A DNA stretch of 64,000 nt from Sulfurospirillum barnesii SES-3. Its GTDB lineage: Bacteria > Campylobacterota > Campylobacteria > Campylobacterales > Sulfurospirillaceae. Location of the stretch: positions 1,054,001 to 1,118,000 of the forward strand of contig NC_018002.1 in the NCBI RefSeq assembly GCF_000265295.1, written 5' to 3'. Under the pieces are notes generated by a model that saw only the letters and a list, made by a program, of their open reading frames with translations, searched no databases and was not told where the DNA came from. Positions 1 to 64,000 of this stretch are shown piece after piece; position 1 is the first letter of the stretch, and each line of letters begins with the position of its first letter. The position numbers and the translations under genes were made by a program.

Positions 1-378
1 ATTATTTTAGAGTTTCATGCGCACACAGACTTTATGACCTATCCCAATGAAATGATGCAAGTTCTCGTGAATTTAATCAAGAATGCAGAAGATGTATTGT
101 TGGAAAACAGTGTTGAGCAACCATGGATTAAGATAGCAACCTATAAAACACAAACAGAATTAATCCTAGAAGTCAGTGATAATGGTGGAGGCATACCTCC
201 TGAGATTATGGCACATATTTTTGAACCTTATTTTAGTACCAAAACCCAAAAAGATGGAACAGGGATTGGTTTGTACATGAGTCAAAAAATTGTTGAAGAG
301 CATTGTGGTGGAAAGTTGAACGTCACAAATGGTGATAAAGGCGCCATTTTTACGTTATTATTTTCACTGAGTGAATAA
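1..378 (+). CDS. sensor histidine kinase, C-terminal part (5' end outside window)
   Basis: The frame is open from base 1, so only the last 125 or so residues are visible. They form the ATP-binding HATPase_c domain: an N box (VLVNLIKNAEDVL), a G1 box with DNGGG, an F box around FEPYFSTK and a G2 box GTGIGLYMS. The phosphoacceptor histidine and the sensor region lie upstream of the window. The gene ends 12 bp before a response regulator with an EAL output domain, so the two probably form a two-component pair feeding into cyclic-di-GMP turnover (inference from adjacency). Confidence 0.9.
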   Translation: MILEFHAHTDFMTYPNEMMQVLVNLIKNAEDVLLENSVEQPWIKIATYKTQTELILEVSDNGGGIPPEIMAHIFEPYFSTKTQKDGTGIGLYMSQKIVEEHCGGKLNVTNGDKGAIFTLLFSLSE

Positions 379-390
379 AAAGGAAAAAAG

Positions 391-2391
391 ATGGAGTCTG
401 GGTTTAAACAATGTATTGAAAATGCTAAAAGTCTAACACTCTTGTATGTTGAGGATAATGTGGGTGTGCGAGCGGGTTCTATGCTTATTTTTGAAGAGTT
501 TTTTGGTTCTGTTATTGAGGCTGTTGATGCTGAAGATGGGCTTGAAAAATTTAAAAAATACCCTGTTGATTTGGTTATTACCGATATAAATATGCCTAAG
601 ATGAGTGGTCTTGAGATGGCTGAGCGTATGCGAAAAATGAGTCCCAATACACCTATTTTAATTCTATCTGCATACAACGATACCCCTTATTTTGTTGAAA
701 GTATTCGTTTAGGTGTCGAGGGCTATCTTTTGAAACCTGTTGAAATTGGGCAGTTTATGGAAGTGTTAAGCCGTGTGATTGCGAAAATTCATTTACAAAA
801 TGAAAATCAAAAAATACAGATGCTCCTAAGCCAATACCTTGATGTCACCAATAAAAGTGCCATTGTTTCTAAGACCAATAAAGAAGGGGTGATTACCTAT
901 GTCAATGATGCTTTTTGTTCGATTTCTGGTTTTAATCGTCATGAAATCATAGGTCAAAAGCACAACATTATCCATCATCCTGATATGCCAGATGATTTTT
1001 TTGAGGCACTGTGGAAGAGTATTAAAAGTGGAAATTTATGGCAAGGAGTGATTAAAAATCGTAGTAAATCAGGCAGCAGTTATTATGTGAAAAGTGCCAT
1101 AAAACCTATTTTAGATATACAAGGTGAGATTGTTGAGTATATTGCTTTAAACAATGATATTACCGAAATTATGAATCCAAAAAAACAACTTTTTGATTAT
1201 TTAAGTGTTAGCAAAGAGTCTATTGTAGTGTTATTTAAAATAGAAAATTTTGCGACCATTGAAGAGTTTTATGGCAATGAATTAATGGAGCTTTTGGAAA
1301 AGCGATTGTCTGAAAAACTCTTTGTAGGCGTCTCTTCTATTTGTCCGTTTAAAAAAATATATTTACTAGGCTCAGGTGAGTATGCTATTGCCATTGAAAA
1401 AAGTCAATGCCCTTTGGATGTAGAGCATTTTTGCCAAAAAATTAAAGAATTTTTACAACTCATTGAGTCTTCCACAATTCATCTTAATGAAATTGAATAC
1501 AATGTCTCTTTATTGGCAAGTTTGGCATACGGTGGTAAAGAGCCTTATCAGAGTGCGCATTATGGCATTAAAAAACTTGAGAAAAAAAGAACCAATTTTA
1601 TTTTAGCAACGAATTTGATTGTAGAGATGCAAACACAAGCTGAAGTGAATATGGGCATTATGATTGCAGTTAAAGAGGCATTAAAATCTTCTAATATTGT
1701 GTCACATTTTCAACCCATTGTTGATAATAAAACACAAAAAATTATTAAGTTTGAATCTTTGGTGCGATTAATCAACCAAAATGGTACGCTTTGGCATCCT
1801 TCTGATTTTCTTGACGTCTCTAAAAAAGGGCGCTATTATACGCAAATTACACAGCGTGTTTTAGAAAACTCCTTTGAAGCCCTTTATGATACCACTGCTG
1901 GTATTAGCATTAATTTATCAGCCGTTGATATTGAAGAAAAAGCCACACGTGAAAAGATTATATCGCTTTTAGAAGTCCATAAAAATGAGGTTCATCGTGT
2001 GACTTTTGAGTTGCTAGAAGATGCCAATGTGAAAGAATTTGATGTGATTAAACGATTTATTCAAGAGGTCAAAGAGCGTGGTGTGAACATTGCCATTGAT
2101 GATTTTGGAAGTGGTTATTCTAATTTTGGACGCTTACTGGATTATGAGCCTGATATGATTAAAATAGACGGAAGTCTTGTCCGAAATTTAGCTACGGATT
2201 CTTATTCCCTCTCTATTGTGAAAACCATTGTTGGATTTGCCAAAGAGCATCAGATTAAAACCGTGGCAGAATTTGTTGAAGATGAGACTATTTTTACCAT
2301 TTTGTGCGCCATAGGGGTCGATTATTCACAAGGGTACTATTTTGGAAAACCCCAGTTGATTCAGGCGTATAAAGATACAGAAGGCTTTTAG
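391..2391 (+). CDS. response regulator with PAS, degenerate GGDEF and EAL domains
   Basis: A 666-residue cytoplasmic signalling protein. Residues 14-135 are a receiver domain with the phosphoacceptor Asp65 in VITDINMPK and a later LKP motif. Residues 145-265 are an Aer-like PAS domain. The middle is a degenerate GGDEF domain whose signature reads GSGEY, so diguanylate cyclase activity is unlikely. The C-terminal EAL domain keeps the catalytic features: FESLVRL for EAL, IDDFGSGYS for the DDFG loop, KIDGSLV and VAEFVE. It is therefore probably a phosphorylation-controlled cyclic-di-GMP phosphodiesterase, with the kinase encoded just upstream as the likely partner. No membrane segment is visible. 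Confidence 0.9.
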   Translation: MESGFKQCIENAKSLTLLYVEDNVGVRAGSMLIFEEFFGSVIEAVDAEDGLEKFKKYPVDLVITDINMPKMSGLEMAERMRKMSPNTPILILSAYNDTPYFVESIRLGVEGYLLKPVEIGQFMEVLSRVIAKIHLQNENQKIQMLLSQYLDVTNKSAIVSKTNKEGVITYVNDAFCSISGFNRHEIIGQKHNIIHHPDMPDDFFEALWKSIKSGNLWQGVIKNRSKSGSSYYVKSAIKPILDIQGEIVEYIALNNDITEIMNPKKQLFDYLSVSKESIVVLFKIENFATIEEFYGNELMELLEKRLSEKLFVGVSSICPFKKIYLLGSGEYAIAIEKSQCPLDVEHFCQKIKEFLQLIESSTIHLNEIEYNVSLLASLAYGGKEPYQSAHYGIKKLEKKRTNFILATNLIVEMQTQAEVNMGIMIAVKEALKSSNIVSHFQPIVDNKTQKIIKFESLVRLINQNGTLWHPSDFLDVSKKGRYYTQITQRVLENSFEALYDTTAGISINLSAVDIEEKATREKIISLLEVHKNEVHRVTFELLEDANVKEFDVIKRFIQEVKERGVNIAIDDFGSGYSNFGRLLDYEPDMIKIDGSLVRNLATDSYSLSIVKTIVGFAKEHQIKTVAEFVEDETIFTILCAIGVDYSQGYYFGKPQLIQAYKDTEGF

Positions 2392-2401
2392 CCTTACACG
2401 C

Positions 2402-2413
2402 TTTACATGTAAA
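2402..2413. repeat. TTTACATGTAAA palindrome, copy 1
   Basis: Full 12-mer in the short gap between the EAL regulator and thiD, about 20 bp before the thiD start. Confidence 0.95.
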
Positions 2414-2432
2414 ATATTTGGATGAGGAAAAA

Positions 2433-3236
2433 ATGAAACATTGTTTAACAATTGCAGGTTCAGATAGTAGCGGAGGGGCTGGAATTCAAGCTGATTTAAA
2501 AGCATTTAGTGCCAATGGTGTTTTTGGAATGAGTGTGATTACGGCTATTACTGCACAAAATACGCAAGGTGTCTTTGATGTACAAGATGTGAGCTCTTCC
2601 ATGATAGCCCATCAAATCGAAGCTATTTTTGATGACATTCGTGTTGATGCCATTAAGATTGGTATGGTCTCACGCCTTGAAACGATTGAAATCATTGCAA
2701 AAACACTCAAAAAATACTCACTCCCACCCCTTGTCATAGACCCTGTTATGGTTTCAAAAAGTGGATACAACCTTTTAGCCCCCCAAGCTCAAAAAGCGCT
2801 GATTGAGTTTTTAGTGCCGATGGCAACCCTGCTGACTCCCAATATTCCTGAAGCCGAAGTGATGGTTGGTTATAAGATTAACACGCTAGCGCTTATGAAA
2901 CGAGCTGCAGAGGATTTGCACACACTAGGATGCACGTATGTTTTGGTGAAAGGGGGGCATTTAGAAGAAGATGCCACGGATGTTTTATTTGATGGAGAAT
3001 CGTTTTATTGTTTACATGTAAAGCGTTTAGAGACCAAAAATACGCATGGCACAGGGTGTACACTTTCCTCCGCCATTGCTGCAAATTTAGCAAAAGGTAT
3101 GCGTGTAAAAGAAGCCGTAGAAGAGGCAAAAGCATACATCACTGAAGCCATAACACATGGATTTGCCCTTGGAAAAGGGGTTGGACCTGTTCACCATTTT
3201 TACGCTTTGTATAAAAAAGCGGGCATAAAGGAGTAG
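2433..3236 (+). CDS. thiD: hydroxymethylpyrimidine/phosphomethylpyrimidine kinase
   Basis: ThiD phosphorylates HMP and HMP-P to give HMP-PP, the pyrimidine half of thiamine. The N-terminus carries the ribokinase-like signature AGSDSSGGAGIQADLKAF, and the C-terminal part has the TKNTHGTGCTLSSAIAAN anion-hole motif with the catalytic base region. I place the start at the ATG at 2433 because GAGGA lies just upstream; an in-frame TTG at 2418 is the alternative. thiM follows 4 bp downstream, so the two are an operon for salvage and synthesis of both thiamine halves. No TPP riboswitch is visible in the 41-bp upstream gap. Confidence 0.95.
   Translation: MKHCLTIAGSDSSGGAGIQADLKAFSANGVFGMSVITAITAQNTQGVFDVQDVSSSMIAHQIEAIFDDIRVDAIKIGMVSRLETIEIIAKTLKKYSLPPLVIDPVMVSKSGYNLLAPQAQKALIEFLVPMATLLTPNIPEAEVMVGYKINTLALMKRAAEDLHTLGCTYVLVKGGHLEEDATDVLFDGESFYCLHVKRLETKNTHGTGCTLSSAIAANLAKGMRVKEAVEEAKAYITEAITHGFALGKGVGPVHHFYALYKKAGIKE
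3011..3022. repeat. TTTACATGTAAA palindrome, copy 2
   Basis: Inside thiD, read as Leu-His-Val-Lys in FYCLHVKRL. Confidence 0.95.
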
Positions 3237-3240
3237 GGTT

Positions 3241-4044
3241 ATGGATATAAAAACACACATACACGAGGCTTTTGCTGCCCTAGAAAACACCACACCCCTG
3301 ATTCATCATATTACCAATTATGTGACGGTTAATGAGTGTGCCAATGTGGTGTTAGCCATTGGTGCTTCACCTATTATGGCAAGTGAAATCAGTGAAGTAG
3401 CTCAAATGGTAGGATTTGCTCAGGCATTGGTCTTAAATATTGGTACCGCCAATACCCAGAGTATTGAGGCAATGCTCGAAGCTGGACGTGCGGCGAATGC
3501 TCAGGGTATTCCTGTGGTTTTAGACCCTGTAGGTGTTGGTGCAACAACCTTTCGTCGCCAAAGCGTGGCACGGTTGCTAGAGCAGATTCGCTTTAGTGTG
3601 ATTCGTGGCAATATGGCGGAGATGAAAACCTTAGCAGGATTGGAAACCAAAAGTTCGGGGGTGGATTCACTTGAAGATGAAAGTGATGCGCTTAGTATTG
3701 CTCAGGGATTAGCTAAAAAATTAAACTGTGTGATAGCCATTACAGGCAAAGAAGATGTTGTGTGTGATGGCACACACGCGTATACACTTTGCAATGGTGA
3801 TGAAGCACTAAGAAGTGTGACAGGCACAGGATGCATGAGTAGCTCATTGATTGGCAGTTTTTTAGGAGCAACAAACAATCCTTTGCTCAGTGCTATTTTA
3901 GGAATTTCTACTATGTCTCTTGCTGGCGAATTGGCAGATAAAAGTAAAGGTATGGGTACTTTTCGTATTTCATTATTTGATAGGATAAGCAAAATGAATG
4001 CTTCATTGGTGCTTGAAAAAGCACGTATATATTTAAAAGGCTAA
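3241..4044 (+). CDS. thiM: hydroxyethylthiazole kinase
   Basis: ThiM phosphorylates hydroxyethylthiazole for thiamine salvage. The 267-residue length and the sequence are typical: PLIHHITNYVTVNECANVVLAIGASPIMASE at the N-terminus (substrate pocket), VLDPVGVGATTFR in the middle, and SVTGTGCMSSSLIG near residue 195 with the catalytic Cys. A GGAG Shine-Dalgarno lies 8 bp upstream of the ATG. The gene is translationally close to thiD. A thiE-like gene is encoded separately near 38.5 kb. Confidence 0.95.
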   Translation: MDIKTHIHEAFAALENTTPLIHHITNYVTVNECANVVLAIGASPIMASEISEVAQMVGFAQALVLNIGTANTQSIEAMLEAGRAANAQGIPVVLDPVGVGATTFRRQSVARLLEQIRFSVIRGNMAEMKTLAGLETKSSGVDSLEDESDALSIAQGLAKKLNCVIAITGKEDVVCDGTHAYTLCNGDEALRSVTGTGCMSSSLIGSFLGATNNPLLSAILGISTMSLAGELADKSKGMGTFRISLFDRISKMNASLVLEKARIYLKG

Positions 4045-4047
4045 GCA

Positions 4048-4893
4048 ATGATGGATGTGACATGGGCACAATTTGCACCTGCTTTTTTATTGACTCTTTT
4101 TGCAGGTCTTAGTACAGGCTTTGGTGCCTTGTTGGCATTTTTTTCCAAAGCCAAAGATCACACTTTTTTATCCATTGGTATGGGGTTTTCAGCAGGTGTG
4201 ATGGTGTATGTCTCTTTTGTTGAGATTTTAGATAAGTCTAAAATATCGTTTATTACGATTTATGGCAGTGACGTTTTAGGGGAATCTTTAGCGTTGGTAT
4301 GTTTTTTTGGCGGTATTGGTTTGAGTGCTTTAATTGATAAATTTATTCCTGAAGATGTCAACCCTCACGAACTCAAAAGCGATAAGGAACTCAGTGTACT
4401 TAAAGAGGGCAATAAACACTCTGTGCTTAAAAATTCAGCCCTAAAACGAACAGGAATTTTTACAGCACTTGCCATTGGCATTCATAACTTTCCAGAGGGT
4501 TTTGCAACCTTTATTTCAGCCTTAGATGATTTAAGCTTGGGCTTTAGTATTGCACTCGCTATTGCGATTCACAATATTCCTGAAGGTATGGCAGTTTCTT
4601 TGCCTATCTATCATGCAACGGGCAATCGAAAAAGTGCTTTTTGGTATGCCTTTATCTCAGGGCTGGCTGAGCCTGTGGGAGCCGTTGTTGGCTTTTTCTT
4701 ACTTTTACCTATTATGGGTGAGCTGACCCTTGGCATTACCTTCGGAATGGTTGCAGGCATCATGGTATACATCTCTTTTGATGAGCTTTTGCCCTCTGCA
4801 CGCATGTATGGCAATGCGCATACGACTATTTTAGGGATTGTTTTGGGGATGTTGGTGATGGCAATAAGTTTGGTTGCGTTTAAATTAGTCTAA
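4048..4893 (+). CDS. zupT: ZIP-family divalent metal transporter (ZupT-like)
   Basis: A 281-residue inner-membrane protein with about eight hydrophobic segments. It carries the ZIP metal-binding signatures HNFPEGFATF and HNIPEGMAVSLP in two successive helices, as in ZupT, which imports zinc and other divalent cations. A polar loop rich in Lys, Glu and Ser separates helices 3 and 4. The gene starts 3 bp after thiM and ends where the PhnP-like gene begins, so it may be co-transcribed with thiDM. The metal specificity cannot be read from sequence. Confidence 0.9.
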   Translation: MMDVTWAQFAPAFLLTLFAGLSTGFGALLAFFSKAKDHTFLSIGMGFSAGVMVYVSFVEILDKSKISFITIYGSDVLGESLALVCFFGGIGLSALIDKFIPEDVNPHELKSDKELSVLKEGNKHSVLKNSALKRTGIFTALAIGIHNFPEGFATFISALDDLSLGFSIALAIAIHNIPEGMAVSLPIYHATGNRKSAFWYAFISGLAEPVGAVVGFFLLLPIMGELTLGITFGMVAGIMVYISFDELLPSARMYGNAHTTILGIVLGMLVMAISLVAFKLV

Positions 4894-4914
4894 TTGGTAA
4901 GGAAAAGAGCGTCT

Positions 4915-5655
4915 GTGAAATTTGAATTTTTAGGAACAGCCGATACAGGTGGAATTCCTCTGCATTTGTGTTCGTGTGCGGTGTGCGAAAAGGCACGTTT
5001 AGAAAAAACAACCAATCGCTCTACCAGTGCCTTTTTGGAGTTAGAAGATGGCAGTGTCATTTTATTTGATGCAGGGTGTGATACCTTAATGGATCGCTTT
5101 AATACAACACCCATTCGAGCGGTTTTTTTGACCCATTTTCATGCCGACCATGCTTTGGGATTGATTCGTTTACGCAAATCCGCACAAAAAGTGATTTGCT
5201 ACACACCCAATGATACAGAGGGCTTTGGGGATTTATTAGTGCATAAGAATAACATCGAGTACCGCATTTTAGCTCCCTTTGAAAAAGTGTGTGTTGGGGG
5301 TGTTGAGATTGTGGCGACACCTTTGCTTCATTCCAAAGCGACACACGGTTTTGTACTCTTTACATGTAACAAACGGGTGGCGTATTTGACCGATTGTGGA
5401 GGGATGAGCGAAGAGAGCCTTCTCTTTTTGAAAGCACAAAAACTGGATTATCTCTTTTTAGACGCTGCGTATACGCCTTCGTTTGATTCTGATAAACATC
5501 TGAATTGGGAGAGTGCACACACTTTGATTGAGCGTATCGCACCTAAAGAGGGCTACTTAATTCATGCCAGTTGCCACACCCTTTTAGGTGTTTTAAAAAA
5601 AGGTGTGAATTTAACGTATCCTTACATCGAGCAAGGATTTAGCATAGAGGTTTAA
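4915..5655 (+). CDS. PhnP-like metallo-beta-lactamase fold hydrolase
   Basis: A soluble MBL-fold hydrolase of about 246 residues, with THFHADHALGL as the zinc-binding motif, DAGCD upstream of it, and later His and Asp ligands (LLHSKATHG, LTDCGG). The N-terminal FLGTADTGGIPLH followed by CSCAVCEKAR matches the extra zinc-binding Cys cluster of PhnP, the phosphoribosyl cyclic phosphodiesterase family. No other phn genes are nearby, so the substrate is unknown. The GTG at 4915 with AAGGA upstream is the preferred start; a TTG at 4894 is the alternative. It abuts the convergent msrA gene with no spacer. Confidence 0.82.
   Translation: MKFEFLGTADTGGIPLHLCSCAVCEKARLEKTTNRSTSAFLELEDGSVILFDAGCDTLMDRFNTTPIRAVFLTHFHADHALGLIRLRKSAQKVICYTPNDTEGFGDLLVHKNNIEYRILAPFEKVCVGGVEIVATPLLHSKATHGFVLFTCNKRVAYLTDCGGMSEESLLFLKAQKLDYLFLDAAYTPSFDSDKHLNWESAHTLIERIAPKEGYLIHASCHTLLGVLKKGVNLTYPYIEQGFSIEV
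5360..5369. repeat. TTACATGTAA palindrome, copy 3
   Basis: Inside the PhnP-like gene, read as Phe-Thr-Cys-Asn in LFTCNKRV. Confidence 0.95.
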
Positions 5656-6297
5656 CTACTTAACAAAATCCTTCAACTCACGCTTAAAATGTTCCACTTT
5701 TGGAGAGACGACAAACATGCAATAGCCTTGATTGGGGTTATTTTTAAAGTAGTCTTGATGGTAGGCTTCTGCTTTGTAAAAGTGTTCCAAAGGCTTTATT
5801 TCAGTGACAATGGGTTTAGTGAATTTTGCACTAAAGATTTTAAGCGAGGTTTGTGCTTTTTCTTTTTGCATCTCATCGTGGTAAAAGATGGCAGAACGGT
5901 ACTGTGTTCCTACATCGTTTCCTTGTGCATTAAGACTGGTTGGGTCGTGAATGAGCCAGAAAATTTTTAAAATCTCTTCATAGGAAATAATGGAAGCATC
6001 ATAGGTGATTTGTACTACTTCTGCATGTCCTGTGTTGCCACGACTTACCGCTTCGTAGGTAGGATGAGAGCTCTGCCCTCCCGTATAACCACTCACCACA
6101 TCAAGGACACCTCGTGTCTCTTCAAAGACCGCTTCCAAGCACCAAAAACATCCGCCACCAAGCGTTGCCATCTCTTTCTTCATAGCGTTATCCTTTGCGT
6201 GTAGTGAAACATGAAACAGAGTAAAAGAGAAAAAAACTAAAAGAAGAACGTGCCATGTATGAGAGAAGAAGAGGTGAGGGGTGAAGTTATTCTTCAT
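5656..6297 (-). CDS. msrA: peptide methionine sulfoxide reductase MsrA, exported
   Basis: MsrA reduces methionine-S-sulfoxide in proteins. The catalytic motif GGGCFWC is present, followed by the family pattern VVSGYTGG, NTGHAEVV and DVGTQYRSAIF. I start at the ATG at 6297, which gives an N-terminus with a hydrophobic signal segment (VLLLVFFSFTLFHVSLHA) and a plausible signal-peptidase site, so the enzyme is probably periplasmic. The frame is open further upstream, but that part is the antiparallel low-complexity shadow of the acidic protein gene. The start overlaps the 3' end of that gene by 11 bp, suggesting translational coupling. Confidence 0.9.
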   Translation of the reverse strand: MKNNFTPHLFFSHTWHVLLLVFFSFTLFHVSLHAKDNAMKKEMATLGGGCFWCLEAVFEETRGVLDVVSGYTGGQSSHPTYEAVSRGNTGHAEVVQITYDASIISYEEILKIFWLIHDPTSLNAQGNDVGTQYRSAIFYHDEMQKEKAQTSLKIFSAKFTKPIVTEIKPLEHFYKAEAYHQDYFKNNPNQGYCMFVVSPKVEHFKRELKDFVK

Positions 6298-6589
6298 CCT
6301 CATCTTCTTCGTACGCTTCTTCACCATCTTCATCTTCAAAATAGATGTGCTCTTCGTTTCCATCGTAGTTATAATCACTTTGATAAATCGGATCATCTTC
6401 CTCGTCATCATCAAATTCATCCTCATCATCGAGTTCTTCTTCGTAATCATCTTCATTCATTAAAATCTCTTCAACTTTGTCCATAAACGCATCAATATCG
6501 CCGTTAAAGAGTTTTTCATAGCGCATTGCATCCAAAATAAATTCACTTGAACACCCGCTTTCTAAAAGAAGTTCTTTTAAATCAGCCAT
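6287..6589 (-). CDS. small protein with a highly acidic tail, unknown function
   Basis: A 100-residue protein. The first half (MADLKELLLESGCSSEFILDAMRYEKLF...) looks like a short helical domain. From about residue 45 onward it is almost only Asp, Glu and Tyr with few other residues, ending in EEDEDEE. I do not recognise a family. Acidic tails of this kind occur in nucleic-acid mimics, chaperone-like and metal-binding proteins, but no assignment is made. msrA overlaps its 3' end and the ABC-F gene precedes it with a 37-bp gap. Confidence 0.75.
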   Translation of the reverse strand: MADLKELLLESGCSSEFILDAMRYEKLFNGDIDAFMDKVEEILMNEDDYEEELDDEDEFDDDEEDDPIYQSDYNYDGNEEHIYFEDEDGEEAYEEDEDEE

Positions 6590-6626
6590 AACCTACCTTT
6601 GTTTTTTTTCGAATTTTACACTAATT

Positions 6627-8453
6627 TTAGATGTTTTTCAATTGCATTTCATAGCTTTCAAAAAGCTCATCGTGCTTTACATGTAAAGATTCAAATTGTT
6701 CATAAAGCCCATTTAAAGTCTCTTCATCGCTTTTTAGTTCTTTAGAGAGTCTTTGCAATTCTCCAAGATCATTGCCCGAAGCAATCTGTATTAGGGTTTC
6801 ATTTTTGGTTTTGATTGTCTCTTCAAGCTGCATAATCTTTGCTTCACATTTTTCTATCTCTTTTTTAAGTGGAGAGAGTTTGGCACTGCGTTCTTGAATC
6901 AGTTTCGTGCGTAGTTTTTTACTTTCGTTGTAGTCACTTTGTGCCACTTTTTTAGACGGGGCATCACTCTCTTCCTCCCAGCCAATTTTTTCTAAAAATG
7001 CTTCGTAGCCTCCATCAAAGAATTCTGCTTTATCGTGGTGAAAAATAATAAGCGCATCGGCTAAGTTTTTAAGCATCATCTCTGAGTGCGTCACTAAAAT
7101 GGTAGAGCCCTCAAAACTTTGAATCGCCTGTGTAAGCGCATCAATGGAGTACATATCAAGGTGGTTGGTTGGTTCATCCAAAAAGAGAAGATTGGCAGGT
7201 GTGGCAATGATTTTACCAAGCATGACACGGCTTCTCTCACCTCCTGAGAGAACAGAAATCTCTTTTTCCGCACTTTTGCCTGAAAACATCATTCCTCCAC
7301 AAATGGAGCGCACTTTGGTAATGCCTAAGAGTGGATCAACCTCATAAATTTCATCAATGATGGTATGTTTCAGGTTGAGTCTTTGAATGTTGGTTTGTCC
7401 AAAATGAGCAATAGCTGTTTCAGGATGAAAGGCAATATTGCCTTGTTGTAGAGGCAATTCGCCTGCTAAAACATTTAACAGGGTTGACTTTCCCTTACCA
7501 TTTTTTCCAATAATCGCAAGGCATTTACCTTTTTCAAGCTTGAATGAGAGATTTTGAAAGAGCGGCTTTTTTGCATCGTATCCAAAGCCAATGTTTTGCG
7601 CATCTAAAATAATTTTAGCAGGTGTTTTTTTGTAGTTAAAGGCAAAAGAGAGGCTACTTTCTTCCTCCAAATCATCCATTTCGCCCATTTTTTCAAGCTG
7701 TTTAGCTTTACTTTGTGCCATCACCGCTTTGGAAGCTTTGGCTTTTTGACGGGTAATAAAATCTTCTAGCTCAGCACGCTTTTTATCCAAATTGGCTTTG
7801 GTTTTAAGATAGCGCTCATCGTCTTCTTCAAGTTTGGCGTAGTACTTGCTACTGTTCCCCTCAATGAGGAGTAGGCTTTTGCGTCTAAGACCCATCGTGT
7901 GCGTCGTGACCGCATCCATAAAATCTCTATCGTGGGTGATAAGAATAAGCTCACCCTTAAACTCTTTAAGAAACTGTTTTAACCAACGCATGGAGACAAT
8001 GTCCAAATAGTTGGTCGGCTCATCCAAAAGAAGCATCGAAGGGTTTGTTGCTAGGAGTTTTACAAGGTTGAGTCTGATTTGATACCCACCTGAAAAGCTC
8101 AGAGGATCTTTGTCTAAATCTTCGTGGCTAAAACCCAGTCCAAAAAGCATTTTTTCAATGATATAAACATTAAATGCTTCATCACCATGCAGGGCTGAAG
8201 CACACTCTTCACGGACGGTTTTATGGGTAAAATGAAGGTGCTGACGTAGGGTGCCAATGGTATAGTTTTTAGGAATAAAAACTTCACCACTGTCGGCTTC
8301 TTCTTCACCTAAAAGAATTTTAAACAGGGTGGATTTCCCTGAACCATTACGTCCAACAAGGCCTATTTTATTGCCTCTATTAAGCGTAAAACTGATGTTT
8401 TCAAAAAGGGTTTGTTCTCCAAAATGTTTAGAGAGGTTGGTAACTTGAATCAT
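6627..8453 (-). CDS. ABC-F family ATPase
   Basis: A 608-residue soluble protein with two ABC domains in one chain and no membrane segments, which is the ABC-F architecture (ribosome-associated translation factors such as Uup, YheS and EttA). Walker A motifs are GRNGSGKST near residue 36 and GKNGKGKST near 317. Signature motifs are FSGGYQIRL and LSGGERSRV, and both Walker B sites are followed by EPTN. A charged linker lies between the domains and a long Lys/Glu-rich coiled coil forms the C-terminus, most like Uup/YheS. The exact subfamily is not decided. Confidence 0.9.
   Translation of the reverse strand: MIQVTNLSKHFGEQTLFENISFTLNRGNKIGLVGRNGSGKSTLFKILLGEEEADSGEVFIPKNYTIGTLRQHLHFTHKTVREECASALHGDEAFNVYIIEKMLFGLGFSHEDLDKDPLSFSGGYQIRLNLVKLLATNPSMLLLDEPTNYLDIVSMRWLKQFLKEFKGELILITHDRDFMDAVTTHTMGLRRKSLLLIEGNSSKYYAKLEEDDERYLKTKANLDKKRAELEDFITRQKAKASKAVMAQSKAKQLEKMGEMDDLEEESSLSFAFNYKKTPAKIILDAQNIGFGYDAKKPLFQNLSFKLEKGKCLAIIGKNGKGKSTLLNVLAGELPLQQGNIAFHPETAIAHFGQTNIQRLNLKHTIIDEIYEVDPLLGITKVRSICGGMMFSGKSAEKEISVLSGGERSRVMLGKIIATPANLLFLDEPTNHLDMYSIDALTQAIQSFEGSTILVTHSEMMLKNLADALIIFHHDKAEFFDGGYEAFLEKIGWEEESDAPSKKVAQSDYNESKKLRTKLIQERSAKLSPLKKEIEKCEAKIMQLEETIKTKNETLIQIASGNDLGELQRLSKELKSDEETLNGLYEQFESLHVKHDELFESYEMQLKNI
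6676..6687. repeat. TTTACATGTAAA palindrome, copy 4
   Basis: In the C-terminal coiled-coil part of the ABC-F gene, read as SLHVKHD. It has the full 14-bp form with C and G flanks. Confidence 0.95.
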
Positions 8454-8464
8454 AGAAAAAGCTC

Positions 8465-8476
8465 TTTACATGTAAA
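8465..8476. repeat. TTTACATGTAAA palindrome, copy 5
   Basis: In the gap between the ABC-F start and the motB terminator hairpin. Confidence 0.95.
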
Positions 8477-8481
8477 AGTGA

Positions 8482-8504
8482 TTTAGGCTTCTTTGAAGCC
8501 TAAA
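8482..8504 (-). terminator. stem-loop after motB
   Basis: A perfect 10-bp stem (TTTAGGCTTC, loop TTT, GAAGCCTAAA) begins 6 bp beyond the motB stop codon. On the minus strand it is followed by TCACTTTT. It likely ends the motAB transcript. Confidence 0.65.
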
Positions 8505-8510
8505 ATAGAC

Positions 8511-9311
8511 TCATTCACCCTGTTTTTTTAAGGTGTTGAGTGTATCTAAGATAGATTTTTTAGCAGTGGCGCTAGGCCCTGAAATACGCATAGTAAATTC
8601 AACACGGCTGTTTTTTTCACGTCCCTCATCGCTATCGTTACTGGCAATGGCTTTTGTTTCACCATACCCTGCTGAACTTAAACGATCTTTGGCGATGCCA
8701 TTGCGAATTAAGACACGAATCACCGCATTTGCACGGGCACTTGAGAGTTCTAAATTGTCTTGATATTTTGAACCACGAGGGAGAGGTGTGTTATCGGTAA
8801 AGCCTTTGACAATGACATCCACATTAGGAGGTAGCATGGTAATGATATCTGAGATACGTTTGAGAAAAAGCATAGAATCGCTGTTGGTAATCTCCGCAGA
8901 ACCTGCAGCAAAAAGCATTTTTGTGGGGAGTTTAAAGATAGAGCCGTCAATTTTTTGATCAAGTGAACCCTCTCCCATATTCATCTTTTCTATCATTTGT
9001 GCCATTCTGGCAATCTCTTCAAGTTGAGCGGTCATTCCACCCACATTGCCTTTGTCTTTATCTTTTTCTTTACCTGCATCACCTGAGCGGGAATTGAGAT
9101 TAAGTACAGGCGTTGCTTCTTCAGGTTTTGCACTGTAGTCATAGATTTTGACAAACTCTTCTTTGAGGGCTTTCATTTTCTCTGTATTGACCGATGCAAG
9201 TGCGTAAAGCGCAATAAAAAGTGCGAGCAGCAGGCTTAGAAAGTCAGCATAAGGTACTGCCCACTTCTCGCCTGCTGGGCATTCTGTTGGTTTACACTTT
9301 TTTTTACCCAC
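8511..9311 (-). CDS. motB: flagellar motor stator protein MotB
   Basis: MotB with MotA forms the proton-conducting stator. The short cytoplasmic N-terminus (MGKKKCKPTECPAGEKW) is followed by one membrane helix with the proton-carrying Asp in PYADFLSLLLALF. A flexible linker and plug region come next, and residues 130-250 form an OmpA-like peptidoglycan-binding domain (FTDNTPLP, NLELSSARANAVIRVL, GYGETKA). The Lys/Glu/Asp-rich linker at residues 78-90 is normal for the family. The start is 9 bp after the motA stop, so the two are one operon. Confidence 0.95.
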   Translation of the reverse strand: MGKKKCKPTECPAGEKWAVPYADFLSLLLALFIALYALASVNTEKMKALKEEFVKIYDYSAKPEEATPVLNLNSRSGDAGKEKDKDKGNVGGMTAQLEEIARMAQMIEKMNMGEGSLDQKIDGSIFKLPTKMLFAAGSAEITNSDSMLFLKRISDIITMLPPNVDVIVKGFTDNTPLPRGSKYQDNLELSSARANAVIRVLIRNGIAKDRLSSAGYGETKAIASNDSDEGREKNSRVEFTMRISGPSATAKKSILDTLNTLKKQGE

Positions 9312-9320
9312 ACGTTTTCC

Positions 9321-10097
9321 TTATGCTTTATCAAATTGGCTTTTTTTATCTTCAAGTGGAGAGAGGTAGTTTAGAAGCTTTCCCTCAAGCATACGTGGAT
9401 TGTCACCGTGAGAGATACCTAAAATTCCTGCTAATATGACTTTTTTCTCTTTAATTAAGTCATGAGACTTTGCTTTGAGTTTATTTCCCCACGGTCCCAT
9501 AAAAATATACGCTCCCGCAATACCTGTAACCGTAGCGGTAAATGCACCCGCAATACCTGCTGCCATCTCCGCTGGATTATCGAGTTTCTGAAGGGCCAAA
9601 ATCAGACCTAAAACGGCACCAATCAAACCAATAACAGGGCACGATTCACCCGCAAGTAGCCAGTAGTGTGACGCTCCATGATAATACTCTTCTGTCTCTT
9701 CAATGAGAATTTCTAAGGTCTCTTCAATTTCATGTGCTTCTGTACCATCCACTGCCATACTAAGTCCTTTTTTAAAGAACTCATCGTCCATCGCATTGGC
9801 ATGTGATTCAAGGGCTAAAATGCCATCACGACGAGCAATAATCGCTAAATCAATAATCTGCTTGATCCGTGCATGCATATTGACAGGTGATTTTTTGAAA
9901 ATCATTTTAAACTCTTTAAAGGCGGCTCGAACATACTCAGGGTGTGTTCCTGTCATCGCTGAAGCCATGGCGGTAGGTACAACAATAATAATGGAAGTAA
10001 TGTGTAGAACGTGTAGGGGATTTCCTCCCTCCATAATATCGCCAATGGCAATGGAGGTAATTGAGATGACCATGCCTAAGATGACAGTTAAGTCCAT
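9321..10097 (-). CDS. motA: flagellar motor stator protein MotA
   Basis: MotA contributes four membrane helices to the stator and transmits torque to the rotor. Helices are visible at residues 3-22, 30-48, about 150-170 and 180-205, the last pair carrying PVIGLIGAVLGLI and the conserved prolines. The cytoplasmic loop between helices 2 and 3 holds the charged residues (for example RIKQIIDLAIIARRDG) that contact FliG. I place the start at the ATG at 10097, 9 bp after GGAG, giving MDLTVILGMV as in other Campylobacterota; the frame is open 12 codons further upstream. A sigma-28 promoter lies 40 bp upstream. Confidence 0.95.
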   Translation of the reverse strand: MDLTVILGMVISITSIAIGDIMEGGNPLHVLHITSIIIVVPTAMASAMTGTHPEYVRAAFKEFKMIFKKSPVNMHARIKQIIDLAIIARRDGILALESHANAMDDEFFKKGLSMAVDGTEAHEIEETLEILIEETEEYYHGASHYWLLAGESCPVIGLIGAVLGLILALQKLDNPAEMAAGIAGAFTATVTGIAGAYIFMGPWGNKLKAKSHDLIKEKKVILAGILGISHGDNPRMLEGKLLNYLSPLEDKKSQFDKA

Positions 10098-10136
10098 AAA
10101 GGTAGCTCCAAAATAATATTTAAACAATTTCAAGCA

Positions 10137-10163
10137 TTATCGGTTAATACACGAAAAACTTTA
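10137..10163 (-). promoter_or_regulatory. sigma-28 (FliA) promoter of motAB
   Basis: On the minus strand the sequence reads TAAAGTTT, 11 bp, ACCGATAA. This matches the FliA consensus TAAAGTTT-N11-GCCGATAA at 15 of 16 positions with exact spacing. The first four bases of the -35 box are part of TTTACATGTAAAG palindrome copy 6. Confidence 0.85.
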
Positions 10164-10171
10164 CATGTAAA
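10160..10171. repeat. TTTACATGTAAA palindrome, copy 6
   Basis: In the motA/tetR divergent intergenic region. It carries full C and G flanks and overlaps the -35 box of the motA sigma-28 promoter. Confidence 0.95.
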
Positions 10172-10231
10172 GCAATCATATAACAAAATTCCTTAGTAAA
10201 AATAGTTTTTTCAAAAAAGCATCAAAATACA

Positions 10232-10251
10232 TTGTTGTATAATGACAACAA
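10232..10251. promoter_or_regulatory. inverted repeat over the -10 box of the TetR gene
   Basis: TTGTTGT, 6-bp spacer, ACAACAA is a perfect dyad. A TATAAT box (10238-10243) lies inside it, 31 bp before the TetR start. It is a candidate autoregulatory operator. It differs from the operator in front of the efflux genes. Confidence 0.6.
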
Positions 10252-10273
10252 ATCAAATGAGGAGGCTTGCTTT

Positions 10274-10930
10274 ATGGAAAAACAGACCTGCATCATGACA
10301 CATTTGTGCAAACGACGCAGTGATAAGGCAGCATCACGGTGTACCAAAATTGTGGATGTTGCACACAGACTTTTTTTAGACAAAGGGTATGAAAATGTCA
10401 GTATGCAAGATATTGTAAAAGTCTCAGGTGGCTCTTTGGCGACATTGTATAAGCATTTTGGGAATAAATCGCAATTGTTGATTTATGTGTTAGAACAAAA
10501 ATCAGAAGAGCTGTTTGGTGAGTGGGGTCGTCAAAGCTCTCATTATGAGGGGCGTTTAGAAGCTTTTTTACAGATGATTGCTACATCGTATTTGGATTTG
10601 TTAATCAAGGAAGATGCCATTTTATTTAATCGTTTGGTTGCCTCTTTAGGGTATTTAGAAGAGACAAAATCACTCAATCAAACTATTTTAGAGGTTATGA
10701 TGCGTCCTGTGTATATGGTAGCTGAGTACTTGGAAAAAGAAAAAGAGCGAGGAAGGGTAGAGGTTGAAGATACCATGTTGTGCGCACATCAATTTTTAAG
10801 TTCTTTGGAAGAGCCATTTATGTTTCCACGCATTTTAGGTGTTTCAACAGATATTTCAGAACAGAGGTGCAAGCAAGCAATTCATCAAATTGTTAAGATT
10901 TTTTGTTCGGGTCTTAGACCTGCACATTGA
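10274..10930 (+). CDS. cmeR: TetR-family regulator, CmeR-like
   Basis: A 218-residue regulator. Its N-terminal TetR DNA-binding domain reads IVDVAHRLFLDKGYENVSMQDIVKVSGGSLATLYKHFGNKSQLL, and the C-terminal ligand domain is poorly conserved, as usual. The start at 10274 has a strong GAGGAGG upstream; an earlier in-frame start exists but would place the promoter dyad inside the gene. It sits directly upstream of the RND efflux genes in the same direction, as cmeR does in Campylobacter. The efflux promoter carries a CmeR-type operator, so repression of the pump is the likely role. Confidence 0.85.
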   Translation: MEKQTCIMTHLCKRRSDKAASRCTKIVDVAHRLFLDKGYENVSMQDIVKVSGGSLATLYKHFGNKSQLLIYVLEQKSEELFGEWGRQSSHYEGRLEAFLQMIATSYLDLLIKEDAILFNRLVASLGYLEETKSLNQTILEVMMRPVYMVAEYLEKEKERGRVEVEDTMLCAHQFLSSLEEPFMFPRILGVSTDISEQRCKQAIHQIVKIFCSGLRPAH

Positions 10931-10961
10931 AGCGTATCATAGCAGTATGAAAGATATAATC

Positions 10962-10990
10962 TTGACTTGTTAATATTTTGTGACTATAAT
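10962..10990 (+). promoter_or_regulatory. sigma-70 promoter of the efflux operon
   Basis: TTGACT and TATAAT are separated by exactly 17 bp, a near-consensus housekeeping promoter. The -10 box ends 45 bp before the first efflux gene and 10 bp before the operator. Confidence 0.85.
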
Positions 10991-11000
10991 TTCGCCGAAA

Positions 11001-11016
11001 TGTAATATGTATTACA
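11001..11016. promoter_or_regulatory. CmeR-type operator upstream of the efflux genes
   Basis: TGTAATA-TG-TATTACA is a perfect 7+7 dyad just downstream of the predicted transcription start. The known CmeR operator in the Campylobacter jejuni cmeABC promoter has the same half-sites with a two-base centre, so this is a strong site for the adjacent TetR protein. Confidence 0.8.
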
Positions 11017-11035
11017 CAATTAAATGGAGTTTAAC

Positions 11036-12193
11036 ATGCTAGAAAGAAAAACGTATTTACGTTACATAAGTTATATGGTTGTTATGAGTTTAGGTGCGTT
11101 GAGTTTTAGTGGGTGCACACAAGAGTCAAAAAGTGCCCAAGCTTCTCATGCAATGCCCCCCTTAAGTGTTATGAGCTATAAAGTTGCTACTTCGGATATT
11201 CCTGTTGCTTTAGAGTACCCTGCGAAAGTTAAAAGCATTCAGCATGTCAATGTGGTTGCCCGTGTGAATGGTATTTTAGAGCAGAAATATTTTATGGAAG
11301 GAAGTTTTGTTAAAGCAGGCGATATGCTCTACCAAATCGACTTTGAGCGCTATGAAGCCCTTATGCAAGAAGCCGCTGCTGATGTGGGGGTGAAAGAAGC
11401 GACCTTAAAAGAAGCTACCCGTAATTGGGAGAGGGTTAAAGTGTTATTTGAACAAGACGCTGTTTCGCAAAAAGAGCGTGATAATGCCCTCTCAGCGTTT
11501 GAGTCGGCTAGTGCTTCCTTAAAAGCATCCCAAGCGACCCTGAAAAAAGCGACCATTGATTTTAATTATACAAAGGTAAAAGCACCTATTTCAGGACTTA
11601 CTAGCCTTAATACTCAAGACATTGGCAGTTATGTGGGTTCTAGCAGTGATACGATGACATTAACGACAATTACGCAAATGGACCCTATGTATGTTGAGTT
11701 TTCACTCTCTGATATTGAGATGTTAAAAAAACGCTATGTGTTACCAACGGCGAATTGGAACAGTATTGAAAAGGCAAAATTGCCTGTGACTCTTAGCACA
11801 CCTGATGGTTCAACGTATGAGCATCAAGGGACGTTAGACTTTTTAGATAACCGTGTGGATGAGCAAACCTCCACCATAAAAGCCAGAGCAACGTTTGCTA
11901 ATCCAAAGCATCTGCTCATTCCTGGTCTTTTTGTGCGTGTTAATGTGGGCGGATTGGTCTATAAAGATGCCATTAGTGTGCCTCAAGAAGCGGTTTTACA
12001 AGACGCCACAGGTTCATTCGTCTATCTTGCCAAAGAGGGTAAAGCGCATAAAGTACCTGTTAAAATAGGAACGGTGCATAATGCGAGGTATGTTATTGAA
12101 GATGGTTTACATGTAAACGATGTCGTGATTACCAATTACCTTACAAAAATTCGTCCAGGCTCTGCCATTACGCTTGCAGAAGCAAAGGAATAA
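11036..12193 (+). CDS. cmeA: RND efflux periplasmic adaptor (CmeA/AcrA-like)
   Basis: A membrane fusion protein linking the inner-membrane pump to the outer-membrane channel. The N-terminus is a lipoprotein signal with the lipobox LSFSGC. It is followed by the lipoyl half-motifs (VVARVNGILEQKYFMEGSFVKAGDMLYQID), a coiled-coil hairpin at about residues 100-170, the second lipoyl half (TKVKAPISGL) and the beta-barrel and membrane-proximal domains. The ATG at 11036 is 6 bp after TGGAG. It is the first gene of a tight three-gene operon. Confidence 0.93.
   Translation: MLERKTYLRYISYMVVMSLGALSFSGCTQESKSAQASHAMPPLSVMSYKVATSDIPVALEYPAKVKSIQHVNVVARVNGILEQKYFMEGSFVKAGDMLYQIDFERYEALMQEAAADVGVKEATLKEATRNWERVKVLFEQDAVSQKERDNALSAFESASASLKASQATLKKATIDFNYTKVKAPISGLTSLNTQDIGSYVGSSSDTMTLTTITQMDPMYVEFSLSDIEMLKKRYVLPTANWNSIEKAKLPVTLSTPDGSTYEHQGTLDFLDNRVDEQTSTIKARATFANPKHLLIPGLFVRVNVGGLVYKDAISVPQEAVLQDATGSFVYLAKEGKAHKVPVKIGTVHNARYVIEDGLHVNDVVITNYLTKIRPGSAITLAEAKE
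12106..12117. repeat. TTTACATGTAAA palindrome, copy 7
   Basis: Near the 3' end of cmeA, read as GLHVNDV. Its flanks are G and C, so the palindrome extends to 14 bp with a different outer pair. Confidence 0.95.
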
Positions 12194-12196
12194 ACG

Positions 12197-15100
12197 ATGT
12201 TTTCAAAATTCTTTATCAACAGACCCATTTTTGCAACTGTACTCTCTATTGTTGTGATTATTGCGGGGCTGATGAGTATTCATGCCCTTCCGATTGAAGA
12301 GTATCCAGAAGTGACTCCACCGCAAGTCAGCGTTGATGCAAGCTATGTGGGTGCGAGTGCGGAGACCATTTCAAAAACTGTAGCAGCGCCGTTGGAGCAA
12401 CAAATTAACGGTGTTGAAGATATGATTTATATGTCTTCTACGGCTTCTTCAACAGGTTCTTTAACCATTAATATTTATTTTAAAATTGGTACCGATCCTG
12501 ATCAAGCGACGATTAACGTCAACAACCGTGTTCAAGCCGCACTCAATAAATTACCCAGTGAGGTACAAGCACAAGGGGTAACGGTTACTAAACAGTCTTC
12601 TACCATCTTAAAAGTAATTTCCATTATTTCGCCCAATAACAGCTACGATGAAATTTACATGGCAAACTATGCTTTGATTAATGTTATTGATGAGTTAAAA
12701 CGGATTCAAGGTGTGGGGGATGCAGGTCTTTTTGGCAATAAAAACTATTCTATGCGTGTGTGGATGAAACCTGATCAATTATCAAAATACGGTTTTACAC
12801 CCACAGATGTGATTAATGCTATCTCTGAGCAAAACGCACAGTTTGCCACTGGACGCTTCAATCAATCTCCCTCTAAAACGTCACAAGCCTACACCTTTAC
12901 TGTGACCACCCAAGGGCGGTTTGATAAGGTGGAAGAGTTTGAAAATATTATTTTAAAATCCAACAGTGATGGTTCAACCCTTCGTTTAAAAGATGTTGCA
13001 AGGGTCGAATTGGGCGCAGAATCATACGATGTTACTTCTACGCTTAATGGGCAAACCATGGTGCCTATTGGTATCTATTTGCAATCTGGTGCTAACGCAC
13101 TTGATACCGCTCAAAGAGTCGATGAAGCTATGGAAAAACTCTCTAAATCATTTCCTGAAAATATGGAGTATCGTATACCGTACGATACGACAAAGTTCAT
13201 TCAAATTTCGGTTCATGAGGTTATTAAAACCTTTATTGAAGCACTGTTGCTCGTTATAGCTATTGTGTATCTTTTCTTGCAAAATATGCGTGCAACGATT
13301 ATCCCTGTTCTTGCCATTCCCGTTTCTATTATTGGTACGTTTGCAGGAATGTACGCTTTTGGCTTTTCCATTAACCTTTTGACCCTCTTTGGTTTGGTGC
13401 TTGCCATTGGTATTGTTGTGGATGATGCGATTATTGTTATTGAAAATGTGGAGCGTATTTTACATTCTCAAAAAGATATTTCCGTTAAAGATGCGACCAT
13501 CCAAGCGATGCAAGAAGTGACAGGTCCTGTGGTTGCAATTGTGTTGGTGTTGTGCGCCGTGTTTATTCCTGTTTCGTTTATGGGTGGTTTTACGGGACAA
13601 ATGTACCAACAATTTGCCATTACGATTGTTATTTCCGTGATTATTTCAGGAATGGTGGCATTGACATTGACACCTGCATTGTGTGCTATTTTCTTAACCA
13701 AAAAAGAGCTAAAACCTTTTTGGTTTGTACGAAAATTTAATGAATTTTTTGATGCTTCAACCAACTGGTTCACAAGTGGTGTAAGTTTAGTGGTACGCCA
13801 TAGTATCATCAGTCTTATTGTCTTTGCTGCATTGATGGGAATGACGTATGGTCTTTTCCAAAAAGTACCCTCAAGCCTTGTTCCTATGGAAGATAAAGGG
13901 TATTTAATTGCCATTACAGCACTGCCTCCTGCCGCCTCTTTGTACCGTACCCAAGGGGTGAGTGCGCAAGTCAATGAAATTACAAAAAAGATGCCAGACA
14001 TTGAGTATAACCTTGCTATTTCAGGGTTTGATCTTTTAAGTGGTGCCGCAAAAACCAATACCGCTACTACCTTTTTACCGCTACAAGATTGGAGTGAGCG
14101 ACAAGCGCCTAATCAGCATTCACAAGCGATTAGTGGAGCCTTAAATGGGGCACTCTTTGGTGTGGCAGACGCAACGATTTTTGCACTCAATCCTCCTCCT
14201 ATTATGGGTCTTAGTATCTCAGGTGGTTTTGAGATGTATTTACAAGATAGAACAGGAGGTTCACTGGAAGTACTCGGTGAATTGGCCGATGCCATTGTCG
14301 CCAAAGCCAATCAGCGACCTGAGCTTATGATGGTAAGAAACTCTTTAAATATGAAAATTCCTCAGTACAAAGTAAGTTTGGACAGAGAAAAAGCCAAAGC
14401 CCTAGGTGTTTCGATTAATGATGCGTTTAAAACCATGCAAGCAACCTTTGGAGCTTACTATGTCAATGACTTTAACCTTTTTGGACGTACCTATCAAGTG
14501 AATGTCCAATCTGAAGCTGATTTTAGGGAGAAACCAGAAGATTTAAAAAATGTTTTTGTGAAATCAGCCAATGGCAGCCTCATACCTCTTAGTGCCTTAG
14601 TACAGTATGAACGCACGGTTGGTGCGGATCTTATTGAACGCTTTAACGTCTTTGCCGCTGCTAAAATTGAAGGGGAGCCAAAACCAGGGTATAGCTCTGG
14701 GGATGCACTAAGAGCTATTGAAGAAGTGGTCAAAGAAGTTGCACCTGAGGGATATGGTGTTGCATGGGCAGGAACATCTTTCCAAGAAAAAGAGATGAGT
14801 GGCAGTGGTTCACAAGCGTTTATCTTTGGTATTATCTTTATTTTCTTAATCCTCGCAGCACAGTATGAAAGATGGTTGATGCCACTTGCTGTTGTTACAT
14901 CTGTACCCTTTGCGGTTTTTGGTGCGATTATGGCGGTGTATTTACGAGGACTCAGCAATGATATCTACTTCCAAATTGGTCTGTTGGTCTTAATTGGTCT
15001 CTCAGCTAAAAATGCCATTTTAATTGTTGAGTTTGCGATGCAAGCCCAAGAGAGAGGCAAGTCTATTTTTGATGCAACGCTTGAAGCAGCACGCCTTCGC

Positions 15101-15325
15101 TTCCGCCCGATTGTTATGACATCGCTTGCATTTACCATTGGTGTTTTACCACTCGCCCTTAGCTCAGGTGCAGGTGCTGGAAGTCGTCATGCGATTGGTA
15201 CGGGTGTTATTGGAGGGATGATTGCCGCAACGACCATTGCGATTTTCTTTATTCCTCTTTTTTACAATTTATTAGCCAAACTCAATGCAAAATTTACGAC
15301 AAAAGGAGAGCCTCATGATGCGTAA
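12197..15325 (+). CDS. cmeB: RND efflux inner-membrane pump (CmeB/AcrB-like)
   Basis: A 1042-residue proton-driven multidrug pump of the HAE1 family. The N-terminus FINRPIFATVLSIVVIIAGLMSIHALPIEEYPEVTPP is diagnostic. Helix 4 carries the proton-relay Asp pair in GIVVDDAIIVIENVER near residue 405, and helix 10 has the conserved Lys in LSAKNAILIVEFA near 935. Two large periplasmic loops (about 40-330 and 560-860) form the porter and docking domains. It starts 3 bp after cmeA and its end overlaps cmeC. Confidence 0.95.
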   Translation: MFSKFFINRPIFATVLSIVVIIAGLMSIHALPIEEYPEVTPPQVSVDASYVGASAETISKTVAAPLEQQINGVEDMIYMSSTASSTGSLTINIYFKIGTDPDQATINVNNRVQAALNKLPSEVQAQGVTVTKQSSTILKVISIISPNNSYDEIYMANYALINVIDELKRIQGVGDAGLFGNKNYSMRVWMKPDQLSKYGFTPTDVINAISEQNAQFATGRFNQSPSKTSQAYTFTVTTQGRFDKVEEFENIILKSNSDGSTLRLKDVARVELGAESYDVTSTLNGQTMVPIGIYLQSGANALDTAQRVDEAMEKLSKSFPENMEYRIPYDTTKFIQISVHEVIKTFIEALLLVIAIVYLFLQNMRATIIPVLAIPVSIIGTFAGMYAFGFSINLLTLFGLVLAIGIVVDDAIIVIENVERILHSQKDISVKDATIQAMQEVTGPVVAIVLVLCAVFIPVSFMGGFTGQMYQQFAITIVISVIISGMVALTLTPALCAIFLTKKELKPFWFVRKFNEFFDASTNWFTSGVSLVVRHSIISLIVFAALMGMTYGLFQKVPSSLVPMEDKGYLIAITALPPAASLYRTQGVSAQVNEITKKMPDIEYNLAISGFDLLSGAAKTNTATTFLPLQDWSERQAPNQHSQAISGALNGALFGVADATIFALNPPPIMGLSISGGFEMYLQDRTGGSLEVLGELADAIVAKANQRPELMMVRNSLNMKIPQYKVSLDREKAKALGVSINDAFKTMQATFGAYYVNDFNLFGRTYQVNVQSEADFREKPEDLKNVFVKSANGSLIPLSALVQYERTVGADLIERFNVFAAAKIEGEPKPGYSSGDALRAIEEVVKEVAPEGYGVAWAGTSFQEKEMSGSGSQAFIFGIIFIFLILAAQYERWLMPLAVVTSVPFAVFGAIMAVYLRGLSNDIYFQIGLLVLIGLSAKNAILIVEFAMQAQERGKSIFDATLEAARLRFRPIVMTSLAFTIGVLPLALSSGAGAGSRHAIGTGVIGGMIAATTIAIFFIPLFYNLLAKLNAKFTTKGEPHDA

Positions 15326-16739
15326 TTTTTATGCCCTCTCATTATCCGTTTTAGTGTTTGGGGGATGTTCACTCTCTCCTGAGCTTAGCCTTCCTACAAC
15401 ACCGTTTCCTGAGAGCTATCGTGCCGATATGAAAAGTGAAACCACTGCGCTTAATACGGCATGGTGGAGTCATTATGGTGATGAGAAACTCAATGGTTTA
15501 ATCCAAGAGGCATTTGCCAATAACTATGACCTCCAATCTGCCATGGTCAATATCTCGCTAGCACGTGCAACGCTTTCAAGCAGTACTTCCAACCGCTATC
15601 CTAGCCTTGATGTGGAGGGAAGTGGCAGGAAGTATCGAAGCAGTGCGGATACCTTTAGTTCCAATGAGCATAACACGTATAACAGCTTTGGAATAAGTGC
15701 GGTGCTCAGTTATGAGCTTGACTTATGGGGTAAATACAAAGAAGCAGAAACCTCTTCAAGAGCTTCACTCATTGCAAGTTATGCTGCCAAAGAGACCGTT
15801 AAAATCTCGCTAGCAGCCAGTGTGGCAGAGAGTTACTTTACACTCATTAGTCTGTATGAACAGCTAGACAGCGTGAAAGAGACCATTCAATCACGTGAAG
15901 AGGGTTTAAAGCGTTATGCTGTTCAGTACCAAGCAGGCTCTATTACTAAAGCGACCCTTTTGCAAGAAGAAGCCGAGCTTAGAAGTGCGCAAATTAGCAA
16001 AGATAGCCTAGAACAGTCCATTGTGACACAACAAAGCGCACTAGCTGTGCTCGTGGGTAAATCGCCTAAAGAGATTGCTGAGTTTGCTAAAACAAGTCTG
16101 CCTAGAGTGCTTCCAAATGACATTACTGTGCCATCAAATTTACCCTCAGAACTTTTACAAAATCGTCCTGATATAAAACAAGCTGAGGAAAATCTTAAAG
16201 CCGCTAATGCCAATATTGGTGTGGCACGTTCTGCTTATTTTCCAAGTATTAGTCTCTCAGGTGTTTTAGGCTATGAGAGCACGCAACTCTCTAATTTGGT
16301 CAGTTCTCGTTCCGCCATGCATAACTTTGGTGGAAGCGTGGCGTCTCCTTTGTTTAACATGGGAAGAACGAGCTCCAGTGTTGAGAGTGCTAAAGCCAAT
16401 AAAGAGTTAGCAGAAATTAGCTATGCGCAAACGGTGCAAAAAGCGTTTCAAGAGAGTTATGATGCACTCAATTCTCGTCATATTTTAAGCACTAAACTTG
16501 AACACCAAAAAGCTTACCTTGATAGCATGGCACAAGTCTTTGTGCTTACCAAACGACAGTATGAGGCAGGGTATGGGGATTATTTAGCGCTTTTAGATGC
16601 TAAACGCAACTATTTATCTGCTCAATTAGCCTTGATTCAAGTGAAACAAGCTCTGCTTAGCTCAAGTGTTTCTTTATACAAAGCCCTCGGTGGTGGCTTT
16701 GATACAGAGCGTTTTAGCAAAGAAACATCCGCTCTTTAA
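15315..16739 (+). CDS. cmeC: RND efflux outer-membrane channel (CmeC/OprM-like)
   Basis: A TolC-fold outer-membrane lipoprotein of about 474 residues. The signal sequence ends in the lipobox VFGGC at about residue 17. Two OEP repeats follow, each with long helices (for example LARATLSSSTSNRYPSLDVEG and AEENLKAANANIGVARSAYFPSISLSG). The start ATGATG at 15315 lies 5 bp after GGAGAG and overlaps the end of cmeB by 11 bp; the frame is open earlier but inside cmeB. It completes the tripartite pump. Confidence 0.93.
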   Translation: MMRNFYALSLSVLVFGGCSLSPELSLPTTPFPESYRADMKSETTALNTAWWSHYGDEKLNGLIQEAFANNYDLQSAMVNISLARATLSSSTSNRYPSLDVEGSGRKYRSSADTFSSNEHNTYNSFGISAVLSYELDLWGKYKEAETSSRASLIASYAAKETVKISLAASVAESYFTLISLYEQLDSVKETIQSREEGLKRYAVQYQAGSITKATLLQEEAELRSAQISKDSLEQSIVTQQSALAVLVGKSPKEIAEFAKTSLPRVLPNDITVPSNLPSELLQNRPDIKQAEENLKAANANIGVARSAYFPSISLSGVLGYESTQLSNLVSSRSAMHNFGGSVASPLFNMGRTSSSVESAKANKELAEISYAQTVQKAFQESYDALNSRHILSTKLEHQKAYLDSMAQVFVLTKRQYEAGYGDYLALLDAKRNYLSAQLALIQVKQALLSSSVSLYKALGGGFDTERFSKETSAL

Positions 16740-16742
16740 CCG

Positions 16743-16752
16743 TTACATGTAA
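16743..16752. repeat. TTACATGTAA palindrome, copy 8
   Basis: Begins 3 bp after the cmeC stop codon, in the gap before the AraC gene. Confidence 0.95.
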
Positions 16753-16810
16753 AGCTTCTTGCACGAAGGTGTCAGAGGCTTTACTCCCTCATGTTTTATC
16801 ATAACAGTGT

Positions 16811-16844
16811 AGAATTAGGCAACCATTTTGGAGAATATATCTAG
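16811..16844 (+). promoter_or_regulatory. candidate AraC-type binding element upstream of the AraC gene
   Basis: AGAATTAGGCAA, 18 bp, CTAG. The same 12-mer and CTAG at the same spacing lie upstream of the alcohol dehydrogenase (19072-19105, minus strand), with 25 of 34 positions identical. A second AGAAT starts 21 bp after the first, the two-turn spacing typical of AraC half-sites. The element ends 20 bp before a TATAAT box. Confidence 0.65.
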
Positions 16845-16864
16845 CGTTAATGCGCATTTATCTC

Positions 16865-16870
16865 TATAAT
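16865..16870 (+). promoter_or_regulatory. -10 box of the AraC gene
   Basis: Consensus TATAAT 30 bp before the start codon. The expected -35 position falls at the end of the shared 34-bp element, so an activator bound there could contact RNA polymerase. Confidence 0.55.
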
Positions 16871-16900
16871 AAAAGCTTACTTGTAAAAAGGAGTAATACG

Positions 16901-17803
16901 ATGGATGAAGCGATTGAAAAGTGTCGTTTAGAGGTGATTGATGTCATTGATAGGCTCTATCCTCACTGCAATGAGAGTGTTCAAAGCAAGATAGCGCCTC
17001 TTAGTTTTTATCTAGCATCCTCTCCGAGTGAATTTAAAAGCATTGTGTATGAACCTTCCCTTTGTTTGATTTTACAAGGCTCTAAAGCGGTAGGGTTTGG
17101 ACATGAGATGTATCATTATCGAGAAAACGAGTATCTTTTAGCCTCAACGCATATCCCAGCGGATGTTAAGATTATTGAAGCCTCTACACAAAAGCCGTAT
17201 CGAGGGCTAACACTAACCTTTAGTTTAGAGGCGATTTATGAGGTGCTTAAACGTGTCCATCCTATTAAACTAAAATGTGAACATAAATCCGAAAAAGGAC
17301 TCTTTTTTGATACCTTACATGTAAAGCTTTATGAACCCATTGCAAGGCTTGTGAAGCTTTTAGAACGCCCACAAGAGGAGATTGATTTTCTCTCACCACT
17401 GATTATGAAAGAGATTTTGTTTACGCTCATCAACGATAAAAGTGGCTATTTTCTCAATAAATTTGCGATGGAGGGTACGACTTCCAATAAAATCGTCAAA
17501 GCCATTTCAGAAATCAAAAACAACTTTAATGAAAAGCTCAACATGGTAGAACTTGCCAAGCATATCGATATGAGCGAGTCGCATTTGTATCAAAATTTTA
17601 AAACCATCACTTCCCTCTCTCCACTGCAATTTCAAAAAAAACTGCGCCTTGAAGAAGCCAAAAAGATGCTAAGTGTTCGTAAAATTGACATCTCTGAGGT
17701 GGCATTTTTAGTCGGTTATGAGAGTCCATCACAATTTAGCAGAGAGTACGCTCGTATGTTTGGCATGCCTCCTAAAGAGCATCTCAAACAGTTACACGCC
17801 TAA
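16901..17803 (+). CDS. AraC-family regulator, YqhC-like
   Basis: A 300-residue regulator. Residues 20-170 match the AraC_N-type cupin domain found in YqhC (SFYLASSPSEFKSIVYEPSLCLILQGSKAV). The C-terminal 100 residues form a double helix-turn-helix (KLNMVELAKHIDMSESHLYQNFK and DISEVAFLVGYESPSQFSREYARMFG). The ATG at 16901 follows AGGAG by 7 bp. It faces an iron alcohol dehydrogenase gene across a shared terminator. In E. coli YqhC activates the aldehyde reductase gene yqhD, and the shared upstream element suggests the same relation here. Confidence 0.88.
   Translation: MDEAIEKCRLEVIDVIDRLYPHCNESVQSKIAPLSFYLASSPSEFKSIVYEPSLCLILQGSKAVGFGHEMYHYRENEYLLASTHIPADVKIIEASTQKPYRGLTLTFSLEAIYEVLKRVHPIKLKCEHKSEKGLFFDTLHVKLYEPIARLVKLLERPQEEIDFLSPLIMKEILFTLINDKSGYFLNKFAMEGTTSNKIVKAISEIKNNFNEKLNMVELAKHIDMSESHLYQNFKTITSLSPLQFQKKLRLEEAKKMLSVRKIDISEVAFLVGYESPSQFSREYARMFGMPPKEHLKQLHA
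17315..17324. repeat. TTACATGTAA palindrome, copy 9
   Basis: Inside the AraC gene, in the linker after the cupin domain, read as TLHVKLYE. Confidence 0.95.
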
Positions 17804-17836
17804 AATCTATTTTTTGGAGGAATAGGCATCTGCATA

Positions 17837-17861
17837 ACGATGGCATTGTAAATGCCATCGT
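17837..17861. terminator. bidirectional terminator between AraC and alcohol dehydrogenase genes
   Basis: A perfect 11-bp stem (ACGATGGCATT, loop GTA, AATGCCATCGT) lies in the middle of the 66-bp gap between the two convergent genes. T-runs are short on both sides. Confidence 0.7.
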
Positions 17862-17869
17862 CTTAAAGA

Positions 17870-19018
17870 TTATAAAGCATTTTTGAGAATTTCAGCAATG
17901 ACCTCTTTAGTATAAACTTTTTCCATTCCAAAATAGTGGGCGTTATCGACAGCATTTTCGATAATTACAGGAAGTGATTTTTCTTCAATTCCATACTCTG
18001 AAAATTTCGTTGGTGTACCAATTTTTCTAAACCATGCCTCCAGCGCCTCTATGCCTTCTTCAGCACTTTTTTGTCCAAAAATGGTTGTGGCAAAACGAGT
18101 AAATTGCGTTTCATTGTATTGGCGATACCACTTCATCCACGCAGGCATCACAATCGAAAGCCCCGCACCATGAGGAATATTGCACATAGCGGAGATGGCA
18201 TGTTCTATCATGTGATTTGGAAAACCAATGCCCGCAACACCCACATGCGTTAAGCCGTTTAAAGCACACGTAGCCGCCCATGCAAATTCGCCCCTTGCCT
18301 CATCATCGTTTGGATTTTCTAGAAGCTTCTCTGTGGTCTCCATCACGGTTGTAATAATCACTTCAATCTGCTTACTGATAAAGAGAGGATGCGTCGTTGC
18401 CGTAAAATAGCCCTCAATACAGTGTGCAATCACATCAGAAGCCGAATAGACCAAATACTCTTTGCTCACACTGCTTTGAAGTTGAGGGTTGATGATAGAG
18501 ACTTTTGGGAAGAGTGCGGGTGCTTGAATAAAATACTTTTGATGCGTTGCATCGTTAGTAATGACCGCTCCATGGTTCATCTCACTGCCTGTGGCGGCAA
18601 GCGTGATAATATCAAAAATGGGCAATGCTTTTTCAACCGTTGCTTTGCCTAAGAAAAAATCCCACACATCATTCTCTGTGAGCGCACCTGCGGCAATGGC
18701 TTTGGAACTATCCAACACCGAACCACCACCAACTGCCAAAATGGCATCGACGTTGTGCGCTTTGGCAACGCTGATACCCTCATAGACTTTAGAGAGCAGA
18801 GGATTGCTCACGATACCGCCTAATTCAACAAAAGCAATGTTGTGTGCCTTAAGACTCGCTGCGACCGTGTCAAACAGTCCATCTTTTTTAATACGCTCAC
18901 TTCCATAGGCAAGTAACACTTTTTTAATGCCATTTGCTTCTAAGTGCTTGCCTATTTCTTTTTCTTTATCTATCCCAAACTCAATGCGTGTTGGGTTCCA
19001 AAAAGTGAAATTTTCCAT
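17870..19018 (-). CDS. iron-containing alcohol dehydrogenase, YqhD/BDH-like
   Basis: A 382-residue NAD(P)-dependent group III alcohol dehydrogenase or aldehyde reductase. The N-terminus MENFTFWNPTRIEFG is characteristic of the YqhD/butanol dehydrogenase group. The nucleotide-binding motif is AVGGGSVLDSSKAIAAG. The metal ligands are an Asp in SASDVIAHCIEGY and histidines in the later NHMIEHAISAMCNIPHGAGLS segment. It probably detoxifies reactive aldehydes or supports fermentative redox balance; the substrate is not determined. It faces the YqhC-like regulator and has a matching upstream element. Confidence 0.92.
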   Translation of the reverse strand: MENFTFWNPTRIEFGIDKEKEIGKHLEANGIKKVLLAYGSERIKKDGLFDTVAASLKAHNIAFVELGGIVSNPLLSKVYEGISVAKAHNVDAILAVGGGSVLDSSKAIAAGALTENDVWDFFLGKATVEKALPIFDIITLAATGSEMNHGAVITNDATHQKYFIQAPALFPKVSIINPQLQSSVSKEYLVYSASDVIAHCIEGYFTATTHPLFISKQIEVIITTVMETTEKLLENPNDDEARGEFAWAATCALNGLTHVGVAGIGFPNHMIEHAISAMCNIPHGAGLSIVMPAWMKWYRQYNETQFTRFATTIFGQKSAEEGIEALEAWFRKIGTPTKFSEYGIEEKSLPVIIENAVDNAHYFGMEKVYTKEVIAEILKNAL

Positions 19019-19044
19019 GTTTTTTCCTTGAATGTATTTGGGGT

Positions 19045-19050
19045 ATTATA
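19045..19050 (-). promoter_or_regulatory. -10 box of the alcohol dehydrogenase gene
   Basis: TATAAT on the minus strand, 26 bp before the start codon and 21 bp downstream of the shared regulatory element, the same geometry as at the AraC gene. Confidence 0.6.
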
Positions 19051-19071
19051 GAATGAAAAGGGCATAAACCC

Positions 19072-19105
19072 CTAGACCAATTATCTGAAAAATTTGCCTA
19101 ATTCT
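19072..19105 (-). promoter_or_regulatory. candidate AraC-type binding element upstream of the alcohol dehydrogenase
   Basis: On the minus strand AGAATTAGGCAA, 18 bp, CTAG, matching the element upstream of the AraC gene in sequence, spacing and distance to the -10 box. The preceding bases TTTTGG also occur before the second AGAAT of the AraC-gene element. Confidence 0.65.
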
Positions 19106-19116
19106 CCAAAACGATG

Positions 19117-19126
19117 TTACATGTAA
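19117..19126. repeat. TTACATGTAA palindrome, copy 10
   Basis: Between the alcohol dehydrogenase promoter element and the stop codon of the DUF4130 gene. Confidence 0.95.
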
Positions 19127-19131
19127 AGAGT

Positions 19132-19866
19132 TTACGCTTGAAATTCACTCATATACGTACGGTACAAAAGAGGCACTAAGTTCTTTTGCAGTTTGGGATT
19201 GTGTCTACTTTGAATAGCCGTGGCTTTAAAAAAGCGTTTCCACAGCTCTTTGACATGGGCTTCGTTTTGGGAGTAGATAGGTGCATCAAAAGAGGCAATG
19301 GAGTGAATCTGCATAGAACTTTCATCTTTCATCAAAGCCAAAGAGCGTCTCACATCGTGAATAATAAAAGGAATTTTGCCTAAGCGTTTGAAAAAATGCT
19401 CTCCTAAAAAAGGCAAAATGTTAAATTTTGTCTCGATTTTTGCGTAGAGTGTGCCATCTTCTAGCTCTTCAAAACGGGTGAAGCCGTACATTTTATGTAC
19501 CAAAGAGAGCAGTTCTTTTTCTAGGTTTTGAATGTAAAAAAGATGTGGATTGGTGATATTTCCAAGAAGTCTAGTGTTTTTAAATCCAGTGCGAATGTAC
19601 TCTAAAAGGGAACGTTCATGTGCTTTAGTGTCGCATAAAAAGATGTTAAAAATGGTGCGTTGGTTTTCTTTACTGAAGTGCTTTTTTAGAGCATTTAAGA
19701 CTTTGCTAGCTTTTACGTCATCACTAAAGACTTCATGAACGCTCTCAAACACCAACCTCTCAGGCATTTTCTTGATAATAGCGCTTACATGTAACTTTGC
19801 ATAGTACACTTCATACACCAGCGTTAAAAACCCCTCAAAACTCCCATCGTAGAACACTACCATCAC
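19132..19866 (-). CDS. DUF4130 protein (TIGR03915-type), putative DNA metabolism
   Basis: A 244-residue protein of the family described as radical-SAM-linked, probable DNA metabolism protein. It begins with the family pattern VVFYDGSFEGFLTLVYEVYY and contains VRRSLALMKDESSMQIHSIASFDAPIY and LWKRFFKATAIQSRHNPKLQKNLVP, with Arg-His-Asn-Pro near the end. In many bacteria this domain is fused to a uracil-DNA glycosylase-like domain, which is absent here: the protein ends at the DUF4130 boundary. Its start overlaps the radical SAM gene stop by 4 bp. Function is inferred only from family context. Confidence 0.82.
   Translation of the reverse strand: MMVVFYDGSFEGFLTLVYEVYYAKLHVSAIIKKMPERLVFESVHEVFSDDVKASKVLNALKKHFSKENQRTIFNIFLCDTKAHERSLLEYIRTGFKNTRLLGNITNPHLFYIQNLEKELLSLVHKMYGFTRFEELEDGTLYAKIETKFNILPFLGEHFFKRLGKIPFIIHDVRRSLALMKDESSMQIHSIASFDAPIYSQNEAHVKELWKRFFKATAIQSRHNPKLQKNLVPLLYRTYMSEFQA
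19785..19794. repeat. TTACATGTAA palindrome, copy 11
   Basis: Near the 5' end of the DUF4130 gene, read as KLHVSAI. Confidence 0.95.
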
Positions 19867-21095
19867 AGCTCTCCCGTGTAAATAGACGTATCAAACAATG
19901 TGGGTTGAATAATATCGCCTCCTTGATGAATAAGGGCAAGTTTGAGTCGTTCTTCATAGAGGTGTGAAGCTCTGTAATAATCACTCCCTGCAACGATGAA
20001 ATAGCGTGATTTTTTGAGCGAAATTTTAAGCTGTGTAAGGTCTTCAAAGCTAAGTTTTTTAAACCGTCTGGCTTGTAAAATTTTTAGGATACTTCGAATG
20101 CCAAGCCCTGGAATGCGAATCATCACCTCTTTGGGTGCGGTGTTGATGTCGATGGGAAAAAAGTCTAAATGGCGCAGTGCCCAGAAGGTTTTGGGGTCAA
20201 ACTGCATGTCTAAGTTTTCATTTTCGTTTAAAATTTCATCGTACGAAAAGCCATAAAAGCGAAGTAACCAATCGGCTTGATAGAGCCTGTGTTCTCGAAG
20301 CAGGGGCGGTTTTGTAAGCTCTGGAACGGGAAGGTTTTTATGGTGATTGACCGCAATGTACGCCGAGTAATAGACCCGCTTTAACAGCGCTTTTTGGTAC
20401 AAGGAGGAAGAGAGTTTTAAGATGTCAAAATCGCTCTCACTGCTTGCTCCCACAATCATCTGTGTGCTCATCGAAATAGGCTTATTATGACGCTCTAGGC
20501 TGATGTCACGCGCATGTTTGAGAGGTGAGAGAAGCTTCTCTTTGCTTTTATCGGGGGCTAAAAGAGCGAGACTTTTAGCACTGGGAAGTTCGATGTTGGA
20601 GCTCACACGATTGGCTAAAAGAGTAGCTTCGTGAATCAGCTCTTTGGAGCTTCCAGGGATGAGTTTGACATGAATATAGCCGTTAAAGCGGTACTCATGG
20701 CGCAAAATACGCAAGGTTTGTAACAGCAGACTCATGGTGTGGTCTTCGTTTTTAATAATGCCAGAGCTTAAAAAAAGCCCCTCAATGTAGTTGCGTTTGT
20801 AAAAAGAGATGGTAAGTTCCGCCAATTCTCGTGGACTAAAAGCGGTGCGAGGTGTGTCGTTGCTCACACGGTTGATGCAGTAGGCACAGTCGTAAATGCA
20901 GATGTTTGAGAGTAAGACTTTTAAGAGCGATATACACCTGCCATCGCTGGTAAAACTGTGGCAAATCCCGCTGTTATGGGTTGAACCTAACTCACCTGTT
21001 TTATGGTTGTTCTCACTGCCACTTGAGGAGCAGGAGACATCGTATTTGGCGCTGTCGGCTAAAAGGGTGAGTTTGTCGGTCACGGTCATTTTCAT
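19863..21095 (-). CDS. radical SAM protein, putative DNA modification/repair (TIGR03916-type)
   Basis: A 410-residue radical SAM protein. The iron-sulfur motif is CIYDCAYC (Cys66, Cys70, Cys73). Further family marks are ISMSTQMIVGASSESDFDIL and YYSAYIAV, and a C-terminal helix-hairpin-helix region (IDINTAPKEVMIRIPGLGIRSILKIL) suggests DNA contact. A polar N-terminus with CSSSGS and GICHSF precedes the core, as in this family. It is translationally coupled to the DUF4130 gene. The reaction has not been established as far as I know. Confidence 0.85.
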   Translation of the reverse strand: MKMTVTDKLTLLADSAKYDVSCSSSGSENNHKTGELGSTHNSGICHSFTSDGRCISLLKVLLSNICIYDCAYCINRVSNDTPRTAFSPRELAELTISFYKRNYIEGLFLSSGIIKNEDHTMSLLLQTLRILRHEYRFNGYIHVKLIPGSSKELIHEATLLANRVSSNIELPSAKSLALLAPDKSKEKLLSPLKHARDISLERHNKPISMSTQMIVGASSESDFDILKLSSSLYQKALLKRVYYSAYIAVNHHKNLPVPELTKPPLLREHRLYQADWLLRFYGFSYDEILNENENLDMQFDPKTFWALRHLDFFPIDINTAPKEVMIRIPGLGIRSILKILQARRFKKLSFEDLTQLKISLKKSRYFIVAGSDYYRASHLYEERLKLALIHQGGDIIQPTLFDTSIYTGEL

Positions 21096-21114
21096 GCAAA
21101 AAGCATACTTTGTT

Positions 21115-21126
21115 TTTACATGTAAA
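21115..21126. repeat. TTTACATGTAAA palindrome, copy 12
   Basis: In the divergent gap between the radical SAM gene and the nitroreductase gene, 19 bp upstream of the radical SAM start codon. Confidence 0.95.
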
Positions 21127-21192
21127 GGCTAAAATATTTCAAAATGAAATGTGTTAATCTTAAAATTTAACCAAATAGGAGAAAAATTGGGT

Positions 21193-21198
21193 TATAAT
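21193..21198 (+). promoter_or_regulatory. -10 box of the nitroreductase gene
   Basis: TATAAT 25 bp before the ATG, within GGGTTATAATTTTG. AAGGAG lies close before the start codon. No clear -35 box is seen, which is common in Campylobacterota. Confidence 0.5.
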
Positions 21199-21223
21199 TT
21201 TGAAAACAGTTTAAGGAGCCATT

Positions 21224-21850
21224 ATGGATAAGAAAAAATTATTTTTAGATGCGATGAATTATCGCCATGCGTGTAAATTATTTGATACAACAAAAAAGAT
21301 TTCAGAAGATGATTTGAACTTTATTTTAGAAGCAGGTCGCCTAAGCCCTAGTTCATTTGGCGTTGAGCAATGGAAATTTGTGGTGGTGCAAAATCAAGGC
21401 TTAAAAGAGGCGATTGAAAAGGTTGCATGGAATCAAAAACAGATTTCAACATGCAGTGATTTGCTGGTTATTTTAGCCAGAAAAGATGTTAGAAGTAGCG
21501 ATACATATACCCAAAAACAACTGAGCCGTTGGGGTTTAGCGCCTGAGGCGTATCAGGGATTTTTGGGCGTCTATCAAGGATGGGTTGATGGCAGAGATGA
21601 CCATACCATCGAGATGTGGAGTGAAAAACAGTGTTATATTGCAGCTGGAAACATGATGAGTGCAGCGGCGTTTATTGGGATTGATTCGTGTCCGATTGAG
21701 GGGTTTGAGTTTGAAAAAGTTGATGCACTTTTAGAGATTGATACGTCGGTGTATCAAAGTGCGTTAGTGATTCCTTTTGGGTATCGAGCAGGAGAACAAA
21801 GGGGTAAACACCGCTTAAGCTTTGAAGAAGTCGTAGCGTTTAAAAAATAA
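21224..21850 (+). CDS. NAD(P)H-dependent FMN nitroreductase, RdxA/NfsB-like
   Basis: A 208-residue flavoprotein of the nitroreductase family. The FMN-binding N-terminus is present (MNYRHACKLFDTTKKIS), followed by LSPSSFGVEQWKFVVV, the middle helix with QCYIAAGNMMSAAAFIGIDSCPIEGFE, and a C-terminal FGYRAGEQRGKHRLSFEEVV. Such enzymes reduce nitroaromatics and quinones; Helicobacter RdxA, which activates metronidazole, is a close functional relative. The physiological substrate is unknown. It is a single-gene unit followed by several stem-loops. Confidence 0.9.
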   Translation: MDKKKLFLDAMNYRHACKLFDTTKKISEDDLNFILEAGRLSPSSFGVEQWKFVVVQNQGLKEAIEKVAWNQKQISTCSDLLVILARKDVRSSDTYTQKQLSRWGLAPEAYQGFLGVYQGWVDGRDDHTIEMWSEKQCYIAAGNMMSAAAFIGIDSCPIEGFEFEKVDALLEIDTSVYQSALVIPFGYRAGEQRGKHRLSFEEVVAFKK

Positions 21851-21853
21851 TTC

Positions 21854-21961
21854 TCATAAAACCTGTTTTATGAAGCTTTAGGGGGTGTCGGGGATTTATC
21901 CTTGAGCTTCAGCAATGGGTTTTACACATTGCTTAAGATACCGTTACGCTAACTGCGTAAC
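21854..21961. other. intergenic region with three stem-loops between convergent genes
   Basis: Three inverted repeats lie in the 117-bp gap: a 9-bp A/T-rich stem at 21854-21873 (TCATAAAAC, GTTTTATGA), AGCAATG/CATTGCT at 21911-21933, and GTTACGC/GCGTAAC at 21943-21961. The first and last are likely terminators for the two convergent genes, though T-runs are poor. Confidence 0.55.
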
Positions 21962-21967
21962 ATAAGC

Positions 21968-23506
21968 TTAAAAAATAATACGTGCTAGCCCAAGCGTAAA
22001 TAAAACCAATGCGACCTCTTTTTGTGAGGGGTCGTACATGAGTGTAAAAAGCGCGCTTAAGAGGAGTACTATACCAAACATAAAAGGTTTGAGATAGCTT
22101 TTTAACTCTTTTTTGAGCCATTCTAGTTGGGAGAGTGAGAGTTCGACTTTAAGCTCGCCATCGCTGATTTGTTGGAGTGAAGATTTGACGTGGTGAATGG
22201 TTAAGGGAAGTGATTTGAACTCTTTGATTAAACTCTCCAAAATACCCTCATCTGCACCTAAGGCTTTAGGAATATTCTCTTGTAAAATGGGCAAAATATC
22301 TTTAATACCATTAAAATTTTCAATATACGTTGTGCCTAAGCCCTCAATAATCGCACTCACACGCAAAATATAAATCGCTTCTTGTGGGAGTTTAAAGGGT
22401 AAATCACGGGTAGAATTTAAAACATCAAAGGCGAGTTTTTGCATGTTCTCTGAGCTTAAATTTTCATTGCCAAAGATGTCAAACATACGCTCACTTAAAA
22501 GGGCCAACTCTCCCACGGGCGCTTCATACGCAATGGTTCCAAGGCGCTTACTCGCACTAATGTAAAGCTCATAATCTTTTTCATTGGCGGCTTTTAAGAG
22601 TTCAATAATGGCAATTCTTGTTTGGTTGGGAATAGTTTTTACCATACCAAAATCAAGCAGGATTAGCTCTCCTTTGGGAGTAATAAGCAAATTTCCAGGA
22701 TGAGGATCGGCGTGAAAGTAGCCACGAAGAAGCATCTGTTCGGTGTAAAAAGAGATAAGCTTGCCAATAATCACTCTAAAATCAATTTTCTCTTTTTGCA
22801 ATCGCTCTTTATCATCAAAACGAAACCCCTCCTCAAAACTCATGACCAAAGCATCTTCACTGCAATACGCCTCCAAAGGCGTTGGAAAACGAATGCCTGA
22901 ACGGGCGTAGGTAGAGGAGAACTTTTGGAGGTTGTGAAGCTCTGTGGTCATGTTGACCTCTTGAAGTATCATCTTTGAAAACTCAACAATGACTGCTTCA
23001 ATAGAATTTTTTGTGTAGTGTGAAAAGAGTGGACGAAAGAGGGCATTAAAAAAAGAGATAATCACAATGTCCGCACGCACTTGCTTTTCAATGTCCAAAC
23101 GCCTGAGTTTAATCGCTATTTTTTGCACACCTAAGCGTGCTTCATGCACTTGCCCAATGGACGCTGAGGCAATGGGTTCAAGCGTAAAATCTTCAAAAGG
23201 CATGGTAGGAAAAGCACGAGAAAGTACGCTCTTTAGCTCAGAGGCTGACATGGGAGGTAGTTGGTCGTGCAGGGATTTTAACGCATCCAAATATTCAGCA
23301 CTAAAGAAATCCGCCCGAGTGGCTAGCACTTGTGCTAGTTTAATAAAACTCGCCCCAAGGCTTACAATCGTATGGTTAAACGCACGAGGGGAGAGGGGTT
23401 TGAGAAAAAAAAGACGCTCCTTTTTTTTCAGCAATAAATAGACACTGAGCAAAAAGGAGAAAACGTCATAAACCCTTTTGGGGTTGAAAAGATGCCAGTA
23501 AATCAA
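21968..23506 (-). CDS. ABC1/UbiB-family atypical kinase-like protein
   Basis: A 512-residue protein with an ABC1 (UbiB/ADCK) kinase-like fold. Motifs seen are the Ala-rich loop ASASIGQVHEARL, the Lys in AIKLRR, HADPHPGNLL and the DFG in LLDFGMV. The diagnostic KxGQ motif reads KLAQ (Lys56-Gln59), a Gly-to-Ala change. Two C-terminal membrane helices follow. UbiB proteins serve ubiquinone synthesis in other bacteria, but Campylobacterota use menaquinones, so the role here is open. It starts with TTG and overlaps the phasin-like gene by 4 bp. Confidence 0.85.
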   Translation of the reverse strand: MIYWHLFNPKRVYDVFSFLLSVYLLLKKKERLFFLKPLSPRAFNHTIVSLGASFIKLAQVLATRADFFSAEYLDALKSLHDQLPPMSASELKSVLSRAFPTMPFEDFTLEPIASASIGQVHEARLGVQKIAIKLRRLDIEKQVRADIVIISFFNALFRPLFSHYTKNSIEAVIVEFSKMILQEVNMTTELHNLQKFSSTYARSGIRFPTPLEAYCSEDALVMSFEEGFRFDDKERLQKEKIDFRVIIGKLISFYTEQMLLRGYFHADPHPGNLLITPKGELILLDFGMVKTIPNQTRIAIIELLKAANEKDYELYISASKRLGTIAYEAPVGELALLSERMFDIFGNENLSSENMQKLAFDVLNSTRDLPFKLPQEAIYILRVSAIIEGLGTTYIENFNGIKDILPILQENIPKALGADEGILESLIKEFKSLPLTIHHVKSSLQQISDGELKVELSLSQLEWLKKELKSYLKPFMFGIVLLLSALFTLMYDPSQKEVALVLFTLGLARIIF

Positions 23507-23766
23507 GAAAGTTTTGATTTAAGCTCCTCAATGTCACTTTTGGTCGCAAGCCCTAATTCACCTACCACCTCTTTGATCATCTCTTTGATTTTGGCTTTGA
23601 CACGCTCATCTTCATCTTTGCCCCTTTGGCTGATAGAGTCTATAAAACTCTTTGCATCGCTGGTGCTTATTTTGCCTTTTTCTTCAAGCACTTTAAGCTC
23701 TTCTTCGATTTTTTCTTTGAGCACAACCATTCCGCCTAAGCCTACATGTAAAAACTCTTTTAACAT
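23503..23766 (-). CDS. phasin-like coiled-coil protein
   Basis: An 87-residue acidic and basic helix-forming protein starting MLKEFLHVGLGGMVVLKEKIEEELKVLEEKGKIS and ending DIEELKSKLS. This resembles the PhaF/PhaI-type phasin family and similar small proteins often encoded beside UbiB-like kinases. The ATG at 23766 has GGAG 7 bp upstream; the frame is open 8 codons further. No polyhydroxyalkanoate synthase gene is in the window, so granule binding is not supported. A near-match to the palindrome (CTACATGTAAA) encodes its Leu-His-Val. Confidence 0.7.
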   Translation of the reverse strand: MLKEFLHVGLGGMVVLKEKIEEELKVLEEKGKISTSDAKSFIDSISQRGKDEDERVKAKIKEMIKEVVGELGLATKSDIEELKSKLS

Positions 23767-23828
23767 ACGATGCTCCTTTTGTTTTGTCACTATTTTAACA
23801 CGATTTGAGCAACACGGAGTAAACGAAA

Positions 23829-25187
23829 TTAGGGTGTGTGTGAAAAGGTACTTAAAAAGCGTTTTCGAGCACTTTCATGCTCGATAATAGGTCTAGGATA
23901 GTTGGGAATGGTATGGCGTAAAAGGTAGCTCTCTTTGTGAAGCAAGGCGGATGGAATCTCTCTGAGCTGTGGCAAAAAGCGTTTAATGTAAAGGGTTTCT
24001 TTGTCAAATTTGAGTGATTGGGCGTAGGGGTTAAAGATGCGAAAGTAGGGCTGTGGGTCGATGCCCGTACCTGCGCACCATTGCCATGAAAGCACATTGG
24101 CTGAAGCGTCATAGTCCAAAAGGTGCTGTGCAAAAAAGGCTTCTCCTTTTTGCCATGGAAGCAGTAAGTGTTTCGTAAAGAATGAGCCAACCACCATACG
24201 GGCACGATTGTGCATAAGCCCTGTTTCAAGCAGTTCATTGACCGCTGCATCCACCAAAGGATAGCCTGTTTGCGCCGTGATAAAGCGCTCATAACTCTCT
24301 TGATTTTCTTCATAGGGCGGATTGTACTTGTAATTTTTCCAGGCAAGTTGGGGAAAATGGTAGAGCAAATAGGCGTAAAACTCACGAAAAATGAGCTGTC
24401 TAAAAAAAGGTTCTGTCTTATGTCCTTGATTTTTGAGACCCACCAAATAGCGCACCACTTCACGAATGCCAATCGTTCCAAAGCGCAGATGCACACTTAA
24501 GAGCGAGGTGGCATCAAGCGCTAAAAAGTCTCTATCGTTAGCATACGCATTGACTTTACATGTAAAGATTTCTAGGGCTTTTTGAGGCTCGCTCATCTTT
24601 ACATGTAAAGGGGTAAATCCGATACTTTCAATCTTTACATGTAAAGCTCTTTGGCTTCCTTTTTCAATGTGCCACAAAGCCGTAAAATCAAACGCACACA
24701 GCGTTTGTATTGCTTTTGTGTAATTTAATACATGAAATTGTGTGTAAAGTTGCTGACACGCTTTGTAAAAAGGGGTAAAGACAAGGTAAGGCGTGCCATC
24801 TTTTTTGAGCACTTCATTGGGTTCAAAAAGGTAGCAGTCATTCAGTGCGTGAAAGTGCATGAATTCTCCTACCTTTTCATCTCGCTCTTTAGCGTACGCA
24901 TCGTAATCCACACTGGCGTAAACCTCGCTAAATCCTAGGCTTTTTAGATACGAAAATACCTCCAAAGGTGTGCCATAAAAAAGCGCTAACTCAAGCCCTA
25001 AAGCCCTCAGTTTGGCTTTAAGACGCACAACCTGTTCGAAAATAAATGAGACCCTTTTATCATTCTTTTCAAGCGCATTTAAAATGTTTATATCGAAGAT
25101 AAAAATGGGCAAAACCTCACCCTCAACGCTTAAAAGCATGGAGTCATCGACTCTCAAATCTCGCCTAAACCAGAGCATCTTTTTCAT
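23829..25187 (-). CDS. phr: deoxyribodipyrimidine photolyase
   Basis: A 452-residue light-dependent repair enzyme for cyclobutane pyrimidine dimers. The N-terminal antenna-binding domain starts KKMLWFRRDLRVDDSMLL. The C-terminal FAD domain has RQLIFREFYAYLL, NELLETGLMHNRARMVVGSFFTKHLLLPWQKGEAFF and WQWCAGTGIDPQPYFRIFNP, with the conserved Trp, Arg and Asp residues. It starts 2 bp after the DUF523-DUF1722 gene, matching the ybgA-phr order of E. coli. The middle of the gene is unusual in holding three palindrome copies within 91 bp. Confidence 0.95.
   Translation of the reverse strand: MKKMLWFRRDLRVDDSMLLSVEGEVLPIFIFDINILNALEKNDKRVSFIFEQVVRLKAKLRALGLELALFYGTPLEVFSYLKSLGFSEVYASVDYDAYAKERDEKVGEFMHFHALNDCYLFEPNEVLKKDGTPYLVFTPFYKACQQLYTQFHVLNYTKAIQTLCAFDFTALWHIEKGSQRALHVKIESIGFTPLHVKMSEPQKALEIFTCKVNAYANDRDFLALDATSLLSVHLRFGTIGIREVVRYLVGLKNQGHKTEPFFRQLIFREFYAYLLYHFPQLAWKNYKYNPPYEENQESYERFITAQTGYPLVDAAVNELLETGLMHNRARMVVGSFFTKHLLLPWQKGEAFFAQHLLDYDASANVLSWQWCAGTGIDPQPYFRIFNPYAQSLKFDKETLYIKRFLPQLREIPSALLHKESYLLRHTIPNYPRPIIEHESARKRFLSTFSHTP
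24555..24566. repeat. TTTACATGTAAA palindrome, copy 13
   Basis: In phr, read as IFTCKVNA. First of the three clustered copies. Confidence 0.95.
24598..24609. repeat. TTTACATGTAAA palindrome, copy 14
   Basis: In phr, read as PLHVKMSE, 43 bp from copy 13 and in the other permitted frame. Confidence 0.95.
24634..24645. repeat. TTTACATGTAAA palindrome, copy 15
   Basis: In phr, read as ALHVKIES, 36 bp from copy 14. All three phr copies have the full C and G flanks. Confidence 0.95.
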
Positions 25188-25189
25188 GC

Positions 25190-26137
25190 CTATTTTCCCT
25201 CTTGAATGCTGGAGCGCAGTGCCAAATCTTTAGGATAGGGATTTAGAAATTTTTGCTTGAGTAAGTAATGAATATCATACTTTTTGGCTAAAAATTCAAT
25301 GGTACTCATCACAGCTATCAGTGGGACTATCTCATCTCGAAACTCTTCAATTTGTAGATGAAGCGCTTGTTTTTCAACGCTTGTAAGCTCTTTTTTGAAA
25401 AAGCCCACCATGTGTTGAAGGACATTAACCGTTTTAGCGATGGTGCTTTTATGCGCAATGGTTTTCTTAAAAAGGCTTAGGTACTCTTGTAAAACCTCGT
25501 TTAAGCTTTTTTTCTCATGGTTCGCAACGATTTTGCCTAAAAGGCGGTAGTTCCCTTCGTGTTTGCTTTGCAGTAAAAACTTATACGCTGTATGAAACGC
25601 AACCAATTCATTCATGTTTTGTGCGTGTTTTTCTAAGTGCATGGCATCGTGGTAGGCAAAGAGTTGCATAATGAAGTTTTCCCGAAGCCACGGGTCGAGG
25701 AGACGTGCTTCTTCCTCGATAGGAAAACCTACAAAAGCCTTTTTACATGTAAGCGCAAACAGCCCATCTTTTTTGCCCTCACTCATCGCACCTGTATAAT
25801 ACTTCGTACTGCCAAGCCCACAGCTAGGAGACTTTGACTTTAAGATGATGCCACAAATGGGTTCATTTTGAATCTTACGTAGTTCCTGTGCCATCGCCTC
25901 ATGCATTGCTTCGGTGACATCGGCTTTTGAAAAAACGGTGATGACCTTTTTGCGCTCATTTTCCAGCACAATACGTATCGTCTCACGAGGTGTACCAAAG
26001 GCTAAATGTTCAGGACAAAAGGGGATAAATGAAGCATACTTACCCAGCTTGTTGGTAAGAAATCTATCCCGTTGTCCCGTCTTATCATAACGAATCGGCT
26101 CACCCAGTAAACAGGCGGAAATAGCGACTTTGAGCAT
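25190..26137 (-). CDS. DUF523-DUF1722 fusion protein (YbgA-like C-terminus)
   Basis: A 315-residue two-domain protein. Residues 1-145 are DUF523 with the three conserved cysteines Cys9 (SACLLG), Cys41 (PFCPEH) and Cys106 (SPSCGLGS), which bind a [4Fe-4S] cluster in the thiouracil desulfurase TudS of the same family. Residues 165-280 are DUF1722, the YbgA domain (FHTAYKFLLQSKHEGNYRLLGKIVANHE). The gene is directly upstream of phr, an arrangement known from E. coli. It may process damaged or modified pyrimidines, but that is inference. Confidence 0.88.
   Translation of the reverse strand: MLKVAISACLLGEPIRYDKTGQRDRFLTNKLGKYASFIPFCPEHLAFGTPRETIRIVLENERKKVITVFSKADVTEAMHEAMAQELRKIQNEPICGIILKSKSPSCGLGSTKYYTGAMSEGKKDGLFALTCKKAFVGFPIEEEARLLDPWLRENFIMQLFAYHDAMHLEKHAQNMNELVAFHTAYKFLLQSKHEGNYRLLGKIVANHEKKSLNEVLQEYLSLFKKTIAHKSTIAKTVNVLQHMVGFFKKELTSVEKQALHLQIEEFRDEIVPLIAVMSTIEFLAKKYDIHYLLKQKFLNPYPKDLALRSSIQEGK
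25743..25752. repeat. TTACATGTAA palindrome, copy 16
   Basis: At the end of the DUF523 domain, read as ALTCKKAF. Confidence 0.95.
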
Positions 26138-26164
26138 GACTTCTCCTTTGAAAAAACTATGACT

Positions 26165-26170
26165 ATTATA
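26165..26170 (-). promoter_or_regulatory. -10 box of the DUF523-phr operon
   Basis: TATAAT on the minus strand, 27 bp before the DUF523 start; AAGGAGAAG precedes the ATG. Confidence 0.5.
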
Positions 26171-26258
26171 GCTCTTCTTTTGAGAAAAAATTTAGTAGAA
26201 ATATTCTGATAATAAAACGGTGAAGATAATACATAAAAAAGTTAAAAATAGATGAAGA

Positions 26259-26278
26259 AGAGGGTGGCTTTACCCTCT
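26259..26278 (-). terminator. stem-loop at the end of the flaG-fliD-fliS operon
   Basis: AGAGGGT/ACCCTCT stem of 7 bp with a 6-base loop that includes the stop codon of the last gene. On the minus strand it is followed by a T-rich stretch (TCTTCATCTATTTTT). Confidence 0.5.
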
Positions 26279-26524
26279 GTATTCGCAGTTGTTTTGGTTG
26301 AGTGAGCCTGTAAGAAAAGTGCGGGTTTGTTTAATTTTTTGCATGGTCTCCCATGTTTTAGATTTTTCATTTTCCATTAAATGCAACGCTTCTTCAATGA
26401 GTGCACGAGCGTGAATTCTCTCTTCTTTGGTTTCAAATTCAGGCATGGTCGAGATAAGTGTTCCTATTGCAGAGGCATTGGCTTCTACAACTGCAACGGT
26501 AAACGCATCAATCCACGACTTCAT
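26270..26524 (-). CDS. small flagellar-operon protein, FliT-like position
   Basis: An 84-residue protein, MKSWIDAFTVAVVEANASAIGTL..., predicted mostly helical. I start it at the ATG at 26524, inside the end of fliS (17-bp overlap), because the longer open frame is only the fliS shadow. It follows fliD and fliS, the place where FliT, the FliD export chaperone, is found in other bacteria. Sequence similarity to FliT was not recognised, so this assignment rests on position, size and helical character. Confidence 0.7.
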   Translation of the reverse strand: MKSWIDAFTVAVVEANASAIGTLISTMPEFETKEERIHARALIEEALHLMENEKSKTWETMQKIKQTRTFLTGSLNQNNCEYRG

Positions 26525-26885
26525 CGGTCTCTTCTTTCCATGCTTGTAGCAACTCTTTAGCGACATTGAGTACTTCATCGAGTCGTGCGGCATCGTTGTG
26601 TAAATTGGCTTCTGTGAGAAGTCTGAGTTGCTGTGTGTACAGACCACGTAAGTAGTACGCAACAGTACCGCCTTCGTAGTTGAGTGAGTGAATCAATTCT
26701 GCAAAAATTGCAGACGTGCGATTAATCCAATAGGTTCTTTTTTCAATGTTGCCATCTTCTATGGCTTTTTTAGCTTGAGAGGTAAAACGCAAAACACCCT
26801 CATAAAGCATTTTAATGAGCTTCTCAGAAGACTCAATTGAGATGTTGTTTTGTGAGTACGTTGAATAAGCTAAATTGGTATACAT
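26508..26885 (-). CDS. fliS: flagellin export chaperone FliS
   Basis: A 125-residue helical chaperone that keeps flagellin unpolymerised before export. The N-terminus MYTNLAYSTYSQNNISIESSEKLIKMLYEGVLRFTSQAKKAI is the conserved FliS region. The rest forms the helical bundle, including EKRTYWINRTSAIFAELIHSLNYEGG, and it has the usual short length. It lies 17 bp after fliD. Confidence 0.94.
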   Translation of the reverse strand: MYTNLAYSTYSQNNISIESSEKLIKMLYEGVLRFTSQAKKAIEDGNIEKRTYWINRTSAIFAELIHSLNYEGGTVAYYLRGLYTQQLRLLTEANLHNDAARLDEVLNVAKELLQAWKEETDEVVD

Positions 26886-26902
26886 GGTTTTTCCTTTTAT
26901 GA

Positions 26903-28582
26903 TTAATCGTCGCTATCTGCGTTAATAAGATACGATAGTGATTGAAATGAATTGGTTAACTTACTAATGAGCGTATCGTATGAGGCAAATTTTTTAGCCA
27001 TTGCTTCGTATTTGGCATCAAGACTTTCTACTAGCTTTGCTCTTTGTTTGGTAAGCGATGTCTTTTCTGTTGTTAAAGATTCAGAGTAAATGGATAAAAC
27101 ACCTTTGTTGCTATCGGTATAGCTTTTCAAAGTCTCATTGACCGAAGAGAACACACCGACCGTACTTGTACTCGAACCGTATATCGTTGTTGCTTTAAGC
27201 CCTAAGGAAGAGAGTGCAGCGCTTTTGCCTGTAATTGCTATATCTTCTCCAACAGTACTTTTCAAAACAACAGCATTATTTTCACCAACAGTTGCTGTAA
27301 CACCTGAAATACCCGCCGCATTAATAGCTTTTTGCAAGGCAAGAGCGTTCTCTTCTGCGGTTGCTCCAGCGGTTGTGCTAAAACGAACACCTATATCGTT
27401 AATGGTTAAATCACCATACGTGATATTGAGTTCACCACTGCTGACACTGGTTCCTGTAAACGTAGTGGTTTCGTAGGTGGTTGAGCCTGAGAAATACTCT
27501 TTAATATCTTCTGGGTCACTTGTTATTTTTTTATTGAATTTTGTTTCATCAAATTCAAGTAACCCTGAAGAGTTTAGCGATATGCCATAATCTTCTAAAC
27601 TGCGACCTTGTTGATCCAGACTAAAGAGTTGTTTGCGCAGTGTGGTGCTAAGTGAAGTTAGTTCACTAACACCTTGAAAGACACCTGCCGTTTTTGTTTC
27701 GCTGTTATAAGAAGTAGCCGTTTTTAGGTTAGACATAAGGTTGTTGTAAGAGCTGACAAGACTGTTGAGTTGCTCTTTAATATCACTCCAATCTTGAGTA
27801 ATAGAAACTTTAGTCGATTCTGTACTTTCTTGTTCTTTGTTCAGTGTAATCGTTACACCTACAATTAAATCATCAATACTATTGGATGAACGGGTTATGC
27901 TGACACCATTAAAGGTAAAAGTCGCATCACTTGCTGTTTGAAGATGGTTGTCGCTGTTGGTTAAGCCTAGGGCATCTGCTGCTGTACCTGATTGAACAGT
28001 AATGGCATTTTCTGCACCTGTGTTGTCTGATTTTAAGATAAGGCGATAAGGGTTTGTTCCACCTGTGTTCAAAATGGAAGCCGTTACCTTACCATCCATT
28101 TTATCATTAATCATATCAGCAAGATCAGAAAGTGTTGTGGCAGAAGAGACACTAAAATCATAAGATTTACCATCAAATTCAAGCGTGATGGTATCTTCTC
28201 CTGAAGCAAAAGTACTTGTTTTAGATAAATAAGAAGTGCTTTGGTAAACATCTTGCTTTGCAAGTTCTTCCACTCTAATCGTAAAATCTTGTACATTTGT
28301 TCCACCTGTTGCACTAATACTGACGGCATCGTTTGAAACGGTTGTGGTACGTTGTAGATACGACGTTTCATCCGCAAGGGCACTGGTAGATGCTTTAAGC
28401 GTTGATGCAAGTGTTGTAATGGTTGAAAGGTCTGTTTGTTTGGTTGAATTAGTGGTTAATTTGGTATCAATAGGGTCAAGTTGTGCTGCCTCATCAACAG
28501 CTCTTAATTTATCAATAAGATCATAATTAAGTACACCATCACTACCAAGCCCTAATGAGCTTAAGCTACCAGTCGTTGCCAT
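26903..28582 (-). CDS. fliD: flagellar filament cap protein FliD
   Basis: A 559-residue hook-associated protein 2 forming the filament cap. The N-terminal domain (LGLGSDGVLNYDLIDKLRAVDEAAQLDPIDTKL) and C-terminal domain (ending EAMAKKFASYDTLISKLTNSFQSLSYLI) are the conserved coiled-coil D0 regions. The centre (about 130-460) is the Thr/Ser-rich variable surface part. The composition has very few Cys and Trp, as expected for an exported axial protein. It lies between flaG and fliS. Confidence 0.94.
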   Translation of the reverse strand: MATTGSLSSLGLGSDGVLNYDLIDKLRAVDEAAQLDPIDTKLTTNSTKQTDLSTITTLASTLKASTSALADETSYLQRTTTVSNDAVSISATGGTNVQDFTIRVEELAKQDVYQSTSYLSKTSTFASGEDTITLEFDGKSYDFSVSSATTLSDLADMINDKMDGKVTASILNTGGTNPYRLILKSDNTGAENAITVQSGTAADALGLTNSDNHLQTASDATFTFNGVSITRSSNSIDDLIVGVTITLNKEQESTESTKVSITQDWSDIKEQLNSLVSSYNNLMSNLKTATSYNSETKTAGVFQGVSELTSLSTTLRKQLFSLDQQGRSLEDYGISLNSSGLLEFDETKFNKKITSDPEDIKEYFSGSTTYETTTFTGTSVSSGELNITYGDLTINDIGVRFSTTAGATAEENALALQKAINAAGISGVTATVGENNAVVLKSTVGEDIAITGKSAALSSLGLKATTIYGSSTSTVGVFSSVNETLKSYTDSNKGVLSIYSESLTTEKTSLTKQRAKLVESLDAKYEAMAKKFASYDTLISKLTNSFQSLSYLINADSDD

Positions 28583-28585
28583 GGT

Positions 28586-28942
28586 CTATCCTTTTTTATC
28601 AAAAATAATGCCTACGATTTCTTTCATTTTAGCCGAAAGTGCCATTGCCTCTTCGGTTGGAATTTTGCGAATGGTTTTTCCTGTACTTTTTTCCATAACA
28701 CTCACATACAACATGCTAAGTTCATCGTTAAAGCCAAACGCAATGTTTGTTTCCAGCCTATCCATTTGTTGATTAAGATCACTCACGGTTTTTGTTAAAG
28801 TATTTTTGCTCTCTTTTTCTTCTTCAGGAGCAGTTTTACTTACCTCGTCTACTTTGTCCACTTCTCGTACTGAAGCTGTTTCTGAAACCTTTGGAGCAAC
28901 GGTTGTTCCAACCTGTTTGCTCGTTGCACTAAAAACATCCAT
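28586..28942 (-). CDS. flaG: flagellar protein FlaG
   Basis: A 118-residue protein. Residues 60-118 form the conserved FlaG domain (LNQQMDRLETNIAFGFNDELSMLYVSVMEKSTGKTIRKIPTEEAMALSAKMKEIVGIIFD), preceded by a low-complexity polar N-terminus. FlaG influences filament length in Campylobacterota. The ATG at 28942 has GGAGG 6 bp upstream; the frame is open 9 codons further. It is the first gene of flaG-fliD-fliS and is read from a sigma-28 promoter. Confidence 0.9.
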   Translation of the reverse strand: MDVFSATSKQVGTTVAPKVSETASVREVDKVDEVSKTAPEEEKESKNTLTKTVSDLNQQMDRLETNIAFGFNDELSMLYVSVMEKSTGKTIRKIPTEEAMALSAKMKEIVGIIFDKKG

Positions 28943-28981
28943 CACTGACCTCCATTGAGATTGTGTCATTTCCTAAGCACT

Positions 28982-29008
28982 ACATCGGCACTTCTTTTGT
29001 TTTGTTTA
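28982..29008 (-). promoter_or_regulatory. sigma-28 (FliA) promoter of flaG-fliD-fliS
   Basis: Minus strand: TAAA, 15 bp, GCCGATGT, in the exact FliA spacing (consensus TAAA-N15-GCCGATAA). The -10 box ends 39 bp before the flaG start. Confidence 0.75.
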
Positions 29009-29101
29009 ATACAGACCTAATCCGTATCTTACATGGATGCTTCATAATTTAAGTCGCTCTGTGTTATATTTCCAACTCTATATTACAACATAAGGGTGAG
29101 T

Positions 29102-29464
29102 ATGAAAGTGGCATTGGTGTGTCAGTCTTTGCTGTTAAGTCGTGCCGTCAAAAGCTTTTTAGGCGATATGGTCGTACCTTATAAACAGTGTGACTTTGTC
29201 ATCAGTGACAAAAAAATTGAACTGGATAAGCCTGTTTTTTATATTGGGCATGATGAGGGAAATGTACTCATCCCTTTTTCAAAATCAACACTTTATCTTG
29301 CGCTTGATAAATTTTTTCAAGATCTTTTAATGCACCAAAGCAGTATGGATGGTCTTGTCTCTTTCTCTCCTAATACGGAACTTTTAGAAGAAAAAATTAC
29401 AGCTTTAACGGAAAAGTTTAGAGCCGAATTGATTCAAACGATTCGGGGATTTTATGGAAACTAA
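29102..29464 (+). CDS. conserved hypothetical protein upstream of rsmD
   Basis: A 120-residue soluble protein starting MKVALVCQSLLLSRAVKSFLGDMVVPYKQCDFVISD. The opening resembles a Rossmann-like first strand and helix, but I do not recognise the family. The ATG at 29102 has AAGGGTGAG upstream; a GTG at 29096 is the alternative. It overlaps rsmD by 11 bp, so the two are translationally coupled. It is divergent from the flaG operon. Confidence 0.75.
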   Translation: MKVALVCQSLLLSRAVKSFLGDMVVPYKQCDFVISDKKIELDKPVFYIGHDEGNVLIPFSKSTLYLALDKFFQDLLMHQSSMDGLVSFSPNTELLEEKITALTEKFRAELIQTIRGFYGN

Positions 29465-30029
29465 ACCGCTTTTTAGCACCATTGTCGCAGGAAAATACAA
29501 GGGTAAGAAACTCATGCTTCCCTCGCTAGAAAGTACACGCAGCACCAAAGCGATTTTAAAAGGCTCCTTGTTCGATACGCTTCAGTATGACATTGTCGAT
29601 GAAGTTTTTGTTGAAGTCTTTGGTGGCAGTGGTTCGATGGGACTAGAGGCGTTAAGCCGTGGTGCCAAACATGCCTATTTTATAGAAAAAGACAAAGCTG
29701 CTTTTGGTATTTTAAAACGTAACTGTGAAGCGATTGACACGATGCATACTACCGCTTTGCATGGCGACAGTTTTATTGTATTTCCCTCACTGATTTCAAC
29801 CTTTACATGTAAAGCCTATTTTTATTTTGATCCACCTTTTTCCATTCGTGATGGTATGGAAAATGTCTATGAGAATGTCTTAAAACTCATTGCCGCAATA
29901 CCTCAAGAAAAAGCCCATTTTATTGCGATTGAGCATATGAGTGAGCTTGAATTACCACAAAATATAGGTCTTTTTACCCGTCAAAAAACAAAAAAATTTG
30001 GCAAAAGCTCACTTTCGTATTACATGTAA
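29454..30029 (+). CDS. rsmD: 16S rRNA guanine-N2 methyltransferase RsmD
   Basis: A 191-residue SAM-dependent methyltransferase modifying 16S rRNA (G966 in E. coli). Motifs: GKYKGKKLMLPSLESTRSTKAILKGSLFDTL at the N-terminus, FVEVFGGSGSMGLEALSRGA for SAM binding, FIEKD, and the catalytic FDPPF. The stop codon TAA is the last part of a TTACATGTAA palindrome, so the protein ends Tyr-Tyr-Met. A second copy lies inside the gene. Confidence 0.92.
   Translation: METKPLFSTIVAGKYKGKKLMLPSLESTRSTKAILKGSLFDTLQYDIVDEVFVEVFGGSGSMGLEALSRGAKHAYFIEKDKAAFGILKRNCEAIDTMHTTALHGDSFIVFPSLISTFTCKAYFYFDPPFSIRDGMENVYENVLKLIAAIPQEKAHFIAIEHMSELELPQNIGLFTRQKTKKFGKSSLSYYM
29802..29813. repeat. TTTACATGTAAA palindrome, copy 17
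   Basis: In rsmD just before the catalytic FDPPF motif, read as TFTCKAYF. Confidence 0.95.
30020..30029. repeat. TTACATGTAA palindrome, copy 18, forming the rsmD stop codon
   Basis: Here the palindrome is in the third frame, TAC ATG TAA, and terminates rsmD. Confidence 0.95.
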
Positions 30030-30033
30030 AAAA

Positions 30034-30050
30034 TTGGAACATTAATTGCT
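30034..30050 (+). promoter_or_regulatory. sigma-54 promoter of flgI
   Basis: TTGGAACATTAATTGCT has GG at 30036-30037 and GC at 30048-30049, separated by the required 10 bp, matching the -24/-12 pattern TGGCAC-N5-TTGC apart from the C of the -24 box. It lies 38 bp before flgI, a gene of the RpoN flagellar class in related species. Confidence 0.7.
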
Positions 30051-30087
30051 TTTATGTTGGGAATAACGCTAACTATAAAGGGATTTA

Positions 30088-31140
30088 ATGAAACCGATGA
30101 AATGTTTATTCATCTGCATTGTTGCGATGACAAGCCTTTACGCACAGCGTTTAGGTGATATTGCAAATGTCATTGGCGTCAGAGACAATCAACTCATTGG
30201 GTATGGTTTGGTTGTGGGACTCAATGGTACGGGCGATGGCTCTTCGTCTGAATTTACCCTGCGTTCACTTTCAAATTTATTGCAAACCGTGAATGTTAAA
30301 ATTGATCCTGATGATATTAAATCAAAAAACATTGCAGCCGTTGTGGTCACAGGAAAATTACCCGCATTTGCAAGGCAAGGTGATAAGCTTGATGTTACGG
30401 TCTCTTCCATTGGCGATGCAAAGTCGCTTCAAGGTGGAACATTGCTTCTTACCCCCCTAAAAGGTGTTGATGGAAAAATTTACTCTTTAGCACAAGGCTC
30501 TCTAACTATCGGTGGCATGAATGGTAAAGAAAAAGGACAACTGAACCATCCAGCAGCGGCTAATATTTTTAGTGGAGCAGTGGTTGAGCGTGAACTTGAA
30601 TACGATTTGCATGAGCAAGAGTTTGTGAATCTCTCTTTGAAAGAAGCCAATTTCAATACGGCCGTTTCGGTTCAAAATGAGCTCAACAAAGCCTTTGGTA
30701 AAAAAGTGGCAGTTGCTACAGATTCACGCACCATTCGTATGATGAAACCTTCTCATCTTTCTACCGTAGAATTTTTAGCACAAACTTTAGATATCAATGT
30801 TGATTATGAGCGGGAAGAAAAAATTGTCATTGATGAGCGTACAGGCACCATTGTCTCAGGTATTAATATAAAAGTAGCCCCTGTAGTGATTACGCACGGC
30901 GATATTACGATTAAGATTGAGCCCAGCGAAATCATAGCAGATGACAAAAGTGTGGACATTGGCGATAATGTTCAGATTGTTGGGGGTGAAAGCCGCATTA
31001 AAATGCAAAGAGAAAGCATGACAGTGGCAAATATTGCACGAGCTTTGAGTAAATTAGGTGCACGTCCTAAAGATATTATCTCTATTTTGCAAAACATTAA
31101 ACGCTCAGGCGCTATTACCGCACCGTTGGAGGTTATCTAA
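30088..31140 (+). CDS. flgI: flagellar P-ring protein FlgI
   Basis: A 350-residue periplasmic protein that forms the P ring around the rod in the peptidoglycan layer. A signal peptide ([19 protein letters not shown]) precedes the conserved [32 protein letters not shown]. The family C-terminus with [29 protein letters not shown] is complete. The stop overlaps the flgJ start by 1 bp. Confidence 0.96.
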
Positions 31141-31436
31141 TGCAGGTTGATAACAGTATAGCGCTACTAAATACAAATTATCAAACTCCTTTTGCAGGGG
31201 CACACTCACAAAGCAGTGACACCTTACTCAAAGAGCAAACCGATAAATTTGAAGCTTTTTTTCTTAAGCAAGTACTTGATATTGCCATGAACAGTGAAGA
31301 GGAGAATGGGCTTTTTGAAAAAGATGCAGGGGATAAAATTTATAAATCCATGTATAACGATACGATGAGTAGCGCATTAAGTGGTGGTCTGGGTTTAAGT
31401 GAGATGCTCTTTAATTATTTAAAAGAGGGGCGTTAA
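31140..31436 (+). CDS. flgJ: rod-binding protein, FlgJ N-terminal type
   Basis: A 98-residue protein holding only the rod-capping domain of FlgJ ([50 protein letters not shown]). The peptidoglycan hydrolase domain present in gamma-proteobacterial FlgJ is absent, as is usual in Campylobacterota. It starts on the last base of flgI, and its stop codon is part of the flgM -35 box. Confidence 0.9.
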
Positions 31437-31459
31437 AGTTTTATCATTTTGGACGATAT
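31434..31459 (+). promoter_or_regulatory. sigma-28 (FliA) promoter of flgM
   Basis: TAAAGTTT at 31434-31441 and GACGATAT at 31452-31459, separated by 10 bp. The -35 box is identical to consensus and the -10 box keeps CGATA. It puts flgM under the sigma factor it inhibits, a known feedback design. Confidence 0.72.
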
Positions 31460-31494
31460 GGTTGTAAAGATTCACAACCAAAAAAGGGTTTAAA

Positions 31495-31695
31495 ATGATT
31501 TCAAAAGTTCAAGCGTCCAACGTGGCGTATATAAAACAGAGTGCTCCTAAAGAGGATAGCACTAAGGGTATTTCAAAAACAGACAAGAGTGAGGGAGTAG
31601 ATAAACTCTCTGCCATTAAAGCACAGATTGAAGATGGAAGTTATAAAGTTGATCTTGTAAAAACATCTGGAGCCGTGGCAGAAGCGTTACTCTAA
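31495..31695 (+). CDS. flgM: anti-sigma-28 factor FlgM
   Basis: A 66-residue protein with the FlgM C-terminal helix pattern VDKLSAIKAQIEDGSYKVDLVKTSGAVAEALL that binds and inhibits FliA. The polar, Lys/Ser-rich N-terminus is probably disordered. The position between flgJ and flgN-flgK and the sigma-28 promoter in front support the call. Confidence 0.9.
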   Translation: MISKVQASNVAYIKQSAPKEDSTKGISKTDKSEGVDKLSAIKAQIEDGSYKVDLVKTSGAVAEALL

Positions 31696-31699
31696 ATCC

Positions 31700-31709
31700 T
31701 TACATGTAA
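31700..31709. repeat. TTACATGTAA palindrome, copy 19
   Basis: In the 25-bp gap between flgM and flgN, within CCTTACATGTAAAAGG, so it lies close to the flgN ribosome-binding region. Confidence 0.95.
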
Positions 31710-31720
31710 AAGGATAAACG

Positions 31721-32149
31721 ATGTTGACACACTATTTAAGCAATGCAATTCAAGATATAGACCACCTGATAGAGCAAACACACAAAGATATTGCCGATAT
31801 TAAAGTTGCCAAACACGGTGAAGTCTTTGAGCGAGCCAAAATTAAAGAAGAACTCATTCACTCTTTTGAAACGAAAAAATCGCTTTTAGATAATGAATTG
31901 ATGAAAATGCTTAAAGAGAGTCAAACCAAGTCATTAGAAGAGTTATTAAGCGCTGAGCAACAAATGTTATTAGTTCAGATGAAACAAAAACTCTCTGAAC
32001 TCAAGCTATGCAATAAAGAGTATGCCAAGTATGTTGTGACAATTAGTCAGTTTTACAATGTTTTGTTAGATAGCATTTTCCCTAGAGACTTAGAGGGGTA
32101 TAAAATTGCCAATCACAAGCCAGCATCCTTACTTCAAATAGAGGCTTAG
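31721..32149 (+). CDS. flgN: FlgN-like flagellar chaperone
   Basis: A 142-residue, strongly helical protein (YLSNAIQDIDHLIEQTHKDIADIKVAKHGEVFERAKIKEELIHSFETKKSLLDNELMKML). FlgN chaperones the hook-filament junction proteins FlgK and FlgL for export. The assignment rests on helical pattern, size and its place between flgM and flgK, the same order as in Campylobacter jejuni. It ends 2 bp before flgK. Confidence 0.82.
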   Translation: MLTHYLSNAIQDIDHLIEQTHKDIADIKVAKHGEVFERAKIKEELIHSFETKKSLLDNELMKMLKESQTKSLEELLSAEQQMLLVQMKQKLSELKLCNKEYAKYVVTISQFYNVLLDSIFPRDLEGYKIANHKPASLLQIEA

Positions 32150-32151
32150 CT

Positions 32152-33996
32152 ATGAGTATCTTTAGCACACTCAACACAGGCACTTCGGCACTTAATGCTG
32201 CCCAAGTTGCTGTTTCAACCACCAGTCAAAATATTGCCAATGTTGATAATGCCTATTATACTCGCCAACGTGTTACCTTAACAGCCAGTAATGCGATTAA
32301 TACCAGAGGTGTTAGCATTGGTACAGGTGTGAACGTAACCTCTATTGTACGGATACATGATGAGTTCGTTTTTTCAAAGCTACGAGATTCTTCAACAACC
32401 CTTGCATACGATAGCTATTCAAAACAGATATTAGAAGAGGTTGCTAAAAAATTTCCTGATTTAGATGAATCAGGTCTGTCTCAAAATATTGCAAACTATT
32501 TTTCTGCCTGGAATGACCTTGCAACCAATGCTACAGAGGGGTCCCAGAAAATTGCATTGGTGCAATTAGCCTCAACCTTGACTTCTAATATACAATCCAG
32601 TAAGGATTCGTTGCGTTCTCTACAAAGTACGTTGAATGACCAATTAAAAACTTCAGTCGATGAGATTAATAGTATTGGTCAACAAATGGCAGACCTCAAT
32701 AAACAAATTAATATGGTTGAAGCCGAAGAGGGAAATTATGCTAATGATTTACGTGACAAAAGAGATCAGCTTGAATTAACATTAGCCAATCTTATTGGCG
32801 TTTCTGTTTCCAAAAGCAACATTAGCAGTAATACAATGATTGATGCGAATATGACAGATTCGGGAACAACGTATAATATTAATATTGCTGGGGCTTCTTT
32901 TGTGGATGGCACAAGCTTTAATCCGATTGTGATTGATAACAGTAACAATAAGAGTAGTTTCTATTCTATTTACACCGAATTAGAAGATGGAAAACGGTAT
33001 GACTTAACTGAAATTTTAAGTGGTGGGAAAGTAGGTGCTATTCTTGATTTAAGAGGAAGGGTCATCTCTTCTTCCGAAAATGGTGGTTATCCTCAAGATG
33101 GTACGATTCAAAAGTATATTGATAGCCTCGATACTCTTGCCCAAACATTGATAACAGAAACCAATAATATCTACGCACAAAGTGCGCAAGAGCGTATGCA
33201 AAGTCCTCTACTTGATCTTAAATCCAACACGTCTTTACAAAATGCTTACAATAACATTCAAAATGGTACGTTTGATGTAATTGTTTATAACAGCGCAGGG
33301 GAAGCAGTGGCTCGTAAAACCATCACTGTGAATAGTTCAACAACCATGGGAGATGATACATTTTCGACCAGCATATTAACCCAAATCAATACCAGTACCG
33401 ATGACAATAACGATAATAATGGTTTGAATGATGTGGATGATTATTTTCAAGCAACATTTTTAGATGATGGGACATTTGCATTATCTCCCATTGGCAATAA
33501 CACAGGTTATACAATTGCCCTTGAAGATAATGGTAGTAATTTCCCTGGCGCTATTGGTGTAAGCCAGTTTTTTACAGGAACGAATGCTTCTGATATTAGC
33601 GTAGCAACGCAGTATAAAAAAGACCCTTCTTCAATGCAAGGGTACAGCGCACCTATTGATGGGAATAATAAAGTAGCTAATGCAATGGTACAACTGCAAT
33701 ACTCCACGCTTAGTTTTTATTCTCAAAATGGTAGCAGTGTTAAAGAAACACTCTCAGGCTACTACAGTGCACTTACAACAAAAATTGGATCAGATGCTTC
33801 TGCTGCTGGAAGTAGCTATAGTACCAATAGTGCACTTTATAACAGTATTTATGAGCAACATCAATCGGTAAGTGGTGTCAATAAAGATGAAGAGCTTGCC
33901 AATTTGATTAAGTATCAAAGTTCTTATAGTGCAGCTGCAAAGATTATTACGACAATTGATCAAATGCTTGAAACCCTCTTAGGCATTAAATCATAG
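32152..33996 (+). CDS. flgK: flagellar hook-associated protein FlgK
   Basis: A 614-residue hook-filament junction protein. The N-terminus MSIFSTLNTGTSALNAAQVAVSTTSQNIANVDNAYYTRQRV is the flagellar basal-body rod motif with the typical ANV and YxRQRV. The C-terminus ends VNKDEELANLIKYQSSYSAAAKIITTIDQMLETLLGIKS, the conserved D0 helix. The central region is longer and more variable, rich in Asn, Ser and Thr. No Cys is present, as expected for an exported axial component. Confidence 0.95.
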   Translation: MSIFSTLNTGTSALNAAQVAVSTTSQNIANVDNAYYTRQRVTLTASNAINTRGVSIGTGVNVTSIVRIHDEFVFSKLRDSSTTLAYDSYSKQILEEVAKKFPDLDESGLSQNIANYFSAWNDLATNATEGSQKIALVQLASTLTSNIQSSKDSLRSLQSTLNDQLKTSVDEINSIGQQMADLNKQINMVEAEEGNYANDLRDKRDQLELTLANLIGVSVSKSNISSNTMIDANMTDSGTTYNINIAGASFVDGTSFNPIVIDNSNNKSSFYSIYTELEDGKRYDLTEILSGGKVGAILDLRGRVISSSENGGYPQDGTIQKYIDSLDTLAQTLITETNNIYAQSAQERMQSPLLDLKSNTSLQNAYNNIQNGTFDVIVYNSAGEAVARKTITVNSSTTMGDDTFSTSILTQINTSTDDNNDNNGLNDVDDYFQATFLDDGTFALSPIGNNTGYTIALEDNGSNFPGAIGVSQFFTGTNASDISVATQYKKDPSSMQGYSAPIDGNNKVANAMVQLQYSTLSFYSQNGSSVKETLSGYYSALTTKIGSDASAAGSSYSTNSALYNSIYEQHQSVSGVNKDEELANLIKYQSSYSAAAKIITTIDQMLETLLGIKS

Positions 33997-34808
33997 TGAA
34001 ACGGTTTCCTCTTGCGAGCACCACTGTCTTGGTGCTCATTTTTCTCTTTTGCTTTGGTGGACCTCTTTTTTATACCGTATCTGCGTATGATTTAAATCCT
34101 TCTGCCATTTTATTAGCGCCCAACAGTGAGTATCTTTTAGGAACGGATCGTTTAGGTCGAGACCTTTGTGCACGATTAATGTTAGGAGGACAAACTTCTC
34201 TTATCATTGGGCTTTTAAGTGCTATGAGTGCTAGTTTATTGGGATTGATGGTTGGTATTAGTGCAGGTTTTTTTCAAAAAGGTGTGGATAAATTTATTAT
34301 TATTATGATTGATCTCTTCTTAACTTTTCCTACTTTTTTTCTTCTTTTAGCATTGATTAGTTATATGAGTGCATCCCTTTGGGTGCTTGTTTTTGTTATT
34401 TCTATTACAGGATGGATGGGGATGGCACGGCTGATTCGTAGTGAAAGTTTTGCCATTTCACAAGCTCCTTTTATAAAAATTCTCAGACTCTCCCATGTAG
34501 CTTCTTTTAAGATTATTTTTAAATACTTTGCTCCTTTATTAGCCCCTATTTTTTTTATTAGTTTTACTTTTGGTGTCAGCGGTGCTATTTTAGCAGAGAG
34601 TGGTCTTAGCTTTTTAGGCATTGGAATTACGCCACCACAAATGAGTTGGGGGGTTATTTTAAGTGAGGGAAAAGAGGTGATTGACATTGCATGGTGGCTA
34701 AGTTTTTTTCCTGGTTTTTTCATTTTTCTCGTTACATTTTCTCTTATTAATCTCTCTGATTACCTTCAAGCAAAAAGTAATGAAAAAGACAGCGTGAATG
34801 ACGTTTGA
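33996..34808 (+). CDS. ABC transporter permease, OppC/DppC type, without partner genes
   Basis: A 270-residue inner-membrane permease of the peptide/nickel family. The family markers are present: NSEYLLGTDRLGRDLCARLMLGGQTSLIIGL, the EAA-like loop (RLIRSESFAISQAPFIKILRLSHVASFKIIFKYFAP) and AESGLSFLGIGITPPQMSWGVILSEGK. About six membrane helices are seen. No OppB-type partner, substrate-binding protein or ATPase lies beside it. It starts with GTG on the last base of flgK, so it appears co-transcribed with a flagellar gene. Confidence 0.88.
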   Translation: MKRFPLASTTVLVLIFLFCFGGPLFYTVSAYDLNPSAILLAPNSEYLLGTDRLGRDLCARLMLGGQTSLIIGLLSAMSASLLGLMVGISAGFFQKGVDKFIIIMIDLFLTFPTFFLLLALISYMSASLWVLVFVISITGWMGMARLIRSESFAISQAPFIKILRLSHVASFKIIFKYFAPLLAPIFFISFTFGVSGAILAESGLSFLGIGITPPQMSWGVILSEGKEVIDIAWWLSFFPGFFIFLVTFSLINLSDYLQAKSNEKDSVNDV

Positions 34809-35553
34809 AAAGATTTCAAAACTTTTAAACGAAGAGTCCGTAAAACGTAATACTTCTTTAGAACTTAATGCAGAACATCCTGATCCTTTAATGATAGCTT
34901 CTGCGTATCCTAATGAATTTAGTGCACTTGTGTGTGCTTTATTTGCTTATGGGAATGCAAAAGCGATTGTTCGTTTTTTACAAAGCTTAGATTTTTCATT
35001 ATTGGATGCCACAGAAAAAGAGATTTCCACCTATTTACAACATCATTATTATCGCTTTCAAAATGCTGAGGATGTTGCAGCTTTATTTATAACCTTACGC
35101 CGTATTAAAGAACAAAATATCTCTTTGGAAACACTTTTCCTCCCTTCGTATCGTAAAGATGGAAATGTTATGGATGGGTTGCGTTCATTAATCAAAGAAC
35201 TTTATGAAATTAACCCCTATCGTTCACGGGGGTATCAGTTTTTATTGGGTACAATTCCTCCTGCACGCCCGCAATCTCCTTATAAACGGTGGCATATGTA
35301 TTTACGATGGATGGTTCGTAAGGATAATTTGGATTTGGGTTTATGGAAAGAGGTCCATACGAAAGATCTTTTAATGCCCTTAGATACACATACGTTTACA
35401 TTAGGGAAAAAATTGGGATTGATTCAGCGAAAATCGTATGATTTTCAAGCTGTATTGGAGTTGAGCCGTGCACTCAAAAAGATTGATCCAAGTGATCCGA
35501 TCAAGTACGATTTTGCTCTGTATCGCTTAGGTCAAGAAAAAATTCTACCTTAA
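34798..35553 (+). CDS. TIGR02757 family protein, unknown function
   Basis: A 251-residue soluble protein of the TIGR02757/DUF2400 family. Characteristic stretches are DPLMIASAYPNEFSALVCALFAYGNAKAIVRFL, RGYQFLLG, SPYKRWHMYLRWMVRKDNLDLGLWK and MPLDTHTFTLGKKLGL. The overall shape recalls helix-hairpin-helix DNA glycosylases, but the activity is unknown. It overlaps the permease gene by 11 bp. Confidence 0.85.
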   Translation: MTFEKISKLLNEESVKRNTSLELNAEHPDPLMIASAYPNEFSALVCALFAYGNAKAIVRFLQSLDFSLLDATEKEISTYLQHHYYRFQNAEDVAALFITLRRIKEQNISLETLFLPSYRKDGNVMDGLRSLIKELYEINPYRSRGYQFLLGTIPPARPQSPYKRWHMYLRWMVRKDNLDLGLWKEVHTKDLLMPLDTHTFTLGKKLGLIQRKSYDFQAVLELSRALKKIDPSDPIKYDFALYRLGQEKILP

Positions 35554-35562
35554 GGCTTCACA

Positions 35563-37281
35563 ATGAATGTAAAATATTGGCTCCCAAGGAGCTTTACAAT
35601 TCTACAAGAAGGTTATTCTGCTCGTCATTTCTCTTCCGATATAGTAGCAGGTTCCACAGTTGCGATTATCGCTTTACCTTTAGCTATGGCCTTTGCAATT
35701 GCCAGCGGTGTTGGTCCTGAAAAGGGTCTTTTTACAGCTATTGTAGCTGGGTTTATTATCTCTTTATTAGGGGGAAGTAGGTATCAGATTGGAGGTCCTA
35801 CGGGGGCTTTTGTTGTGGTACTTTATACGGTTATTTTGAAACACGGTTATGATGGTTTGCTCATGGCAACATTTTTAGCAGGGCTTATGTTGTTTTTAAT
35901 GGGAGCCTTTAAGCTAGGCAGTATCATTAAATTTATTCCTTATCCTGTAACGGTTGGTTTTACCACAGGTATTGCTCTGATTATCTTTTCTTCACAAATG
36001 AAAGATTTTTTTGGATTACCTGTCGCTACGATGCCTGCAGAATTTATAGAACAATGGAAGCTTTACTCTACGCAACTTTCTCACATTAATTATTACGCAT
36101 TGACGATAGGTGTAGTAAGTATTTTTTTATTGATAAAATTGCGCCATGCCTTTCCCAAAATTCCAGCGCCTATTATTGTAATTGTATTATCATCGTTTAT
36201 GGTGTATGTTTTTAATTTACCTGTAGAAACCATAGGTTCTAAATTTGGAGAATTACCCTCAACATTGCCATCGCCGCAGCTTCCCTCTTTTTCGTTTGAA
36301 AAAATACGTTTAGTCTTTCCTGATGCGATTACCATTGCACTTCTAGGTGCTATTGAATCTTTGCTTTCTTGTGTCGTGGCAGATGGTATGACAGGAGATC
36401 GTCATCATTCCAATAAAGAGTTAATGGCACAAGGTGCTGCGAATGTTGCTTCTGTTTTTTTTGGAGGGATTGCCGCAACAGGAGCAATTGCTCGTACGGC
36501 GACCAATATTAAGTCGGGTGCTTATAGCCCTATTTCAGGAATGATTCATGCAATCATGTTGTTGGTATTTATGTTTGTATTTTCACAATTGATTGTTTTA
36601 ATTCCTCTTTCTGCGTTGGCTGCAATTTTAGTCGTTGTTGCATGGAATATGAGTGAATTTCACCATTTTAAGGCGATTGCTTTAAAATCAGAACGTAACG
36701 ATACGGTTGTCCTTTTAATCACGTTTCTTTTAACCGTTTTGATTGATTTAAATACGGGTGTTCAAACAGGTATTATGTTGGCAGGGCTATTGTTTATTAA
36801 ACGAATGATTGATGTTACAGGTATTATTGACAAGAAAGATCAAATTCGTATGCCTTTTGATAGTGCAGATGAACCGTATGAAACAGAGGATGCTTTTGCC
36901 ATTTCTAAAAAAAATATCCCTCAAGGTGTTGAAGTCTATGAAATTGATGGTCCTTTCTTTTTTGGTGTTGCAGATCGCCTGAAAAATGTTTTAAATGAAA
37001 TTGCTCAAAATCCCAAAGTATTTATTTTACGGATGAGGCATGTACCTATGGTTGATGCAACAGGCTTGCATGCCTTAGAAGAGTTTTTGGATTTATGTAA
37101 AAACAATCAAACAATTCTTGTTCTTTCAGGGGTTAATGAACATATAAAACTCAAATTAAAACGAATGAAGTTAGAAGAGAAGATTGGTCATGAAAATATC
37201 ACTGACAATATTGACCATGCCCTTATACGTGCCAATGAACTTTTAAAAAAGGAGCCATACAATGCCCTACGTGAACATTAA
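35563..37281 (+). CDS. SulP-family anion transporter with STAS domain
   Basis: A 572-residue inner-membrane protein. The N-terminal 410 residues hold about 12-14 helices with the sulfate-transporter pattern (AGSTVAIIALPLAMAFAIASGVGPEKGLFTAIVAGFIISLLGGSRYQIGGPTGAF). Residues 445-555 form the cytoplasmic STAS domain (VFILRMRHVPMVDATGLHALEEFL). Members carry sulfate, bicarbonate or dicarboxylates; the substrate cannot be assigned. Its 3' end overlaps the tautomerase gene by 20 bp. Confidence 0.93.
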   Translation: MNVKYWLPRSFTILQEGYSARHFSSDIVAGSTVAIIALPLAMAFAIASGVGPEKGLFTAIVAGFIISLLGGSRYQIGGPTGAFVVVLYTVILKHGYDGLLMATFLAGLMLFLMGAFKLGSIIKFIPYPVTVGFTTGIALIIFSSQMKDFFGLPVATMPAEFIEQWKLYSTQLSHINYYALTIGVVSIFLLIKLRHAFPKIPAPIIVIVLSSFMVYVFNLPVETIGSKFGELPSTLPSPQLPSFSFEKIRLVFPDAITIALLGAIESLLSCVVADGMTGDRHHSNKELMAQGAANVASVFFGGIAATGAIARTATNIKSGAYSPISGMIHAIMLLVFMFVFSQLIVLIPLSALAAILVVVAWNMSEFHHFKAIALKSERNDTVVLLITFLLTVLIDLNTGVQTGIMLAGLLFIKRMIDVTGIIDKKDQIRMPFDSADEPYETEDAFAISKKNIPQGVEVYEIDGPFFFGVADRLKNVLNEIAQNPKVFILRMRHVPMVDATGLHALEEFLDLCKNNQTILVLSGVNEHIKLKLKRMKLEEKIGHENITDNIDHALIRANELLKKEPYNALREH

Positions 37282-37468
37282 AATTACTAAAGAAGGTGCG
37301 AGTAAAGAACAAAAGGAAAAGCTTATTTTTGGAGTCACGCAACTTTTAGTTGATGTTTTAGGTAAAAACCCAGCGACTACGGTTGTCACCATTGATGAGG
37401 TTGATATGGACAATTGGGGAATTGGCGGTGTTCAAGTGAGTGAATTGCGCAAAAAATCGAAGTCTTAA
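37262..37468 (+). CDS. 4-oxalocrotonate tautomerase family protein
   Basis: A 68-residue protein with the catalytic Pro directly after the initiator Met (MPYVNIKI) and the family pattern KEQKEKLIFGVTQLLVDVLGKNPATTVVTIDEVDMDNWGIGG. These small hexameric enzymes move double bonds in 2-hydroxydienoate-type acids. No aromatic-degradation genes are nearby, so the substrate is unknown. GGAG precedes the ATG, inside the end of the SulP gene. Confidence 0.9.
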   Translation: MPYVNIKITKEGASKEQKEKLIFGVTQLLVDVLGKNPATTVVTIDEVDMDNWGIGGVQVSELRKKSKS

Positions 37469-37529
37469 TAAACTATTAAATGATTTATAGATACAATCTT
37501 GCAAAATTATTAACTTAAGGAAAAGTGTA

Positions 37530-38207
37530 ATGGGTGAAATTTTTACATTTTTAGGTCTTATTAACCACTCTCACGACTTTATTATTGCCTCCCACGTTGT
37601 GTTGGTCGCCTTGATAAGTCTTGGATTGGCGAAGATGGCAACATCAAAAATGCAACTCGTGCCAAGCGGTGTTCAAAATGTGATGGAAGCGTATTTGCTA
37701 GCGGTGAACAACATGGGTAAAGGTATTGTGGGCGATGAGTTAGCTCGTAAATATTTGCCATTGGTTGCAACACTTGGTTTTATCGTAGGTATTTCCAATA
37801 TGATTGGTATTATCCCAGGATTTGAAGCGCCAACAAGCAATTTAAATGTTACATTAACGCTTGCTATTATTGTATTTGTGTATTACCACTTTGAGGGTAT
37901 TAGAGCCAATGGTGTGATTCACTATTTTGCACATTTTATGGGTCCTGTAAAATTATTAGCTCCTTTAATGTTCCCTATTGAGATTGTTTCACACTGTTCT
38001 CGTCTGGTCTCTTTGTCTTTTCGTCTTTTTGGTAACATCAAGGGTGATGATCTTTTCTTGGCGGTTGTTTTAATGCTTGCACCATGGATTGCACCGCTTC
38101 CTGCATACGTTTTATTAACTTTTGCGGGTTTATTACAAGCGTTCATTTTTATGATTTTGACGTATGTGTATCTTGCAGGTGCTGTTTTAATCAGTGAAGA
38201 ACACTAA
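37530..38207 (+). CDS. atpB: ATP synthase F0 subunit a
   Basis: A 225-residue membrane protein forming the proton half-channels next to the c ring. The essential Arg lies in [17 protein letters not shown], and the last helices carry [26 protein letters not shown] with the conserved Gln. atpB stands alone, away from the other ATP synthase genes, as in other Campylobacterota. AAGGAAAAG precedes the ATG and a TACAAT box lies farther upstream. Confidence 0.95.
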
Positions 38208-38230
38208 TTTGTAAAGAGATAGACGTCTTT

Positions 38231-38506
38231 ATGCAAAACGTACGTTTTGAAAAATTCCTCAGTTTTTTGCAAGGTGCTTCTTTAGCCTTTGCAATTGCTG
38301 GAGGGATGTATATGTTTTTAGCTTTTCTTCCTTTTGGCTTTTTGACTGCTTTTATTGTTGGACTTCTTTTCTTTCTTGTAGGTTCATTTTTTTTCATTGT
38401 ATTTGAGATGGCGCACCTGCAAATTGACAAAGTTAATGAACTCAAAAAACAAACCCATCTTCTAGAAAAGTTTTCTTTAAATGATCAAAAGCTATCTCAT
38501 CACTGA
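38231..38506 (+). CDS. small membrane protein, unknown function
   Basis: A 91-residue protein with two hydrophobic segments (about residues 15-33 and 36-58) and a polar, Lys/Gln-rich C-terminal tail. No family was recognised. It sits between atpB and the thiE-like gene and overlaps the latter by 26 bp. Confidence 0.7.
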   Translation: MQNVRFEKFLSFLQGASLAFAIAGGMYMFLAFLPFGFLTAFIVGLLFFLVGSFFFIVFEMAHLQIDKVNELKKQTHLLEKFSLNDQKLSHH

Positions 38507-39038
38507 TCCTCTTTTTTATACTTCAAAGACTCAAGTATTTCTCCAAAAACTCTTACATGTAAAGCATAAACATCAGCCCCATTACATTTGCTTACGGGAT
38601 AAACAAAATGTCGAGTATACAGCACTTGCTAAAGCAGTCGTAGAAGCAGGTATACAAGATACGCATACAAAACTCTATTTGCATACAGATTTTATGCTTG
38701 CGTACGAGCTAGGATGTGATGGTGTGCATTTGCCCTCAAGTGCACTGAACATGATTGAAAAAGCTAAAGCATTGGGCTTAGAGGTGATTGTAAGTACTCA
38801 TACCTTAGAAGAGATAAATGAAGCAGAAAAAAAAGGTGCAGATGCGATTACGTTTAGTCCTATTTTTGAGACACCCAATAAAGGCAAACCTCTAGGTTTA
38901 GAGAAGTTGAAAGAAATAAATGATAAAATCGGAGTCAAATGTTTTGCGCTTGGTGGCATTATAAATGAAGAGCACGTGAAGGCTTGTGAGAGCGTTGGTG
39001 TGTATGGTTTTGCCTCAATTCGCTTTTTTATAGATTAA
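38481..39038 (+). CDS. thiamine phosphate synthase family protein (ThiE/TenI)
   Basis: A 185-residue TIM-barrel protein. Family motifs: YLITDPLF, YICLRDKQNVEYTALA, GCDGVHLPSSAL, VIVSTHTLEEINEAEKKGADAITFSPIFETPNKGKPLGLEKL and the final phosphate-binding ALGGI. It is shorter than typical ThiE (about 210 residues), and the Gln of the ThiE QLR motif is Cys here (CLR), so a TenI-like role is possible. If it is ThiE it joins the HMP-PP and thiazole phosphate made by ThiD and ThiM, encoded about 35 kb away. Confidence 0.85.
   Translation: MIKSYLITDPLFYTSKTQVFLQKLLHVKHKHQPHYICLRDKQNVEYTALAKAVVEAGIQDTHTKLYLHTDFMLAYELGCDGVHLPSSALNMIEKAKALGLEVIVSTHTLEEINEAEKKGADAITFSPIFETPNKGKPLGLEKLKEINDKIGVKCFALGGIINEEHVKACESVGVYGFASIRFFID
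38553..38562. repeat. TTACATGTAA palindrome, copy 20
   Basis: Near the start of the thiE-like gene, read as LLHVKHKH. Confidence 0.95.
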
Positions 39039-39053
39039 TCTCAAAGGCTATTT

Positions 39054-40484
39054 ATGCAATTTGAAGTTGTGATTGGACTTGAAGTTCATGCTCAATTAAA
39101 TACAAAAACAAAAATTTTTTGCAGTTGTCCAACCAGTTTTGGAGATGAACCCAATACCAATGTATGTGAAGTATGTTTAGGGCTTCCTGGGGCATTACCT
39201 GTTTTAAATAAAGAAGTTGTTAAAAAAGCGATTGCTTTAGGTACAGCCATCAATGCGACCATCAATCAAAAATCCATTTTTAACCGTAAAAACTATTTTT
39301 ACCCAGACCTTCCTAAAGGGTATCAGATTAGTCAGTTTGAAATTCCTATTGTTGAAAATGGTGAAATTGTGATTGATTTTGAAGATGGAAGCAAAAAACG
39401 TATTGGTGTAACACGTGCGCACCTTGAAGAAGATGCAGGAAAGAATATTCACCACGGCAGTGTCTCTCACGTCGATTTAAACCGTGCAGGAACACCGCTT
39501 CTTGAAATTGTAAGTGAGCCTGATATGCGAAGTGCGGAAGAGGCTGTTTTATATCTCAAAAAACTTCATGCCATTTTGCGTTATCTTGACATCAGTGATG
39601 CCAATATGCAAGAGGGAAGTTTTCGCTGTGATGCAAACGTTTCTATCCGTCCCAAAGGCGATACAAAACTGTATACCAGAGCGGAGATTAAAAATCTAAA
39701 CTCTTTTAAATTTATTCAAAAAGCCATTGAGTATGAAGTTGCACGTCAAAGTGAGGCGTGGGAAGATGGTGTGTATGAGCGAGAAGTGGTTCAAGAAACC
39801 AGACTGTACGATACCGAAAAAAATGAAACCAGAAGCATGAGAGGCAAAGAGGATAGTGCGGAATACCGTTATTTTCCAGATCCTGATTTGTTGCCTGTGC
39901 TGATTCCTGATGCGATGTTGGCTGAGTGTATCCAAATCCCAGAACTTCCTGATCAAAAACGAGATCGTTTGGTTTGTGAATATGGTATTAAAGAATACGA
40001 TGCGAACGTCATTACCTCTAGTGTTGAAATGGCGCATTTTTATGAAACAATGATTCGTGAGGGTGCAGGTGCGAAAAATTCAGTGACGTGGTTAACGGTT
40101 GAATTGCTGGCTCGTCTAAACCATGGACTAACACTTAGCACTTCACCCATTGATGCCGTAAAACTTGCGCAATTGGTCAAACGCATTGAAGATGGAACGA
40201 TTAGTGGTAAGGCAGCTAAAGAGGTGTTGGATTATTTAATGGAACATGAAATCAGTGTTGATGAAGCCATTGAAACATTAGGACTCAAACAAGTGAGTGA
40301 TGATGGTGCTATTTTAGCCATTATTGATGCAATTATCAGTAGCAATGCAGACAAAGTTACAGAATATCGAAGTGGTAAAGATAAACTCTTTGGTTTCTTT
40401 GTGGGGCAGACTATGAAAGAGAGTAAAGGGGCTGCCAATCCTACAAAAGTGAATGAATTACTTAAATCCAGACTTGATGTGTAA
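39054..40484 (+). CDS. gatB: aspartyl/glutamyl-tRNA amidotransferase subunit B
   Basis: A 476-residue subunit of GatCAB, which converts misacylated Glu-tRNA(Gln) or Asp-tRNA(Asn) to the amidated form. The cradle domain starts [23 protein letters not shown] and includes the [19 protein letters not shown] and [17 protein letters not shown] motifs. The C-terminal YqeY-like helical tail contacts tRNA. The length is normal. Its 3' end overlaps the gpsA reading frame. Confidence 0.96.
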
Positions 40485-41382
40485 GTTGGCTGACGTGAGT
40501 ATAGCAGTTATTGGCGCTGGCAAATGGGGACAAGCGCTTCAATTTGCACTTTCTCGTAATGTTACATGTAAGATTACTTCACGCCACACTAAACCTATTG
40601 AACATTTTGTGAGTGTTGAAGAAGCGTTAAACTGTGAGTATCTTATTTTTGCACTTCCCGCACAAGTGGTGCGTGGTTGGTTGGAAGCGCATTTTACGTT
40701 TCATGGGCAAAAGATTTTGGTTGCGGCTAAAGGAATAGAACAGGGCAGTGGTGCGTTTTTGAATGAGATATTTGCGCACTATGTACCTAAAGAACATTTG
40801 AGTTTTTTATCAGGCCCTTCCTTTGCCAGTGAAGTGATGCAAGGATTGCCAACAGCTGTTGTCATTAACTCAAGCAATGAAATTCTTTCCAAAGAGTTTG
40901 CTTCTTTTTTCCCTTCGTTTATGAAGACATACACCTCCAAAGATGTTATTGGCGCAGAGGTGTGTGGGGCGTATAAAAATGTTTTAGCCATTGCTAGTGG
41001 TATTTGTGATGGGCTAAAGCTTGGAAATAATGCACGAGCAAGTTTAATTGCAAGAGGGCTTGTGGAGATGCATCGGTTTGGAAAATATTTTGGAGCCCTT
41101 GATGAGACATTTTTAGGACTTAGTGGTGCAGGTGATCTTTTTTTAACGGCTTCAAGCACACTTTCACGCAATTATCGCGTAGGGCTTTTTTTAGCTGAGG
41201 GTAAGAGGCTTGAGGATATTTTGCTTGCATTGGGTGAAGTGGCTGAGGGTGTTTTTACCTCAGAAGCCATTTGTGAACTCTCTTTAAAACATACCATTTA
41301 TGTTCCCATCGCACATGAGATTGCGCTTATTTTAAAAGGCAAGGAACCTCGTGAAAGCGTGAGGGATCTTTTAGCGGATTGA
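40477..41382 (+). CDS. gpsA: glycerol-3-phosphate dehydrogenase [NAD(P)+]
   Basis: The enzyme makes sn-glycerol-3-phosphate for phospholipids. Motifs: the Rossmann [39 protein letters not shown], the catalytic Lys in [15 protein letters not shown], and [23 protein letters not shown]. The start is uncertain: ATG at 40477 (used here, overlapping the gatB stop), GTG at 40495 giving MSIAVIGAG, or ATG at 40453. None has a strong ribosome-binding site, which suggests coupling to gatB translation. Confidence 0.93.
40562..40571. repeat. TTACATGTAA palindrome, copy 21
   Basis: In gpsA, read as NVTCKITS, just after the Rossmann motif. Confidence 0.95.
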
Positions 41383-42419
41383 TGATGATGAAAAGTGTGC
41401 TCGCTTGCTTTTTATGTTTTGTCACTTTGTATGCAAAAGCACCCTCGTTAGAAGAGATGATTGCTCAAATGATTGTTATTGGCTTTGATGGTGAAAAAGA
41501 GGGCGATCAATGGGTGGAACAAATCGCAAAAGATATTAGACGAGAAAAAATTGGCGGAGTCATTCTTAGCCAAAAAAATATCCAAAATCCTTCTCAGCTT
41601 AAAAAATTAACATATTATTTGAAAGCGCAAAGCAGTAAAATACCTCTTATTGTTGCGGTTGAACACGATGGTACGACTCCTTTTCAAGGCTTTAGCCCAC
41701 TTCTTTTAGCCCACGACATGGTTGAAAAACATGATATTGTGGAAGCGGAGTTGGTGTATCAAAAAAGTGCTCAAGAATTAGCCAGTGCAGGTATTAATCT
41801 TAATTTTGCTCCCGTGCTTGATCTTCAAGAAAAGCGTAGAAGCCAAAGTTACTCTTCACTAGAAGAGGTTGTGACAAGCTATGCAAATGTATTTATTCGT
41901 GCGCTAAAATCTGAGAAAATTATGCCTGTTGTAAAGTATTTTCCAAGTGCAGGTGAGAACATAGCCAATGATTTCTCAACCGAAGCGACACTCTCTTCAT
42001 GGCATTTTAAACAATTAAAACCTTATTATGATTTAATCGCATTTGGTGGCCTAGATGCTGTGCTTATCTCCCATGCGATGGTTCATGATTTGGATGAAAA
42101 AAATCCTATGATTTTCTCTTCCTTAGTGATTGAACATCTTTTGCGTCAAAAAATGCATTTTGAAGGTGTTGTTTTTGCTAACCATTTGCGTACCAATTCC
42201 ATTTCAAATCACGTGGCATTTAAAGAGCGTATTATTCGTGCGATTAATGCAGGGGTAGATATTTTTGTCTTTCCTAATTATTTTGCGGATGAAGCCAGCA
42301 TGCCTTTTACTGTACAACGAACGATTTTAGATGCTATACACAAAAAAGAGCTCAGTGAAAAACGTATAGAACTCTCTTATAAACGTATTTTAAAATTCAA
42401 AGAAAAAATAAGGGATTAA
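41382..42419 (+). CDS. periplasmic GH3-fold protein, NagZ-like but with lost catalytic residues
   Basis: About 345 residues with a signal peptide (SVLACFLCFVTLYA) and a glycoside hydrolase family 3 N-terminal barrel: IGGVILSQKN, VAVEHDG, GINLNFAPVLDL, KYFPSAG, LDAVLISHAMV, FEGVVFANHL. In active NagZ the corresponding motifs are KHFPGHG with a following D-x-H dyad, and FSDDL with the Asp nucleophile. Here the dyad His is Ser and the nucleophile position is Asn, so hydrolysis is unlikely. NagZ itself is cytoplasmic, whereas this protein looks exported. The start is one of three consecutive ATGs at the gpsA stop. Confidence 0.85.
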   Translation: MMMKSVLACFLCFVTLYAKAPSLEEMIAQMIVIGFDGEKEGDQWVEQIAKDIRREKIGGVILSQKNIQNPSQLKKLTYYLKAQSSKIPLIVAVEHDGTTPFQGFSPLLLAHDMVEKHDIVEAELVYQKSAQELASAGINLNFAPVLDLQEKRRSQSYSSLEEVVTSYANVFIRALKSEKIMPVVKYFPSAGENIANDFSTEATLSSWHFKQLKPYYDLIAFGGLDAVLISHAMVHDLDEKNPMIFSSLVIEHLLRQKMHFEGVVFANHLRTNSISNHVAFKERIIRAINAGVDIFVFPNYFADEASMPFTVQRTILDAIHKKELSEKRIELSYKRILKFKEKIRD

Positions 42420-43153
42420 TAATAAATCCGTGAAAGATAAAGTCCTTGAGGGGGCAAGAGGGCAGTGGAAATCCTTTTCTCCCTATTGATTTGTGCGACT
42501 AAATCTTCTAATCTTCGTTCCTTATAGCAGACTTTCAACAAAAAATCAGACATCATACGTATTTGTGAGCGCAAAAAAGCATCGCCAAAAAAGTAAAGAA
42601 CAATAAAATTTTTATACCGATACGCTCCTGTCCGAAATAAGGTACGTTCATTTTTGGTTGTACCTCCTCCTTGTTTTTTGAAAAATTCGAAGTTGTGAAA
42701 GCCTGTAAAGACCTGTGCTAAAGTGTGTAGTTTTTGAACATCTAAAGGCTTTACATGTAAAGCATAATTGGCATAAAAAGGCTGACACATTCCATCGTAT
42801 AATACATAGCGATAGAGCCTTTTTTTAGCACTAAAACGTGCATGAAAATCTTGTGTAACAGGGCTGATGTGTTTAATGTGTATGTGAGGAAGAAGCGTAC
42901 GATTGAGTAGGTATTGGAGTTTTTCCAACTGTGTTTGCCATAATGGGGGCACATCAAGGTGAATGACTTGTGCAAGTGCGTGCACTCCTCTGTCCGTTCT
43001 TCCACTGCCAACCACTTGGGTATGAATATTTAAATGTTTAAGACTTTGCTCAAGGCTTCCTGCAACGGTTTTAAAAGCGGTGTTTTCATTTTTTTGGTGT
43101 TGGAAGCCATAAAAAGCGCTTCCATCATAACTAAGGGTTATTTTAAGACGCAT
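42416..43153 (-). CDS. truA: tRNA pseudouridine synthase A
   Basis: A 245-residue enzyme making pseudouridine at positions 38-40 of tRNA anticodon arms. Motifs: YDGSAFYGFQHQ, the catalytic SGRTDRGVHALAQVIH with its Asp, and FLRSQIRMMSDFLLKV. It converges with the NagZ-like gene, with a 4-bp tail overlap, and follows the permease gene by 6 bp. Confidence 0.95.
   Translation of the reverse strand: MRLKITLSYDGSAFYGFQHQKNENTAFKTVAGSLEQSLKHLNIHTQVVGSGRTDRGVHALAQVIHLDVPPLWQTQLEKLQYLLNRTLLPHIHIKHISPVTQDFHARFSAKKRLYRYVLYDGMCQPFYANYALHVKPLDVQKLHTLAQVFTGFHNFEFFKKQGGGTTKNERTLFRTGAYRYKNFIVLYFFGDAFLRSQIRMMSDFLLKVCYKERRLEDLVAQINREKRISTALLPPQGLYLSRIYY
42750..42761. repeat. TTTACATGTAAA palindrome, copy 22
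   Basis: In truA, read as ALHVKPLD, with full C and G flanks. Confidence 0.95.
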
Positions 43154-43159
43154 GATAAT

Positions 43160-44185
43160 TTAGAAGATAGCTTGAATACGTTTTTGATAAATTTTGTATG
43201 CCACACCAAAGCTGAGTAGAAAAACCACAAGTGGCGCACTTTGGGGATGCCATGTTGAAAAAAGTGTGGCAGAGGCAAAATAGAGAAAAATGGTGGTAAA
43301 AATAGCACCATAAATACCTCCTTTGTTGTAACGGTAGGTCACAATACCAATACTTAGAGCAATTAATGTCGAAGCAATAGGGAAGAGGGCAATTAATAAA
43401 AAGAAAGAGAGGTCATAGGCCCGTTTATCGTCAACAAAAACGCCATTCCAATACTCCTTAACACTCTGCATAACGCCAATGGCTGATTTGGGTTGGGAAT
43501 TAATGTGCATACGTTCAAAATTAATTTGCTCAATTTCATCTTTTCTAAATTCAAAAATTTTTCCCTCTTCCAAATTGAGCCTTAATTTGCCTCCCTCATT
43601 TTCAATCGTGGCATGACTTGCTAAAATCAGCCTTTCATTCTCTTTAGGTGTGGGTGTTTGGTAGAGAGTTATACCGCTGTAATGTTTTTGGTCATCATTT
43701 TTTTCAATGTATACCAGCCATTGTGAAAATTTTTGACCAAATTCACTGGCTTTAATGTTAAATTTTGCTTCTGCTTTTTTATAATCAATAAAATTGCTAT
43801 TGAGTTGTTTTGAGATAGGAATTAACACAAAAATAGTCACCATTAAAAGAAGAGAAAGTGCAACAGAAAGGCTCAAAAAAAGGTGTGCAATTTTTTTAGG
43901 ATTGTAGCCAAGCGTAAAGAGCACAATGGTTTCATTCTCTTTGGAGAGGTTGAAAAGGGTAATGACAAGAGCGATAAAAAATGTCACAGGAAGGGTATAA
44001 ATCAGTGTTCTAGGAAGCAAATAGACATAAAGGGTTCCTAATTCTAAAAAATTCATTTGAATAATGGCGGTAAGGGCTGTAATCTTAATAAAAAAAACAA
44101 TGGATGTAATAAAAAAAAGAATAAAAAATAAAGAGCTAAATAAGGCTCCAAAATGTTTCAAAAGATAACGACTTGCTCTATTCAT
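43160..44185 (-). CDS. LptF/LptG-family permease (YjgP/YjgQ)
   Basis: About 341 residues: two N-terminal membrane helices (ALFSSLFFILFFITSIVFFIK, LELGTLYVYLLPRTLIYTLPVTFFIALVI), then the cytoplasmic ELSKENET-like stretch NLSKENETIVLFTLGYNPKKIA, a periplasmic jellyroll-type domain from about 150 to 270, and two or three C-terminal helices. This is the LptF/LptG architecture of the lipopolysaccharide export complex. Which of the two it is cannot be settled here. The ATG at 44185 overlaps the peptidase stop codon; an in-frame ATG at 44218 is the alternative. Confidence 0.85.
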   Translation of the reverse strand: MNRASRYLLKHFGALFSSLFFILFFITSIVFFIKITALTAIIQMNFLELGTLYVYLLPRTLIYTLPVTFFIALVITLFNLSKENETIVLFTLGYNPKKIAHLFLSLSVALSLLLMVTIFVLIPISKQLNSNFIDYKKAEAKFNIKASEFGQKFSQWLVYIEKNDDQKHYSGITLYQTPTPKENERLILASHATIENEGGKLRLNLEEGKIFEFRKDEIEQINFERMHINSQPKSAIGVMQSVKEYWNGVFVDDKRAYDLSFFLLIALFPIASTLIALSIGIVTYRYNKGGIYGAIFTTIFLYFASATLFSTWHPQSAPLVVFLLSFGVAYKIYQKRIQAIF

Positions 44186-44909
44186 AAATCTGTCCCATAA
44201 AATGTAAAATTGGCTCACTAAAAAGCCATGTGATCAAAAGCCCTAGTGAAAGAAAGGGAATAAAAGGAAGCGCATACCCTCGCTTTCGAACTATCATAAA
44301 GGCTAAGAGTGCGATGAGAGCTGCAATATAAATGGCAGCCATCGCAAGTTGAATGCCAAGTACTGCTCCCATAATACCAGCAATGATACTATCTGCTTCC
44401 CCCATAGCCTCTTTTTTGCTTATAAAAGAGACTAAAAAACGAAGTAAGGTAAATGTTCCTAGCAACAAAAGTCCATTTTGGAGGGATTCTAAAGGATTCC
44501 CAACACAAAATGCTATCAATAAGGCAGGTAGGCTAAGTGTATCAGGTACGGCTTTATAACGCCAATCAATAAGGCTAAGCGCTAATAAAAGAGCAAAAAC
44601 AGACCCAATCAGAAGCGCTTGTACGAATTCATGATGGTGAAAATAGACCATACCATACAGCAGAGCCACCCCAAGCTCAATCAAGGGGTATTGTAGCGAA
44701 ATTGGGCTGTGACAAAAGGCACATTTTCCTCGCAGGGCAAGCCATGAAAGCAGTGGAATATTGTGATACCATTTTAGGGGATGTTTGCACTGTGGACAGT
44801 GTGAAGCGGGTAAAGCGATGCTTTCATCTTTGGGTAGACGAAGAATAGCAACATTTAAAAATGAACCAAAACAAAGCCCAAAAAGTGTTATCAAAGCGGT
44901 TTCAATCAT
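44178..44909 (-). CDS. prepilin peptidase, type IV leader peptidase family
   Basis: A 243-residue polytopic aspartic protease that cleaves and methylates type IV pilin-like proteins. The cytoplasmic loop has the double CxxC (CPQCKHPLKWYHNIPLLSWLALRGKCAFC). The catalytic Asp residues are in SLIDWRYKAVPDTL and in MGEADSIIAGIMG, where the usual GxGD reads GEAD. Related genes in Campylobacter are needed for DNA uptake by natural transformation, which is relevant to the palindrome hypothesis. Confidence 0.9.
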   Translation of the reverse strand: MIETALITLFGLCFGSFLNVAILRLPKDESIALPASHCPQCKHPLKWYHNIPLLSWLALRGKCAFCHSPISLQYPLIELGVALLYGMVYFHHHEFVQALLIGSVFALLLALSLIDWRYKAVPDTLSLPALLIAFCVGNPLESLQNGLLLLGTFTLLRFLVSFISKKEAMGEADSIIAGIMGAVLGIQLAMAAIYIAALIALLAFMIVRKRGYALPFIPFLSLGLLITWLFSEPILHFMGQIYE

Positions 44910-44911
44910 TC

Positions 44912-45631
44912 CTAGCCCTTTAGATCTAAAACTAAATCATTGCTATCAAACAGTGGCTCAATCTCTTGTTCTAGTCCTAACTCAATCGATAAATTGGCTT
45001 GATGCAAGGCTTTTTTTAAGGTAATAAAACTTGTCTCATAAAGGCAAAAGAGAAAGAGTTTTCCTGTTTCTATCCTGCCTTGTAAAGGGCCTAGGTGTTC
45101 AAAGGCTATATAAAAATGTAAGACGCTATTTTCGTAGTGCATTTGGAGTAAAATTTTCTTACCTTCGTGTAAAAATGGCACATGCAGAACGTGTTTATTG
45201 AGAGCTAAAAGCATGTAGGTGTAGGTTTGAAAGAGATTTTTTGGCAAGGTTTCATCACAAAGTTGTTCGAGTAAAAATGTTTTAAATTGGGTGTATGAAA
45301 GTGTTTTTTCTTCAAAGAGCTTGTCTAAACCTATCGGTAAAAAAGCCTCTGCATTTTCAAACAAAGTGGGCTGTTTGTAAAGGTGAGACAGGGTTAAGAC
45401 TCCTCCTTTGCCTTCAAAAAAATTGCCCCAATAGCTTTGTCCCTCTTTCAAAGTTTTATGGCTTTTGGTGGTGAGCTCTTTGCGTCCAACTTTGAGTCGA
45501 TAACGCATAGGATCTATTTTTTTGAGCACTGCAATGCTAATGGGCAAGGTTGAATTAAAAGGTACTGAAGAACTACTGGTTTTACCTATATCGCTACCAA
45601 TGCCTACAAGCTTTTGTAAGGATGAAATCAT
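44912..45631 (-). CDS. hypothetical protein, possibly with a FliK-like C-terminal domain
   Basis: A 239-residue soluble protein. Residues 28-75 are beta-rich (ISIAVLKKIDPMRYRLKVGRKELTTKS), the middle is helical, and residues 150-225 (KILLQMHYENSVLHFYIAFEHLGPLQGRIETGKLFLFCLYET) recall the two-strand, LGPLxxxI pattern of the flagellar hook-length control C-terminal domain. That resemblance is weak and read by eye. It overlaps coaBC by 4 bp and precedes the peptidase gene by 2 bp. Confidence 0.65.
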   Translation of the reverse strand: MISSLQKLVGIGSDIGKTSSSSVPFNSTLPISIAVLKKIDPMRYRLKVGRKELTTKSHKTLKEGQSYWGNFFEGKGGVLTLSHLYKQPTLFENAEAFLPIGLDKLFEEKTLSYTQFKTFLLEQLCDETLPKNLFQTYTYMLLALNKHVLHVPFLHEGKKILLQMHYENSVLHFYIAFEHLGPLQGRIETGKLFLFCLYETSFITLKKALHQANLSIELGLEQEIEPLFDSNDLVLDLKG

Positions 45632-46839
45632 AGATGGTGTGACTGCTCTGCAATAGATTGCGCAATACGAAATTTATCCGATAAAGCGAGGGTTTCAACG
45701 TGCGTTTTTGTAATAAAAATGATTTCATTTTTATTGCTTCCAAAACCGTTTTGCTCTTTGAGAATGTTCAGGCATACGGCATCTAACTCTTTTTGTTCAA
45801 GCATCTTTTGCGCATTGCTCAGTGCATTTTTTTCATCCAGTTCGGCTTTAAATCCAATAACTTTATAGCCTTTTTTAGGAATGGAGGCAAGAATGTCTGT
45901 ATTACGTTTTAGTTCTAAGCAAACGTTCTCGCCAAGGGCTTCTTTTTTGAGTTTGCCTGTATGTGTTTGCAGTGGAATGTAATCACTCACCGCAGCTGCC
46001 ATAAAAAGGTAGGGTGTTTTTTCAGAGCGTTTTTGTTGTTCCATCTGGTGCATTAAAGCGGTTTGTAACTCAAAACTACTCTTTACATGTAACGAATAAA
46101 TTTCTTGCAAAAGAGGCGTTTCTCCACTGCTTATTAATGTAACATTGGCCCCTTTGAGGTACAAAGCAAGGGCAAGGGCAGAAGCTTGTTTACCACTGGA
46201 AAAGTTGCTTAAACATCGCACATCATCTATCTTTTCCCTTGTACCTCCTCCTGTGATAATGACATTGCGACCGTGCCAAAAAGGCTCACTAAGCAGTGCT
46301 CTAGCACTTTGGTAAAAGATTTCTTCTACATCGGCTAAGGCTCCAATTCCCTCATCATTGCATGCAAGCAGTTTGGATTGAGGTTGGATAATGCGATAGC
46401 CATAATGTGCAAGTTTATTTAAGCTCTCTTGTGTGATGGGATTGAGCATCATATTGGTATTGGCAGAGGGTGCTATAACCATCGTTTTGGTAAAAGCAAT
46501 CGCCGTTTGAGTAAGAAGGTTGTCAGCAATGCCATGAGCAAGTTTGTTGATGGTATTCACAGAAGCTGGAGCCATAAGAAAAAGGTCTGCCCATTTGCCT
46601 GTGTGAATGTGACTCAGCTCTTCACTCCAACTCTCGGTTTCTACATGTAAAACCTTATTTTGACTAAGCGTTTCAAAGCTCAGTGGTGCGATAAACTTTT
46701 TCGCATCTTCGCTCATCACCACCTTCACTTCAGCGCCTGATTTCACAAACAGACGAATCAGCTCTAATGCCTTATAAATCGCAATACTTCCTGTAACACC
46801 AAGGAGAATTTTTTTGCCTAGTAGCAGTTCTTTATGCAT
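45628..46839 (-). CDS. coaBC: phosphopantothenoylcysteine decarboxylase/synthetase
   Basis: A bifunctional coenzyme A biosynthesis enzyme of about 403 residues. The N-terminal flavoprotein CoaC domain has ILLGVTGSIAIYKALELIR, the His in ELSHIHTGKWADL, and APSANTNMM. The C-terminal CoaB domain has ITGGGTREKIDDVRCLSNFSSGKQASALA and the Lys in KLKKEALG. The ATG at 46839 overlaps the glmU stop by 8 bp; the longer frame is the glmU shadow. Two palindrome-like sites occur, one exact. Confidence 0.93.
   Translation of the reverse strand: MHKELLLGKKILLGVTGSIAIYKALELIRLFVKSGAEVKVVMSEDAKKFIAPLSFETLSQNKVLHVETESWSEELSHIHTGKWADLFLMAPASVNTINKLAHGIADNLLTQTAIAFTKTMVIAPSANTNMMLNPITQESLNKLAHYGYRIIQPQSKLLACNDEGIGALADVEEIFYQSARALLSEPFWHGRNVIITGGGTREKIDDVRCLSNFSSGKQASALALALYLKGANVTLISSGETPLLQEIYSLHVKSSFELQTALMHQMEQQKRSEKTPYLFMAAAVSDYIPLQTHTGKLKKEALGENVCLELKRNTDILASIPKKGYKVIGFKAELDEKNALSNAQKMLEQKELDAVCLNILKEQNGFGSNKNEIIFITKTHVETLALSDKFRIAQSIAEQSHHL
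46083..46092. repeat. TTACATGTAA palindrome, copy 23
   Basis: In coaBC, read as SLHVKSSF. A near-match TACATGTAA at 46642-46650 in the same gene encodes VLHVETES. Confidence 0.95.
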
Positions 46840-48133
46840 GGTCTTTTCCAAAGAATTTATAGAAGAAGCCTTCCATGATTTTAAGAGGTGCACGATTGAT
46901 GGCTAAGGCACCTTTTGGGATGTTTTTCGTGACGGTTGTTCCCGAAGCGATAATCACATCATCCGCAATCGTGACGGGTGCAACCAGTTGGCTATCGCTT
47001 CCGACAAAGACGTTTTTACCGATGATGGTTTGATATTTGGCTTTCCCATCGTAATTACATGTAATTGTCCCACACCCAATGTTGGTTCCCTCATCAATGC
47101 TTGCATCACCCAAATAACTTAAGTGTCCCGCTTTAACCCCTTTAAGGGTTGATTTTTTCACTTCCACGAAGTTTCCAATGTGTGTATCTTCAATGTACGA
47201 ATCAGGGCGAATACGTGCCATCGGTCCAATATCGGAGTTTTTGATGACGCTTTTTTCAATGACGCTATGTGCTTTAATGTGTGCATTCTCTAAAATTGTT
47301 CCTTTAAGTAAGCTCACACCGTTTTCGAGTTTACATTCACCGCTCATTTGCACATCCGCTTCAATGTAGATGGTTGAAGCAAGACGCATACTCACACCTT
47401 GTTCCATAAAACGGCGTTTAATGCGCTCTTGCATCAGCTCTTCGGCTTGAGAGAGGTGATATTTAGAGTTCACTCCCATAAAGGTTTTTTCATCCACAAA
47501 AAGGGCTTTAACGGTTTTGTTTTCAACATTCGCCAGTGCGATTAAGTCCGTGATGTAATACTCATTTTGGTTGTTTTGGTTGGAGAGTTTAGGAAGATTC
47601 TCTTGTAAAAAGTCGGTCTTAAAGAGGTACACACCCGCATTGACCGCAGTTACTTTTTTCTCTTCAACACTCGCATCTTTTTCTTCAACAATTTTTTGTA
47701 CATTTTGATGTGCATCCATAATGATGCGACCGTATCCAAAAGGCTCTTTACATGTAAATACACTCATAACAACGTCTGCATCAACGTGGGTAAAATTTTG
47801 CATATCATCCGCTTCAAGCAGAGGCATATCGCCGTTTAAAACCAGAACTTTTTCATGTTTTGGCACGACGCCACGAATAGCACCACCCGTACCAGGAAAG
47901 TTTTGATGGTCTTGAATGACATAGTGAATTCCTGAAAAGTAGCGATTCATCTTCTCTTGAACGAGGTCTGCTTGATGGTATAAAATCACATGAATGTCAT
48001 CGCTGATTTTTTGTGCCTCTTTGATGATATGATAGAGCATCTCAAAGCCGCTGATTTCATGAAGGACTTTTGGGAGTGTGGATTTCATCCGTGTGCCTAG
48101 TCCTGCTGCCATAATTGCAATCGAAATATTCAT
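46832..48133 (-). CDS. glmU: bifunctional GlcNAc-1-phosphate uridylyltransferase / GlcN-1-phosphate acetyltransferase
   Basis: A 433-residue enzyme giving UDP-GlcNAc for peptidoglycan and lipopolysaccharide. The N-terminal pyrophosphorylase domain begins IAIMAAGLGTRMKSTLPKVLHEISG, with VLNGDMPLL. From about residue 240 the left-handed beta-helix hexapeptide repeats form the acetyltransferase (IGPMARIRPDSYIEDTHIGNFVEVKKS, AGHLSYLGDASIDEGTNIGCGTITCNYDG). The two palindrome copies fall in both domains. Confidence 0.96.
   Translation of the reverse strand: MNISIAIMAAGLGTRMKSTLPKVLHEISGFEMLYHIIKEAQKISDDIHVILYHQADLVQEKMNRYFSGIHYVIQDHQNFPGTGGAIRGVVPKHEKVLVLNGDMPLLEADDMQNFTHVDADVVMSVFTCKEPFGYGRIIMDAHQNVQKIVEEKDASVEEKKVTAVNAGVYLFKTDFLQENLPKLSNQNNQNEYYITDLIALANVENKTVKALFVDEKTFMGVNSKYHLSQAEELMQERIKRRFMEQGVSMRLASTIYIEADVQMSGECKLENGVSLLKGTILENAHIKAHSVIEKSVIKNSDIGPMARIRPDSYIEDTHIGNFVEVKKSTLKGVKAGHLSYLGDASIDEGTNIGCGTITCNYDGKAKYQTIIGKNVFVGSDSQLVAPVTIADDVIIASGTTVTKNIPKGALAINRAPLKIMEGFFYKFFGKDHA
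47055..47064. repeat. TTACATGTAA palindrome, copy 24
   Basis: In glmU, read as TITCNYDG in the conserved acetyltransferase motif. Its flanks extend it to AATTACATGTAATT, a different perfect palindrome. Confidence 0.95.
47747..47758. repeat. TTTACATGTAAA palindrome, copy 25
   Basis: In the nucleotidyltransferase part of glmU, read as VFTCKEPF. Confidence 0.95.
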
Positions 48134-48248
48134 ACATTCTTTTCCTGCGCATTAGATAGTTCCCATTTTAACGAAAAGTTGTTTAAAGATTAAATGGTTT
48201 TTAACGCAAAAGCAACTAAAATCATGCAATTACATTGAAGGACGCTGT

Positions 48249-48992
48249 TTGAAAAACCTTAAGAGAATTTTACTTTTACTTGTGATGGGTATGACACCAA
48301 TGGCATTTGGTGCTGATACCATTCCTACCGTGAACCTCTCTTTAAGTGCACCAGACACTCCTCAACAGCTTGTGACCAGCATGAATTTGGTGTTGGTACT
48401 GACCATTCTAACACTCGCTCCTTCGTTGATTTTTATGATGACCAGTTTTTTACGCCTTTTAATTGTTTTCTCTTTTTTACGCCAAGCCATGGGTACGCAA
48501 CAAATGCCTCCCTCTCAAGTTATGGTCTCTTTGGCAATGATTTTAACGTTTTTTATTATGGAACCTGTTATGAAAGAGTCATACGATGTGGCAGTAAAAC
48601 CTTATTTAGCAGAAAAAATGAGCTATCAAGAAGCGTTTGAGAAAGGCTCAGCACCTTTTAAAGCGTTTATGATTCGCAATACCCGTGAGAAAGATTTGGC
48701 ACTTTTCTTTCGTATTCGAAACCTTGAAAATCCTAAAAATATTGAAGATGTGCCCTTAACCGTGGCGATGCCAGCCTTTATGATCAGCGAACTTAAAACC
48801 GCTTTTGAGATAGGCTTTTTGCTCTACTTACCTTTTTTGGTTATTGATATGGTGGTCAGCTCCGTGTTGATGGCGATGGGTATGATGATGCTTCCACCTG
48901 CTATGATTTCTCTACCCTTTAAGTTGCTTATCTTTGTGTTGGTAGATGGATGGAACTTGCTGGTACAACGATTGGTGGAGAGTTTTCACTAG
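48249..48992 (+). CDS. fliP: flagellar export apparatus protein FliP
   Basis: A 247-residue core component of the flagellar type III export gate. After a cleavable-type N-terminal signal (LLLLVMGMTPMAFG) come the conserved membrane segments, including LTILTLAPSLIFMMTSFLRLLIVFSFLRQAMGTQQMPPSQVMVSLAMILTFFIM and IGFLLYLPFLVIDMVVSSVLMAMGMMMLPPAMISLPFKLLIFVLVDGWNLL. The start is TTG at 48249, after GAAGGA. It is a single gene here, divergent from glmU. Confidence 0.94.
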   Translation: MKNLKRILLLLVMGMTPMAFGADTIPTVNLSLSAPDTPQQLVTSMNLVLVLTILTLAPSLIFMMTSFLRLLIVFSFLRQAMGTQQMPPSQVMVSLAMILTFFIMEPVMKESYDVAVKPYLAEKMSYQEAFEKGSAPFKAFMIRNTREKDLALFFRIRNLENPKNIEDVPLTVAMPAFMISELKTAFEIGFLLYLPFLVIDMVVSSVLMAMGMMMLPPAMISLPFKLLIFVLVDGWNLLVQRLVESFH

Positions 48993-49015
48993 TTGGTAAA
49001 AACACTCCATAGGCG

Positions 49016-49025
49016 TTACATGTAA
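49016..49025. repeat. TTACATGTAA palindrome, copy 26, forming a stop codon
   Basis: Read on the minus strand in the frame TAC ATG TAA, it ends the 171-residue gene, as copy 18 ends rsmD. Confidence 0.95.
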
Positions 49026-49531
49026 AGCTCAAATCCCTTTTGTTGCTTTAAAATCGTATCAAAAAGTTTTTGTGCTTCTTGAAGCATTTTCTCATTTTGA
49101 TTTTGCGCTTGTTCTAAGATTTTATCTAAGCTTTTGAGTAAAGAACCATTGGCATAATTTTGGGTGTCAAGATTTTCGCTCTTTGGAAGAAGTGCGTTGA
49201 TGTCGTATGCGGTGTTGGTCAGTTTTGCGGAATTTGTGTTGCTTTGTTCAACATTTTTGAGGTACTCATCCATCATCGGTTGAATGACTTTCATGGCCTC
49301 ATCAATCTCTTTTTGATCATTCGCATCAATGCCATTCCCCTCATAGGAAAAGCTGTATCCGTAAGCATGTGAGAGTGAGAGTGTCGTTGCTCTTGTGTTT
49401 CCCTCGGTGGTTTGTGAAAATGCGGAAGAGCGTTCGTTGTACATGCTTAAATTAATCGTATCACCACTGCTCGTTTGCAATGAAAAGCCAAAGCTATTGT
49501 AGTTGTAGGTGCTTGCGCTAATGTTTTGCAT
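49016..49531 (-). CDS. hypothetical protein, possibly flagellum-associated
   Basis: A 171-residue protein. The N-terminal 75 residues are Ser/Thr/Asn/Tyr-rich (MQNISASTYNYNSFGFSLQTSSGDTINLSMYNERSS), and the C-terminal half is helical (DQKEIDEAMKVIQPMMDEYLKNVEQ, LLKSLDKILEQAQNQNEKMLQEAQKLFDTILKQQ). It has no Cys and no signal peptide, a make-up seen in exported flagellar proteins. A GCCGATAT box typical of sigma-28 lies upstream. The stop codon is formed by a palindrome copy, so it ends Leu-Tyr-Met. I do not recognise the family. Confidence 0.75.
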   Translation of the reverse strand: MQNISASTYNYNSFGFSLQTSSGDTINLSMYNERSSAFSQTTEGNTRATTLSLSHAYGYSFSYEGNGIDANDQKEIDEAMKVIQPMMDEYLKNVEQSNTNSAKLTNTAYDINALLPKSENLDTQNYANGSLLKSLDKILEQAQNQNEKMLQEAQKLFDTILKQQKGFELYM

Positions 49532-49558
49532 AGAAACTCCTCATAGATGTTGAAACGT

Positions 49559-49566
49559 ATATCGGC
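49559..49566 (-). promoter_or_regulatory. possible sigma-28 -10 box upstream of the 171-residue gene
   Basis: GCCGATAT on the minus strand, 27 bp before the start codon and matching the FliA -10 box at 7 of 8 positions. No TAAA was found at the expected -35 position, so the call is tentative. Confidence 0.4.
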
Positions 49567-49573
49567 AAAAAAA

Positions 49574-51289
49574 TTAGCTGCTGAAGTTACTTTTAAAGGA
49601 AGACTCTTTAGCTATCACAATGGCTTTTTGTTTCTCTTTTTTGTGCATTTCTTTTTCCACAAAGAGGGGTTGGCGTGTTTTATAGTGAAGTCCTGTGTAG
49701 TACATGAGCGTCGAGTAGGTTGAAGGTGTGGGCGTAAAGACTTGGGCTTGTTCGGGGTTGATTTTTAAAACCTGTGACGCAAACTGTTTGAGCGAGTGCA
49801 TATGGCGCTCATCGCATCCTGGATGTGCCGCAATGAGGTAGTAGGTCAGAAACTGTTTTTTTCCCGATTCTTTGGAGAGTTTATCAAAGAGGGCTTTGAA
49901 CTCCACCAGCGCATTCTTACCAGGTTTACCCATCAGGCTCAAGATTTCATCGTCAATATGTTCAGGCGCAATTTTCATTTGACCACTGGTGTGATGTTCA
50001 ATAATCTCTTTGAGATACGTATAGCCATAGGCTTTATCCTCACTGATTAAATCGTACCGAATCCCTGATGCCACAAAGGCTTTTTTAATATGCGGGAGTG
50101 CTCTGATTTGGCGGAGTAAATCGAGCTGTTTTTTATGGGTTGGTTTAAGCGCTTTGCATATTTTTGGAAACATACAACTTTTTGTTTCACAGCTTCCTTT
50201 GCTCAGCTTTTTCTCACACTCATAACCGTACATATTTGCCGTAGGACCTCCTAAATCGGAGATGATTCCTTTAAAATCTTTATACGTTGCAAAATGTTTG
50301 GCTTCATTGACAATGGAAGCGGTTGATCGGGAACGAATGGTTCTGCCTTGATGCACGCTAATGGCACAAAAATTACACTCACCATAACAGCCTTGATGGG
50401 TTGAAATGGAAAATTTAATGGTCTCTAACGCTTTAATAGCACCCATTTTTTTGTAGTAAGGATGGGCATCTCGCATAAAAGGTAAAGCACTTACTTCATC
50501 CATCTCTTCCGTGGTCAAATAGAGTGCGGGTGGATTTTGAATGAGGTAACGGGTATCGACTTTTTGACAAAGACCTTTAGCGCTTAAAGGGTCATTATTG
50601 TGGTAAAAAAGGTCAAACATATCCATAAATTTGAGTTTATCTGCTACACATTCATCATGGCTTGGAAGAGCGATATACGACTCTTTTGGTTCTTTTGAAA
50701 GGTAGGAAAGTCCTTTTACATGTAAAGGTTTTTCACCGTTTTGAAGCGCATTGGCAAACTCTAAAATGCTCTTATCGGACATTCCATAGAGCAAATAATC
50801 GGCTTTGGCATCAAACAAAATGGGTTTTCGAAGTTTATTGCTCCAAAAGTCATAGTGCGTGACACGCCTTAGGCTTGCTTCAATGCCTCCTAACATAATG
50901 GGCGCAGTCTCTTTAAAGCATTGACGAATAAGATTTGTATAGACTAAACTGGCACGATCAGGACGTTTGTTGTTAATGCCTCCTGGCGTGTAGTCATCAG
51001 AATTGCGAAATTTTTTTGTTGCGGTATAGTTAGAAACCATGGAGTCTACACTACCGCCACTTACACCCCAAAAAAGCTTTGGCTCACCCAAACGTGAAAT
51101 ATCCTCTTTACATGTAACATCAGGCTGAGCGATAATGCCTACTGTATATCCTGCTTTTTCTAAAATACGCCCCACAACAGAAACCCCCATATATGGGCTA
51201 TCAATATATGCGTCTGAAGTAATGAGAATCACATCAAGTTGCTCCCATCCTCGTTGGTGCATTTCTTCTTGGGTTGTGGGTAAAAACAT
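49574..51289 (-). CDS. YgiQ-family radical SAM protein
   Basis: A protein of about 571 residues. It has an N-terminal cobalamin-binding-like region (WEQLDVILITSDAYIDSPYMGVSVVGRILEKAGYTVGIIAQPD), a radical SAM core with CYGECNFC, and long family-specific stretches (LGGIEASLRRVTHYDFWSNKLR, SISTHQGCYG, RSRSTASIVNEA, KIAPEHIDDEILSLMGKPG). The biochemical role of YgiQ is not known to me. The ATG at 51289 follows AGGA by 6 bp; the frame is open 15 codons further. Confidence 0.9.
   Translation of the reverse strand: MFLPTTQEEMHQRGWEQLDVILITSDAYIDSPYMGVSVVGRILEKAGYTVGIIAQPDVTCKEDISRLGEPKLFWGVSGGSVDSMVSNYTATKKFRNSDDYTPGGINNKRPDRASLVYTNLIRQCFKETAPIMLGGIEASLRRVTHYDFWSNKLRKPILFDAKADYLLYGMSDKSILEFANALQNGEKPLHVKGLSYLSKEPKESYIALPSHDECVADKLKFMDMFDLFYHNNDPLSAKGLCQKVDTRYLIQNPPALYLTTEEMDEVSALPFMRDAHPYYKKMGAIKALETIKFSISTHQGCYGECNFCAISVHQGRTIRSRSTASIVNEAKHFATYKDFKGIISDLGGPTANMYGYECEKKLSKGSCETKSCMFPKICKALKPTHKKQLDLLRQIRALPHIKKAFVASGIRYDLISEDKAYGYTYLKEIIEHHTSGQMKIAPEHIDDEILSLMGKPGKNALVEFKALFDKLSKESGKKQFLTYYLIAAHPGCDERHMHSLKQFASQVLKINPEQAQVFTPTPSTYSTLMYYTGLHYKTRQPLFVEKEMHKKEKQKAIVIAKESSFKSNFSS
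50715..50726. repeat. TTTACATGTAAA palindrome, copy 27
   Basis: In the YgiQ-type gene, read as PLHVKGLS. Confidence 0.95.
51108..51117. repeat. TTACATGTAA palindrome, copy 28
   Basis: In the YgiQ-type gene near its 5' end, read as DVTCKEDI. Confidence 0.95.
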
Positions 51290-51402
51290 GGCTTTCCTAT
51301 GGTCATAAATATAGAGATTAATATAGCACAGCACCCCTATATTTTGGCTTTTTTAAGATTGTTAATAGTAATATCTCAACAATTATCACATGGAGGATAC
51401 GT

Positions 51403-52668
51403 TTGAAAAATTCACTCTATTTTAACATTAAAGTAGAAGAGGGCATCTTCGATAAAATCGTTGCTGAACAAAAGAGCATTGGTTATTACGCACTGCCTGA
51501 ACAAGATATTAGTTATTTGTTAAATTACTTAGAAGAGTTTAAATCTAAAAATGATTATGATGCGATTAAAGATATTGCCATTATTGGTATTGGAGGAAGT
51601 TCTTTAGGGCCTAAAGCTATTTTTAGAGCGTTACAAGGTATTCGTGATTTTGACAAACGCTTGCACCTTTTTGAAAGTACAGACCCTGCGTCCATTCGTT
51701 CCACCCTCAATAAACTCGACATTAAAAATACCCACTTTTTTGTCATCAGCAAATCAGGTACAACCATTGAAACCATTTCGGTTTACAAATACATTCTTTC
51801 ACTTTTAAAAGCAAAAGATATTTCATTGGATTATCGTTTTACCTTTGTCACGGATGATGGTTCAAAACTTGAGGCACACGCTAAGACGTTTAACTCTTTT
51901 GTATTGCATATTCCTGTCAATGTGGGTGGACGTTTTTCGGTTTTAAGTGCAGCAGGTCTTGCGCCACTTTTTCTAGCAGGTGTGGATATTCAGCGTTTAT
52001 TGGATGGGGCAAAAGCGATTAAACAAAGTTTTTTTGAAGATGGTTATATCAAAGAAACTTTGCTTAAAAAAGCGACCTATTATGCGAAAAATTCTATGAA
52101 TTACAACATTAACACGCTTTTTGCCTATTCTGAGAGTTTAGATAGCTTTACGGATTGGTATGTTCAGCTTTGGGGTGAGAGTTTGGGTAAAAAACAGCGT
52201 CACAGTAGTTTTAACGTAGGTCTAACTCCTGTGGGGCTCATTGGTCCTAAAGATCAACACTCTTTCTTACAGCTCATTGTTGAGGGATTGCGTGATAAGA
52301 GTGTCACCGTGCTTAAAATTGAAAATTTTGACGATAAAATTAAAATCCCTGCTATTACGCTCAAAGAGCTTGAAGGGCTCGATTTGATGAATGGCATTGC
52401 ATTTTGTGATTTGATTAATATGCAAGCGGACTCTACGATTGAAGCCTTGTTGGATAAAAAAGATATTCCTGTGGATACCATTACCCTTCAACACATTGAT
52501 GAGGAAAACATTGGAAAGCTAATTTTTTATTATGAGTTACTCACATCACTCGTAGGTCAAATGATGAATGTCAATACCTATGACCAACCAGGTGTTGAGA
52601 GTGGAAAGAAAATTCTCGAGGGTAAATTGATTGAGGAAAAACGAAAAAGTGTTAAAAAGAGTAAATAA
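51403..52668 (+). CDS. pgi: glucose-6-phosphate isomerase
   Basis: A 421-residue isomerase interconverting glucose-6-phosphate and fructose-6-phosphate. Motifs: IGIGGSSLGPKAIFRALQG, VISKSGTTIETISVY, NVGGRFSVLSAAGLAP and the C-terminal YDQPGVESGKK. It is about 130 residues shorter than the E. coli enzyme, as in several Campylobacterota. The start is TTG with GGAGG close upstream. It diverges from the YgiQ-type gene. Confidence 0.94.
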   Translation: MKNSLYFNIKVEEGIFDKIVAEQKSIGYYALPEQDISYLLNYLEEFKSKNDYDAIKDIAIIGIGGSSLGPKAIFRALQGIRDFDKRLHLFESTDPASIRSTLNKLDIKNTHFFVISKSGTTIETISVYKYILSLLKAKDISLDYRFTFVTDDGSKLEAHAKTFNSFVLHIPVNVGGRFSVLSAAGLAPLFLAGVDIQRLLDGAKAIKQSFFEDGYIKETLLKKATYYAKNSMNYNINTLFAYSESLDSFTDWYVQLWGESLGKKQRHSSFNVGLTPVGLIGPKDQHSFLQLIVEGLRDKSVTVLKIENFDDKIKIPAITLKELEGLDLMNGIAFCDLINMQADSTIEALLDKKDIPVDTITLQHIDEENIGKLIFYYELLTSLVGQMMNVNTYDQPGVESGKKILEGKLIEEKRKSVKKSK

Positions 52669-52695
52669 ACTTTGCTAAAAACGCCTCTACCGTTT

Positions 52696-52714
52696 GGCTG
52701 GGAAAATCCCAGCC
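52696..52714. terminator. terminator between pgi and the TerB-like gene
   Basis: A perfect 8-bp GC-rich stem (GGCTGGGA, loop AAA, TCCCAGCC) in the 46-bp gap between the convergent genes. It abuts the TerB-like stop codon. Confidence 0.7.
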
Positions 52715-53113
52715 TTATCTCTCTGTAAAGACCAGTGCTTGCTCATACAGTGCTGAACCTGCTTTCCCCCACATGGAAAAAAGATGCATTTTCGTTTCGT
52801 CAAGTTTAAAGATTTGTGCAATTTTATACATAACTTTATGCTCATAAATACCATATTTATCATCAATGTGCACCAGTACCATTAAAGCAAGAATAGCAAT
52901 TTTTTGACTTTTAGGCGATTTGAAAATTGATAAAAGTGTATCTAAATCAAACAATTCCATATTAATTTCTACATTTTCTATTCCCATTTCTGTGCAGTAT
53001 TCTTCAATGACTTCACGCTCTTTTGGACCATATTCTCCATCAAGTTTTGCCACATATTGTGCCAATTGTAAAAAAGCGAATTTTTCTTCAGATGATAGTT
53101 TCATTAGTAACAC
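52715..53113 (-). CDS. TerB-like helical protein
   Basis: A 132-residue helical protein resembling the TerB/DjlA-N fold (LSSEEKFAFLQLAQYVAKLDGEYGPKEREVIEEYCTEMG, AILALMVLVHIDDKYGIYEHKVMYKIAQIF), with acidic Asp-Gly and Asp-Asp-Lys pairs that bind metals in some TerB domains. The start is GTG at 53113, 6 bp after AAGGAG; an in-frame ATG follows 9 bp later. The function is unknown; tellurite resistance is not implied. Confidence 0.72.
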   Translation of the reverse strand: MLLMKLSSEEKFAFLQLAQYVAKLDGEYGPKEREVIEEYCTEMGIENVEINMELFDLDTLLSIFKSPKSQKIAILALMVLVHIDDKYGIYEHKVMYKIAQIFKLDETKMHLFSMWGKAGSALYEQALVFTER

Positions 53114-53450
53114 AGCTTGCTCCTTAATATATTTTCGCCTGAAAGTATAGTCAAAAAGTGTAAATAGTGGTAAATGGCATTTGGTATAGATGTGTTTACT
53201 TTTATCAATGAATTAAGAAAAAAAAGTCAGTATGATAATTTATATTTTTTTAATACTACACACTTTTTATCCTCTTTTTTTGTTACTTTTTTACTCTCAA
53301 TAGCCTTTAAACCCCTAAATGAAGTAGTCTTACAGCATCTTCTTACAGTAACTTTGGTTTTATGACTATGAAGATTTAGTGAGGTAAACCATTTTTGCCT
53401 TATACTAAAAATTTAAATTGTTCTTGGAAATTTTATACAGGAGAAACTAT
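53114..53450 (+). promoter_or_regulatory. hydrogenase operon upstream region
   Basis: A 337-bp A/T-rich gap without a convincing gene. It contains the dyad GTATGA-N15-TAATAC (53230-53256), similar to a NikR operator, a TATACT box at 53401-53406, and an ACAGGAGA ribosome-binding site before hydA. A 63-codon open frame at 53174 lacks a ribosome-binding site and is not called. Confidence 0.6.
53230..53256. promoter_or_regulatory. possible NikR-binding dyad
   Basis: GTATGA, 15 bp, TAATAC. E. coli NikR binds GTATGA-N16-TCATAC, so the left half is identical and the right half differs at one base with one base less spacing. The site lies about 170 bp upstream of the TATACT box, so its effect on transcription is uncertain. 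Confidence 0.35.
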
Positions 53451-54608
53451 ATGGAACATGCGAAACTTTATGAAAGACTTGCACAAAGACTGAGCAGTCT
53501 TGAGAAGTTCCCTCGTGTCAAAGAGGGTAAATCCATTGCGGCATTAATGGAGGAGAATGGTATTAGCCGTAGAGATTTTATGAAATGGGCAGCGGGCGTT
53601 ACTGCTATGTTATCTCTACCTTCGTCTTTTACTCCATTGATGGCACAAGCTGCTGAACTTACAGATCGTTTACCTGTTGTGTGGTTACACATGGCAGAGT
53701 GTACAGGATGTAGTGAGAGTTTATTACGTTCAGATGCACCAACGATTGATAGTTTGATTTTTGATCATATCTCATTAGAATACCATGAGACACTAATGGT
53801 TGCTTGTGGATGGCAAGCTGAGCATAACTTAGAGAGTGCCATTGAAAAATACAAGGGTAAATTTATCTTGATGGTTGAGGGTGGAATTCCAGCAGGCAGT
53901 AGTGATTTTTACCTAACGGTTGGACCACACGGGCATACAGGTCAAACCACAGCTAAAAAAGCAGCTGATGCAGCTGCCGCTATTTTTGCGATTGGTTCAT
54001 GTTCAAGCTTTGGTGGTATTCAAGCAGCGCACCCCAATCCAACCAATGCGCAACCCATGAGTAAAATTACCAATAAACCTGTGATTAATGTACCAGGCTG
54101 TCCTCCAAGTGAGAAAAACATTGTGGGCAACGTGCTTCATTATCTTCTTTTTGGAACCCTTCCATCATTGGATGCATACAACCGTCCAAAATGGGCGTAT
54201 GGCCTTAGAATTCATGATCTGTGTGAGAGACGTGGTCACTTTGATGCAGGTGAGTTTGTTCAAGAGTTCGGTGATGCAGGTGCTAAAAAAGGCTTCTGTC
54301 TTTATAAAGTAGGCTGTAAAGGACCTTATACGTTTAATAATTGTTCTCGTGAGCGATTTAACCAACATACCTCATGGCCCGTTCAAGCAGGACACGGCTG
54401 TATTGGCTGTTCTGAACCTGGATTTTGGGACAATATGGGACCGTTTGAAGAGCCATTAGGCGATAGACTCTACCATACCGTTTATGGTGAGGGTGCCGAT
54501 AAAACGGCAGATAAAGTCGGTGTTGCGCTTCTAACAGCGACTGCAGTAGGTATTGCGGCTCACGCAGCAATTGCTGCGGTTAAGGGCAGTGGAAAAAGTG
54601 AAGAATAA
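53451..54608 (+). CDS. hydA: [NiFe] uptake hydrogenase small subunit
   Basis: A 385-residue Tat-exported subunit that carries three iron-sulfur clusters and passes electrons from the nickel site to cytochrome b. The twin-arginine motif is SRRDFMKW (Arg40-Arg41) before a hydrophobic stretch and a cleavage region at AQAAE. Cluster-binding motifs include WLHMAECTGCSESLLR, CSSFGGIQAA, VPGCPPSEKN and GCIGCSEPGFWDNMGPF. A hydrophobic C-terminal helix anchors it. ATG at 53451 follows AGGAG. Confidence 0.96.
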   Translation: MEHAKLYERLAQRLSSLEKFPRVKEGKSIAALMEENGISRRDFMKWAAGVTAMLSLPSSFTPLMAQAAELTDRLPVVWLHMAECTGCSESLLRSDAPTIDSLIFDHISLEYHETLMVACGWQAEHNLESAIEKYKGKFILMVEGGIPAGSSDFYLTVGPHGHTGQTTAKKAADAAAAIFAIGSCSSFGGIQAAHPNPTNAQPMSKITNKPVINVPGCPPSEKNIVGNVLHYLLFGTLPSLDAYNRPKWAYGLRIHDLCERRGHFDAGEFVQEFGDAGAKKGFCLYKVGCKGPYTFNNCSRERFNQHTSWPVQAGHGCIGCSEPGFWDNMGPFEEPLGDRLYHTVYGEGADKTADKVGVALLTATAVGIAAHAAIAAVKGSGKSEE

Positions 54609-54623
54609 GAGAAGGATGATTAA

Positions 54624-56372
54624 ATGAGCAAAAGAATCGTAGTTGATCCAATTACCAGAATTGAAGGACACTTGAGGGTTGAAGTCATTGTTGATGACAA
54701 TAATGTGGTTACAGAGGCGTATGCTTCTTCAACTTTATGGAGAGGAATTGAGACCATCCTAAAAGGTCGTGACCCCCGTGATGCTGGTTTTATGACACAA
54801 AGAATTTGTGGTGTGTGTACGTACTCTCACTATAAAGCAGGGATTGCAGCTGTTGAGGATGCTTTAGGCATTGAACCACCTTTAAATGCGAAACTTACCC
54901 GTACACTTATGAACTGTGCACTTTTCTTACACGATCATCCTGTGCATTTTTATCATCTGCATGGACTTGACTGGGTTGATGTGGTCTCAGCACTAAGCGC
55001 AGATCCCCATAAAGCAGCGCAAGAAGCGTTTAAATATACCGATGCACCTATTGCGTGTGGCGCTGATGATTTGGTTGCAACACAAAAAAGAGTCGCTGAG
55101 TTTGTTAAAAAAGGAAATCTTGGACCGTTTGCCAATGCCTATTGGGGACATCCAACGTATAAATTAACACCTGAACAAAATCTGATTGCAGTCTCTCACT
55201 ACCTAAAAGCACTTGAAATGCAACGAACAGCAGCTCAAATGATGGCAGTTTTTGGTGCAAAACAACCGCACCCTCAAAGTTTAACGGTGGGTGGTGTGAC
55301 ATGTGTTATGGATCTACAAACACCGTCTCGTTTGGGTGAGTACATGACAAAATTCAAAGAGATGGCAGAATTTGTTAATCGTGCGTATTATCCTGATGTT
55401 GTGATGGCTGGACTTGCGTATGCAAAAGAACCAAGTGTCACTGCAGGTCTTGGTATCCCAAATTTGTGGACACATAAAGAGTTCCAAATTAATGCCAATG
55501 AATATTTGTTTGACAGTGGTTTAATGATGGGTGAAGATGTCATCGCTCTTGTTACAGGTAAACCATTTAAAGTACAAACCTTAGATGAGAGTAAAATTAC
55601 CGAAGAAGCAACCCATGCATGGTATAAAGATAATGCAGCTTACCATCCGTATGATGGTCGTCAAGAGCCAAATTATACAGGGCTTAAAGATGCTCAGACT
55701 ATCAATGACAAGGGTGTATTGGCTCCAACAAAAGTGGTGGATGAAAAAGGTAAGTATACATGGGTTAAAGCACCACGTTATGATGGTAAACCTCTTCAAG
55801 TAGGACCATTGGCAAATATTGTGGTGAACTACGCTATGGGAAATAAACGTGTTAAAGCGGTGGTAGATAAGTTTTTAAAAGATACAGGTCTGCCTATTAC
55901 AGCGGTTGCTTCAACACTAGGACGTACAGCATGTCGTATGCTTGAGACAAAAGTAATTGCGGATCATGGTTTAGAAGCATTTAATGCCTTGATTCAAAAC
56001 TTAAAGGTCGATGATTCAACCTACACCAGTTATAAAATTGACAAGAACAAAGAGTACAAAGGTCGCTACATTGGCAATGTGCCTCGTGGTGTTCTAAGTC
56101 ACTGGGTTAAAATTAAAAACGGTGTGATTGAAAATTATCAAGCGGTAGTGCCTACAACATGGAATGCAAGTCCAAAAGATGCTAAAGGTGTTAGAGGGTC
56201 TTATGAAGAGTCGTTAATTGGTCTTAAAATTGCAGATCTTTCTCAACCGCTTGAAATTGTAAGAATTATTCACTCTTATGATCCGTGTTTAGCATGTGCT
56301 GTACATGTCATGGATACAAAAGGGAATGAGATGAGCAGTTATAAGGTTAATGTTAGCGGCGCATCTTGCTAA
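54624..56372 (+). CDS. hydB: [NiFe] uptake hydrogenase large subunit
   Basis: A 582-residue catalytic subunit holding the NiFe(CN)2CO centre. The two metal-binding motifs are RICGVC (Cys62, Cys65) and DPCLACAVH (Cys555, Cys558, His561). The 21 residues after His561 are the C-terminal extension normally removed by the maturation protease, here HydD. The subunit follows hydA by 15 bp and is of the membrane-bound, H2-oxidising group 1 type used for fumarate, polysulfide or nitrate respiration in relatives. Confidence 0.97.
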   Translation: MSKRIVVDPITRIEGHLRVEVIVDDNNVVTEAYASSTLWRGIETILKGRDPRDAGFMTQRICGVCTYSHYKAGIAAVEDALGIEPPLNAKLTRTLMNCALFLHDHPVHFYHLHGLDWVDVVSALSADPHKAAQEAFKYTDAPIACGADDLVATQKRVAEFVKKGNLGPFANAYWGHPTYKLTPEQNLIAVSHYLKALEMQRTAAQMMAVFGAKQPHPQSLTVGGVTCVMDLQTPSRLGEYMTKFKEMAEFVNRAYYPDVVMAGLAYAKEPSVTAGLGIPNLWTHKEFQINANEYLFDSGLMMGEDVIALVTGKPFKVQTLDESKITEEATHAWYKDNAAYHPYDGRQEPNYTGLKDAQTINDKGVLAPTKVVDEKGKYTWVKAPRYDGKPLQVGPLANIVVNYAMGNKRVKAVVDKFLKDTGLPITAVASTLGRTACRMLETKVIADHGLEAFNALIQNLKVDDSTYTSYKIDKNKEYKGRYIGNVPRGVLSHWVKIKNGVIENYQAVVPTTWNASPKDAKGVRGSYEESLIGLKIADLSQPLEIVRIIHSYDPCLACAVHVMDTKGNEMSSYKVNVSGASC

Positions 56373-56391
56373 AAGCCGAAGGGAGTCTAAA

Positions 56392-57069
56392 ATGAAACGA
56401 AATATGGAATTTGAATTCTCGGCGGGTCTTCGTTGGACGCACTGGTTACGAGCAATTGCTATGGTGGTGCTCACCGCTACTGGTTTTTATATTGCTTATG
56501 TTTTTGTGACACCAGAAGCATCTGATGAGCCTATTTTATTTTTAAATGCAAAGTTTAGAATGTGGCATGAAATTTTTGGGTTTTTATTGATTGCAATTAC
56601 AATCTATAAAACCTACCTCTTCTTTTTTGATCGTATTAGTTCAAAAGAGAGAATTTCATTGCAAGATTGTTTAAGTCCTACCATATGGATTAAACAGATT
56701 AAATACTACCTCTTTATGGGAGAACATCCTCATCTTAAAGGTGTGTATAATCCTTTGCAATTTGCAGCGTACGCAGGTTTGTATTTTATGATTTTTGTTT
56801 TGTGTCTTACAGGACTGATTTTATATGTACACTCGTATCAAGGTGGAGGTATTGGTCTGTTTTTATACGATTATATGCGACCACTTGAGGCAATGATGGG
56901 TGGTTTGGCAATGGTAAGACAGATTCATCATATCTTTATGTGGGGTATTTTAATTTTCTTACCTATCCATATGTACTTAGCGATGTTTAACTCTGTTATG
57001 GGTAAAGAGGGTGCAATGGATGCTATTATTAGTGGGTATAAGTTTCTTAAAAACGACCACAAACATTAA
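56392..57069 (+). CDS. hydC: hydrogenase cytochrome b subunit
   Basis: A 225-residue di-heme membrane subunit that takes electrons from HydA to menaquinone. Four membrane helices are seen. Likely heme-ligand histidines lie in RWTHWLRAIAMVVLTATGFYIAYVF, WHEIFGFLLIAITIYKTYL, YVHSYQGG and VRQIHHIFMWGILIFLPIHMYLAMF. The ATG at 56392 has GGGAG upstream; an earlier in-frame start would lie inside hydB. Confidence 0.93.
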   Translation: MKRNMEFEFSAGLRWTHWLRAIAMVVLTATGFYIAYVFVTPEASDEPILFLNAKFRMWHEIFGFLLIAITIYKTYLFFFDRISSKERISLQDCLSPTIWIKQIKYYLFMGEHPHLKGVYNPLQFAAYAGLYFMIFVLCLTGLILYVHSYQGGGIGLFLYDYMRPLEAMMGGLAMVRQIHHIFMWGILIFLPIHMYLAMFNSVMGKEGAMDAIISGYKFLKNDHKH

Positions 57070-57081
57070 GCGAGTCTGGGT

Positions 57082-57621
57082 TTGAATGTATTGATTTTAG
57101 GCATTGGCAATGTGATGTTCTCCGACGAAGGTGTCGGAGTTCATCTGTGCCGCCTTGTTGAACAAAAATATGCGTTTTCTTCAGATGAACATACCATTAC
57201 CTTTGTTGATGGTGGTACCCTTGCTGAGAGATTAATCCCTATTATTGCAGAGTATGACTACCTTGTTGTCTTAGATTGTGTGGATGCACGTGATGCAGAA
57301 ATAGGGGATGTTTACTTTTTTGATTTTGAAAATGTTCCAAGTTCCATTACATGGCAAGGAAGTGTGCATGAGGTAGAGATGCTTCAGACCTTATCCATGA
57401 TGGATCTTCTAGGTGATAGACCTCCGACGAAAATTGTGGGTATAATTCCAGAAGTTGTCGATATAACAACCCTTAAAATGACACCTGCGGTTTTAAAGGG
57501 GAGTGAAGTGATGGAAGCGACACTGCTTAAGCATTTAAGTGAGTTAGGATTTTCATATCAGCAAATCAAAAGTCTTGATATTCAAAGTGTTGCTGATGGG
57601 TCTTGTTTGGAGGAGCGATGA
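57082..57621 (+). CDS. hydD: hydrogenase maturation protease
   Basis: A 179-residue endopeptidase of the HyaD/HybD family that removes the C-terminal extension of HydB after nickel insertion. The family motif LILGIGNVMFSDEGVGVHL has the nickel-sensing Glu, the central Asp lies in LDCVDA, and the His in GSVHEVEM completes the site. It starts with TTG, 12 bp after hydC, and overlaps hydE by 4 bp. Confidence 0.93.
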   Translation: MNVLILGIGNVMFSDEGVGVHLCRLVEQKYAFSSDEHTITFVDGGTLAERLIPIIAEYDYLVVLDCVDARDAEIGDVYFFDFENVPSSITWQGSVHEVEMLQTLSMMDLLGDRPPTKIVGIIPEVVDITTLKMTPAVLKGSEVMEATLLKHLSELGFSYQQIKSLDIQSVADGSCLEER

Positions 57622-59228
57622 TTTTAGCCTTTGATTTTTATTATATTTCAAAAAATGGCGTTTTAGAACATTTATTGAAAGAGATTGCCAATGATTTTTT
57701 AATAAGCCATAAAATACTTCGTCAAGATGATACTGTGAGATTTTTTGTTGAAGCGGATGAACATCGTTTGGGAGAGTTTGCAGACTATCTCTCGAATGCT
57801 TTGCCTTTGTCCATTTTCTTTAAATCTTCGTGTGTTGAGGTTGTCGCGTCCATGCCTTTGGGTGAAGAAAATATCGTAGCCACAGAGGCACCTGTACTCT
57901 TTACCCCAAAGCGATTAGCCCAAGCAGAAGACAACGAGCTTATTTTACGTGAAAATACCCAAGAGCTTTTACATGTAAAGAGTGCACGAGATCAAGAAGA
58001 TATGTATGAACGGGTTGCGACTTTGATTGACCAGGGCGAGTGTGTTAGGATTGAAACAGGGACGAACACTTATGTCATAGGAAAAATAGAACAGAGTCAT
58101 GCCATCAAAGATTTTGAAGTCATAGCCACTGATTTAAGTGTTGTGGAACGTATGGTCGTATGCCACGACAATGAAATGAAAGCATTGGCTTCTCTTGAGC
58201 GTCCTGCCATTCGCTTTAAAGTGAATGCTTTGTATGAGCAAAAAGGTATTTTAGACGCTAAACGTGTTTTTATGCGATTATCGGATGATTTATTTTTGTA
58301 TCCATTATGTAAAAAACTTTTTGAAAAAGGTATTTTCTTTCTTTTTAGAACAGATGCATGCCCTACACCCTATAGCGTCGTATGTGAAGCGGTTGAGGGC
58401 AACAATGCGCCTTTACATGTAAGCGTTTTAGAAAATGGGGTTATTTTACTTTTAAGAGGAATGCGTTACGCTTCAAGAGAACTCAAAGAGAGTTTAAAGA
58501 AATTTGATGAACCTTCTCATGCCTCTTTTGCTTCTTTGATGCAAGAACACCAGTTGTTTGATGTTGAATCAACGTGTTTTTATTTGAGCAAAACGCATGA
58601 TGATCGTATTATGCATTATTCAAAAGAGCATGGAATGCTTAATTTAGTAGGAATTTCTTTGCCTTCTTCCTTTGCAGAATTGTTTGCTCAGATTGAGCGT
58701 AGCAGTTCGAGTGCAAAACGTCTGGTGCAAAACTATCAAGAGCAGTTTCCTGAACTGTTTTCTCATGCAATGAATACCCCACTTCCACAAAAAGCACCTC
58801 AAAACATCTATACTTTATGGGGAATGGTCGCTGTGGTTTTAGGTTTAAGCAAAACAATAGAAAATGGTGCACAGAGGCTTATTGAAAATGCGGAAGATTA
58901 TGGTGGTGAAAAAGGCCCTCGTATTGATTATTATCTTGAAAAAGAAGATGCACTCAGCTCTGATTTTGATTATGTGCGCTTGTTTCGCAGTGGGATGAGT
59001 TATAAGCTTGCTGGCACGGATGATAATACGCTCAGTTTTGGTTATATGGAAAGTTTGGCGTATTTTATTACGGATATAGCAGATGCACACCGTGAAAATC
59101 TTTCTTCAAAAAATAGTGCATTAGGAGGCGCTTTGTTTGGGTATAAGCGTTTCAGTGAAATGGTTTTTAAAAACCTAAAACCCAATCATACGATTTGTTT
59201 TAATCGAGAATTGCCTATTGATCAGTAA
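57618..59228 (+). CDS. hydE: HydE-like protein of the hydrogenase operon, unknown function
   Basis: A 536-residue soluble protein. It occupies the position of hydE in the Wolinella and Helicobacter hydABCDE operons. I see no known catalytic motif. The C-terminal part (about 400-536, with LWGMVAVVLGLSK, FRSGMSYKLAGTDDNTLSFGYMESLAYFITDIAD and KNSALGGALFGYKRFSE) is the most family-like. The name is from position and size and does not imply the [FeFe]-hydrogenase maturase also called HydE. ATG at 57618 follows GGAGG. Confidence 0.78.
   Translation: MILAFDFYYISKNGVLEHLLKEIANDFLISHKILRQDDTVRFFVEADEHRLGEFADYLSNALPLSIFFKSSCVEVVASMPLGEENIVATEAPVLFTPKRLAQAEDNELILRENTQELLHVKSARDQEDMYERVATLIDQGECVRIETGTNTYVIGKIEQSHAIKDFEVIATDLSVVERMVVCHDNEMKALASLERPAIRFKVNALYEQKGILDAKRVFMRLSDDLFLYPLCKKLFEKGIFFLFRTDACPTPYSVVCEAVEGNNAPLHVSVLENGVILLLRGMRYASRELKESLKKFDEPSHASFASLMQEHQLFDVESTCFYLSKTHDDRIMHYSKEHGMLNLVGISLPSSFAELFAQIERSSSSAKRLVQNYQEQFPELFSHAMNTPLPQKAPQNIYTLWGMVAVVLGLSKTIENGAQRLIENAEDYGGEKGPRIDYYLEKEDALSSDFDYVRLFRSGMSYKLAGTDDNTLSFGYMESLAYFITDIADAHRENLSSKNSALGGALFGYKRFSEMVFKNLKPNHTICFNRELPIDQ
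57968..57979. repeat. TTTACATGTAAA palindrome, copy 29
   Basis: In hydE, read as LLHVKSAR. Confidence 0.95.
58413..58422. repeat. TTACATGTAA palindrome, copy 30
   Basis: In hydE, 445 bp after copy 29, read as PLHVSVLE. Confidence 0.95.
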
Positions 59229-59229
59229 T

Positions 59230-61446
59230 ATGCGACTGCTTTATCACATTGAAGGTATCGTACAAGGGGTTGGTTTTCGCCCTTTTGTCTATACCTTAGC
59301 CTTACGTTATAAATTAGGTGGATTTGTTTTAAACAATGAAAAGGGCGTAAACATAGAGGTGGAGGGTTTACAAGAGAGCCTAGAAGCATTTGAAAAGGCT
59401 TTGTTTCAAGAACTTCCCCCTTTAGCGCGTATTGATTTTTTCTCCAAAGAGGTGCTTACATGTAAACATGATGGAGGGTTTGAAATCCATCATAGCGAAG
59501 AAGGTGCCAATAAATCTTCTCTTATTTTGCCTGATATGTCGATTTGTGATGCGTGTTTGAAAGAGTTGCACGACCCACACAATCGTCGTTATCACTACTT
59601 TTTTACCAATTGTACCAATTGTGGCCCTCGCTATTCTATTACACGAACGGTACCTTACGACAGACCCAATACCTCTATGGCTCCTTTTGTGATGTGTCAA
59701 GCGTGTGAGCATGAATATACTAATCCCCTAGATAGACGCTATCACGCACAGCCCATTAGTTGTTCTCAGTGTGGTCCAACACTTTTTTTACGCTCCATTG
59801 AAGGAAAACTGCTTGCAACGAATGAACAAGCCTTGGTGCATTTAGGTGCACTGATTCGAGCAGGAAATATAGTTGCTATTAAAGGAATGGGTGGGTTTCA
59901 TTTGGTATGCGATGCGAGCAATGAAGCGGTTGTGGCACGCCTAAGGGAACGAAAACATCGCCCTTCTAAACCCTTTGCGGTGATGTTTAAAAATGTAGAT
60001 GCCATTAAAGAGGTGTGTGAGATAAGTGCAAATGAAGAGGAGGGGGTGTGTTCTCTTTTGCGCCCTATCGTTTTGGCTAAGCAGAAAAAAGAGAGCACAC
60101 TCATTGCCTCAAATGTGGCTCCAAGACTTGATAGATTAGGGGTTTTTTTGCCTTATACTCCTTTACATGTCATTCTTTTTGAATACCTAAAAAAGCCTAT
60201 TGTTGCAACCAGTGCAAACCTTTCAGGTGAGCCTATTATTTACGCATCAGATGTCTTAGTGGAAAAACTAAGCCATGTGGTGGAGTACTATTTGGATTAT
60301 AACCGAGAGATTGTCAATTCAAGCGATGATAGTTTAGTGCAATATGTGGGACATGAGCGTATCATGATGCGTGCTTCAAGGGGAATAGCCCCTCAAAGTT
60401 TTCGTCTTAAAAGCACGGATGAGCGTAGGATTTTGAGTGTTGGGGCGCATCAAAAAAATGCCATTGCCATTTATTTGAACCATCAAATGATTATCAGTCC
60501 TTATATTGGTGATTTGGACACGATAGCCTCGTGTGAGCTTTTTGAGGCGATGCTAGAGCGCTTCAAGCAATTTTATGATTTTGAACCTGAGCTCATTGTT
60601 GCGGATATGCATCCTTATTATTTTTCAACACAATGGGCAAAAAAACAGACCATTCCCTGTGTCTTTGTGCAACATCATTATGCTCATATTCTCTCTGTTA
60701 TGTGTGAGCATGCATTGGACGAAACGGTTTTGGGTATTGCGTGGGATGGCACAGGGTATGGCGATGATGGTAGTATTTGGGGTGGAGAATTTTTGGTATG
60801 CACTAAAGAGAGCTATGAGCGGGTGGCTTATTTTGAGCCATTTTACCTTTTGGGTGGCGATGCAAGCATTAAAGATACCAAACGCATTTTAGCGTCACTG
60901 TTATGGGATGTTTTAGGGGATGAAGCTGATGCTGTGTTGTGTAATTATTTTGATACGCCATCGCTTAAAAGACTCAAACAGGTCTATACCAAAAAAATAA
61001 ATGCCCCATTATGCTCTTCTGTGGGCAGACTTTTTGATGGCGTAGCGGTTTTGTGTGGTATGCATGAGCGTATTAGTTATGATGGAGAGAGTGGTTTATT
61101 GCTTGAAAGCTTGTATGATGAAACCATTCAAGAATATTATGAAGTAGCGCTTGAAGGTAAAAAAATTCTCTATAAATCCATGTTTGTAGAGATGCTATAT
61201 GATAAAGAGCCCATTTTAATTGCTTCAAAATTTCTCAATACACTGGTGCATATCTTCTTTGAAGTGACAAAACACTATCCGTATAAAAAAGTGATGGCAG
61301 GTGGAGTGTTTCAAAATCGCACACTTTTAGAACAATTGATTCAAAAAAGTCACGAAACGCTTTTCTTTCCACACCATATTGCGATTAATGATGGAGGTAT
61401 TTGCGTGGGGCAACTCTATAAAGTGTTACAAAATCGTACACATTAG
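59230..61446 (+). CDS. hypF: carbamoyltransferase HypF, [NiFe] hydrogenase maturation
   Basis: A 738-residue enzyme that activates carbamoyl phosphate for synthesis of the cyanide ligands of the active-site iron. Domains in order: acylphosphatase-like (IVQGVGFRPFVYTLA), two zinc fingers (CDACLKEL...CTNCGPRYSI and CQACEHEY...CSQCGP), YrdC-like (IKGMGGFHLVCDA, RKHRPSKPFAVMF), and a Kae1-like C-terminal domain (VQHHYAHILSVMCEH, GIAWDGTGYGDDGSIWGGEF, AGGVFQNRTL). It starts 1 bp after hydE, so it belongs to the same operon. hypA-E are not in the window. Confidence 0.95.
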   Translation: MRLLYHIEGIVQGVGFRPFVYTLALRYKLGGFVLNNEKGVNIEVEGLQESLEAFEKALFQELPPLARIDFFSKEVLTCKHDGGFEIHHSEEGANKSSLILPDMSICDACLKELHDPHNRRYHYFFTNCTNCGPRYSITRTVPYDRPNTSMAPFVMCQACEHEYTNPLDRRYHAQPISCSQCGPTLFLRSIEGKLLATNEQALVHLGALIRAGNIVAIKGMGGFHLVCDASNEAVVARLRERKHRPSKPFAVMFKNVDAIKEVCEISANEEEGVCSLLRPIVLAKQKKESTLIASNVAPRLDRLGVFLPYTPLHVILFEYLKKPIVATSANLSGEPIIYASDVLVEKLSHVVEYYLDYNREIVNSSDDSLVQYVGHERIMMRASRGIAPQSFRLKSTDERRILSVGAHQKNAIAIYLNHQMIISPYIGDLDTIASCELFEAMLERFKQFYDFEPELIVADMHPYYFSTQWAKKQTIPCVFVQHHYAHILSVMCEHALDETVLGIAWDGTGYGDDGSIWGGEFLVCTKESYERVAYFEPFYLLGGDASIKDTKRILASLLWDVLGDEADAVLCNYFDTPSLKRLKQVYTKKINAPLCSSVGRLFDGVAVLCGMHERISYDGESGLLLESLYDETIQEYYEVALEGKKILYKSMFVEMLYDKEPILIASKFLNTLVHIFFEVTKHYPYKKVMAGGVFQNRTLLEQLIQKSHETLFFPHHIAINDGGICVGQLYKVLQNRTH
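59456..59465. repeat. TTACATGTAA palindrome, copy 31
   Basis: In hypF, read as VLTCKHDG, between the acylphosphatase domain and the zinc fingers. A degenerate site at 60162-60171 in the same gene encodes PLHVILF. Confidence 0.95.
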
Positions 61447-61532
61447 TGAGAATTAAAATATTAATCTTTTTTTCTTTTGGGTTTTAAAGAATAGTAAGAT
61501 TAGAATAGACAAAAATCAATGAAGGATAGAAA

Positions 61533-61946
61533 ATGGATAAAATTATTCGATTTAGTGTTTCTTTGCCTGAAAAATTACTCGAAGAACTTGATAAAAAAGT
61601 CGATGCGCAAGGCTATGCATCACGCAGTGAATTTACACGAGATTTGATTCGTGAAAAGATTGTTAAAGATGATTGGCAAGATGATAATAGTGATGTTATC
61701 GGTGTTTTAACAATGATTTACACCCATCATCAAAACGAGTTGGTTCAAAAAATATTAGAGATTCAACACGATGCAAAAATTCATATTATGTGCAATACCC
61801 ATGTGCATGTGAGCCATGAAAATTGTTTAGAAACCGTCATGGTTACAGGAAAAGTGCCTGATGTAAAAGATTTTGCTCAAAAAATCGGTGGTCTTAAAGG
61901 GGTGAAATTTTGTAAATTAGTAGAAGCATCTATCCCCGCTTCATAA
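61533..61946 (+). CDS. nikR: nickel-responsive regulator NikR
   Basis: A 137-residue ribbon-helix-helix repressor. The N-terminal DNA-binding part is [38 protein letters not shown]. The C-terminal ACT-like domain has all four nickel ligands at E. coli spacing: the His in IQHDAK and, 11 residues later, HVHVSHENC. It follows the hydrogenase operon by 86 bp with AAGGA before its start. Probable targets are nickel uptake and hydrogenase genes, including the TonB receptor nearby (inference). Confidence 0.95.
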
Positions 61947-61958
61947 GCTTTTATAGAC

Positions 61959-61992
61959 TATGAGTCACTCACGTAGTGGCTCATACGTTTTT
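61959..61992 (+). terminator. Rho-independent terminator of nikR
   Basis: An 11-bp stem (TATGAGTCACT, loop CACGT, AGTGGCTCATA, one T-G pair) followed by CGTTTTT, 13 bp after the nikR stop codon. Confidence 0.8.
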
Positions 61993-62001
61993 ACATGTAA
62001 A
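61990..62001. repeat. TTTACATGTAAA palindrome, copy 32
   Basis: Directly after the nikR terminator stem, partly overlapping its T-run, and 6 bp from the end of the convergent permease gene. Confidence 0.95.
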
Positions 62002-62006
62002 GAGAT

Positions 62007-63197
62007 TTAGCGTAAAACTTTCCATGCTAACACTGCAATGATACACAGAACAATCCAATGCGAACTCATAAGAATACCTCCAAATACAATTGCTAATAAA
62101 AGTGCTGCATAACGCATTGTTTTGTTGGTTGCTAGTTTATAGGCTGCAAGGAGAGCAATGGTTGCATTGGCGATAAAAAATCCATCGGCTAAAGCGACTA
62201 AATCTTCTGTCCGAAATACGTTCACACAGACCAATCCTAAGACCAGAGCATTGATAGCCGATAAAAAAAGTGTTGCACTTATGGGTGAGCCATTTTGCAG
62301 ACGTGTGCTTAAGAGCCTTAGGATACCTTTATGCTCACAAGCCAATCCACAAATCAGCCTTGAGACACCACCCACAAACAACAAAACCGTGCTTAAACAC
62401 AAGAGCATCACTAAAATACCCATGACCTCATCACTGATACTACCAAAGAGCGGAGAAATAAGTGCAGTCATGGCATTAGGATGCTTAGGTGCGACAAAGG
62501 GGATGGCACAAACAACCAAAAGGTAGATTACAGAAATAATCACAGCACTTATCTTGACTGCTTTTGGAATAGTTTGTGTGGGATTATGTACTTCTTTTGA
62601 GTAGTTTCCTATGACTTCCCATCCGACAATAGACCAAAAACAAAGCAGTAAGGCTTTTGAAATTAAAGTCATATCCAAAGGTGTATCCCATGAAACCATC
62701 ATTTTATTTTCCAGTAAAATAAGACTACTGCCAAGGCTTAAAACGATTCCAATGATAGTAGTAACACCCAGCGAAAGGATGCCTAAAAAGTGAATCGGGC
62801 GAAGGAGGGCAAAAAGGGTAAACAGTAACATAAGGAGTGCAATCAGATGAACATTAAGCCCTAAAAGGGGTTGCAAAAACTGTGCGCCTACAAGATACAC
62901 AGCAACAGGACCAAAAAAAACAGCGCTAATAAGATAGTAAGAAGTCAGGTATTTTAGTTTCGTATTGAATGCGGCTTGTACGGCATTGGTGACACCCTCA
63001 TCCCCTGGAAATTTAATACTTAAATTGCCTAAAACCAAAGCAAATGCAAAGCCCAATGCTAAAACACCACACCACACAAGAATAGAAAAATGACCAACGA
63101 GACGATACACAATGGGTGGTAAGAGAATAATACCAGAGCCTAAAATAGGTCCTATTATCAAGCCTGAAAGGGTTAGGGTGCTAAGCTGTTTTTTCAT
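62007..63197 (-). CDS. APC-family amino acid permease
   Basis: About 396 residues with 12 predicted membrane helices. The N-terminus (LSTLTLSGLIIGPILGSGIILLPPIVYRLVG) has the unwound GxGI helix-1 motif of the APC superfamily, and helix 6 reads ALLLCFWSIVGWEVIGNYSKEVHNPTQTIPKAV, as in YjeH/amino-acid efflux-type transporters. The substrate is unknown. The ATG at 63197 is preferred by similarity of the N-terminus; TTG at 63236 is the alternative and neither has a strong ribosome-binding site. Confidence 0.87.
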   Translation of the reverse strand: MKKQLSTLTLSGLIIGPILGSGIILLPPIVYRLVGHFSILVWCGVLALGFAFALVLGNLSIKFPGDEGVTNAVQAAFNTKLKYLTSYYLISAVFFGPVAVYLVGAQFLQPLLGLNVHLIALLMLLFTLFALLRPIHFLGILSLGVTTIIGIVLSLGSSLILLENKMMVSWDTPLDMTLISKALLLCFWSIVGWEVIGNYSKEVHNPTQTIPKAVKISAVIISVIYLLVVCAIPFVAPKHPNAMTALISPLFGSISDEVMGILVMLLCLSTVLLFVGGVSRLICGLACEHKGILRLLSTRLQNGSPISATLFLSAINALVLGLVCVNVFRTEDLVALADGFFIANATIALLAAYKLATNKTMRYAALLLAIVFGGILMSSHWIVLCIIAVLAWKVLR

Positions 63198-63249
63198 GGG
63201 GTTCACTTTGAATAGATTGAAAAGAGAGTTTATCAAAATATTTCTCTAA

Positions 63250-63282
63250 AAAGGCATCACATCTTTAAGATGTGATGCCTTT
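63250..63282 (-). terminator. terminator after the TonB receptor gene
   Basis: A nearly continuous inverted repeat (AAAGGCATCACATCTT, central T, AAGATGTGATGCCTTT) begins 4 bp beyond the receptor stop codon. On the minus strand the stem continues into TTTTTAGAG. Confidence 0.8.
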
Positions 63283-63285
63283 ATG

Positions 63286-64000
63286 TTAATACAATTCTAA
63301 TTTATAATTTAAGCGAATGGTGCGTGGAGAACCTGAGGCAAGGCGTGTCCCACCTGCTGCCCAATACTCTTTATTGGTGACATTATCGACATTGATTTGC
63401 CAAATATTTTTCTTACCATACAGCTTAGTGGTGTAGCGTCCACCTACACTAAAGAGTGTTACCGCATCTAACCACGCTTGGTTCAGGTCATTGACAGGGC
63501 GACGACCTGTATAGTAAGCGCCTGCGTTCATTGAAAGTCCAGCAATGCTGCTCAACTCGTAGCTTAAAAATAGACTGCCTGTACGGCGTGCTGCATTTTC
63601 AGGCAATTTGCCATTGAGTGCGCTTGCATTACCACTCATATCTTTAAAACGAGGGTCTAGCCATTGTGTGGAAGCAAGCCAACTGAGTTGTTCGGTGATT
63701 TTCCCCTGCGCGGAAAGTTCAACGCCACTGTAGCGTTTATGCCCACCCGCAACATAATAGTTCGCCGCGTCGGTGTAATATCCAGGGCTTTCTATATCAA
63801 ACACCGCTGCTGAGACAAGTGTACCTGTCGTTGGTATCAGCCAATGAGCGCCTAGCTCGTACTGTTTGCTGATACCAGGATTTAGGCGTTCAGCTTCATT
63901 TTGCGTTCCTGTGGGTGCCGCTTCGCCTTCTTCCAATCCTTCTGAATACGAAGCATACAACGATACACTCTCTAAAGGTTTGTAAACAAGGGCTACCATC
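63286..64000 (-). CDS. TonB-dependent receptor, C-terminal part (5' end outside window)
   Basis: The last 238 or so residues of an outer-membrane beta-barrel receptor. Alternating strands are visible (VSLYASYSEGLEEGEAAP, GISKQYELGAHWLI, GVELSAQGKITEQLSWLAS, NIWQINVDNVTNKEYW, SPRTIRLNYKLELY). The YASYSEG, NPGISKQYELG and NVTNKEYWA patterns are those of siderophore-type receptors. The barrel ends in an aromatic residue as required for insertion. The plug domain and signal peptide lie beyond the window. Closeness to nikR would also fit a nickel-complex receptor. Confidence 0.9.
   Translation of the reverse strand, partial: MVALVYKPLESVSLYASYSEGLEEGEAAPTGTQNEAERLNPGISKQYELGAHWLIPTTGTLVSAAVFDIESPGYYTDAANYYVAGGHKRYSGVELSAQGKITEQLSWLASTQWLDPRFKDMSGNASALNGKLPENAARRTGSLFLSYELSSIAGLSMNAGAYYTGRRPVNDLNQAWLDAVTLFSVGGRYTTKLYGKKNIWQINVDNVTNKEYWAAGGTRLASGSPRTIRLNYKLELY

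What the first reader, a model, noticed from the sequence alone, without database searches (positions are those of the whole stretch)
2402..62001. TTACATGTAA palindrome repeated 32 times across 64 kb
A hand count finds 32 exact TTACATGTAA sites; 16 are TTTACATGTAAA and at least 7 are the 14-mer CTTTACATGTAAAG. With A/T at 0.3 and G/C at 0.2 per base, chance predicts about 0.2 sites, an excess above 100-fold. Copies sit in intergenic DNA (8), across stop codons (2) and inside genes (22), with no flanking homology, so they are not copies of a mobile element. The density, about one per 2 kb, is like that of DNA uptake sequences in Neisseria and Pasteurellaceae or HIP1 in cyanobacteria. A symmetric site could mark DNA for uptake, bind a nucleoid or segregation protein, or be a methylation site. 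I know of no description of it.
Basis: partly seen in the sequence, partly recalled or inferred. Interest (0 to 1): 0.88.

Follow-up and report, generated by a model that had tools for sequence, protein, structure and literature searches.

The report
Genome-wide palindrome in helically phased DNA
A perfect 10-letter palindrome occurs about every 2,000 letters throughout this bacterium's chromosome and, on average, lies at the centre of some 280 letters of DNA whose pattern follows the turns of the helix, which suggests an undescribed system that bends the chromosome or, less likely, marks DNA for uptake.

Summary
The window holds 32 TTACATGTAA sites (0.1 expected) and the 2.51-Mb genome 1,230 (reversed control 6). 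The core TACATGTA is enriched in 28 of 29 genomes of the family and in a few of a second family. Other palindromes (such as TATCATGATA, TAGTACTA) are enriched in some relatives.

On average, A/T content around the sites rises and falls with the helix (11.3 bp) out to about 140 bp on each side, in coding and intergenic copies. Pasteurellaceae uptake sequences showed no clear phasing beyond about 30 bp. Sites are kept: 34 of 40 are identical between two species, where random 10-mers are identical 19% of the time. Pairs two helical turns apart are over-represented (16 seen, 1.4 expected).

Best reading: a chromosomal site bound by a dimeric protein that bends or wraps about 280 bp of supercoiled DNA. 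The protein is not identified. Extra ParB, HU and Lrp/AsnC copies do not track the motif, and a methyltransferase (CATG-specific by recall) tracks it only loosely. A DNA uptake sequence is the main rival. Four library searches aimed at the motif found no description.

The parts
2403..2412 (.). palindrome site, intergenic
3012..3021 (.). palindrome site, in ORF
5360..5369 (.). palindrome site, in ORF
6677..6686 (.). palindrome site, in ORF
8466..8475 (.). palindrome site, intergenic
10161..10170 (.). palindrome site, intergenic
12107..12116 (.). palindrome site, in ORF
16743..16752 (.). palindrome site, intergenic, 3 bases after an ORF stop codon
17315..17324 (.). palindrome site, in ORF
19117..19126 (.). 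palindrome site, intergenic
19785..19794 (.). palindrome site, in ORF
21116..21125 (.). palindrome site, intergenic
24556..24565 (.). palindrome site, in ORF; first of three within 89 bp
24599..24608 (.). palindrome site, in ORF; second of three
24635..24644 (.). palindrome site, in ORF; third of three
25743..25752 (.). palindrome site, in ORF
29803..29812 (.). palindrome site, in ORF
30020..30029 (.). palindrome site holding the TAA stop of the ORF 29454-30029 (+)
31700..31709 (.). palindrome site, intergenic, 11 bases before an ORF start
38553..38562 (.). palindrome site, in ORF
40562..40571 (.). palindrome site, in ORF
42751..42760 (.). palindrome site, in ORF
46083..46092 (.). palindrome site, in ORF
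47055..47064 (.). palindrome site, in ORF
47748..47757 (.). palindrome site, in ORF
49016..49025 (.). palindrome site holding the stop of the ORF 49016-49531 (-)
50716..50725 (.). palindrome site, in ORF
51108..51117 (.). palindrome site, in ORF
57969..57978 (.). palindrome site, in ORF
58413..58422 (.). palindrome site, in ORF
59456..59465 (.). palindrome site, in ORF
61991..62000 (.). palindrome site, intergenic between convergent ORFs

Best explanation
Each TTACATGTAA (best form CTTTACATGTAAAG) is the dyad of a chromosomal architecture site. A dimeric protein, not identified, reads the palindrome. About 280 bp of DNA centred on it is, on average over the sites, patterned so that AA/TT steps face the same side as the dyad every 11.3 bp and GC steps the other side, so the site lies at the middle of a bent or wrapped segment, most simply the apex of a supercoiled loop. 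About 1,230 such sites, one per 2 kb, would fix where the chromosome bends and thereby organise its supercoiling. Shown here: sites, density, dialects, average phasing and its extent, conservation, two-turn pairs. Inferred: that a protein binds, that the segment is bent or wrapped in the cell, and the role in supercoiling.
For: Phasing: over 511 sites of genus g1, A/T content has maxima near 12, 23, 34, 46, 56, 68, 78, 91, 102, 113, 125, 136 and 146 bp from the centre, best period 11.3-11.35 bp, and from about 150 bp on the amplitude is at noise level. In G000 the power is 0.0328 against 0.0039 +/- 0.0014 for sites displaced by multiples of 3 (0 of 2,000); it is not explained by the nearest turn (0 of 500). 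G000 coding sites are phased at 9-74 and 64-140 bp (0 of 500 each), intergenic ones too (0 and 11 of 500); 322 isolated g1 sites as well, to 140 bp. Over 12-140 bp AA/TT is in phase with the dyad and GC about half a turn out. Nearly the same phase is seen at 9-74 bp with the dialect ATCATGAT in G042+G141 (0 of 1,000) and in a second family (G102, G125, G180; 0 of 1,000). Conservation: 34 of 40 mapped G000 sites are identical in G065, and 34 of 42 the other way, against 19% of random 10-mers; 76 of 98 aligned site pairs are identical among six species at 69% flank identity. Pairs 19-23 bp apart: 16 against 1.4 expected. Inference: 11.3 bp against 10.5 for relaxed DNA corresponds to a superhelical density of about -0.07, near the value I recall for bacterial chromosomes, so the pattern fits DNA supercoiled inside the cell rather than linear DNA outside it.
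Against: No binding protein found: one ParB in 34 of 36 genomes (second copies in G222 and G016), one HU in 34 of 36 (second copies in G171 and G240), Lrp/AsnC in 3 of 36 and not in G000. A species can change its palindrome, which is costly for an architectural protein. Phasing was not detected in G037 (29 sites) or G082 (12 sites), and beyond 64 bp not in any set outside the g1 core; with an earlier, less specific statistic the sets G042/G141/G037 and G102/G125/G180 reached only 2 and 28 of 1,000. Most of the 298 genomes show no excess of the patterns I counted. Phase-locking to curvature that was there already would look the same as selection for curvature.
Confidence: 0.45

Rival explanations
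1. It is a palindromic DNA uptake sequence: the pilus-based competence machinery prefers DNA with the site, and sites accumulate by biased uptake and recombination.
For: Density, dialects sharing a core, patchy occurrence and A/T-rich segments one helical turn away resemble Pasteurellaceae uptake sequences. The scarcity of near-miss sites is the same in both when counted alike: excess single-mismatch sites per perfect site 0.12 here, 0.10 for the Pasteurellaceae sequence. Close pairs also occur there (17% of USS10 within 30 bp, PMC7811141, passages). ComEC is in 41 of 42 genomes and prepilins in 18 of 18. C. jejuni uptake is limited to DNA with CtsM-methylated sites (printed as RATTY in PMC8468864, passages).
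Against: Phasing to 140 bp has no counterpart in 432 Pasteurellaceae uptake sequences beyond about 30 bp (one of six windows, upstream 50-94 bp, was borderline at 7 of 200). An 11.3-bp period would not keep relaxed linear DNA bent in one plane (argument). The two pilins beside comEC are only 37-59% identical to those of five g1 relatives and do not follow the dialect: G171 shares the dialect of G000 but one of its pilins is 37% identical. ComEC is equally present in motif-poor genomes.
Confidence: 0.25
2. It is a highly iterated palindrome like cyanobacterial HIP1: a by-product of a methyltransferase recognising its centre (CATG) and of methylation-directed repair.
For: A D12 methyltransferase without a type II restriction enzyme among the 19 ORFs of its 20-kb surroundings. 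Within genus g1, genomes with it have more TACATGTA per Mb (14 with, 4 without; Mann-Whitney p = 0.025, not corrected for kinship), and three of the four without it (G078, G116, G231) have few perfect and relatively many single-mismatch sites. Elhai 2015 (PMC4390886) describes replaced palindromes with matching methyltransferases.
Against: 7 of 29 family genomes lack the enzyme, including G182 (1,201 TACATGTA), G091 (1,124) and G257 (887); G125 of the second family lacks it too; and it has relatives in genomes without the palindrome (112 of 298 genomes at E <= 1e-20, 22 of them in the family). Over the family p = 0.06. The enzyme tree has the dialects on two sides of one branch, but that branch is weakly supported (22/81) and groups mostly reflect kinship. 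A 4-bp methylation site explains neither 10-14 bp of palindrome nor 280 bp of phasing (argument).
Confidence: 0.13
3. The sites are preferred DNA gyrase sites, with the palindrome as cleavage core and the phased flanks wrapped by the gyrase C-terminal domains.
For: E. coli gyrase sites are symmetric with 10.75-bp periodic GC flanks, from about 17 to 66 bp (PMC6379681, passages); the excess of sites between convergent genes and just after genes fits places of positive supercoiling.
Against: The phasing here reaches about 140 bp, twice the gyrase footprint. The core preferences reported for gyrase (-4G, -2A, +1G, +4C, +6T, +8C; PMC12324340, passages; other species) do not match TTACATGTAA. A near-universal enzyme hardly explains exact dialects that differ between relatives.
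Confidence: 0.07

Closest known systems
HIP1 and alternate HIPs of cyanobacteria (Elhai 2015, PMC4390886; abstract, sections 2.3, 2.5.3, 3.3 and part 1 of 3.4 read)
   Same: Short perfect palindrome at about 500 per Mb or more, replaced by other palindromes in some relatives.
   Different: AT-rich and 10-14 bp instead of GC-rich and mostly 8 bp; no consistent methyltransferase found; helically phased flanks (whether HIP1 has them was not tested: the record tried is not held).
Uptake signal sequence of Pasteurellaceae (tested on loci) and DUS of Neisseriaceae (recalled)
   Same: Genome-wide density, sharp consensus, A/T-rich segments one helical turn from the core, close pairs, dialects (recalled).
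   Different: Non-palindromic; flanking pattern ends within about 30 bp.
DNA gyrase motif (Topo-Seq, PMC6379681, passages)
   Same: Dyad symmetry with helically periodic flanks.
   Different: Degenerate core, 130 bp in all, 10.75-bp period; core preferences do not match.
parS / Noc sites (recalled)
   Same: 14-16 bp perfect palindromes with TTT at positions -6 to -4 from the centre (sequences recalled, not from a call).
   Different: Tens of sites (recalled), not 1,230; no ParB paralogue tracks the motif.

Membership tests
DNA uptake sequence | Strong genome-wide over-representation at about one per 1-2 kb | tested here: met
   1,230 sites in 2.51 Mb, control 6
DNA uptake sequence | Competence machinery in the genome | tested here: met
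   ComEC in 41 of 42 genomes, motif-rich or not, so it does not discriminate
DNA uptake sequence | Pilin receptor that follows the motif or dialect | tested here: inconclusive
   The two pilins beside comEC are hypervariable and do not follow the dialect; other prepilins were not compared
DNA uptake sequence | Site raises uptake of DNA | not testable with these tools
   Needs an uptake assay
Highly iterated palindrome (HIP) | Perfect palindrome at roughly 500-2,500 per Mb | tested here: met
   490 per Mb for the 10-mer (just under) and 569 per Mb for TACATGTA in G000
Highly iterated palindrome (HIP) | Methyltransferase able to methylate the palindrome in every genome that has it | tested here: inconclusive
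   D12 enzyme in 22 of 29 family genomes, absent from three with over 800 TACATGTA sites; other methyltransferase classes not searched; specificity not shown
DNA gyrase site | Periodic flanks ending near 66 bp | tested here: not met
   Phase-locked to about 140 bp in genus g1; in the other dialects shown only at 9-74 bp
DNA gyrase site | Core preferences of the cleavage domain | tested here: not met
   Compared by eye with PMC12324340 passages; the enzymes studied there are from other species
ParB/Noc nucleoid-occlusion site | A ParB paralogue in the genomes that carry the sites | tested here: not met
   One ParB in 34 of 36 genomes; second copies in G222 and motif-poor G016
Lrp/AsnC DNA-wrapping regulator site | Lrp/AsnC protein present | tested here: not met
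   PF01037 in 3 of 36 genomes, not in G000
Mobile repeat (REP, MITE) | Homologous flanks or a unit longer than the site | tested here: not met
   Base counts by position show no shared flank beyond about 8 bp except the phased A/T pattern

The most novel reading that the evidence does not exclude
A lineage of Campylobacterota organises its chromosome with a sequence-addressed counterpart of nucleosome positioning: about 1,200 palindromic dyads, each placed at the apex of a ~280-bp segment whose bendability is written at the helical repeat of negatively supercoiled DNA (11.3 bp) and read by a dimeric protein of unknown type. Relatives use different palindromes for the same architecture.
Probability: 0.3. 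Interest if true: 0.95.

Novelty: new variant of a known kind. Interest (0 to 1): 0.82.

Why it matters
If true, bacteria have a genome-wide, sequence-specific code for where the supercoiled chromosome bends, with about 1,200 fixed anchor points that can be mapped and mutated. That would make testable the long-standing question of how supercoiled loops are placed in bacterial chromosomes. If instead it is an uptake sequence, it is the first palindromic one I know of and the first in Campylobacterota (from memory; the four library searches aimed at the motif found no description). Either way it offers a natural comparison, because relatives have few sites or a different palindrome.

Tried and rejected
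Sharpness as an argument against uptake sequences: I first took the scarcity of single-mismatch sites (whole genome 284 against 87 in the control) as evidence against biased uptake. Counted the same way, the Pasteurellaceae uptake sequence is equally sharp (0.10 against 0.12 excess per perfect site; those loci were picked for holding a match), so the argument was dropped. For another Pasteurellaceae sequence the table in PMC1939737 (passages) shows a strong single-mismatch excess.

Methyltransferase as sole cause: rejected on presence and absence. Other methyltransferase classes were not searched, so an analogous enzyme in the genomes without it is not excluded. The CATG specificity is recalled from resemblance to NlaIII/HpyI-type enzymes and was not shown; NCBIfam and the PDB sequences gave no useful match. 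Scanning the other ORFs showed a type I modification and specificity gene pair about 4 kb away on the other strand; no type II enzyme was seen.

Loss-and-decay reading within g1 (few perfect sites and more near-misses in G078, G116 and G231, which lack the enzyme): suggestive, but G182 lacks it and keeps 934 perfect sites, G149 and G276 have a divergent copy and look decayed, and near-misses can also mean a different dialect.

Competence pilins as readers: rejected for the two beside comEC. Chi-like, single-strand, terminator or mismatch-repair roles do not explain phased duplex flanks (argument, not a test). ParB/Noc, HU/IHF and Lrp/AsnC were tested and not supported. Comparison with HIP1 flanks failed because the cyanobacterial plasmid accession I tried is not in the collection. 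Mapping of sites between G000 and G065 reached only 40 of 262 and 42 of 207 sites, because the other fetched stretches did not align. Whether curvature precedes the site could not be tested for want of enough site-less orthologues.
Full report
What is there. The window has 32 exact TTACATGTAA sites where shuffles give 0.1; 16 extend to TTTACATGTAAA and 7 to CTTTACATGTAAAG. The window is C1:1054001-1118000 of a 2,510,109-bp single-contig genome with 1,230 sites, against 6 for the reversed control. I take it for a Sulfurospirillum; the size equals what I remember for S. barnesii SES-3, but no call named the organism. Sites are spread evenly (20 stretches of 20 kb: 7-16 each, variance/mean 0.57; no trend with distance from the contig start). 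In 484 kb of this genome 262 sites split, on my ORF calls, into 121 in the phase reading Leu-His-Val, 60 in the phase reading Thr-Cys, 3 at stop codons and 78 between genes. Density is 0.41 per kb in genes, 4.2 between convergent, 2.8 between tandem and 1.3 between divergent genes; in tandem gaps the median site lies 23.5 bp after the upstream gene.

Relatives. Over 298 genomes of the order, genus g1 has 200 or more sites in 17 of 18 genomes (G078 has 49); the 11 genomes of other genera of the family have 7-657; a second family, f17, has a few cases (G102 367, G125 340, G180 96, G158 48, G201 31); all other genomes have 0-10. With the 8-bp core TACATGTA, 28 of 29 family genomes reach at least twice their control (the exception is G037), and G180 (848), G125 (611), G102 (608) and G201 (221) stand out in f17; no genome outside these two families exceeds 49. 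K-mer counts on samples gave dialects: CTTTACATGTAA(A) in G000 and G125, CTTACATGTAAG in G102, a mixture of CTACATGTAG and TTACATGTAA in G180 and G257, TATCATGATA in G042, G141 and G037. ATCATGAT counts 1,901 and 1,288 in G042 and G141 and 685 in G037, and its control TAGTACTA counts 1,188 in G082 and at most 125 elsewhere. So most dialects seen are centred on CATG, one on GTAC. Only these patterns and sampled genomes were examined; other dialects may exist.

Helical phasing. Pooling both sides of each site, A/T content rises and falls with the helix. In G000 alone (260 sites) the best period is 11.25 bp and the power 0.0328, against 0.0039 +/- 0.0014 when sites are displaced by multiples of three bases (0 of 2,000). 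Matching random positions on the nearest turn leaves 0.005 against 0.028 (0 of 500). Intergenic sites (77) and both main coding phases show it separately at 9-75 bp (each 0 of 1,000); at 64-140 bp coding sites reach 0 of 500 and intergenic sites 11 of 500. With 511 sites from G000, G065 and five further g1 stretches the local maxima fall at 12, 23, 34, 46, 56, 68, 78, 91, 102, 113, 125, 136, 146 and 158 bp; the amplitude falls from 0.083 to about 0.03 at 120-140 bp and is near noise from about 150 bp, so the last maximum is not to be trusted. Over 525 sites AA/TT steps are in phase with the dyad and GC steps about half a turn out; power relative to controls is 1.09-1.16 at 11.0-11.6 bp and 0.96-1.06 at the other five periods tried, and the excess is wholly phase-locked (residual 0.998). 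It holds for 322 sites more than 400 bp from the next. Seven of the nine other palindromes tried in G000 were weak; TTCATGAA (21 sites) and AAAGCTTT (38 sites) gave 0.019 and 0.017 at small numbers, for which I ran no displaced control. Nearly the same phase appears at 9-74 bp for ATCATGAT in G042+G141 (80 sites, 0 of 1,000), for TACATGTA in f17 (103 sites, 0 of 1,000), in genera g3-g5 (66 sites, 5 of 1,000) and in the g1 genomes with few sites (18 sites, 21 of 1,000); at 64-140 bp none of these is significant; G037 (29 sites), G082 (12), ATCATGAT in the g1 core (21) and motif-poor genomes (10) show nothing. The earlier statistic gave 2 of 1,000 for G042/G141/G037 together and 28 of 1,000 for G102/G125/G180.

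Comparators. In 74 Pasteurellaceae loci, 432 uptake-sequence cores show A/T segments at about +4 to +7 and +15 to +18 but no clear phasing from 30 bp on (windows 30-74, 50-94, 90-140 bp: 39, 98 and 63 of 200 downstream; 43, 7 and 59 of 200 upstream). E. coli gyrase sites have periodic flanks to about 66 bp (PMC6379681, passages), and gyrase core preferences (PMC12324340, passages) do not match the palindrome. Intrinsic curvature pins plectoneme tips (PMC6301789, passages). The period of 11.3 bp, against 10.5 for relaxed DNA, corresponds to a superhelical density near -0.07; this is my arithmetic and the reason I prefer an intracellular role. A 10-11 bp dinucleotide periodicity is common in genomes and need not mean bending (PMC7537859, abstract); what is special here is that it is locked to the sites.

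Evolution. Between G000 and G065, 34 of 40 mapped sites are identical and one has a single mismatch (34 of 42 and none in the other direction), while random aligned 10-mers are identical in 19% and single-mismatch in 29% of cases. Among six g1 species around the methyltransferase, 76 of 98 aligned site pairs are identical at 69% flank identity; 3 differ at one base, 12 at three to six bases, 7 are gapped (pairs are counted in both directions). Near-miss sites are scarce: the 1-mismatch excess per perfect site is 0.12-0.42 in 12 g1 genomes with a close methyltransferase and 0.29 in G182, but 0.71-3.4 in G276, G231, G116, G149 and G078; the Pasteurellaceae sequence is as sharp. Pairs 19-23 bp apart, two helical turns, number 16 against 1.4 expected; orthologous pairs of different species count separately.

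Candidate proteins. A D12 methyltransferase of 324 residues lies at C1:2225021-2225992, between an ArsRS-type two-component system and a transglutaminase-like gene; among the 19 ORFs of its 20 kb there is no type II restriction enzyme, but a type I modification and specificity pair lies about 4 kb away on the other strand. The methyltransferase has relatives in 22 of 29 family genomes and in 112 of 298 genomes overall. Against TACATGTA density the association is p = 0.025 in g1 and 0.06 in the family, not corrected for kinship, with clear exceptions (G182, G091, G257, G125). ComEC is in 41 of 42 genomes. The two pilins beside it are 37-59% identical between G000 and five g1 relatives where neighbouring genes have 55-94%, and do not follow the dialect. 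ParB, HU and Lrp/AsnC copy numbers do not follow the motif. The reader of the site is therefore unknown.

Literature. Four searches of the open library aimed at the motif (the literal string, 9, 79, 80) gave no description of it; subscription papers are mostly not held. The other six were for comparators. The nearest precedent is the highly iterated palindrome of cyanobacteria (PMC4390886; abstract, sections 2.3, 2.5.3, 3.3 and part 1 of 3.4 read). C. jejuni limits uptake to DNA methylated by CtsM (PMC8468864, passages), which keeps a methylated uptake mark conceivable here.

Verdict. The phase-locked context of about 280 bp is the new and most telling feature; it points to a protein that bends or wraps DNA at a palindromic dyad. 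I give 0.45 to a chromosome-architecture site, 0.25 to an uptake sequence, 0.13 to a methylation by-product, 0.07 to gyrase sites, and leave 0.10 for something else.

Noticed in passing
L014:15146-16084 (window genome C1:1640146-1641084) and equivalents in L341-L360: Two pilin genes beside comEC are only 37-59% identical between G000 and five species of the genus although neighbouring genes are 55-94% identical: they look hypervariable.
   Followed up: partly
G082 (f7, g11), whole genome: The palindrome TAGTACTA occurs 1,188 times, while no other of the 298 genomes exceeds 125: a GTAC-centred counterpart.
   Followed up: partly
G042 and G141 (f7, g35): ATCATGAT occurs 1,901 and 1,288 times, often as TATCATGATA, with flanks phased like those of the window's palindrome at 9-74 bp.
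   Followed up: yes
G020:C2:1692-2600: A second relative of the D12 methyltransferase (52% identical) lies on the second contig of G020, whose size I did not see; possibly a plasmid.
   Followed up: no
L121:14131-18121 (window genome C1:2229131-2233121): RhuM-family gene, type I modification gene and type I specificity gene; no counterparts in the other neighbourhoods compared.
   Followed up: no
window 24556-24644: Three palindromes within 89 bp inside one ORF.
   Followed up: no
L047 (G095 contig C1): A short tandem repeat with a unit near TAACCAA; its 10-mers occur 11 times each.
   Followed up: no

Follow-up and report, generated by a model that had tools for sequence, protein, structure and literature searches.

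A predicted direct-repeat operator shared by an AraC_N-type regulator gene and an iron-containing alcohol dehydrogenase gene in Sulfurospirillum barnesii

Introduction

In Sulfurospirillum barnesii SES-3, the genes for an AraC-family regulator and an iron-containing alcohol dehydrogenase stand tail to tail, and each is preceded by a copy of the same DNA element. Which protein reads this element, and to what end? We analyzed the surrounding window (a stretch of 64,000 nucleotides), the whole genome and related genomes, and predict with considerable confidence that the adjacent AraC_N-type activator uses the element, 38 bp in full, as its operator. A sequence-only reading had already described the element; its sequence and site stand, while the 21-bp direct repeat within it, the match in Escherichia coli and a relic third site had been overlooked.

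Two exact copies at two promoters

The pattern AGAATTAGGCAA-N18-CTAG occurs exactly at 16811-16844 on the forward strand and 19072-19105 on the reverse strand of the window, where dinucleotide shuffles lead one to expect 0 matches. The two copies agree at 25 of 34 bases by direct count, and they are the only zero-mismatch matches in the 2,510,109-bp genome, the next best having 2 mismatches; both coordinates and identity are those given by the earlier reading, as is the TATAAT box 20 bp (AraC gene) or 21 bp (dehydrogenase gene) past each copy. Conservation reaches 4 bp farther upstream (TTTG), which extends the element to about 38 bp (Table 1). A regulator start at 16901, rather than 16850, agrees with the promoter and the ribosome site. 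Genome-wide scans by pattern rather than by matrix gave no convincing further operator, and a 19.9-bit match at another locus (L004), considered as an extra operator, looks like chance.

Table 1. Features of the regulator-dehydrogenase locus (window coordinates)
Feature	Position	Strand	Details
Predicted operator 1, autoregulation	16807..16844	+	GTGT AGAATTAGGCAA CCATTTTGG AGAATATATCTAG; 40.8 bits
Operator 1 half-sites	about 16807-16823 and 16828-16844	+	offset 21 bp
-35 of AraC promoter		+	TAGCGT; poor; spacer 17
-10 box, AraC promoter	16865..16870	+	TATAAT; starts 20 bp past operator
AraC-family regulator	16901..17803	+	PF06719 AraC_N and two HTH
Relic of a predicted third operator	17813..17832	+	TTTGG AGGAATAGGCATCTG; upstream half only
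Iron-containing alcohol dehydrogenase	17870..19018	-	butanol dehydrogenase/YugJ/YqhD superfamily
-10 box, dehydrogenase promoter	19045..19050	-	TATAAT; 21 bp past operator
Predicted operator 2, dehydrogenase promoter	19072..19109	-	TTGG AGAATTAGGCAA ATTTTTCAG ATAATTGGTCTAG; half-sites offset 21 bp; 44.8 bits

The window also holds 32 copies of another sequence, TTACATGTAA (extended form CTTTACATGTAAAG), with 0.1 expected; examples lie at 16743-16752, 17315-17324 and 19117-19126, and 24 of the 32 fall inside ORFs. There are 1230 copies genome-wide against 6 for the reversed control; genomes of the genus hold 49 to 1496 each, and the sister genus (g2) has few. This sequence looks like a highly iterated palindrome.

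A head-to-tail repeat placed against the -35 position

When 42 non-redundant Campylobacterota copies are aligned, a 38-bp consensus emerges that runs from element position -4 to 33: TTTGnAGAATTAGGCAA, 4 bases, and then TnTGnAkAATTnTTCTA. The element is thus composed of two 17-bp half-sites arranged head to tail at an offset of 21 bp, at which half-site identity is 0.53, compared with 0.18-0.35 at other offsets (column permutation p 6.5e-5). A -10 box was sought 17 to 24 bp past the element, and for 50 of 53 instances it lies at 20 or 21 bp. A 17-bp spacer would put the start of the -35 at positions 32-33, touching the proximal half-site. This -35 is poor: 35 of the 42 copies share only 0-2 bases with the hexamer TTGACA, and TATAAT is perfect in 33 of the 42. 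In the AraC system, araI1-I2 is likewise built of head-to-tail 17-bp half-sites spaced by 21 bp, the downstream half lying against the -35; the Sulfurospirillum element shows each of these features. By analogy with araI1-I2, the promoter geometry is that of an activator acting in place of the -35.

A site touching the -35 region is also compatible with a repressor, in which case the AraC protein would block polymerase until an aldehyde frees the promoter. However, a near-absent -35 is typical of activator-dependent promoters, and the homologous regulator YqhC, which has the same promoter geometry, is an activator (PMC5297802); we regard repression as improbable. Activation is the preferred reading, and the earlier proposal of an activator site over the -35 of both genes is strongly supported by the fixed -10 distance, the weak -35, strict co-occurrence with the regulator family and a copy in the yqhD promoter.

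Co-occurrence with PF06719 proteins across the family

We scanned 44 genomes of the same family with the degenerate pattern AGRAWTAGGCAW-N17-YCTA, without using gene positions, and obtained 40 matches compared with 0 for the reversed control. Of the 22 genomes that have a PF06719 protein, 19 carry the element; of the 22 that lack one, 0 do (Fisher 2e-9). Within the genus the counts are 16 of 18 with and 0 of 6 without (p 2e-4), although these p-values are optimistic because the genomes are related. The element is thus kept upstream in related strains, a point on which the earlier reading had staked its claim. Dehydrogenase orthologues in three regulator-free genomes (G010, G019, G034) have no element. 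In two regulator-bearing genomes, neither the regulator nor the dehydrogenase has a good element nearby; one of these genomes (G017) has only a 19.5-bit site, the other being G038.

These counts bear on two further explanations. Some other global regulator could read the element, or it could be a promoter feature unrelated to its AraC neighbor; about 19 AraC-like candidates were found in this genome at first look. Yet only one of its proteins belongs to PF06719, no PF06719-free family genome carries the element although most still show AraC-like candidates (again at first look), and the element follows the PF06719 regulator into other phyla, which leaves this explanation very improbable. The two copies could also descend from one promoter duplicated locally and recently, free of functional constraint, as their proximity and 25/34 identity would allow. 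However, the spacer has diverged between them and the core has not, both copies are separately retained in relatives whose regulators are 69-97% identical, and the family-wide counts contradict it; we give duplication next to no credence.

The genes that start shortly past an element encode the dehydrogenase (21), a hydrolase (11), the regulator itself (9) and cupins (2). Others encode aldo/keto reductases, FMN reductases, flavodoxins, a zinc dehydrogenase, a short-chain dehydrogenase, a [2Fe-2S] aldehyde-oxidase-type subunit, a luciferase-like oxidoreductase, a CxxCxxCC protein and a quinone-reductase-like flavoprotein. Their common theme is the redox chemistry of small carbonyl and quinone-like compounds. 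The operator assignment could be right and the signal something other than aldehydes, such as quinones, nitro compounds or general redox stress: FMN reductases, flavodoxins, the quinone-reductase-like flavoprotein, the cupin and the luciferase-like oxidoreductase fit such a signal, even as they stand beside aldo/keto reductases and dehydrogenases. In contrast, the sole enzyme target in this genome is a dehydrogenase of the aldehyde-reductase type, and aldehydes are what E. coli YqhC answers (PMC6115493). A non-aldehyde signal is possible but less likely; aldehyde induction, suggested by the targets and by E. coli, is the reading we follow.

A probable third operator reduced to a relic

At three loci of close relatives (L009, L010 and L020), a third full element lies directly past the regulator gene and is followed by genes for an alpha/beta hydrolase and an MFS transporter. 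About 2.7 kb of the first of these (4929-7660) is absent from the window, and the alpha/beta hydrolase is not found in this genome. The hydrolase also occurs in relatives farther away, so the simplest explanation is that this lineage lost the hydrolase and transporter genes by deletion. What remains at 17813-17854 is a deletion scar, comprising a half operator and a terminator-like hairpin past the dehydrogenase gene. In Campylobacter showae CC57C, the regulator orthologue is apparently split into two ORFs (L014, 3941-4846), and the locus retains an element along with the adjoining hydrolase and dehydrogenase genes.

The regulator and the dehydrogenase

The regulator belongs to the AraC_N class, with 133.1 bits for PF06719 (cut-off 24.2) and 75.5 bits for HTH_18. 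Its AlphaFold model (seven sequences, pLDDT 74) combines a beta-barrel domain with a helical DNA-binding part, and structural matches include ToxT, Rns and AraC. Orthology with YqhC would call for high identity and divergent yqhD-dkgA linkage, and here identity is 29%, the genes are tail to tail and no dkgA lies between them; the same operator, though, is found in the target promoter. By sequence, the regulator is a PF06719 family relative of YqhC, with orthology not established. An invariant cysteine was considered as its aldehyde sensor and rejected, none being common to the regulator and YqhC. Directly upstream of the regulator, in this genome as in close relatives, lies an RND efflux operon (11024-16739; adaptor, pump and NodT-type outer membrane protein), and no operator of the 38-bp type precedes it in the window.

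The dehydrogenase scores above cut-off for PF00465 (148 bits) and PF25137 (114.6 bits), which places it among iron-containing alcohol dehydrogenases, and its D, H, H, H metal-ligand positions align by eye with those of YqhD. It is 33% identical to YqhD, and the YqhD subfamily model (NF011717/PRK15138), still its best NCBIfam match, gives 214.6 bits against a curated cut-off of 645. Among solved structures, the closest relatives are butanol dehydrogenase 1vlj (376 bits), 7w9x (279 bits) and 6l1k (261 bits), compared with 172 bits for YqhD 1oj7; for the first three, no PF06719-type regulator is described in the literature covered. These scores place the enzyme nearer to butanol dehydrogenase/YugJ-type enzymes than to YqhD. 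It is a probable aldehyde reductase, and a carbonyl or aldehyde substrate is a guess because of that nearness to butanol dehydrogenase. Of the earlier label "YqhC/YqhD-like", then, the logic and the operator hold and the sequence likeness does not (29% and 33% identity, with the YqhD cut-off failed): the pair works like YqhC/YqhD without being shown to be YqhC/YqhD. Adjoining the dehydrogenase gene is an overlapping TIGR03915/TIGR03916 pair (19132-21095), a putative DNA repair protein and its radical SAM partner.

The element in the E. coli yqhD promoter and in other phyla

The E. coli yqhC-yqhD spacer, whose yqhD promoter is a known target of activation by YqhC, contains AGAAATAGGCAAGACATTGGCAGAAATGAGCATT, with N21 and then the -10 CACAAT. 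A matrix built from Campylobacterota alone scores this site at 24.7 bits, compared with at most 5.5 in shuffles, and it too is a 21-bp direct repeat (AGAAATAGGCAA / AGAAATGAGCAT, 9 of 12 equal). The element is the best conserved spacer block in the yqhD promoters of Salmonella, Klebsiella and Aeromonas. Mutating a SoxS-like target in the yqhD promoter reportedly abolished YqhC binding, according to the abstract of Lee 2010, and that target may overlap the E. coli copy of the element. The -35 and -10 of the E. coli promoter have been assigned (PMC6115493), and genomic SELEX located a single YqhC site in the yqhC-yqhD spacer (PMC8249747).

We also considered 16 plasmid-borne loci with PF06719-type regulators from Bacillota, Cyanobacteriota, alphaproteobacteria and gammaproteobacteria, some of them related rhizobia. 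At 13 of the 16, the best match per 6.9 kb falls in the divergent promoter (binomial 3.5e-20), counted by position and not by score, some scores being low. Because the weight matrix includes the second half-site, it partly selects for the repeat seen outside Campylobacterota. Since E. coli has a near-identical site at yqhD, and related regulators of several phyla have one next to them, the element appears to be an ancient and widespread control code and no local oddity. PF06719 regulators probably use one frozen code, two half-sites of the type TTTGnAGRATTAGGCAA placed 21 bp apart against the -35, in at least four phyla (Campylobacterota, Pseudomonadota, Bacillota and Cyanobacteriota), with target enzymes varying freely within carbonyl/redox families. 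We found no description of a family-wide PF06719 operator in the open literature, most subscription journals lying outside its scope. The GliR motif (PMC8151288) is different and GC-rich.

Proposed mechanism and significance

In the mechanism we propose, the signal would be a reactive aldehyde or a related electrophile. Two regulator subunits, or a dimer, would bind both half-sites head to tail, strongly at the distal one and more weakly at the proximal one, exactly two helical turns (21 bp) apart. As the proximal half-site touches the -35 position, and the promoters pair a perfect -10 with almost no -35, the bound and activated regulator would replace the -35 and recruit RNA polymerase (class II activation). 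The output would be more regulator and more iron alcohol dehydrogenase, which would reduce toxic carbonyls.

A predicted operator is now available for a large and mostly unstudied AraC subfamily, PF06719, whose regulator targets could be read from sequence alone, and an uncharacterized Campylobacterota dehydrogenase is linked to a putative aldehyde-type stress response. The motif also indicates the likely contacts of YqhC in the E. coli yqhD promoter, which serves as an aldehyde biosensor. If the frozen code is true, one motif would predict the regulon of the whole family, including that of the known but poorly mapped YqhC.

Comparison with known systems

The element shares the repeat layout of araI1-I2, while the sequence is unrelated and the ligand differs; a distant looping half-site, as the AraC system has, was not found in the window. 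CmrA of Pseudomonas aeruginosa (PA2047), likened here by description only, is also an AraC-type regulator with an electrophile response in the literature. E. coli YqhC/yqhD-dkgA shares PF06719, the 34-38-bp operator, the 21-bp direct repeat, the -10 distance and a target that is an aldehyde-reducing iron alcohol dehydrogenase (here a probable one). The proximal half-site ends in GAGCAT in E. coli and in a TTCTA-like sequence in Sulfurospirillum. As the earlier reading noted, gene arrangement also differs: in E. coli, regulator and target diverge around one site, whereas in Sulfurospirillum the two stand tail to tail and each has its own site, and the regulator is therefore probably autoactivated.
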